Shown one piece after another: positions 1 to 24,748 of a DNA stretch of 24,748 bases. Below the pieces are notes generated by a model, which had not been told where the DNA came from, did no database searches, and was given only the letters and a program-made list of their open reading frames with translations. Within the stretch, counting starts at the first letter, position 1; every line of letters starts with the position of its first letter. Position numbers and translations under genes: made by a program. The DNA is from Baffinella frigidus (Eukaryota; Cryptophyceae; Cryptomonadales; Baffinellaceae), in contig MU646309.1 of assembly GCA_026770585.1 (NCBI GenBank), forward strand, positions 1,276,202 through 1,300,949. Reading direction: 5' to 3'.

Positions 1-2
1 GC

Positions 3-87
3 GGCAGCGCCCCCCACCCCGTCCTCATCCTCGCTCTCAACCACGACAACGTCGTCGTCTCCGCATCCGAGACTGCCCCCCGCGCAG
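3..87 (+). CDS. possible partial exon at window edge
   Basis: An open stretch reads about 28 codons in one frame (…HPVLILALNHDNVVVSASE…) with mostly G or C in third positions, then meets GTGGGT at 88, a plausible 5' splice site. The hydrophobic run followed by polar residues looks protein-like but matches no family I recognise. The other two frames give low-complexity Pro/Ser/Thr peptides. If real, the gene enters from the left edge. No next exon is visible before the convergent SRAP gene ends at 505, so this is tentative. Confidence 0.3.
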
Positions 88-504
88 GTGGGTGTGCTGG
101 CAGGGGCGTGGGGCCTCGCCTCCTTCGCTGCACCTCCCCCGCCCCAGCATGCACCCGGCGGAGCTGGTAGGAGGGAGGGTGGTGCGGGGGGGGGGGGTTG
201 CGGGGAGACGGAGGCGGCGCAAGAGGGTGGGATTGTTGGGGTGGTTGTGGGGGAGGGTGGGATGGGGAGGGGACGTTTGGAGGGGGTTGGTTGTGGGCTG
301 ATGGTTGATGGTTGGCTGGCGGAGGAGGGAGAGAGGAAGCGTCCGATCCCTGAGGATGGGGGATGGGGTTGATGCCCAGGTGAGACGATGCGATACACCA
401 TACACCCTGAATCCTCAACCCGCAACCCTCAGCCCGCAGCCCGCAACCCGCAACCCGCAACTCTCAACCCTCAGCCCTAAATCCTTGAATACATCTGCTG
501 TGTG
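88..504. other. gene-free stretch, G-rich then C-rich heptamer array
   Basis: About 88-370 is G-rich low-complexity sequence with no convincing exon. About 398-485 is a degenerate array of seven-base units of the CAACCCG / CAACCCT kind. I see no gene here. The region lies between the possible exon at the left edge and the 3' end of the minus-strand SRAP gene. Confidence 0.6.
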
Positions 505-702
505 CTACCTTCGCTCTTTCGGAAAGCTCATACTTTTCTTGAGGTTCTGAGCCCGGTATTCCTCGAGACCGAGAAGACATGCCCGAAGGTATGAGCTTTT
601 CGAGTGCAGGTTACCTTTCTGGAGGTTATGAGCGCGGTACTCCTCGAGACTGAGAAGACATTCCCGGACGTTGTTCTTTACGTTGTTCACCACTGGTCCC
701 AC
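505..702 (-). CDS. HMCES: SRAP gene terminal exon 9 with internal tandem duplication
   Basis: Acceptor AAACAG, phase 0, begins VGPVVNNVKNNVRECLLSL, like human HMCES VVNNSRNNTPECL. The frame runs to a stop at 505. An 81-base in-frame duplication repeats CLLSLEEYRAHNLQK as CLLGLEEYRAQNLKK. A possible donor (GTAACC at 614) lies between the copies, so the tail might be spliced differently. Confidence 0.75.
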   Translation of the reverse strand: MGPVVNNVKNNVRECLLSLEEYRAHNLQKGNLHSKSSYLRACLLGLEEYRAQNLKKSMSFPKERR

Positions 703-3700
703 CTGTTTGGGGTTGAGGGATGAGGGTTGAGGGTGTGGGATTTAGGGTTTAGGATTTTGGGGTCAGAGTTTAGATTGTAGGGTTTAGGGTTTAAGGTTTA
801 GGATTTAGGGTTTAGGGTTTAGGGTTTAGGCGGTTTAGGGCTTAGGGTTCAGGGTTTGGGGTTTGGGGGTTTGGGTTTAGGGTTCAGGGTTTTGGGTTCA
901 GGGTTAAGGGTTTAGGGTTTAGGGTTCAGGGTTCAGGGTTCAGGGTTCAGGGTTCAGGGTTCAGGGTTCGGGGTTCAGGGTTTAGGGTGTACGCACCTCG
1001 TAAAAGTCGAGCTCGCCCTTGAACGGTCGCAGAAGCGAGTTGACTGAACGCGAGGAGAAATCCCCCTCCAGCCACTGCGGTACCTCTGCGCACAAAGATA
1101 CAAGATTCATAACCTGACATGCACGGGGGGAGGGGGGCAAGGCTCCATCATAGACTTTGGGGGGGAGAAGAGTTCAGTCGGCCAGCTGGATTGAAGAGAC
1201 TGCTGTTGACCAACCGCATCTTTCCCTAGTGTCAACCCTGTTCGGCGCAGTCTCCGTCCAGCAACAAAACCTGCCCGATGCAGGCAGCAGTCGCGGAACC
1301 CTCCTGCCGGAGACGAGAGCACACGGTTGGAACTCCGCTGGAACTCCAAGTGCAGCAGGGACACCCACTCCGGGGAAACCCTGGAGTCTAGCTCTGCCGC
1401 GGCTGCAACTTCAAGTGCCGCACGGAGGCTCGATGTGGAAGGAGTTCTCGCTCTGGCACATGTCCGCGGTTAAACATGCCACCCGGCACCCTAAACTCCA
1501 ACCCCTATACCCCAAACCCCAAATCCAGAGCCCTAAACCCAAAACCCAAAACCCTAAACTCCACACACTCCTGGAATCCCCCGGAGTGAGACCGTGGCGC
1601 TCGAGGATGCAGGGGAGGCGATCGTGCAGCCATGAAAGGGTGTTGTTCGACTCGGTGGTGATCACCGTGCAACTTTGCACCGCCTCGCCGCTCGGGGCCG
1701 TCCACCTGATTCAATCGGGGTGGGCATTATATATTAAAAATTAATAGGGGTGAGCATTGCATTTTCAAACACTCTCCGCCCGTAGGGAATTGGAGAAGAG
1801 AGCCTGGCTCGCGGCGCCAATTAAATTCATTGACTACGCCCTGAAGAAAAAGCTCCAAATTGCAATGGGCGTGAGTTTTTGAATTGCATCCTCGTGAGGT
1901 TGAGTTTCTTACGCTGAGGGTCACAGGCCCGAGGCTGGTGCGTAACAACATTGTTTTCTAGGTAAGAAACCCTTCCTGGGTTCGATGCTGTCAGAGTGTG
2001 GGACACGGGGAGATGAGGCTCCATGTGCGCAGTGCAAGGGCGAAACAATATCCATGTGTTGATTGGCGCACACGTTGATATTGTAGCTTTCGGGTGGATT
2101 TTCTGAGGTCGGGAATTGGGTTTTTTGAGGTCGGGTATGCCCGATGCAAAATCCAAGCCTTCCCGAAATCTACAATAGCAGATCGGCCGTGGCTGGTGCC
2201 GAGAGAAACGTTCATGTGGTGATTGGCTCACACGTTGCTAGCAAATAAACTGTGTCTGGTGCTGACCCAACTCAAGGCCCGGGACTAATAAAGAAGAAGA
2301 AGAAGTCTGGTGCCGAGAGAACCTGTCCCAGAGGCCCGCCATGATGAACAACGTTCGTGTGTGGTGGTTCGCGTACACCTGGCTAGCAAACAGACCGTGC
2401 CTGGTGCCGTCCACAATCGTGTGGTCGTAAGGCTACCCAGCCCTTTCAAAATGGCAGGGCAAGAGAGAACCTGTCCCAGAGGCCCGCCATGATGAGCGGC
2501 CCCGCGCCCTCCTTCCGCCGGATGAACCTGCTCGCTCTACAAGAGTCAGGGCCACAATTGAATCAACCTCAGCGTAAACCCAATACACCCTATGACTCAC
2601 GCTATGAACCCCAAAACCTGAACTCTAACAGCCGGATGAACCTGCTCGCGATCTGGAAGAGTCAGAGTCGCAACTGAATCAACCCCAGCGAATACCCAGT
2701 ACACCCTACGCCTCAAGCACTGAACCGTAGCCGTCCGCCTGATAAACCTGCCCACACTCTCGAGCGTCAGAGTCAACACCACCGCTTTCCGGTCCTCAGC
2801 TGCGAGAACCTGTTTCGATAAACCTGAGCGTCAACTGGGAGCAATCAGTTGAGGGTCTAAAAGACATTAAAAAGGTCTGTCGGCAGCTCGCGTTGCGGGG
2901 CGAGGCAGCGGGAGGGTGTGGTAGGGTTTAGGGTTTAAGATTTAGGGTTTAGGGTTTATGGTTTATGGTTTAGGGTTTAGGGTTTAGGGTGTAGGGTTTA
3001 GGGTTTAGGGTTAAGGGTGTAGAGTTCAGGGTTTAGGGGTCAGGGTGTAAGGTTTGAGACCAGATGTTATGTCTATGTCTAGTTGGGCTCACCAATTTGG
3101 TGAACTCGGGCTCTTTCCCGCTCCAAAGTTGACGTTTTTTTACCGCAGTTCCAGCACGTCAACTTGAGAAAACTCAGTCAACCGGATTAAGGCAGACCTA
3201 GTCTTCGTGGACCGCTCGCGTATGCACCACCAGCCCTCCAAAATCAAGTGTTTTGACCGTTGGACACACGCCTGATTTGTACCAGGGCGCCCCCCCACAC
3301 ACCGGACTGCGAAAGGATTTCTGAACCTCAGGGGTGTTTGGTGCCCGTGTCATCCTTGAACTCAAAGAAGCCATCGATCACCACCACACACCAGGTTGCA
3401 TTTGAGGTGGCGGGAGTGGACATGCCCCCGCTCTGCCGCAACCTTCACGTAACTCTCTCTCTCCCCATATCGCTCCATCTCTCTCTCCCTCTCTCTCTCT
3501 CTCTGAAAACCGCTCTATCGTCGGAGATGGCACTGAGGGCGTGACCATCCGAAAACAGGTGGCGTTGGATGCAGAGCTCGGGGGAGAGACCAGGGGTGTT
3601 TGGTGCCCTTGTCATCCTTGAACTCGAAGAAGCCGTCGACAACCACCACGCACCGCCGCGCGTCCAGCAGCCTCTTATGCACCTTTAAGGTTTAAGGTTT

Positions 3701-5891
3701 CAGTGTGCGTTCACACTTTAAGATTTGGAGTCGAAGATTAGCTATGCGTGTATAGGTATGAGGTTTTGAGGAGCAAGGCTGCCAGAAGAAGCCGTCGACC
3801 ACCACCACGCACCGCCGGGGTCTCTAGCTCTGCCTCACTCGGACCGCGCATCCAGCAGCCGCTTGTGCACCTGCCGTGTACGTACATTACATCTTTGTGT
3901 AAGGGTGGCCAAACTACGGCATTCAGTAGAGTGTCACGGTATGCAATACGGTAGGGGGGTACAGAATGCCGGAATTATGGTGGCGCCGGAATTAGGTCTC
4001 CCACCCTTACATTGCGTGTGCGTGCAATGTCGTCTGAACCCTCAACTGAGGGCTCTGAGTTGAAGCACAGGGGGGACCCTGGCTCTGTTTCTGTCTGTCG
4101 ATCTGGGCTCGCCGATTGGCTCTTTCCCACTCCAAAGTTGACGGATGTGTACAGCACACCCAGCATGTCAACTTAGGAACAGTGAGGCAACCCGAGCGAG
4201 GCAGAGCTAGATGTTGCCTCAGGGAATGGCCCAGGGCTCGGATGTCGGGAACCCCCGTTTCTTTACGCAAAGAAAACCCTTCTAGCTCTGCCTCAGTCGG
4301 GTTGTCCGACCATGCTCAAGTTGACTTGCTGGAGCTGTGGTACCAATCCGTGACGCAAGGGGAAGGGGACTCACCCGGAGGAAGTTGTCGTTGCGCCCGT
4401 CGCAATGTCGTTTGGGCGCTAGAGCCCTGCGTCTTCACCTATCTCTCCCCCTAGCGTCAAGCCGACGTGTACCAACTGAATAAACTTCGATTTCCCCCCG
4501 TTTGCGCCCCTAGCGGAGGGTTCTGAGTTGCAGCACAGGGACAGGCAGAGGGATTTGAACAGTTTAATAGTGACGCAACCCAGGGTGAGTTTTGTGAAGC
4601 AACTCGTTCTTGGTATAAATCATAAAACAAATATCACTTAAAACTGAGAAAAAAAATCAAGTCCTTTTTAAACGAGGTCTCGTTTTATAATTTGTACCAG
4701 AACGAGTTGCTTTACAAAACTCACCCTGGGTTGCGTCACTATGAAGTTTGGCAAAGGGATTTGAACTGTTTGCACAGCACCCGGGCGCAAGGGGAAGGCA
4801 AGGGGTTTTGAACAGTTTCCTATGGGCAAGGGGTCTCACCCGCCGGCGGTTGTCGCTGTGCGCGCTGATCATCACGCACAGTGGGCCAACCCGAGTGAGG
4901 CAGAGCTAGCGACCCCGGCGCGCGGAGGGATGGGGAATCACCCGGAGGAGGTTGTCGCTGCGTGCGTTGATCATCATGTGCCCTTGCTTCCCCGCCTGCG
5001 CCCGCACCAGATCATGCTCTAGCTAATGATGCACAATCATGCTCTTGCTAAAAATGCACTTCCCCGCGTGCGCGCGCGCGCGAGATCAGGCACTAGCGAA
5101 TAATGCACACGCCACCTTTGCTCGCAGGTTACAAGAAACCCGCCATTTGATCGCAAGAGGTGGACACGCATTCCCCGTTACTGAGGCGTGGAGGGATGCG
5201 GCAACCGGATTGTGCAGACAGGGGTTGCAAAACACTGGGCGTGTCTGCGTTGGCGGGTCTGCGAGAAAACAGCTGCTGCTGCCCACCCGGAGGAGATGGC
5301 AAGTTGTCTGGGTGAGTCGGGAAAGCCACCTCCTGGATCGTGTCAGCCTTGACATACGACGGGATCAGCCCCCAGCGCATCGGCTCCACAACCAGCTCAT
5401 CCGCTCCCTGCATGCGGACGTCGACGCTTGAGATGTTTGCCCAGCCGCAAAAAAACGTGAGCGCAAAGTCGACCACTCGTCGACTGGGCTCGTTGCTGTT
5501 CAGGTAACCTTGCGGCGCAGCGTGGGGAGGTAGCTCCCCGGTCCGGCGTTGTACTTCGGTTGCCGCGCGAGATACTTGTCCTTGTCGTCTTCAGGGAAGA
5601 CCTGATGAGGACAGTTTGCTGTCAGTGACAGCAAACTGACGGCGAGCAGCGAAGGAGCATATAACCTTGCCTTCGAGTGGCGTGTCTCTTTTTCATAGCT
5701 GCTGCATGTTCTCAATGGCGGTGCGTTTCCCGTGGCCGGACCAACAGCCCAACCAAGCTCTGGAGAAGGGTCCCGGGGCTCACCGCGGGTCGCTGGTACG
5801 CTGGGGGAGCGCTCTCTCCCGCCACGCAGGAGCGCGAAATGGCATCTGGCGCCAGTGTGCAGGCGCAGCGCCCGCAGCTCCCTTTCCCCAT
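505..5891 (-). CDS. HMCES: SRAP-domain abasic-site protein (HMCES/YedK family), nine exons
   Basis: Exons in gene order: 5891-5784, 5601-5509, about 5425-5330, 4986-4942, 3682-3591, 2527-2471, 1705-1593, 1085-997, 702-505; about 296 residues against roughly 220 for bacterial YedK and 350 for human HMCES. Motifs in family order: CGR near the start, KYNAGPG, MRWGLIPS, INARSDN, CVVVVDGFFEF, IMAGLWD, TVITTES, WLHDRLPCIL, then a tail with VVNN…ECL like animal HMCES. The family crosslinks to abasic sites in single-stranded DNA through Cys2, with help from Asn, Glu and His; the Asn (NAR), Glu (FFEF) and His (HDR) are present. Phases match at every junction except exon 2 to 3, which is one base off. 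The Cys is at residue 6, not 2. Introns carry partial copies of at least four exons. Family identity is strong; activity is open. Confidence 0.9.
560..700 (-). repeat. 81-base in-frame tandem duplication in SRAP exon 9
   Basis: Two copies share CTCGAG…TACCG and flanking bases with about 85 percent identity by eye. The first copy is preceded by CTCAG and the second by CTCGG. Confidence 0.75.
716..990. repeat. TTTAGGG-type degenerate array in SRAP intron 8
   Basis: Heptamer units GGTTTAG and GGTTCAG fill nearly the whole intron between exons 8 and 9. On the sense (minus) strand they read CCCTAAA / CCCTGAA. Confidence 0.9.
997..1085 (-). CDS. HMCES: SRAP gene exon 8
   Basis: Acceptor GCGCAG, then EVPQWLEGDFSSRSVNSLL…ELDFYE, matching the WL… C-terminal helix of SRAP. 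It ends in phase 0 at donor GTGCGT, which opens directly into a TTTAGGG-type array (sense strand CCCTAAA). Confidence 0.8.
1086..1592 (-). other. SRAP intron 7
   Basis: No exon fits here. The stretch 1490-1565 is a C-rich array on the + strand (G-rich on the sense strand of this gene), one of the few arrays in that orientation. A 195-codon + strand frame over 1157-1744 overlaps exon 7 and the array and is not taken as a gene. Confidence 0.5.
1593..1705 (-). CDS. HMCES: SRAP gene exon 7 (HDR active-site exon)
   Basis: Thirty-seven codons with WTAPSGEAVQSCTVITTE and WLHDRLPCIL, the TIIT…H(D/H)RMPVIL block carrying the catalytic His. Acceptor AATCAG in phase 2 follows exon 6. Donor GTCTCA in phase 1 fits exon 8. 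Confidence 0.85.
1706..2470 (-). other. SRAP intron 6 with duplicated segments
   Basis: Contains three related 50-base segments near 2045-2085, 2210-2262 and 2350-2408 (core GTGGTGATTGGCTCACACG and CAAAC…TGCCTGGTGC) and a copy of the exon 6 3' half. I see no additional exon. Confidence 0.6.
2313..2348 (-). pseudogene. copy of SRAP exon 6 3' half
   Basis: Minus strand reads FIMAGLWD followed by the same GTTCTC donor as exon 6 (2471). The match covers the last ~30 coding bases and the splice site. Upstream coding sequence is missing, so it is a partial exon copy. Confidence 0.75.
2471..2527 (-). CDS. HMCES: SRAP gene exon 6
   Basis: Reads FIRRKEGAGPLIMAGLWD, matching the family's PYFI…L.MAG(I/L)(F/Y)D strand. 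Acceptor GAGCAG, donor GTTCTC, phase 2 at both ends. The 3' half is duplicated at 2313-2348, and the acceptor with the first codons is repeated near 2640 and 2745. Confidence 0.85.
2514..2800 (-). repeat. tandem copies (~105-113 bp) of SRAP exon 6 acceptor region
   Basis: The + strand motif CCGGATGAACCTGCTCG, the complement of the exon 6 acceptor and first codons, occurs at 2518 and 2632, with a weaker copy near 2736. Each is followed by related sequence (GAGTCAG…CAACT/GAATCAACC). Only the first is followed by the rest of the exon. Confidence 0.75.
2916..3055. repeat. TTTAGGG-type array in SRAP intron 5
   Basis: About 20 heptamer units of GGTTTAG with variants, C-rich on the sense strand of the gene. 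Confidence 0.9.
3060..3210. repeat. dispersed element related to 4093-4330
   Basis: Shares GGGCTC…TTGG, TCTTTCCC(G/A)CTCCAAAGTTGAC and CAGCA(C/T)GTCAACTT with the sequence at 4100-4185, and ends in a degenerate GGCAGA…CTAG. It looks like an old mobile repeat. Confidence 0.55.
3338..3395 (-). pseudogene. decayed copy of SRAP exon 5
   Basis: Minus strand reads CVVVIDGFFEFKDDTGTKHP, almost the exon 5 peptide, then TGA where exon 5 has TG plus the GTCTCT donor. Its 5' part and acceptor are not recognisable. It lies downstream of the real exon in gene order. Confidence 0.8.
3591..3682 (-). CDS. HMCES: SRAP gene exon 5 (DGFFEF active-site exon)
   Basis: Thirty codons plus two bases: VHKRLLDARR CVVVVDGFFEF KDDKGTKHP, matching the RC(V/L)V..DG(F/Y)YEW block; the Glu is the family's catalytic residue. 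Donor GTCTCT in phase 2 joins exon 6 exactly, making a Trp at the junction. Of three copies of this exon in the intron, this is the only one intact. Confidence 0.85.
3783..3870 (-). pseudogene. copy of SRAP exon 5 split by a 29-base insertion
   Basis: Minus strand begins after a good acceptor (CGGCAG) with VHKRLLDAR, then a 29-base insert containing GAGTGAGGCAGAGCTAG, then the bases for RCVVVVDGFF out of frame. The insert also occurs at 4890-4920 and matches the end of the CAGAGCTAG repeat family. Confidence 0.8.
4100..4345. repeat. foldback repeat with CTAGCTCTG / CAGAGCTAG core
   Basis: Left arm about 4155-4210 (CAGCATGTCAACTT…GAGGCAGAGCTAG) is repeated inverted at about 4280-4340 (CTAGCTCTGCCTCAGTCGGG…CAAGTTGACTTGCTGG), with about 70 bases between the arms. 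Confidence 0.6.
4362..4407 (-). pseudogene. decayed copy of SRAP exon 4
   Basis: Minus strand bases match exon 4 (…GACGGGCGCAACGACAACTT) and end at the same point with GTGAGT, a better donor than the real one. The codons for Asn-Ala-Arg are altered. Confidence 0.65.
4567..4742. mobile_element. MITE-like foldback element, ~61-base arms
   Basis: Left arm 4567-4628 (ATAGTGACGCAACCCAGGGT…) and right arm 4682-4742 are near-perfect inverted copies around an AT-rich loop. The ends fit a TA target duplication (TA before GTGACG and after CGTCAC). It has no coding capacity, and it lies in SRAP intron 4. Confidence 0.85.
4838..4884 (-). pseudogene. decayed copy of SRAP exon 4
   Basis: Minus strand reads MMISAHSDNRRR against MMINARSDNLLR of exon 4 and is followed by GTGAGA. 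The catalytic Asn is lost. It is followed within 40 bases by the 29-base CAGAGCTAG fragment. Confidence 0.75.
4942..4986 (-). CDS. HMCES: SRAP gene exon 4 (NARSD active-site exon)
   Basis: Fifteen codons, QGHMMINARSDNLLR, holding the NAR motif whose Asn helps in catalysis. It is phase 0 at both ends (acceptor GGGAAG, donor GTGATT). Two decayed copies lie further downstream in the same intron. Confidence 0.8.
5330..5425 (-). CDS. HMCES: SRAP gene exon 3 (start uncertain by one base)
   Basis: Encodes VDVRMQGADEL…MRWGLIPSYVKADTIQE, the MRWGL block of the family, then donor GTGGCT. The best acceptor (CTCAAG, ending at 5427) would start the exon at 5426, one base too early for exon 2's phase. The frame is open far upstream, so only the junction is in doubt. 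Confidence 0.75.
5509..5601 (-). CDS. HMCES: SRAP gene exon 2
   Basis: Acceptor CATCAG, then 31 codons in phase 0 containing YLARQPKYNAGPGSYLPTL, which corresponds to the RYNVAPG segment of YedK. It ends AAG before GTTACC. Reading on would hit a stop two codons later, so splicing here is required. Confidence 0.85.
5784..5891 (-). CDS. HMCES: SRAP gene exon 1
   Basis: Starts at ATG (5891) and reads MGKGSCGRCACTLAPDAI…, matching the family N terminus MCGR…L…, for 36 codons. It ends in phase 0 before a good donor GTGAGC. The usual arrangement has Met directly before the catalytic Cys. Here GKGS intervenes, and no in-frame ATG sits next to the Cys codon. Confidence 0.8.
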
Positions 5892-6102
5892 TCCGTGTCG
5901 TCGGTCCTCTGACGAAGAACAGCCGGAGGAGAGCAGGACAGCGCGCGAGACAGCAGGTCTGAAAACCCAAAAGGTCTGAATTTTAGGATTTCGTGGTCAA
6001 AATTTGACCATGAAATCCTGCGAATTCCAAAAATTTGTGGTGGGCGGCTTGAGGCTCGCGTGGACGATGTTTGAACCATGGAGGGTGCGCGCCCATGGGA
6101 CG
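5892..6102. promoter_or_regulatory. divergent interval between SRAP and GT41 genes
   Basis: Only 211 bases separate the two ATGs, pointing in opposite directions. I see no clear TATA box. A bidirectional promoter is inferred from the spacing only. Alternative GT41 start codons at 6010 and 6067 would shorten it. Confidence 0.5.
5985..6019. promoter_or_regulatory. 17-base palindrome in divergent promoter
   Basis: AGGATTTCGTGGTCAAA is followed after one base by its inverse complement with a single mismatch. It lies midway between the two starts. Related bases (ATTTCGTGG…GGTCAAAATT) recur near 24123. Confidence 0.65.
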
Positions 6103-6886
6103 ATGGGCGTGTGCGCTCTTTTTCTTTTAGTGCTGTGCGTTGCGCCTGCCGTGGTCGTCGCGGATGATTTCCAGACCATCGGCAACCAGGCCATGGGGGA
6201 TTTTCAGAAGGGGAAGTTCCAGGAGGCCTACGACGGGTTCCTGAAGCTGCAGAAGATCCAGCCGGACAACTTTGAGCTGTTCATCGCGGCGGGGCAGTCG
6301 CAGCAGTCCCTCGGCAACGCCCAGGCCGCCCTCGAACAGTACAACATGGCGGCGACGGCGCAAGGCGGGAAGGGTCCGCGCGCGTACGAGCCCTACTCCA
6401 GGATGGGCGACCTCCTGAACCAGTTCGGCGATAAAGTGCAGGCGCTGGATGCTTACAAGGAGGCTCTGCGGCTTTCTCCGAAGGAGGTGCAAGTCCTCAT
6501 CTCGCGCGGCAACCTGCACCAGTCTTCGGACGGATACTTCGAAGCTGAAAGAGATTTCGCCCAGGCTGTCAAACTAGAGCCTGGCAACGCTGCGGCCTGG
6601 AGCGGGCTCGGGGTCGCGTGGATGTATCTCGAACACGCCAACAGCACAGGGCGGCCTGTGGGGTGGGACTTCGACAGCTACGACGAGGGGTCGATCCACG
6701 CGCTGCGGAAGGTGCTCTCGATCAGCCCGGGGCAGATGACGACGCTCTCGAACCTCGTGCTCGCGGAGAACCGCGTGTGCGACTGGGGCGAGCGCGCGAA
6801 GCACCAGAAGCTCATGCGCAAGGCGCTCAAGGATGCTGTCCAGAAGAAGCACAGCTTCGCGCCGCCTTTCCACGCCTTCGAGTACG
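6103..6886 (+). CDS. GT41 gene exon 1 (signal peptide and TPRs)
   Basis: The largest exon at 784 bases. The start at 6103 is chosen because it places the hydrophobic segment at the N terminus. It encodes the TPRs and the linker VCDWGERAKHQKLM, which corresponds to CDWxDY… of OGT. It ends TAC G in phase 1 at donor GTTCAA, where the repeat array starts at once. Confidence 0.9.
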
Positions 6887-9800
6887 GTTCAACCTCAAAC
6901 CCCAAACCCCAAACCTCAACCCTAAACCCCAAATCCTAAAAACTAAACCCGAAAACCTGAAACCTAAACCCTACGCCACAAAACCCTAAACCCTAAACCC
7001 TAAACCCTAAACCCTAAACCCTAAACCCTAAACCCTAAACCCTAAACCCTAAACCCTAAACCCTAAACCCTACACCCCGAACCCTACATCCTGAACCATA
7101 CACCCTACACCCTACACCCTACGCCCTATACCCTGAGCCCTAAACTCTGAACCCTAAATCATGAACTTTACACCCTACACCCTACACCCTAAACCCTAAT
7201 TCCTGAACCATAAACCACAAATCATCAACCACAAACTATCACCCCGAACCCTACAACCAGAAATCTGAAACCTGAAACCTAGAACCTAAAACCTAAACCA
7301 GGTGATATCCCCTCGTCAATCACGCACCTGCCCCCTGGTGTATCCAACCTCCGAAACCTCAAAACATTCACCCCTCATCTCCAAACCCTGCACCCCAACC
7401 CCCCAGGCTACTCCCCGAAGGAGCTGCTGATCAACACAAAGTGGCTCTCCTACCAGATCGAGCAGAAGGTAACACTAAACCCTATACCATAAAACCTAAA
7501 CCTTAAACTCTAAACCCTAAACCCTCAACCCTAACCCTAAACCCTGAACCTCTAAACTCTAAACCCTAAACGATAAACCCTAAACCCTAAACCCTCAACC
7601 CTAAACCAAAATTCCTGAACCCCAAACAATAAACAATCAACCATAAACAATGAAGCCCAAACCATAAACGATATCCCCAGGTGAAGCCTATGAAGGCAGG
7701 CGTGCCGGCAAACAGTGCCGAGGCTCCCGACAGGCACGCCCCGCACCTGTTGCTAGTCAGATCCTGCCCGGTTTTGCTACCGTCCTTGTCAAACCTGTCG
7801 TTGAGCCTTTTTGGAACACTGTGTTGACTGAAGGTGAAATGTAATGCGGCCGCCTGGAGAGAGTGGCGGGGAAGCGGCTGCGCGTGTGGACTAAAGCTGA
7901 AATATCAAGTGGACTCAAGTTGAAATGTAATGAGGACTAAAGCTGAAATACAAAGGGGCACTCTGGAGAGAGTGGAGGGGACGTGGCTGCAGTCTGGTCC
8001 GGCCCGACTATGTTAACTAGTCTGATCCGGCGGGGTTATGTGACCTTGGGCTACAGCTGTCATGTAATGCGGCAGTCTGGCGAGGGTGGAGGGAAAGGTA
8101 CCCTGTGCGGACTAACGCTGAAATGCGCAAACTAACGATGAAATGCGCTGTTTTTGGCACTCGGTGTGGACTGACGCTGCAATGTAATGGAACATTCTGG
8201 AGAAAGCGGAGAGGAAGCTGCGTGTGGCGTACTGCGCATGGGGAAAGTGTGGGGAATGTGCTCGCTCGCTCTAAACCCTAAACCCCAAACCCTACAGCCG
8301 GGAGAGGGTGGAGGGGAAGGGGCTACGCGTGGCGTACCCTAAACCCTAAACACTAAACACTAAACCCTAAACCCTAAACCCTAAACCCTAAAACCTACGC
8401 CCTCAGCCCTCAAACCTGAACCCTAAGCCCTGAACCCTAAGCCCTGAACCCTAACCCTAACCTCTAAACCCTAAATCCTAAACCCTCAACTCTGAACCCT
8501 GTAATGCGGCAGTCTGGAGAGGGTGGAGGGGAAGAGGCTGCGAGTGGCGTACATCAACGGCGCGGGATTCCACAATGGCACCACCACTTCGCGGTACTAC
8601 CCTACACCCTCAATTCTCGATCCTCAACCCTCACCCCTCGACCATAACCCCAAAAACTGTGTGTAATGCAACCAGTGATCTGCAGATGTGGTGGTGGTGC
8701 CTCAATGGCACCACCACTTCGCGGTGCTACCCTACACCCTAAACTTTAAACCCTCAACCCTCAACCTCAAACCTCAACCTACACCCTGAGCCCTAGCTCT
8801 TCCTGCGTTTCATTCGTCCTTGAAAGTATTCAAGAGCTGACATCCAGTGCAAAACGGCGAGCAGAAATCCCTGAGGACGAGGCATGATAAACTTCATGCA
8901 GCGCCAGGAACCCTAGGCACAGCATAAAACCTTGATTAATTCAATCGGCGTTCACCTAACTCGGTGGTCGCCCCAGCACGGGGAGACATCTGATTGGATC
9001 GGTTGTCTGCAGATGCATGCGGTCGATGTTCGGGCACCACGACAAGAAGTCGATGTTTGTGATTGGCTTGCCCCTCTCGCACGACGACAAGTCTCCCGAG
9101 CGCGCCGATATTCAGTACTCCCTAAACCCTAAACCCGAAACCCTAAACCCCAAACTTCGACCCCCGAACCCCAAACCCCAAACCCCAAACCCCAAACCCC
9201 AAAATCCAAAATCTAAAACCCAAAACCCAAAACCCAAAACCCAAAACCCAAAACCCAAAACCCAAAACCCAAAACCTAAACCCTAAACTCTGAACCCTAA
9301 ACCCCAAACCCTAGACCCTAAACCATAAACCCCAAACCCAAAACCCCAAACCCACAAACCCAAAACCCAGAAACCCCAAAACCCAAACGCTCAACCCCAA
9401 ACCCCAAACCCTAAACCCCAAACCCTGAACCATAAACCATAAACCCGAAACCAGGAAAGTGTGCGACGGGTGGGTGGAAGCAGCCGCGTTGACCGACGAG
9501 CAGGTGTTTATTGATTAGGTCTTAGGGTTTAGGATTTAGGGTTCAGGGGGTTAGAGTTTCCCCTGAACAGGGTCCAGGGGTTTTATCAGGACAGCATACT
9601 TTATGGGTTCAGGGGTTTTATCAGGACAGCATGGTTGAGGGGTCCAGTGTCTAGGGTTTAGCGTCGGGTGCAGTCGACTGAATCAGGAGTGTGAGAAGGC
9701 CAGGATGGTGTGGCTGTGCGTGGGGTTGAGGCTTTTGAGTCGGGAGCAGTTGACTAATCCGCGCGATCCCTAGTACTGTCCCTGCCCGGTCGCGTCCCGC

Positions 9801-12800
9801 CGTGGTAGGTCATTTAGGTCATTTGGGTTCTTTTAACTCCCACCATAGGCGGACACTGGAACTTGTTCTGCAGGAAATCCATGTGCAGACCTGTCCGGAC
9901 TAGTCAAGTGCCGCGGAATGCGCAGGCTCGTCGTATGACTGCCCGTATAATGTATGTGTGAAGGTGAGTTGAGCCTAGCGTTGCCGAGTTCGTCGTACGA
10001 CTGGCCGTATGATATATGTGTGAAGGTGAGTTGAGCCTAGCGTTGCCGAGCAGGTGGCCGCGGAGATTTCGAAGCAGCAAGTGCAGATCCTGGTCGACAC
10101 TACGGGCTACACCATGAAGCAGGTTGCCCTAAACCCTAAACCCTGAACCTGAAACCTGGAACCCGGAACCCTGGACCCTAAACCCTGCACCCTGCACCCT
10201 AAACCATAAACCATAAACCATAAACCAAAAATCTTCAACCTTAAACCCTGAACCCGAACCTCTGACCCCTAAACCCGAAACCTGAAACCCGAAACCCGAA
10301 ACGCTCAACACTCAACCCTAAACCCCAAACCCTAAACCCTAAACCCTAAATCCCAAATCCTCAACTCTTCACCCGAAACCCCAACGCCGAAACCCCAAAC
10401 ACTAAACCCGAAACCTCGGGAGTCCTTGGCAGAGGACGGAGACGATCGCGCTCGCGCGCGTGCCGATCACTGTGTCCTTCCACGGCTTCCCCGGTATCAG
10501 GCAACGCCTAAAGTCATCAGATAGTTGACTAGAAATATCTCTGGATCCGGCGGTTGGTCCTCGACAGTTCTCAGGAGGCGCGGTATCCTACATCCTATAC
10601 CTTAAACCCTACACCATCGCCCCTGAATCCTGATGCGCTTGCGGGCCTGCCGATCGTTGTATCCTTCCACGGCTTTCCCGGTGCCCTAACCCCTATACCT
10701 TAAACCATAAACCATGAACCCTAACCCCTAACCCCTGAAACCAGAACCAGAAACCAGAAACCAGAAACCAGAAACCAGAGACCATCAACCAGAAACCAGA
10801 AACCAGAAACCAGAAACCAGAAACCAGAAACTTCACACCATAAACCATAAACCATAAACCATAAACCATAAACCCTCAACACGCCCTTCCTATTTTCAGA
10901 CTGCAGGCTATGTTTTCAGTGAGCGTCGGCAGCATCATCCAACGCTGCGCGGGCAGTCAACTTTGCGGGACTGGTCAATTTTGTGGGATAGTCAACTTAC
11001 CGGGGACTCCCTTCCGCAGGCACGATGGGCGCGAGGTTCATCGACTACTTGTTCGCTGACCGGTACGGCCGATTCAAAAGTCAACTCCGTGGGAAACCCT
11101 CTGTGGGCTCGAGATTTTTGGAGCTTTTGCCAACCACTTAACAGGCACCGAGGTCCTTTTCGACCGGATTTCCGGGCGAGATTCTGGTTGGGTTCCACAG
11201 CAAAAGATAAGACTTGTACCATAATCGTTTAGATGGACCGTTTCACGAAGTCCCTGGTGGCTACTAAGTGGAGGGTTGACTTATGATTGGGCCGCGTCTA
11301 CGTCTTAGATCTCCTTCTACTGCAAATCCACAGATGATGTCTCGAATTCTCCAGACAAGACACTAGAAGTACTTGCAAGTAACTTTTGACGATTTTTGGA
11401 TAGATTCTTGGGAAGGAAATTGCCTTTTGACGATGAAGCTGAAGCCGTTCAAGGACACCAGCGTGTCATTGATATTTTGAGACTTCCCCTGTGGGTTCGC
11501 AGTAGTTTTCTGGTCCTGGTGGGCGTTCTGGAACGGTCACATGTTCCAGACTAACGCTTGACCCTCTGTGATTGATCGCGATTTTTGTATCTCACAGCAC
11601 TACCGTGGAAGGCTTGTGTGGGAAATCTTTCCTGATCGTTCCACGGTGGTAGTGCTGTGCGATTGATCTATCACCCTACCGTGTTTTCAAGGTACACGTT
11701 CCAGCCGGAGGCAGCCGCGTTCTGCCGCGAAAAGCTCGCGATCACGCCGTACAGCACTAAAACAATTTTAAAAGCAATTCCGGGACTTTTAAAGCCCTAT
11801 ACTGTTGAGTATTATAAATTGTGTACGGAGTCGCGTCCAAATATAACGTAAGATTGTTGCATGGTTAGGTACACGTTCCAGCCGGAGGCAGCCGCGTTCT
11901 ACCGCGAGAAGCTGGCGATTACGCCGTACACGTACCTCATCAACTCCCACCGCACCGCTCGCCGCGAGGTGCTCTTCCACCCTCAACTGAAACCGTGGAC
12001 CATGGACTATGCACCCTGAACCCTCAACCATGAACCTTGAACCCTGCATCCTGAACAATGGACCATGAACCTTGAACCATGGACCTTGAACCCTGAACCA
12101 TGAACCATGAATCCTGAATCCTGAATCCTGAACTGCAAACTCTGAACCATCAGCCCTAAACATAACACCCTCAATCCTAAATCCTAAACCCCACAACGCA
12201 AACCCTACACCAGGTGTTAGCGAAGGGGGGGCCTACGCGAGAGGAGGCGGGCTTCCAAAAAGACGACCTGGTTTTCGCAAGTTTTAACCAGCTGTACAAG
12301 GTCGAGCCGAAGGTGCTCTAATCCATAAACCTTAAATCCTGAGCCCCAAACCCCAAACCCTAAACCTTAAACCATGAACCATGAACCATGAACCATGAAC
12401 CATGAACCATGAACCATAAACCTAAACCCCAACCACAACCCTAAACCTTAAACCCTAAACCCTAAACCCTAAACCCTAAACCCTAGACCCTAAACCTTAA
12501 ACCTTAAACCTTAAACCCTAATCCATAATCCCTAAACCCTAAACCCTAAACCCTAAACCCTCATCCCTAATCCCTAATCCCCAACCCCTAAACCCTCAAC
12601 CAGGTGTGGGGCACGTGGATGGGGGTGATGAAGAAGGTACTAAACGCCCTAAACCCTAAACCCCAAACCCTGAACCCTAAACCCTAAGCCCTAACCCTCA
12701 ACCCTAAATCCTAGGTACCAAACGCCAAGCTTTGGATGCTCTCCTTCTCAAAGGCGGCGTACAAGTACCTCGAAAAGTCTGCCAAAGCACATGGCGTTGA

Positions 12801-14059
12801 TGCGGGTACCCCCAAACCCTAAACCCCAAAACCCCAAACCGTACACTAAGTTTAGGGTTCAGGGCCAAAACTATCAACCATAAACCATACACTGCCAACC
12901 ACAAACCATAAACCATGCGTCATACACCACACACCATACACCATACACCATACGCCATACACCTTACACCATGCATCATACACCATACACCATACACCAT
13001 ACACCATACACCATACACCATACACCATACACCATACACCATACACCATACACCATACACCANNNNNNNNNNNNNNNNNNNNNNNNNNNNNNNNNNNNNN
13101 NNNNNNNNNNNNNNNNNNNNNNNNNNNNNNNNNNNNNNNNNNNNNNNNNNNNNNNNNNNNNNNNNNNNNNNNNNNNNNNNNNNNNNNNNNNNCACCATAC
13201 ACCATACACCATACACCATACACCATACACCATACACCTTCAACCATACAACATAAACCACACACCATAAACCACGCACCATGAACCCTAAACCATACAC
13301 CATAAACCGTACACCATAAAGCCCAAACCATAAACCAGGGCGGCTCAAGTTCGACGCGAAGTTCCCGACAGAGACGGAGTTCCTGATCAAGCGGCACGCA
13401 GACCTCTTCCTCGACACCCCGCTCTTCAACGCGCACACCACGGGTGCGAACCAAATTGAATCAAATCAAATTGATTCAAATCAAATTGGTTCAAATCAAA
13501 TTGGTTCAAATCAAATTGATTCAAATCAGATTGATTGGACGCCCATACACACCACCCTTTCTCCCGTGCCCCCAGCCCCCTCACCGTTGCGTTCTCACGG
13601 ACTCACGGGCGACACCCTGACCCCGAAACCCGAAACCCGAAACCCGAAACCCGAAACCCAAAACCCGAATCCCGAACCCCGAAACCCGAAACCTTTAGCC
13701 TCACCCCTCACCCGGCAGGGGGGGACGTGCTCTGGGCGGGGATCCCCGTAGTGACGCTCCCCGGCGAGAACTTCGCGCAGCGCGTCGCCGCAGGCCTCCT
13801 AGCGTCCGCGGGCGCCGGCCTCGAGAACACGCTCATCGCCCGCACCCACGACGACTACGCCGCGCTGCTCCTCCGCCTCGCGGCCCGCCCGAACGCGCTC
13901 GCTAAGATCCGTAGCGCTCTCGAGGCGGCGCGGGAGGCGGCGCCGCTCTTTGATACTAAGCTGCTCACGTCGCATGTGGAGCAAGGGGAGAAGCTCATGT
14001 GGGAGGTTTATGCGGCGGGGGAGAAGCCGATGCATGTCATCGTTCACCCCCGGGTGTGA
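6103..14059 (+). CDS. O-GlcNAc transferase-like GT41 protein with signal peptide, 15 exons
   Basis: Fifteen exons total 2088 coding bases: 695 residues plus stop, every phase matching. Residues 1-21 (MGVCALFLLVLCVAPAVVVA) form a typical signal peptide. Residues about 22-210 hold four to five TPR repeats. The GT41 catalytic domain follows in family order: RLRVAYING, MRSMFGHHDKKS, QILVDTTGYT, LARVPITVSFHGFPG, FIDYLFADR, FNQLYK (about 497-502), VPNAKLWML, LFLDTPLFNAHTTG (HTT near 580), DVLWAGIPVVTLPGENFAQRVA, and a closing WEVYAAG. Family enzymes move GlcNAc or fucose from a nucleotide sugar to Ser/Thr; Gln and Lys of FNQLYK and the HTTG loop bind the nucleotide. It is closest to animal OGT and plant SEC by memory. 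A secretory signal is unusual, since OGT acts in cytosol and nucleus. ATGs at 6067 or 6010 would hide the signal behind a 12- or 31-residue extension. Confidence 0.92.
6887..7406 (+). repeat. CCCTAAA array filling GT41 intron 1
   Basis: A run of perfect AAACCCT units (about 6985-7070) sits inside degenerate variants (TACACCC, AAACCTG, AACCAT). The intron ends CCCCCCAG. Confidence 0.95.
7407..7468 (+). CDS. GT41 gene exon 2
   Basis: With the split Gly it reads YSPKELLINTKWLSYQIEQK, in the place of the OGT segment before the catalytic core (LSHGFRKAIAERH). Donor GTAACA, phase 0. Confidence 0.85.
7469..7680 (+). repeat. CCCTAAA array in GT41 intron 2
   Basis: Degenerate AAACCCT units throughout, passing into AAACCAT and AAACAAT variants before the acceptor ATCCCCAG. 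Confidence 0.9.
7681..7748 (+). CDS. GT41 gene exon 3
   Basis: Twenty-two codons plus two bases (VKPMKAGVPANSAEAPDRH…). Low conservation is expected here. Donor GTTGCT in phase 2 fits exon 4 exactly. Confidence 0.75.
7838..8340 (+). repeat. five decayed copies of GT41 exon 4 start in intron 3
   Basis: The motif CTGGAGAGGGTGGAGGGGAA with GCTGCGCGTGGCGTAC occurs, more or less mutated, near 7853, 7962, 8073, 8195 and 8300 before the real exon at 8513. Most copies are preceded by AATGTAATGCGGCAGT, and several are followed by a GTGGACTAAAGCTGAAAT segment. Confidence 0.85.
8270..8505 (+). repeat. CCCTAAA array in GT41 intron 3
   Basis: AAACCCT and CTGAACC-type heptamers interleaved with one decayed exon copy. 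Confidence 0.85.
8513..8593 (+). CDS. GT41 gene exon 4
   Basis: Acceptor GCGGCAG. Reads LERVEGKRLRVAYINGAGFH then NGTTTS, matching GRLRVGYVSSDFGNHPTSH. Ends CG in phase 2 at donor GTACTA. The His-rich catalytic loop of the family (NHPTSH) is altered here. Confidence 0.85.
8594..9012 (+). other. GT41 intron 4 with copy of exon 4 end
   Basis: The last bases of exon 4 with its donor (CAATGGCACCACCACTTCGC, GGT…) are repeated at 8704-8730, followed by the same CTACCCTACACCCT. The rest is short heptamer arrays and unassigned sequence to the acceptor CTGCAG. Confidence 0.75.
9013..9114 (+). CDS. GT41 gene exon 5
   Basis: Begins by completing the Arg codon, then CMRSMFGHHDKKSMFVIG and LPLSHDDKSPERADI, in place of [26 protein letters not shown] of OGT. 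Donor GTACTC, phase 2. Confidence 0.85.
9115..9454 (+). repeat. heptamer array filling GT41 intron 5
   Basis: CCCAAAA-type units (9180-9275) grade into AAACCCT variants. The intron ends AAACCAG, a repeat-like unit that serves as the splice acceptor. Confidence 0.95.
9455..9503 (+). CDS. GT41 gene exon 6
   Basis: Sixteen codons after the split Gln, KVCDGWVEAAALTDEQ, matching RVKVMAEANHFIDLS. Donor GTGTTT, phase 0. Confidence 0.8.
9504..10053 (+). other. GT41 intron 6 (repeats and introner-like element)
   Basis: Contains short G-rich heptamers (9519-9550), a duplicated GGGGTTTTATCAGGACAGCAT (9576, 9608), the introner-like element at 9805-9873, and a ~65-base tandem duplication ending GTTGAGCCTAGCGTTGCCGAG (9930-10053) whose second copy leads into the acceptor. 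Confidence 0.7.
9805..9873 (+). mobile_element. introner-like element copy nested in GT41 intron 6
   Basis: GTAGGTCATTTAGGTCATTT … CATAGGCGGACACTGGAACT … CTGCAG, 69 bases from GT to AG. It is the best match to the intron at 22490. Confidence 0.7.
10054..10122 (+). CDS. GT41 gene exon 7
   Basis: Twenty-three codons, VAAEISKQQVQILVDTTGYT then MKQ, matching [20 protein letters not shown]. Phase 0 at both ends; donor GTTGCC. Confidence 0.9.
10123..10432 (+). repeat. heptamer array in GT41 intron 7
   Basis: AAACCCT, AAACCAT and CCCGAAA-type units throughout. Confidence 0.9.
10433..10493 (+). CDS. GT41 gene exon 8
   Basis: RTETIALARVPITVSFHGFP plus G, matching ELFALRPAPIQAMWLGYPG. Acceptor TTGGCAG, donor GTATCA, phase 1. 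Confidence 0.9.
10570..10880 (+). repeat. heptamer arrays (AAACCAG, AAACCAT) in GT41 intron 8
   Basis: The run 10735-10830 is mostly AAACCAG units and 10835-10875 mostly AAACCAT. These are the same seven-base period with changed bases. Confidence 0.9.
10634..10680 (+). pseudogene. copy of GT41 exon 8
   Basis: Reads ALAGLPIVVSFHGFPG, nearly the end of exon 8, and is followed by GTGCCC in the donor position. The changes from exon 8 are largely silent or conservative. No AG lies just upstream, so it seems to lack an acceptor. Confidence 0.8.
11020..11062 (+). CDS. GT41 gene exon 9
   Basis: Forty-three bases; after the split Gly it reads TMGARFIDYLFAD, matching GTSGALFMDYIITD. Acceptor CCGCAG, donor GTACGG, phase 2. 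Confidence 0.9.
11593..11659. repeat. hairpin in GT41 intron 9
   Basis: Eighteen-base arms (11593-11610, 11639-11659), outer context GATTGATC on both sides. Possibly a tiny MITE. Confidence 0.65.
11692..11755 (+). pseudogene. partial copy of GT41 exon 10
   Basis: Reads YTFQPEAAAFCREKLAITPY after TTCAAG, against YTFQPEAAAFYREKLAITPY in exon 10. Similarity stops abruptly after GCCGTACA. About 60 of 64 bases match by eye. Confidence 0.85.
11869..11968 (+). CDS. GT41 gene exon 10
   Basis: YTFQPEAAAFYREKLAITPY then TYLINSHRTARRE, matching QYSEKLAYMPHTFFIGDH. Acceptor GGTTAG; donor GTGCTC in phase 0 fits exon 11. Confidence 0.9.
11980..12213 (+). repeat. heptamer array in GT41 intron 10
   Basis: AACCCTG, ACCATGA and ATCCTGA units, ending CTACACCAG at the acceptor. 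Confidence 0.9.
12214..12312 (+). CDS. GT41 gene exon 11 (FNQLYK)
   Basis: VLAKGGPTREEAGFQKDDLV then FASFNQLYKVEPK. FNQLYK is the most diagnostic GT41 motif, and its Gln and Lys contact the nucleotide. Phase 0 at both ends; donor GTGCTC. Confidence 0.95.
12313..12603 (+). repeat. heptamer array in GT41 intron 11
   Basis: AACCATG units (12370-12415) then AAACCCT units, ending CTCAACCAG. Confidence 0.9.
12604..12636 (+). CDS. GT41 gene exon 12
   Basis: Eleven codons, VWGTWMGVMKK, matching FNTWCNILKR. Phase 0 at both ends; donor GTACTA. Confidence 0.85.
12637..12714 (+). repeat. heptamer array in GT41 intron 12
   Basis: A 78-base intron made almost wholly of AAACCCT-type units, ending ATCCTAG. 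Confidence 0.85.
12715..12805 (+). CDS. GT41 gene exon 13
   Basis: VPNAKLWMLSFSKAAYKYLE then KSAKAHGVDA, matching VPNSALWLLRFP…AQGVQ. Donor GTACCC, phase 1. Confidence 0.9.
12806..13338 (+). repeat. ACACCAT array with assembly gap in GT41 intron 13
   Basis: Near-perfect ACACCAT heptamers flank a run of 130 Ns (13063-13192). The edges are AAACCAT-type units, and the intron ends AAACCAG. The array has probably collapsed in assembly, so its true length is unknown. Confidence 0.95.
13339..13443 (+). CDS. GT41 gene exon 14 (HTTG)
   Basis: RLKFDAKFPTETEFLIKRHA then DLFLDTPLFNAHTT, matching RRSSLADLFLDTPLCNAHTTG. The HTT nucleotide-binding loop is intact. The segment that in animal OGT reads EEHVRR lacks the His here. 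Donor GTGCGA, phase 1. Confidence 0.95.
13444..13718 (+). repeat. 15-base and CCCGAAA repeats in GT41 intron 14
   Basis: About five copies of ATTGGTTCAAATCAA at 13455-13535, then CCCGAAA heptamers at 13618-13695, then acceptor CCGGCAG. Confidence 0.9.
13719..14059 (+). CDS. GT41 gene terminal exon 15
   Basis: Begins GDVLWAGIPVVTLPGENFAQ, matching MDVLWAGTPMVTMPGE of OGT, continues through APLFDTK and closes WEVYAAGEKP before TGA. The C terminus aligns with animal OGT over its whole length. Confidence 0.95.
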
Positions 14060-14073
14060 CCCGCTCAGCCGTA

Positions 14074-14190
14074 CAGGGGTACCTCGCTCATAAGAAACGC
14101 CCACCCCCCTAGGACCACCAGAGGGCCCTAGGCATAGCCCTACTGTAGGGTCCTAGGAGGAGGCGGTTTCTTATGAGCGAGGTACCCCTG
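14074..14190. mobile_element. MITE-like element, CAGGGGTACC ends
   Basis: Terminal inverted repeat of about 26 bases starting CAGGGGTACCTCGCTCATAA, 117 bases long, flanked by TA on both sides. The core has CCTAGG palindromes. It sits in the 3' flank or UTR of the GT41 gene. Related copies lie at 22604 and 22756. Confidence 0.9.
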
Positions 14191-14232
14191 TAGCCTCTGT
14201 GGGGATGCGTGCATGGCGGCGGTGTTCGTATT

Positions 14233-14238
14233 AATAAA
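14233..14238 (+). terminator. possible polyadenylation signal of GT41 gene
   Basis: AATAAA 174 bases after the stop codon, just past the MITE. It is only a motif match, and this lineage's signal is unknown. Confidence 0.25.
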
Positions 14239-14976
14239 GGTCTGAGGCACCACAGACAAAATCAAAACAGAAGTACCACGCATTTACTCAGCGCTGCCGC
14301 AGGCGAGCGCCGCCTCTGCTCGCTGCGGCTTGTGTTTTTTCAAACTGCGTTCTTGGTCTTGGCGGAGCGCACAGGTTGGAGATAGGGAAGGAGTTTGGAG
14401 GGAAGGTTGGGGAGAGGGAAGGAAAGGCTCTTCAGTGTCCACACACATCCCATATGCCCTACCGTAGGGCCCTAGGACCTGCCTAGGACCTCATGGTGGT
14501 CAATTTCGACCGCCTCGCCACTTCAGGGGTATAAATAGTCCCTTTCCCCAATTTTTAGTGTGATCAGCAAACATGCGATTCGCCCTGGTCCTTTTCAACC
14601 CTCAAAATATGTCTCTACCCCCACAGCACCCCCTGGGGTCTTCCTCGTCTGAGTTTCATGAGTTTTGCTGCCCCAGAATAGCCGCTTATATGACCAGTCC
14701 CATGTCCGTTTCATTATCAGTCTACTCCTTGGTCTGTGTACGTATGCCACTGGGTACATAACTATGTAGTGCTGTGGTCAGAGTTCTTCATCCTACCTTC
14801 CTACCCACACTACCCACACTAAACACACCTCACCCCCAATGCCAAAAGGCCGAGGTACACACTGCACCTAAGGAGAGGTTGTCTAGCATTATCCACAAGA
14901 TTTCGCCCTTGCTTCAAAAACGCATTTTGCCCTTGCTTCAAAAACGTTGAAGCTGGAGGAGCAGAGGCTATTTTTT

Positions 14977-15031
14977 AGGTCCTTCAGGTTTTTTACACTC
15001 CCACCATAGGCGAACACCGGAACTTGACTGC
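14977..15031 (+). repeat. introner-like element fragment
   Basis: AGGTCCTTCAGGTTTTTTAC, then CCACCATAGGCGAACACCGG and AACTTGACTGCAA. It lies between genes and its AG end is lost. Confidence 0.65.
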
Positions 15032-15453
15032 AAAAAAGCCATGCTTACTTTCGGATCACATCAGGCCCCCCGGTGCAGAGGATCGCGGTATATCACGCAG
15101 AGACACGACGCTGTGCCGCCCTCTGCCCTGTTTTCACATTTTTCATGACCGTTTGCGCAAGCCTGTGGCCGGGTTCGACGATTTCATCACGACTGGGGTT
15201 ACTTGAAAGAAAAATGTACGCTAGAGTAAACCTGGGCTCTTAAGATCGTACGGCGTGATATGCCTTATGGTCAAGTGATCCCTTCAGAGCCTTGGACGTG
15301 TTGGGATGGGAGATTCCCCCGTACAAGCAGGTTTCCCCGTACACACGACTATGGATAAACAGGGGGACGGTTCTGGTGCAGAGGCTAAAATGCTCTTATG
15401 ATTGCCGCCCAGGTGTAGAGCATGCCCGATTTGTGATTCTAACATGGGAGCCT

Positions 15454-15748
15454 GCTTTTTGGATTTAATCTCGGCAGATGGCTAAATCAATTCATTTTCA
15501 AAAGGAGGCTCAACAGAATAAATTAGTTCCGGCATAGTAAATTTGATTAAGCCTTCTAATTAAATAAAAATGATGACCAAGGAACTGATTTTTTGGATTT
15601 AATCTCGGCAGATGTTTTGGATTTAATCTCGGCAGATGGCTAAATCAATTCATTTTCAAAAGGAGGCTCAACAGAATAAATTAGTTCCGGCATAGTAAAT
15701 TTGATTAAGCCTTCTAATTGAATAAAAATGATGATCAAGGAACTGAAT
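15454..15748. repeat. AT-rich tandem duplication
   Basis: Two copies of about 135 bases (GGATTTAATCTCGGCAGATG … AAGGAACTGA), almost identical, with the first 23 bases present once more between them. The composition is far more AT-rich than the surroundings. Confidence 0.9.
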
Positions 15749-16166
15749 TTAGTAGGTCTGGGGGCTTGAGGAGAGGGAAGGTCTCCCCTGCAGCGCCCCT
15801 GCAGAGGACTCACCGAGCTTAGCAAGGACGAAGAGGAGGAGGGCCAATGCATGCATCACGACGCAGAGGAAATTTCTAAGCCATAAAAAGAGTAAGCATT
15901 TTGAAGATGACAAGACAAGCGTGACCCCGAAGATAAATGCCGCGCAAGATTTTTTGCGCGCAAGATTTTTTTGCGATCTGTCCTTTAGGTCCTTTAGGTT
16001 TTGATTTCTCCCAACATATGCTAACGACACGGCATTTTCGCTTTTGAATCGCATTGAGCTCTCCAGTGCCAAGGCTCGTGAAGAGGGGATAAAGGGTGGT
16101 TCTTTTGGGGTGTTTGAGTTAGACCAAACAGGTACAGGCTCGCACACACACCAAAGCTCATGGTAA

Positions 16167-16367
16167 AGCCAATGTGGTAGGATTTGGCCAAAGCGAAGAT
16201 CGAACTAGCGAGATTGCGAACTTCTAGATGGACCGTAATTATTAGTAAACACCGATTTGTACTGCAAAATTTGAATTTAAAACACTACATGTCCAAAAGA
16301 GTCCATCTCGAAGTTCGCAATCTCGCTAGTTCGAACTTCGCTTTGGCCAAGTCCTACCACATTGGCT
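16167..16367. mobile_element. MITE-like foldback, 66-base arms
   Basis: Arms 16167-16232 and 16302-16367 are inverse complements with three mismatches in 66. The loop is AT-rich and the element has no coding capacity. Confidence 0.9.
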
Positions 16368-16590
16368 CTATCCCATGCTTGGCGCATAGGAGCGTCAACT
16401 ACGGATACCCCAAAGGAAACAAGATTGCAGAAGGTGAGATGTGTTGTGTGGGGGGGTGAGTTGAGATAGACACGATTTGGCCTTTACCGGTCAAAAGTGA
16501 TGGTCAAATTCTAAAATCGTTTTATGGAGAAACAAAAGAAGACCAGAATCGGAGGGTGGGAGAGCAGGCTATTTGCACAGGAACACGATC

Positions 16591-16689
16591 TTCCGACAAG
16601 ACCGCCAAAAAGTTAGCGGCACTTTTGTGAAACAGAATTGAAAGTTAGTCCACAAAAGTGCCTCCAACTTTTTGGGGGTCTTGTCGGAA
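16591..16689. mobile_element. MITE-like foldback, 39-base arms
   Basis: Arms 16591-16629 and 16651-16689 (TTCCGACAAGACC…CACTTTTGTG) match inverted with three mismatches around a 21-base loop. It lies 230 bases upstream of the next gene. Confidence 0.9.
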
Positions 16690-16920
16690 CACCTCGAAAA
16701 ACGGGCCATAAAATATTTTCGGTACCTGAGGCGGGCCCGTCCGGAGGAGAAAAAAACAAAATAATCAACTTTTGGCAACATTCTTGGACCGATGTCAACT
16801 TTTGATCTGCTAAAAAGCACCTAAAAAGCACCCCTCCAGAATCGCGCTCTTCTCTGCGCACTCCCTTGAGACAGCAGCCCTACGCCCGGCGCCCGTGCGA
16901 ACCACCAGCCAGAGACCGCA

Positions 16921-17120
16921 ATGATGAGCGACTGGAGAGAGGATTTCCACTCCAGATCCCCAGCAGCTGGGCGCCCGTTTGACGTCCCCATGAGCCCACC
17001 ACCCAGCGAACCAGCGAAGCTCAAGTCCTTGGAGGAGCAAACGGCGTCGGTGATCAGGATGAGCGCGCTTTCCGCCAAGATCTTCACGGAGAGCAGGGCA
17101 AAGCTGCGCACGGCCTCGCG
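16921..17120 (+). CDS. coiled-coil gene exon 1
   Basis: MMSDWREDFHSRSPAAGRPF, a Pro/Ser-rich stretch, then a likely helix LKSLEEQTASVIRMSALSAK. It ends CG in phase 2 at the consensus donor GTAAGT. Confidence 0.65.
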
Positions 17121-19273
17121 GTAAGTTGCGCAAGTCCTGGGAGATGTTGGCGCATCAGATGCAGGCTGTGTCCTCTCGGCACCGGTACGTTTCAATGAAC
17201 CTAACCGTGTTGCTCCTCCCACCAGGCAGTATCTTCCTCCGGTGAAGGCCAACGTCAGCGTCTTGAAATGTACGGAGCCTCCCCCGCCCCTTCCCCAGCG
17301 TTGTGCTCGTGTCGGCACACACAACGTCGCTCTGAAGTGACCCAAGCGGGAATCGATACCTCCAATCACCACGCACAAGGGGCAGCCTCTTGCAGCGGTA
17401 TTTTGCCATAAGGTTGCGCTACAGCCTGATCATGAGCGCACTCCATCGATGCCCTGACAAAACGCCTCCCGCGCAGCCGAGCTCGAAGGGCTCAGGAAGC
17501 TCGTAGCGGAAGCCGGGGGCTGCCTCTTCCTGCAGGTGCGCGCGGAATCCCCGAGGGAGAAAACGCTTCCGACTGCATGCGTGCTCGACTGACAGTTCGC
17601 CTGCATCGAAAGAATATGAGAGAGACCCCCTCCCACCATGTGCGCAGTTTGTGCGGAGTGCTTTGAGGGCCAACGATCGCAGTTTGTCGCCTGCGCGCAA
17701 ACGGGGTGCCCTTCCCGCTCCTTGACACTCTGCGTTCCACAGGTCCAGGACGGCATCATGGCGGTGCTTGCCGAGCATCAGCGCTACAAGGTGAAGACCT
17801 CTCCCGGTGCCATGTTTTCCCTGAGTGGCACTTTGTGCGCCGGCCGAGGGACAGACGGCCACAAACGACTTCTCTGAAGCCCATTCGCCTTTCGCAGGGA
17901 GCGACGCAGGAGGCCATTCAGAACGTCCGGGTGTCACACGAGCGCTGCCGAAGCAAGCAGGTGCGATGTTTCAGCACTCCGGGCGTTTGTGCACGCACGT
18001 GTTCTGCGCCTCCAACGTTTGCGCGCTGATGAAACGATGTTTTTGTGGCAGATCAACGCTTCTGCGGGGCTGAGGTGCGAGCAGCAGAAGGCCAATGAGG
18101 GGTGGCAGCAGGACTCCGCCAGAATTCTGGGCGCGATCACTTCTTTTGCAAACGCGCAGTAAGATCCCCCCGTCTGGTGCAAGGAAACGATGCAAGAAAA
18201 CAAAACTTTGAGAGTGAACCACCTGCGGTTGAGAGTGGACCACCTTAGTACCGGAGGGGACACGCTTTGCACCAAGAAAGGGACGTACAATAGATATATG
18301 GAGGATAGGGCTGCACGTTTTGAGTGAGTAAGCAGCCTGTAGGTGGTCCAAACTCAAATCCAGAGACTCGCGGAAACGAAGCAGCGCACGTTGAAGGTCC
18401 TTTGGGTCTTTCAGTTTTTTTGTGCTTCCAACACAGGCGGACACCCCACACGAAAAAAAAGAACCCTCACCCCCCCCCCTCCCCGCAGAGAGGCGATTCG
18501 TCTGCAGCGTCCTGCGACGTCCGATGCGGGCAGCCAGACCGTCACGGACGTCACGGAAGCGGCGAGCCAGTTCCCGGAAGACGACGACTCCGAAGCTAGC
18601 CAGGTGAGATGGGATCTGCAAAACCCTATCCTGGCCTGCTTCCCCCCGAACGCGTGCCTCAACACAGCTGTTGCCCCCAGAGGAAGACGACACGGAAGAT
18701 AGCCAGGTGAGGTCCTTTAGGTCCTTGAGGTTCTGAGATCACCCACCAGAGATGGGTCCTGCGACGCGTGCCTTGACACAACTGTTGTCTCTAGTCACGC
18801 CTGCACTCATCCATCAGGAGGATGCACATGTCGCACCAAACGGTTCCACTTTCTCAACGGTGATGCTCGGAGCCGTTTTTCGATCTAGAGTGTACCTCTT
18901 TCTGTGCAATGAGAGAGTTGTTCGTTTGGTTAGGAGAGTTTGGAGCTGACGGTCTGTTCCAAGGGCGTGTGCTGAAGGGGGTTTGCTGCAGGTGGAGCAG
19001 GAAGCGAAGGTGGCCGAGAACCACTATCTCCTCGACGAGTACAAGAGCACCTGCACTACTCTTCAGAACAAGCTCATGGTGAAGTCCAGACCCCATTTGT
19101 GACTTGCCGCGACACTGCTGCTGGCAACACGGCTGCGACTTGCCTTCCAACGTTTGTTGAGAAGAAGTGTGGTTTGGGGTTGGAATCACTCAGAACTCTC
19201 CAAGAATCCTGTGCCGGTAGATCAAGGAACCCTGAATCCTACACCCTAAGCCCTAATCCATAAACCCTCAATC

Positions 19274-19305
<32 letters not shown>

Positions 19306-19392
19306 ACCCTGAACCCTAATCCACAAACCCTGAACCCTAAACCCTCCACCCTCCACCCTCAACCCTCAAACTTCAACCCTCAACCCTCCACC

Positions 19393-19430
<38 letters not shown>

Positions 19431-19434
19431 AACC

Positions 19435-19473
<39 letters not shown>

Positions 19474-20274
19474 ACCATCAACCATCAACCATCAACCCTT
19501 AACCCTCAACCCTCAACCCTCAACCCTCAACCCTACACCAGGACCTGCGTGGAAGCTACGATTTCCTCGAGAGTCAGTACATGGACCGCGTGGACGTGAC
19601 GAGTGGCAAGCACCCCGCACTTTCACTCGCTGCCATCAAGAGCGCCATCAAGAAAGAGGTACCCCCCCCCCTTTCTTCTTTCTTCGGGAGGGGCGAGGCC
19701 AGGATAGGCGCGTCCCGGTACCGACACGCGTTTTTCAGCAAGGAAGAGGTACACGCTCTGCGCGCGGTGTGCGCCATTTGGCAGAGGCCAACACGGAGTT
19801 GTGCCGTCCAGTGACGTTTGGATTTACCTGGGTGGGACAGATCACGACTCCGCCGTAGGAAGCGCCCCGGCCCAAGCAACCTTCGCTCTCCAGCTTCGTC
19901 TGGATGCCGCGGTTCGGCCCTCCAACCGGCCTGTTCTTCCACCATTCTTTCTCCAGGCCCCTACGCCTGGAACCTGTACATACTGTCGCCTGTTTGAGGA
20001 GTTCGACATGATTGCCTTGACGGTGCTTAACCTAAACCCTAAACCCTGAACCCTAAACCCTAAACCCTAAACCCTAAACCCTAAACCCTAAACCCTAAAC
20101 CCTAAAACCTAAACACAAAACTCAAACCCTAAACCCTAAACCCTGAACCCTAAACCCCAAACCTTTCACCCTCAACCCTGAACCCTAAACCCTAAACCTA
20201 AACCCTAAACCATGAACCCTAAATCCTAAACCCCAACCCCTAAACCCCAACCCCTAAACCCTAAACCCCCAAAC

Positions 20275-20313
<39 letters not shown>

Positions 20314-21457
20314 ACCCTAAACCCTAAACCCTCAACACCAAACCCTAAATCCTCAACCCTAAACCCCAAACCCTAGATCCTAAAACCCACTTCCTAAACT
20401 CTAAACTCTAAACCCCAAACCCCAAACCCTACACCCTAAACCCTAAACTCTCAACCCTAAAACTTACACCCCACACCTTAAACCCTAACCTCTCAACCCG
20501 AAACCCTACACTCCAAACCCCAAACCCCCACTCGCAAATTTCCGCGCGCCTCTGGCGTTTGCCAGAACCTGTCTGACTTGCTGAAAGGCATCGTCGCAGG
20601 AAGCCCAAGGTGCGGACACACTTCGAACAACTTTATTACAACGGCTCCTCGGACGAAGACACCAAAGCCAAAACCGGTTCGTCCCAGACAAACGAGCAAC
20701 CATATTTCGAGCATAGGCTTGCTTTCCCTTGCTTGGTCTTTGTCTGCGAGTTTCTTTCCAGAAAAAAACCACACCCGGGCAACTACGTTCACGATGAGCC
20801 TTGCCTGATCTGATCAGCCCGTGTGCCCTCAGGACTCGTTGCGACTGCGAAGGAGGAGGAATCACGCCCCAAGACCCCCGTCACCCAGCACAAGAGGCGC
20901 GGTCAGTCATTAATAGAGCATGCTCCACATTCAGTGCATTTTTGTCCTGGCTTAGTTTCAACAAGCGTTAAATTTAGTCAGCCACTCGGAGACTGCTCAC
21001 TTGGTTTGGTTCCAACCCTGAGAGACATGCACATCCCAAACCTGAGAGCCATGCACATCGGGCCACGTTGACACTTTACTTTTAACCATCCCCTCCCCGA
21101 ATCCAGGTGAGGAGCAGCTGGAGAGCGAGCGCAGCGCGCCAAAACAGGTTCGCCCCAACAATTCCAGAGAGGAGGACCTGCGTCCGAGCAACACTTCCAG
21201 AGAGGAGGACCTGCGTCCGAGCACCGCACCCCTCTGCCCTCTCGCCTGCCCCCCCTCCACCGCACACCTCTCCCCTCACGCCCCCCCCTCTCCCTCTCCT
21301 CTTCTCCCCACGCAACGCGGGACCCTAGCCGCCACCCCTTGTAGTGTCTGTGCCGCCCTCTGTGGGGCTGTCCAGCGAGGAGGATCTGCATCGGGTTGAC
21401 AGCACAGAAACGATTCCCACTCTGGTCTCACGTAGAGCAGAAGCGTGCGCGTTCTGA
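16921..21457 (+). CDS. unrecognised coiled-coil-like protein, about 14-15 exons
   Basis: I do not recognise the family. Exons 16921-17120, 17226-17269, 17477-17535, 17743-17790, 17898-17960, 18052-18158, 18489-18603, 18683-18706, 18992-19078 and 19542-19658 join with matching phases. Exons 20600-20676, 20833-20901 and 21107-21147 also match each other. The link over 19659-20599 and the last exon are uncertain. The start is ATGATG at 16921. The protein has a Pro/Ser-rich N terminus, helix-forming stretches rich in Ala, Glu, Gln and Lys, an acidic segment (FPEDDDSEASQ) and a charged, lysine-rich C-terminal part (SSDEDTKAK, KEEESRPK). No signal peptide or membrane segment. Donors here are closer to consensus (GTAAGT, GTGAGA) than in the GT41 gene. 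Confidence 0.6.
17226..17269 (+). CDS. coiled-coil gene exon 2
   Basis: QYLPPVKANVSVLK after the split Arg. Acceptor CACCAG, donor GTACGG, phase 1. Confidence 0.55.
17477..17535 (+). CDS. coiled-coil gene exon 3
   Basis: ELEGLRKLVAEAGGCLFLQ, strongly helical, phase 1 in and phase 0 out. Acceptor GCGCAG, donor GTGCGC. Confidence 0.6.
17743..17790 (+). CDS. coiled-coil gene exon 4
   Basis: VQDGIMAVLAEHQRYK, phase 0 at both ends. Acceptor TCCACAG, donor GTGAAG. Confidence 0.6.
17898..17960 (+). CDS. coiled-coil gene exon 5
   Basis: Twenty-one codons beginning GATQEAIQNVRVSHERC, phase 0 at both ends. Acceptor TTCGCAG, donor GTGCGA. Confidence 0.6.
18052..18158 (+). CDS. coiled-coil gene exon 6
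   Basis: INASAGLRCEQQKANEGWQQ then a helix ending FANA. The donor GTAAGA overlaps an in-frame TAA, so splicing must occur for the gene to continue. Phase 2. Confidence 0.6.
18395..18445 (+). repeat. introner-like fragment in coiled-coil gene intron 6
   Basis: AGGTCCTTTGGGTCTTTCAG … CCAACACAGGCGGACACC, inside the intron between exons 6 and 7. Confidence 0.6.
18489..18603 (+). CDS. coiled-coil gene exon 7
   Basis: EAIRLQRPATSDAGSQTVTD then an acidic end PEDDDSEASQ. Acceptor CCCCGCAG, donor GTGAGA, phase 0. Confidence 0.6.
18683..18706 (+). CDS. coiled-coil gene microexon 8
   Basis: Eight codons, EDDTEDSQ, resembling the end of exon 7 in both DNA and peptide, so it may be a copy of it. The acceptor must be the AG at 18681-18682, directly after a CAG. 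Donor GTGAGG starts an introner-like sequence. Confidence 0.45.
18992..19078 (+). CDS. coiled-coil gene exon 9
   Basis: VEQEAKVAENHYLLDEYKST then CTTLQNKLM, coiled-coil-like. Acceptor GCTGCAG, donor GTGAAG, phase 0. Confidence 0.6.
19210..19541 (+). repeat. CAACCCT array in coiled-coil gene intron 9
   Basis: Long run of CAACCCT heptamers with AAACCCT and CCACCCT variants, ending CTACACCAG at the acceptor. Confidence 0.95.
19542..19658 (+). CDS. coiled-coil gene exon 10
   Basis: Thirty-nine codons, DLRGSYDFLESQYMDRVDVT then SGKHPALSLAAIKSAIKKE, phase 0. Donor GTACCC. A similar AAGGAAGAGGTAC string recurs at 19740, perhaps a copy of the exon end or a 10-base microexon. Confidence 0.6.
19957..20020 (+). 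CDS. possible exon 11 of coiled-coil gene, frame unresolved
   Basis: After the acceptor TTTCTCCAG two frames are open. Phase 0 gives APTPGTCTYCRLFEEFDMIA up to GTGCTT. The frame reached through the 10-base microexon 19739-19748 gives PYAWNL up to donor GTACAT, which then fits the next exon's phase. A transcript would decide. Confidence 0.35.
20024..20530 (+). repeat. CCCTAAA array in coiled-coil gene intron
   Basis: About 70 heptamers of AAACCCT, CAACCCT and relatives, including near-perfect runs at 20035-20105. Confidence 0.95.
20600..20676 (+). CDS. coiled-coil gene exon 12
   Basis: KPKVRTHFEQLYYNGSSDED then TKAKT, acceptor GTCGCAG. It ends in phase 1 at GTTCGT and joins exon 13 in frame. 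An alternative frame from the AG at 20564-20565 is open too, but looks less protein-like. Confidence 0.5.
20833..20901 (+). CDS. coiled-coil gene exon 13
   Basis: LVATAKEEESRPKTPVTQHK then RR, highly charged. Acceptor CCTCAG, donor GTCAGT, phase 1. Confidence 0.55.
21107..21147 (+). CDS. coiled-coil gene exon 14
   Basis: EEQLESERSAPKQ after the split Gly. Acceptor AATCCAG, donor GTTCGC, phase 0. Confidence 0.5.
21163..21400 (+). repeat. three copies of a GAGGAGGACCTGCGTCC segment
   Basis: TCCAGAGAGGAGGACCTGCG occurs at about 21163 and 21196, and a diverged TCCAGCGAGGAGGATCTGCA at 21371. Each includes a potential CAG acceptor. The first two look like duplicated starts of the exon at 21376. 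Confidence 0.75.
21376..21457 (+). CDS. possible terminal exon of coiled-coil gene
   Basis: After GTCCAG one frame reads EEDLHRVDSTETIPTLVSRR then AEACAF and TGA at 21457. That frame does not match exon 14's phase 0; the phase-0 frame gives RGGSASG and stops at 21399. The stop position is therefore uncertain. Confidence 0.35.
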
Positions 21458-21509
21458 ACCCTGAACCCTAAACTCCAAACCCAAACCCTATACCCTAAAC
21501 TTCAAACCA

Positions 21510-21540
<31 letters not shown>

Positions 21541-21670
21541 ACCCTAAAACCCTGAACCCTAAACCTAAACCCCAAACTCTCAACCCTCACCCATAAACCC
21601 TAAACCCTAAACCCTAAACCCTAAACCCTAAACCTTAAACCCTAAACCTTAAACCCCAAACCCTAAACCA
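21455..21670 (+). repeat. CCCTAAA heptamer array
   Basis: AAACCCT and CAACCCT units ending AAACCAG, the same form used as a splice acceptor elsewhere. The following bases to 21735 could be an exon but I cannot fix its frame. Confidence 0.9.
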
Positions 21671-21951
21671 GGCGATCGCAGTTGAAAGTTTGTGTTCAGA
21701 CCTGTGCTTCGGAGCTGGCTGAACCGCACTCGTCGGGGTTTAGGGTTTAGGGTTCAGGGTTCAGGGTTTAGGGTTTAGGGTTTGGCTGACCCGCACACGT
21801 CGGGGTGCATCTGTTTTCGCATGCATCATTTCAGTGGCGAGGGGGTCCAAATAGACACCCTCAGGTCACAGGCAGGTCCTAGGGCCCTACTGTAGGGCGT
21901 CTGAGCCTACTCGCTTCTTAAGGGATATGAACTCGCCGCCACTAACCGCAG
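21671..21951 (+). other. unassigned interval with short TTTAGGG run and MITE fragment
   Basis: GGCTGAACCGCACTCGTCGGGGT (21718) is repeated as GGCTGACCCGCACACGTCGG (21784) around a G-rich heptamer run (21737-21782). Then come a CCTAGGGCCCTACTGTAGGG MITE fragment near 21876 and the acceptor of the next exon. Confidence 0.55.
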
Positions 21952-22130
21952 GCAAAGGGAATCCCGACCACGATCCTGTTCCCCGCCGCTCCGCCAATCC
22001 CGGTCGGGCCAATCTCGATCGGGCTGGTCGTGGCGAAGTCGGGCACGAAAGCCCAGCAGATTCTCGGGTGCGTGATGTCCGCGGCGTCATCGAGCGGGCG
22101 TTTCGACGTGTTTTTCCACGACGGCACCAA
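21952..22130 (+). CDS. unrecognised gene, exon A
   Basis: After TAACCGCAG, 59 codons run without a stop: AKGIPTTILFPAAPPIPVGP, ISIGLVVAKSGTKAQQILGC, then SAASSSGRFDVFFHDGT. Nearly all third positions are G or C in the first 40 codons, which favours this frame over the two others that are also open, one of them on the minus strand. It ends in phase 2 at GTCTCC. I do not recognise the family. Exon B joins in frame to give HDGTKENMDK. It may continue the preceding gene or be separate. Confidence 0.5.
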
Positions 22131-22432
22131 GTCTCCTCCCCCTCTTGACGCTCTGATGCCCTCAAGTTGTGGTTTGGAGAATCACCGAGAGCTGCACATA
22201 GGTAACTGTTTTTTTTTTTGCGGATTCTTGACGCACTGATGCCATTATTTGCGTTGGAAAACTTAAACCGCTCACAATCGTATCATAGCGTCCGAACCTG
22301 ACCCCGGGAATCCCCTTGAGAATTCCCTTGAGAACAAACCATCCGCTCCGAACACCCTCACCAAATCAACACCTATTTGATTGCGCTGCCGAGACCGACA
22401 ATGCATTTCACCTGACCCTGGGGTTGCTGCAG

Positions 22433-22489
22433 GGAGAACATGGACAAGACGTGCCTGCTTGCAGCGCGCGCGCACTACCTGTCGTTGAG
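22433..22489 (+). CDS. unrecognised gene, exon B
   Basis: ENMDKTCLLAARAHYLSL, acceptor GCTGCAG, completing the Lys split from exon A. It ends AG in phase 2 at GTCGTG, the first base of a 73-base introner-like intron. Confidence 0.5.
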
Positions 22490-22562
22490 GTCGTGGGCTC
22501 CTTTAGGTCCTTGAGGTTCTTCGAGCTCCTAATATAGGCGGACACTGGAACTTGTTCTGCAG
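22490..22562 (+). mobile_element. introner-like element forming a whole intron
   Basis: From GT to CTGCAG the intron is one copy of a dispersed sequence: CCTTTAGGTCCTTGAGGTTC, a variable middle, then ATAGGCGGACACTGGAACTT and GTTCTGCAG. Other copies are at 9805-9873, 14977-15031, 15979-16020, 18395-18445 and 18707-18740. Confidence 0.7.
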
Positions 22563-22757
22563 AAAGGCCATGTTTCCTCCGCACGACAACACCTTCCCCA
22601 TCGCTCATAAGAAACTAACCCCCCTAGGACCCTACAGTAGGCCTATGCCTAGGGCCCTCTGGAGACCCTAGGGGGATGAGCGTTTCTTATGAGCGAGGTA
22701 CCCCTGTACCCCATCGTCGAAGTCTCAGGCGTGAGCTTCTTCGGCTCGACGCCTGCA
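22563..22757 (+). CDS. unrecognised gene, exon C interrupted by a MITE
   Basis: Reads KAMFPPHDNTFPI up to 22603. A 105-base MITE copy (22604-22708) follows, then the eight bases CCCCATCG are repeated and the frame continues IVEVSGVSFFGSTPA to 22757, where a second MITE begins. Ignoring the insertion and one repeat copy, the frame is continuous. No GT-AG pair could remove the insertion precisely, so this copy may be broken. Confidence 0.45.
22604..22708. mobile_element. MITE copy, left end truncated, 8-base direct repeats
   Basis: Same family as 14074-14190 (CTCATAAGAAA … TTTCTTATGAGCGAGGTACC). It lacks the first CAGGGGTACC bases on the left and is flanked by CCCCATCG on both sides. Confidence 0.85.
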
Positions 22758-22874
22758 GGGGTACCTCGCTCATGAGAAACCGCCCCCCCCCCTAGGAACT
22801 CCCCTAGGGCCCTAGGCATAGGCCTACTGTAGGGTCCTAGTGGGTGGCGGTTTCTTATGGGCGAGGTACCCCTG
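22756..22874. mobile_element. MITE copy, full length
   Basis: 119 bases with complete CAGGGGTACC…GGTACCCCTG ends, flanked by TG on both sides, consistent with a 2-base target duplication. Confidence 0.9.
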
Positions 22875-23690
22875 TGCTCCATCGCAGCTCCGCTCTCAGT
22901 TGCAGCGGAGAGTGGCCCACTTAGTGTGGTACACACATGTCTCAAATTGGAGGGGACGCGCTCGACTCCGCTGGAGGCAACGCGCGGGTTTGAGCCTCCG
23001 GGCTGAGAGGGGAGGCAGCCTCCCTGATTCGCGTTGCTGCTCACACCGAGTACGCGATCTAGAAAACGGCGCGAATCTCTCGCAAGATTGTATCATAGGA
23101 TCGCAGCTCGTCGAGTTACGCGACTGGCGGCCAGCCTGCTTAGTTTCGAATGAAACCGTTGTCGATCTGAGGAGTCGGCTCGAACTCGTGACAAGGAGGA
23201 CGACACAGCAACACGCCAGAGGCCTCGCAACATCCACTTTTGACATCTTTCAGGGGAAATCCCCTGAATACTTAAGTCAACGAAGCCCGATCTGGTTTGG
23301 ATAAGGCGTAGGCTTCCCTCGAGCCCTCTTGCGTGGCACCCTTTTGTCTTAGTTTGATTTGCCCGCGTCACGGAACAGATCAGGAAATGATTTCAAGTTC
23401 CTTCCTCTCTGAGGCACAGGACAGAGCAGAAGCCGGAGGAACACATTGGTTCGAATTTATTAACACCTTACGTCTCACAGGATGCAGGAACACCACAGAC
23501 CTTACTGGATGTAGAGCCTGAACTTCAGCAGTCTGGTGTAGAGTCCGGAGTTGTGCGAGAGAAATGTGATTGCCGGTAGTCCGCCGACCCTTACAGACCT
23601 CGAGTGTTTCCAGTAGCGGCCCGGCCTTGTTGAATAAGTCCCCCGGACCCTCCGAACCCGCCCTTGCCCACACCCAAGCTGGTTGAGGTT
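22875..23690. other. unassigned region
   Basis: Frames of 60-150 codons are open on both strands, but none has splice context or a family match that I can support. The sequence looks single-copy and balanced in composition, so exons of another gene may be hidden here. Confidence 0.4.
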
Positions 23691-23832
23691 CAGGTTTAGG
23701 GTTTGGAGTTGAGGGTGATGGGGTTTAGGGTTTAGGTTTTAGGGTTTAGGGTTAAGGGTTTATGGTTTATGGTTTATGGTTTATGGTTCAAGGTTTAGAG
23801 TGTAGGGTTTAGGATCACCCTACACCCTAAAC
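23690..23832. repeat. TTTAGGG-type array
   Basis: Heptamers GGTTTAG and GGTTTAT with variants on the + strand. Confidence 0.9.
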
Positions 23833-23884
23833 GCGAGGTCCCAGGCCCGGGGTTCAGACGTTTCAAAGGCGGGGTGCAGACAGG

Positions 23885-23975
23885 GCCCCAAGCTTCAAGA
23901 AGGATGTTCCAGCCTTCAGGACAGAGGTTCCAGGCTCCAGGATGGATGTTTCAAGCTTCTGGATGCAGGATCCCA
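23885..23975. repeat. degenerate ~22-base minisatellite
   Basis: Units like TTCAAGAAGGATGTTCCAG and TTCAGGACAGAGGTTCCAGG, about four copies. The minus strand translates to repeats of the form TS(I/V/F)L(K/E)xG. Confidence 0.6.
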
Positions 23976-24059
23976 ACACGCATCTCAAGACCCTTTCAAC
24001 AAGGATGCGACCTCCGCACCCAGGGGTGCGCTGCATGCAGGATGCACGCAACGCAACCC

Positions 24060-24215
24060 CTAGCTCTGTCACACTTTGAGTTGGGCCCCCCATCAATTCG
24101 CCCCCCCCAAAATTTCACATATGGATTTCGTGGGGTGGTGGTCAAAATTCACACTGGAAAATAGGGGGGGGGGGCATATTAATGGGGAGCCCAACTTCAA
24201 GTGGAACAGAGCTAG
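24060..24215. mobile_element. foldback element with CTAGCTCTG ends
   Basis: Left arm 24060-24097 (CTAGCTCTGTCACACTTTGA…) and right arm 24178-24215 are inverse complements with several mismatches. The flanks carry AACCCC on both sides, a possible target duplication. It shares its termini with the CAGAGCTAG fragments at 4100-4345 and in the exon copy at 3783. Confidence 0.7.
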
Positions 24216-24456
24216 AACCCCCTAATATTATGGCTATGGTTTACACACGGAGGCTGCGCGGCGCTGTGGCCCGCCCGTGACTGAAACAAATGTCGACTAC
24301 CCCACATTCAAAATACTTCGCCCTCCAGCCTCGAGTGGGGGTGGCAGCAAGATGACCTGCGTGGGTGGCTGCTCTTCTTGCCCTTGATCGCTGCCTGCGC
24401 GGGGGCCGTCGACCCATGCCCCAGCCTGCGTCCCGGAAGCGCCCGCACCTGCAGTT
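24216..24456. other. unassigned interval
   Basis: No exon, RNA gene or repeat recognised. Confidence 0.4.
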
Positions 24457-24748
24457 TTGAGGTTTGGGTTTTGGGTTTTGGGTTTTGGGGTGTGGGGTGT
24501 GGGGTGTGGGGTATGGGGTGTGGGGTGTGGGGTTTGGGGTTTGGGGTCTTGGGTTTTGGGTTTTGGGTTTTGGGTTTTGGGTTTTGGGTTTTGGGTTTTG
24601 GGTTTTGGGTTTTGGGTTTTGGGGTGCAGTGTGTGGTGTGTGGTGTGCGGTGTGCGTTGTGTGGTGCGTGGTGTGCGGTGTGTGGTGTGTGGTGTGTGGT
24701 GTGTGGTGTGTGGTGTGTGGTGTGTGGAATGTTGTGTGGTGTGTGGTG
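24457..24748. repeat. G/T-rich heptamer arrays at window end
   Basis: Runs of GGGTTTT, GGGGTGT and GTGTGGT, all seven-base period, continue to the right edge. The complements CCCAAAA and ACACCAC resemble the arrays inside the GT41 introns, so this may be an intron of a minus-strand gene or a spacer. Confidence 0.9.

Follow-up and report, generated by a model that had tools for sequence, protein, structure and literature searches.

Why do the introns of three neighbouring genes hold partial copies of the exons beside them, and are exon edges singled out by whatever process makes these copies? Both questions are raised by a window of 24,748 bases from Baffinella frigidus (assembly GCA_026770585.1, contig MU646309.1, positions 1,276,202 to 1,300,949), which we compared with other parts of the same genome (382 Mb in 1,364 contigs searched). 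The window contains the three genes below.

505..5602, minus strand: SRAP/HMCES-like gene, identified from its Pfam SRAP match (4.7e-25), a PDB HMCES alignment and splice boundaries
6103..14059, plus strand: GT41 glycosyltransferase gene (OGT-like, TPR and catalytic parts), 14 exons and 673 codons including the stop
16921..19658, plus strand: third gene, nine exons read

For the GT41 gene, the joined reading frame of the 14 exons matches Pfam Glyco_transf_41 at 2.4e-74, and its exons are numbered here one lower than in the initial annotation; for the third gene, a Pfam profile search found no family. On the minus strand, the SRAP exons were read at 5509-5602, 5330-5407, 4942-4982, 3591-3682, ~2472-2512, ~1593-1708, 997-1085, and 615-702, with boundaries good to a few bases and with 505 retained as the start from the initial annotation, a span that includes the copy at 531-585. 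Two of these exons (~1593-1708 and ~2472-2512) were placed by eye against HMCES. Degenerate CCCTAAA heptamer arrays occur in many introns of the window, which also includes one gap of 130 N. Among viral contigs, neither the repeat pattern nor the GT41 protein gave any external relatives.

That introns of all three genes hold partial copies of exon edges was borne out by our analysis, with copies found at ten edges in eight exons, one to five at each. These exons and their copies are as follows.

615..702, minus strand: SRAP exon lying towards the 3' end of its gene, copied at 531-585
531..585, minus strand: copy of the 3' edge of SRAP exon 615-702 (87% identity), crossing the donor by 3 nt
2207..2497, minus strand: tandem duplication of ~145 bp spanning the donor of the SRAP exon whose end is near 2472
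3591..3682, minus strand: SRAP exon with copies on both sides
3785..3872, minus strand: upstream copy of the 5' part of SRAP exon 3591-3682, beginning at AG
3329..3392, minus strand: downstream copy of the 3' part of SRAP exon 3591-3682 (91% identity), ending at the exon end
4942..4982, minus strand: SRAP exon whose 3' edge is copied twice downstream
4830..4874, minus strand: first copy of the 3' edge of SRAP exon 4942-4982
4360..4395, minus strand: second copy of the 3' edge of SRAP exon 4942-4982
8513..8593, plus strand: GT41 exon 3, copied on both sides
7826..8335, plus strand: five decayed upstream copies of the 5' edge of GT41 exon 3 (at 7826, 7935, 8049, and 8169, plus 8295-8335)
8700..8724, plus strand: downstream copy of the 3' edge of GT41 exon 3
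10433..10493, plus strand: GT41 exon 7
10635..10682, plus strand: downstream copy of the 3' edge of GT41 exon 7, crossing the donor by 2 nt
11869..11968, plus strand: GT41 exon 9
11690..11753, plus strand: upstream copy of the 5' part of GT41 exon 9, beginning at AG
18676..18711, plus strand: downstream copy of the 3' edge of third-gene exon 7 (exon at 18489-18603)

Two further items in the initial annotation fared less well, as the copy at third-gene exon 9 came down to a weak match of 17 nt, and the 'last exon' items near 21156-21457 are tandem repeats that could not be tied to an exon. In all ten window cases, one of which depends on the exon placed by eye at ~2472, the copy lies on the intron side of the edge it contains, and at all ten edges it reaches or crosses the splice site. 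Moreover, each of the ten exon sources touches an exon edge, compared with 44% of random exon-touching segments, while none of the six inverted pairs in the window touches an exon. At SRAP exon ~2472-2512, where the exon was chosen by eye from two near-identical segments, 33 nt are identical between 2315-2347 (the copy) and 2463-2495. Upstream of GT41 exon 3, the first four copies are spaced by 109, 114, and 120 bases, and with this spacing of ~110-120 bases the copies seem to resemble an old tandem array. GT41 exon 9 and its copy differ by three silent changes and one replacement, and are separated by an unrelated spacer. By eye, the SRAP copy at 3785-3872 appears broken by a fragment resembling a dispersed TIR element.

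The abundance of such duplicates was then compared with that in controls, a local direct pair being defined by an offset of up to 1,500 and a score of at least 32 bits. With arrays masked by hand, the window gave 38 of these pairs (35 with automatic masking), whereas 20 block shuffles averaged 0.05 and an E. coli K-12 control gave one pair in 40 kb. Eight readable stretches elsewhere in the genome (seven picked blindly and one adjoining the window; 12 of the 20 chosen read N) held 181 pairs over 33,015 bases left unmasked (55 per 10 kb), and the window, at 18 per 10 kb, thus lies below them. Local pairs in these eight stretches are mainly direct (195 versus 45 inverted), and the eleven most alike (at least 95% over at least 30 bases) are 36-120 bases long, all with an unmatched spacer and with a match-to-offset ratio of 0.07-0.57. 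Duplicates with no exon in them are present in the window as well, and include the pair 4987/5059 and the following.

9928..10050, plus strand: intron-only tandem duplication (pair 9928/9990), 61 nt at an offset of 62, 93% identity
2517..2726, no strand assigned: intron-only duplication (pair 2517/2631), 82% identity
15457..15750, no strand assigned: intergenic tandem duplication of 158 bp (pair 15457/15615), 97.8% identity over 136 nt

Exon-edge copies likewise extend beyond the window. Here, we sampled 43 exons, mostly short, located elsewhere in this genome by profile matches to kinesins and kinases, which were taken regardless of copies and with up to ~700 bases on each side. A partial copy is found in an adjacent intron for 21 of the 43, with nine exons having copies on both sides, and therefore the pervasive, mixed-age duplication of exon edges first suspected in the window holds more widely. 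Six further exons in loci L024 and L025 showed no exon-intron copies. More conspicuously, 51 of the 53 exon-copy pairs obey a side rule in which a 5' part is copied upstream or a 3' part downstream (Fisher 6e-13, for pairs that are not independent), and both exceptions are near the middle of the exon. Many of the 53 pairs contain the splice site, and some fall inside the exon core. Pure tandem arrangements (match/offset of at least 0.8) account for only three of the 53, with a median match of 59 and a median offset of 246. Full-unit tandem duplications do occur, namely the pairs 9928/9990 and 15457/15615 in the window and those at sample loci L035, L036, L040, and L023, the last having 349 nt at an offset of 369. 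In the 12 loci examined for it, the copies are incomplete as exons, with the break running into unrelated DNA, and the use as alternative exons that the initial annotation suggested was not borne out; copy breakpoints are blurred by divergence.

Are exons then a preferred target? At the 23 kinesin-exon loci, local duplicates cover 0.259 of exon bases and 0.215 of other bases, and the bootstrap interval of the difference (-0.025 to +0.147) spans zero, so that the view of exon edges as a special target is not supported. For all 43 loci, the corresponding point values, given without an interval, are 0.269 and 0.200. Within the window, coverage of exon versus other bases is 0.316 versus 0.275 in the SRAP gene, 0.086 versus 0.205 in the GT41 gene, and 0.037 versus 0.024 in the third gene. 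Exons are touched by 10 of the 15 hand-listed window sources, as against 4.5-5.3 expected (P 0.004-0.012), though this window was picked for the feature and exon-intron pairs should stay recognisable for longer than intron-intron pairs. Duplication is therefore a genome-wide habit, neither local to the window nor special to exons, for which there is no significant preference. The initial annotation had itself named duplications equally common outside exons as grounds for giving up its idea, and this is largely what we found: the edge copies are real, while their specificity for exons is not upheld.

On balance, we think it probable that the copies reflect a very frequent, short direct duplication with filler, which is tolerated at exon edges since the broken copy would be spliced out. 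By this mechanism, a broken or stalled DNA end would copy a nearby stretch from the sister or homologue, after which the copying would be abandoned and the end joined to the other end, leaving the order copy, filler, copy. The direct duplications themselves range in length from tens of bases to a few hundred and, around the sampled exons, lie 85-650 bases apart; the filler is needed because most pairs are not full-unit tandem duplications. Where the break falls inside an exon, the event would persist only when the copied stretch includes a splice site. One of the two versions would then remain continuous with the remainder of the exon, and the half that was cut off would stay behind in the intron, to be removed by splicing. 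The outcome would be 5' parts upstream and 3' parts downstream; this side rule would follow because the protein is preserved only by the version that has a splice site and remains connected with the other exon part, and a random dropping of copies nearby would not yield it. That intron-only duplicates are about as dense as exon ones also speaks for this duplication model, as do the excess of direct over inverted pairs, the full-unit tandem cases, and the lack of N between the members of the 53 pairs. Since each surviving event lengthens an intron, the suggested local route for intron growth is retained.

Two sets of observations fit the duplication model less readily. The first concerns the acceptor side, for which the sample acceptors come from the profile match and the sequence. 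Of 31 upstream hits, 11 have a CAG among the opening 7 nt in both members, compared with only 7 of 88 intron-only hits; among the 11, locus L056 (at 661) has its CAG ~40 nt before the acceptor. Upstream of the CAG, CTRAY occurs in six of 12 anchored copies (L056 included) compared with 95 of 833 random CAG (P 0.0013), and AG is scarce, with six in 11 flanks (P 0.008). These flanks thus look like real intron ends, at least in their sequence, though copy and exon flanks are only slightly alike (a score of 9.7 versus 8.0 for mismatched flanks, P 0.015). CAG-anchored copies without clear flank similarity would not be expected with an identical sister as the template, and count against the duplication model. 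On the donor side there is no excess of anchoring, with GT at the end in 9 of 22 versus 32 of 88. The second concerns the differences between copy and exon, which in the 53 pairs (813 codons) amount to 166 silent, 105 replacement, and three stop changes, together with 14 frameshifting gaps. The silent share of 0.606 (locus bootstrap 0.512-0.691) exceeds the 0.431 expected of a neutral copy beside a conserved exon, which goes against the duplication model. A tally of the 15 pairs extending past the exon core by more than 12 nt gave the same share (44 of 72), and so the silent excess is found beyond the anchored copies as well. At third positions, polarity (54 exon-A/T to copy-G/C and 64 the reverse) singles out neither branch. 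Taken together, the anchoring and silent bias allow two readings: gene versions that had diverged were joined, or else certain copies are under constraint.

For the former, which we entertain as a minor but genuine possibility, two diverged versions of a gene (alleles, homeologues, or lost paralogues) would have been joined. Here, the other version would serve as the template for repair of an exon break, with alignment limited to the exon and with copying back through that version's acceptor into its own intron end, followed by end-joining. Copy and exon would then each carry an intron end of its own, both genuine, and most differences between them would be silent, which accords with the CAG anchoring, the acceptor-like flanks, and the silent share alike. 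Nevertheless, searching the readable assembly with GT41 exon 1 revealed no second gene version, the silent excess is present also where copies share intron sequence, and no anchoring is seen on the donor side. In the equivalent search with GT41 exon 9, the dispersed element in its spacer took all 40 scored of the 263 candidates. As a tentative and rather doubtful extension, exons might be repeatedly rebuilt in place by the repair of exon breaks from a diverged gene version. Were this so, a new intron end and exon half would enter, with the old half and its genuine acceptor remaining in the growing intron; introns would consist of exon edges and splice sites from earlier states, stacked one after another, and the exons themselves would shift along the DNA with the protein unchanged. 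Copies that come from diverged gene versions would represent a new way for recombination to reshape gene structure.

Diverged haplotypes interleaved by the assembler could give a similar picture, in that the direct orientation, the side rule, and the silent-type differences would all suit interleaved alleles, and false exon gains are documented for assemblies (PMC9516828). False heterotype duplications, as described there, are likewise local direct exon duplicates that differ like alleles, though mostly separated by gaps. In contrast, an assembly gap (N) lies between the members in none of the 53 pairs, with just the one 130-N gap in the window, and there are several copies per exon, as many as four on one side in the sample and five in the window, whose identities of 72-97% do not fit two haplotypes. 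An assembly artefact thus appears unlikely.

If instead the copies were functional and under selection, as alternative or decoy splice acceptors or as alternative exon starts, the silent bias, the acceptor-like flanks, and the fewer gaps per substitution in exon copies than in intron-only pairs (0.055 versus 0.122) would all be accounted for. Copy-unique changes by codon position (28/22/63) have a third-position excess that also counts in its favour, although changes in the copy are inseparable here from earlier changes in the exon. However, with the other exon half missing and replaced by unrelated DNA at the 12 loci, and with the stops and frameshifting gaps noted above, such a role for the copies is quite unlikely, even if the silent-biased differences may leave room for some past or present coding use. 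Very improbable is a process aimed at splice sites (reverse splicing, an introner-like element, or RNA-templated repair) that copies exon edges specifically, for which the acceptor anchoring and the exon 12-like start of GT41 intron 11 could be cited, but which is opposed by the non-significant exon enrichment, the lack of donor anchoring, and the overall absence of a donor/acceptor register signature (permutation P 0.21 over 26 introns, one SRAP intron having been entered 3 nt out of register). Judged against a small sample of the genome, dispersed elements gave raw counts of 12 of 47 beside copies and 157 of 845 at random intron places.

Returning to the duplication model, its nearest precedents are the following. 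In a potato gene, a duplicated segment spanning an intron-exon boundary is reported to have placed a truncated exon within the intron (PMC4974935). As in Baffinella, the duplicate crosses the boundary, the truncated exon copy is intronic, and existing splice signals are reused; unlike there, where one dated event has RNA evidence, the copies here were read from genomic DNA, lie beside about half of the sampled exons, and mostly have filler. The Rogers/AGGT model of intron birth by tandem duplication and the intron sliding in Drosophila (PMC2891723; PMC4974935) are alike in that an exon is duplicated and one copy then turns intronic. In helq-1 mutants of C. elegans, tandem duplications arise by polymerase-theta joining of aborted recombination (PMC8654963), and these too are direct duplications from a presumed one-ended invasion and end joining; they measure ~100 bp-10 kb in a mutant, whereas those in the natural genome here are smaller and have filler, with a pathway that we infer from sequence. 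The initial annotation knew of no description at such a scale, and nothing like it was found among the titles and abstracts listed for exon-edge copies and intron gain, with subscription journals mostly outside the search. While the density is unusual, the kind of event, a boundary-crossing duplication, is known from single cases such as that of potato.

The growth of introns and the turnover of their splice sites have mostly had to be deduced from rare events that could be dated. Here, about half of the sampled exons in one genome have copies of varying age next to them, so that the rate, size, and direction of splice-crossing duplications would be open to direct measurement. Such a genome would demonstrate that duplications breaking an exon can persist thanks to splicing, and would offer many natural tests of acceptor and donor takeover.

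Several candidate patterns in the fillers and arrays were set aside. The spacer of GT41 exon 9 holds an element, whose left end abuts the copy at 11690-11753, as follows.

11750..11843, plus strand: dispersed element in the GT41 exon 9 spacer, with at least 40 further genomic matches at 77-87% (from the 40 scored out of 263 candidates)

Given their frequency at random intron places, transposon fillers were taken as background. Insertion of heptamer arrays between target duplications was also rejected; flanking direct repeats scoring at least 28 are found at seven of 86 arrays, compared with 0.4% for mismatched flanks, though random intervals of the same length score alike (6.8%). Complementary halves, with the end of the 5' copy coinciding with the beginning of the 3' copy, seemed impressive in several exons and were rejected on a permutation P of 0.75 over nine exons. 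Finally, the Rogers AGGT register signature, an intron start resembling the downstream exon start, is found in one of 26 introns, and AGGT intron birth is hence rejected as a general cause, the other cases lengthening introns already in place. The exception is as follows.

12637..12714, plus strand: GT41 intron 11, which opens with a near copy of the start of exon 12, the rest being mostly a heptamer array

Intronic telomere-like heptamer arrays showed a pronounced strand bias near the 43 exons sampled elsewhere in the genome through kinesin and kinase profile matches, where the C-rich strand (CCCTAAA) was the coding strand for 60 arrays versus 8 in the opposite orientation, with 1 undecided. 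Similarly, 16 of the 17 intronic arrays in the genes of the window are C-rich on the coding strand. Likely, this bias exists because the opposite orientation would present TTTAG|GG, which would work as a splice acceptor.

An array of this kind also lies within GT41 intron 11, listed here with the dispersed elements and hairpins of the window.

Features of the window
3077-3201, 4118-4210, 4281-4351: abundant MITE-like element of about 140 bases; ends are CTAGCTCTGCCTCACTCGG and its complement
4564-4745, 16159-16377, 16591-16689, 24060-24215: long imperfect hairpins
11750-11843: dispersed element of about 95 bases; its left end is where the upstream copy of GT41 exon 9 stops
12637-12714: GT41 intron 11 (78 bases); starts with GTACTAAACGCC, resembling the exon 12 start
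14071-14193, 22601-22884: dispersed palindrome, present in several copies and orientations; its ends resemble GGGGTACCTCGCTCATAAGAAAC

After the GT, intron 11 agrees with the start of exon 12 at 9 of 12 positions, a score that none of 650 mismatched pairs attained. Judged from this sequence likeness, the intron, with its internal array, is a candidate for origin by tandem duplication. Large local duplications, seen as overlapping profile matches of which some contain stops, were found at kinesin exons in two sampled sequences (L022 and L023), the one in L023 spanning 349 bases at 96.6% identity.

As for the dispersed elements, the one of about 95 bases recurs in at least 40 other places in the genome (77–87% identity), and a comparison of 56 sequences showed one MITE-like region of a further sampled sequence (L002) to have matches in 15 others. 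An exact match to the GGGGTACCTCGCTCATAAGAAAC end of the palindromic element was sought in viral contigs, and none was found.

A strong coding-like signal was also observed at 21946-22131 on the plus strand of the window, outside the gene models. Elsewhere in the genome, a coding-like segment of about 36 residues is present four times within 1.8 kb (sampled sequence L018, 3500-5244), and may represent either protein repeats or exon copies.
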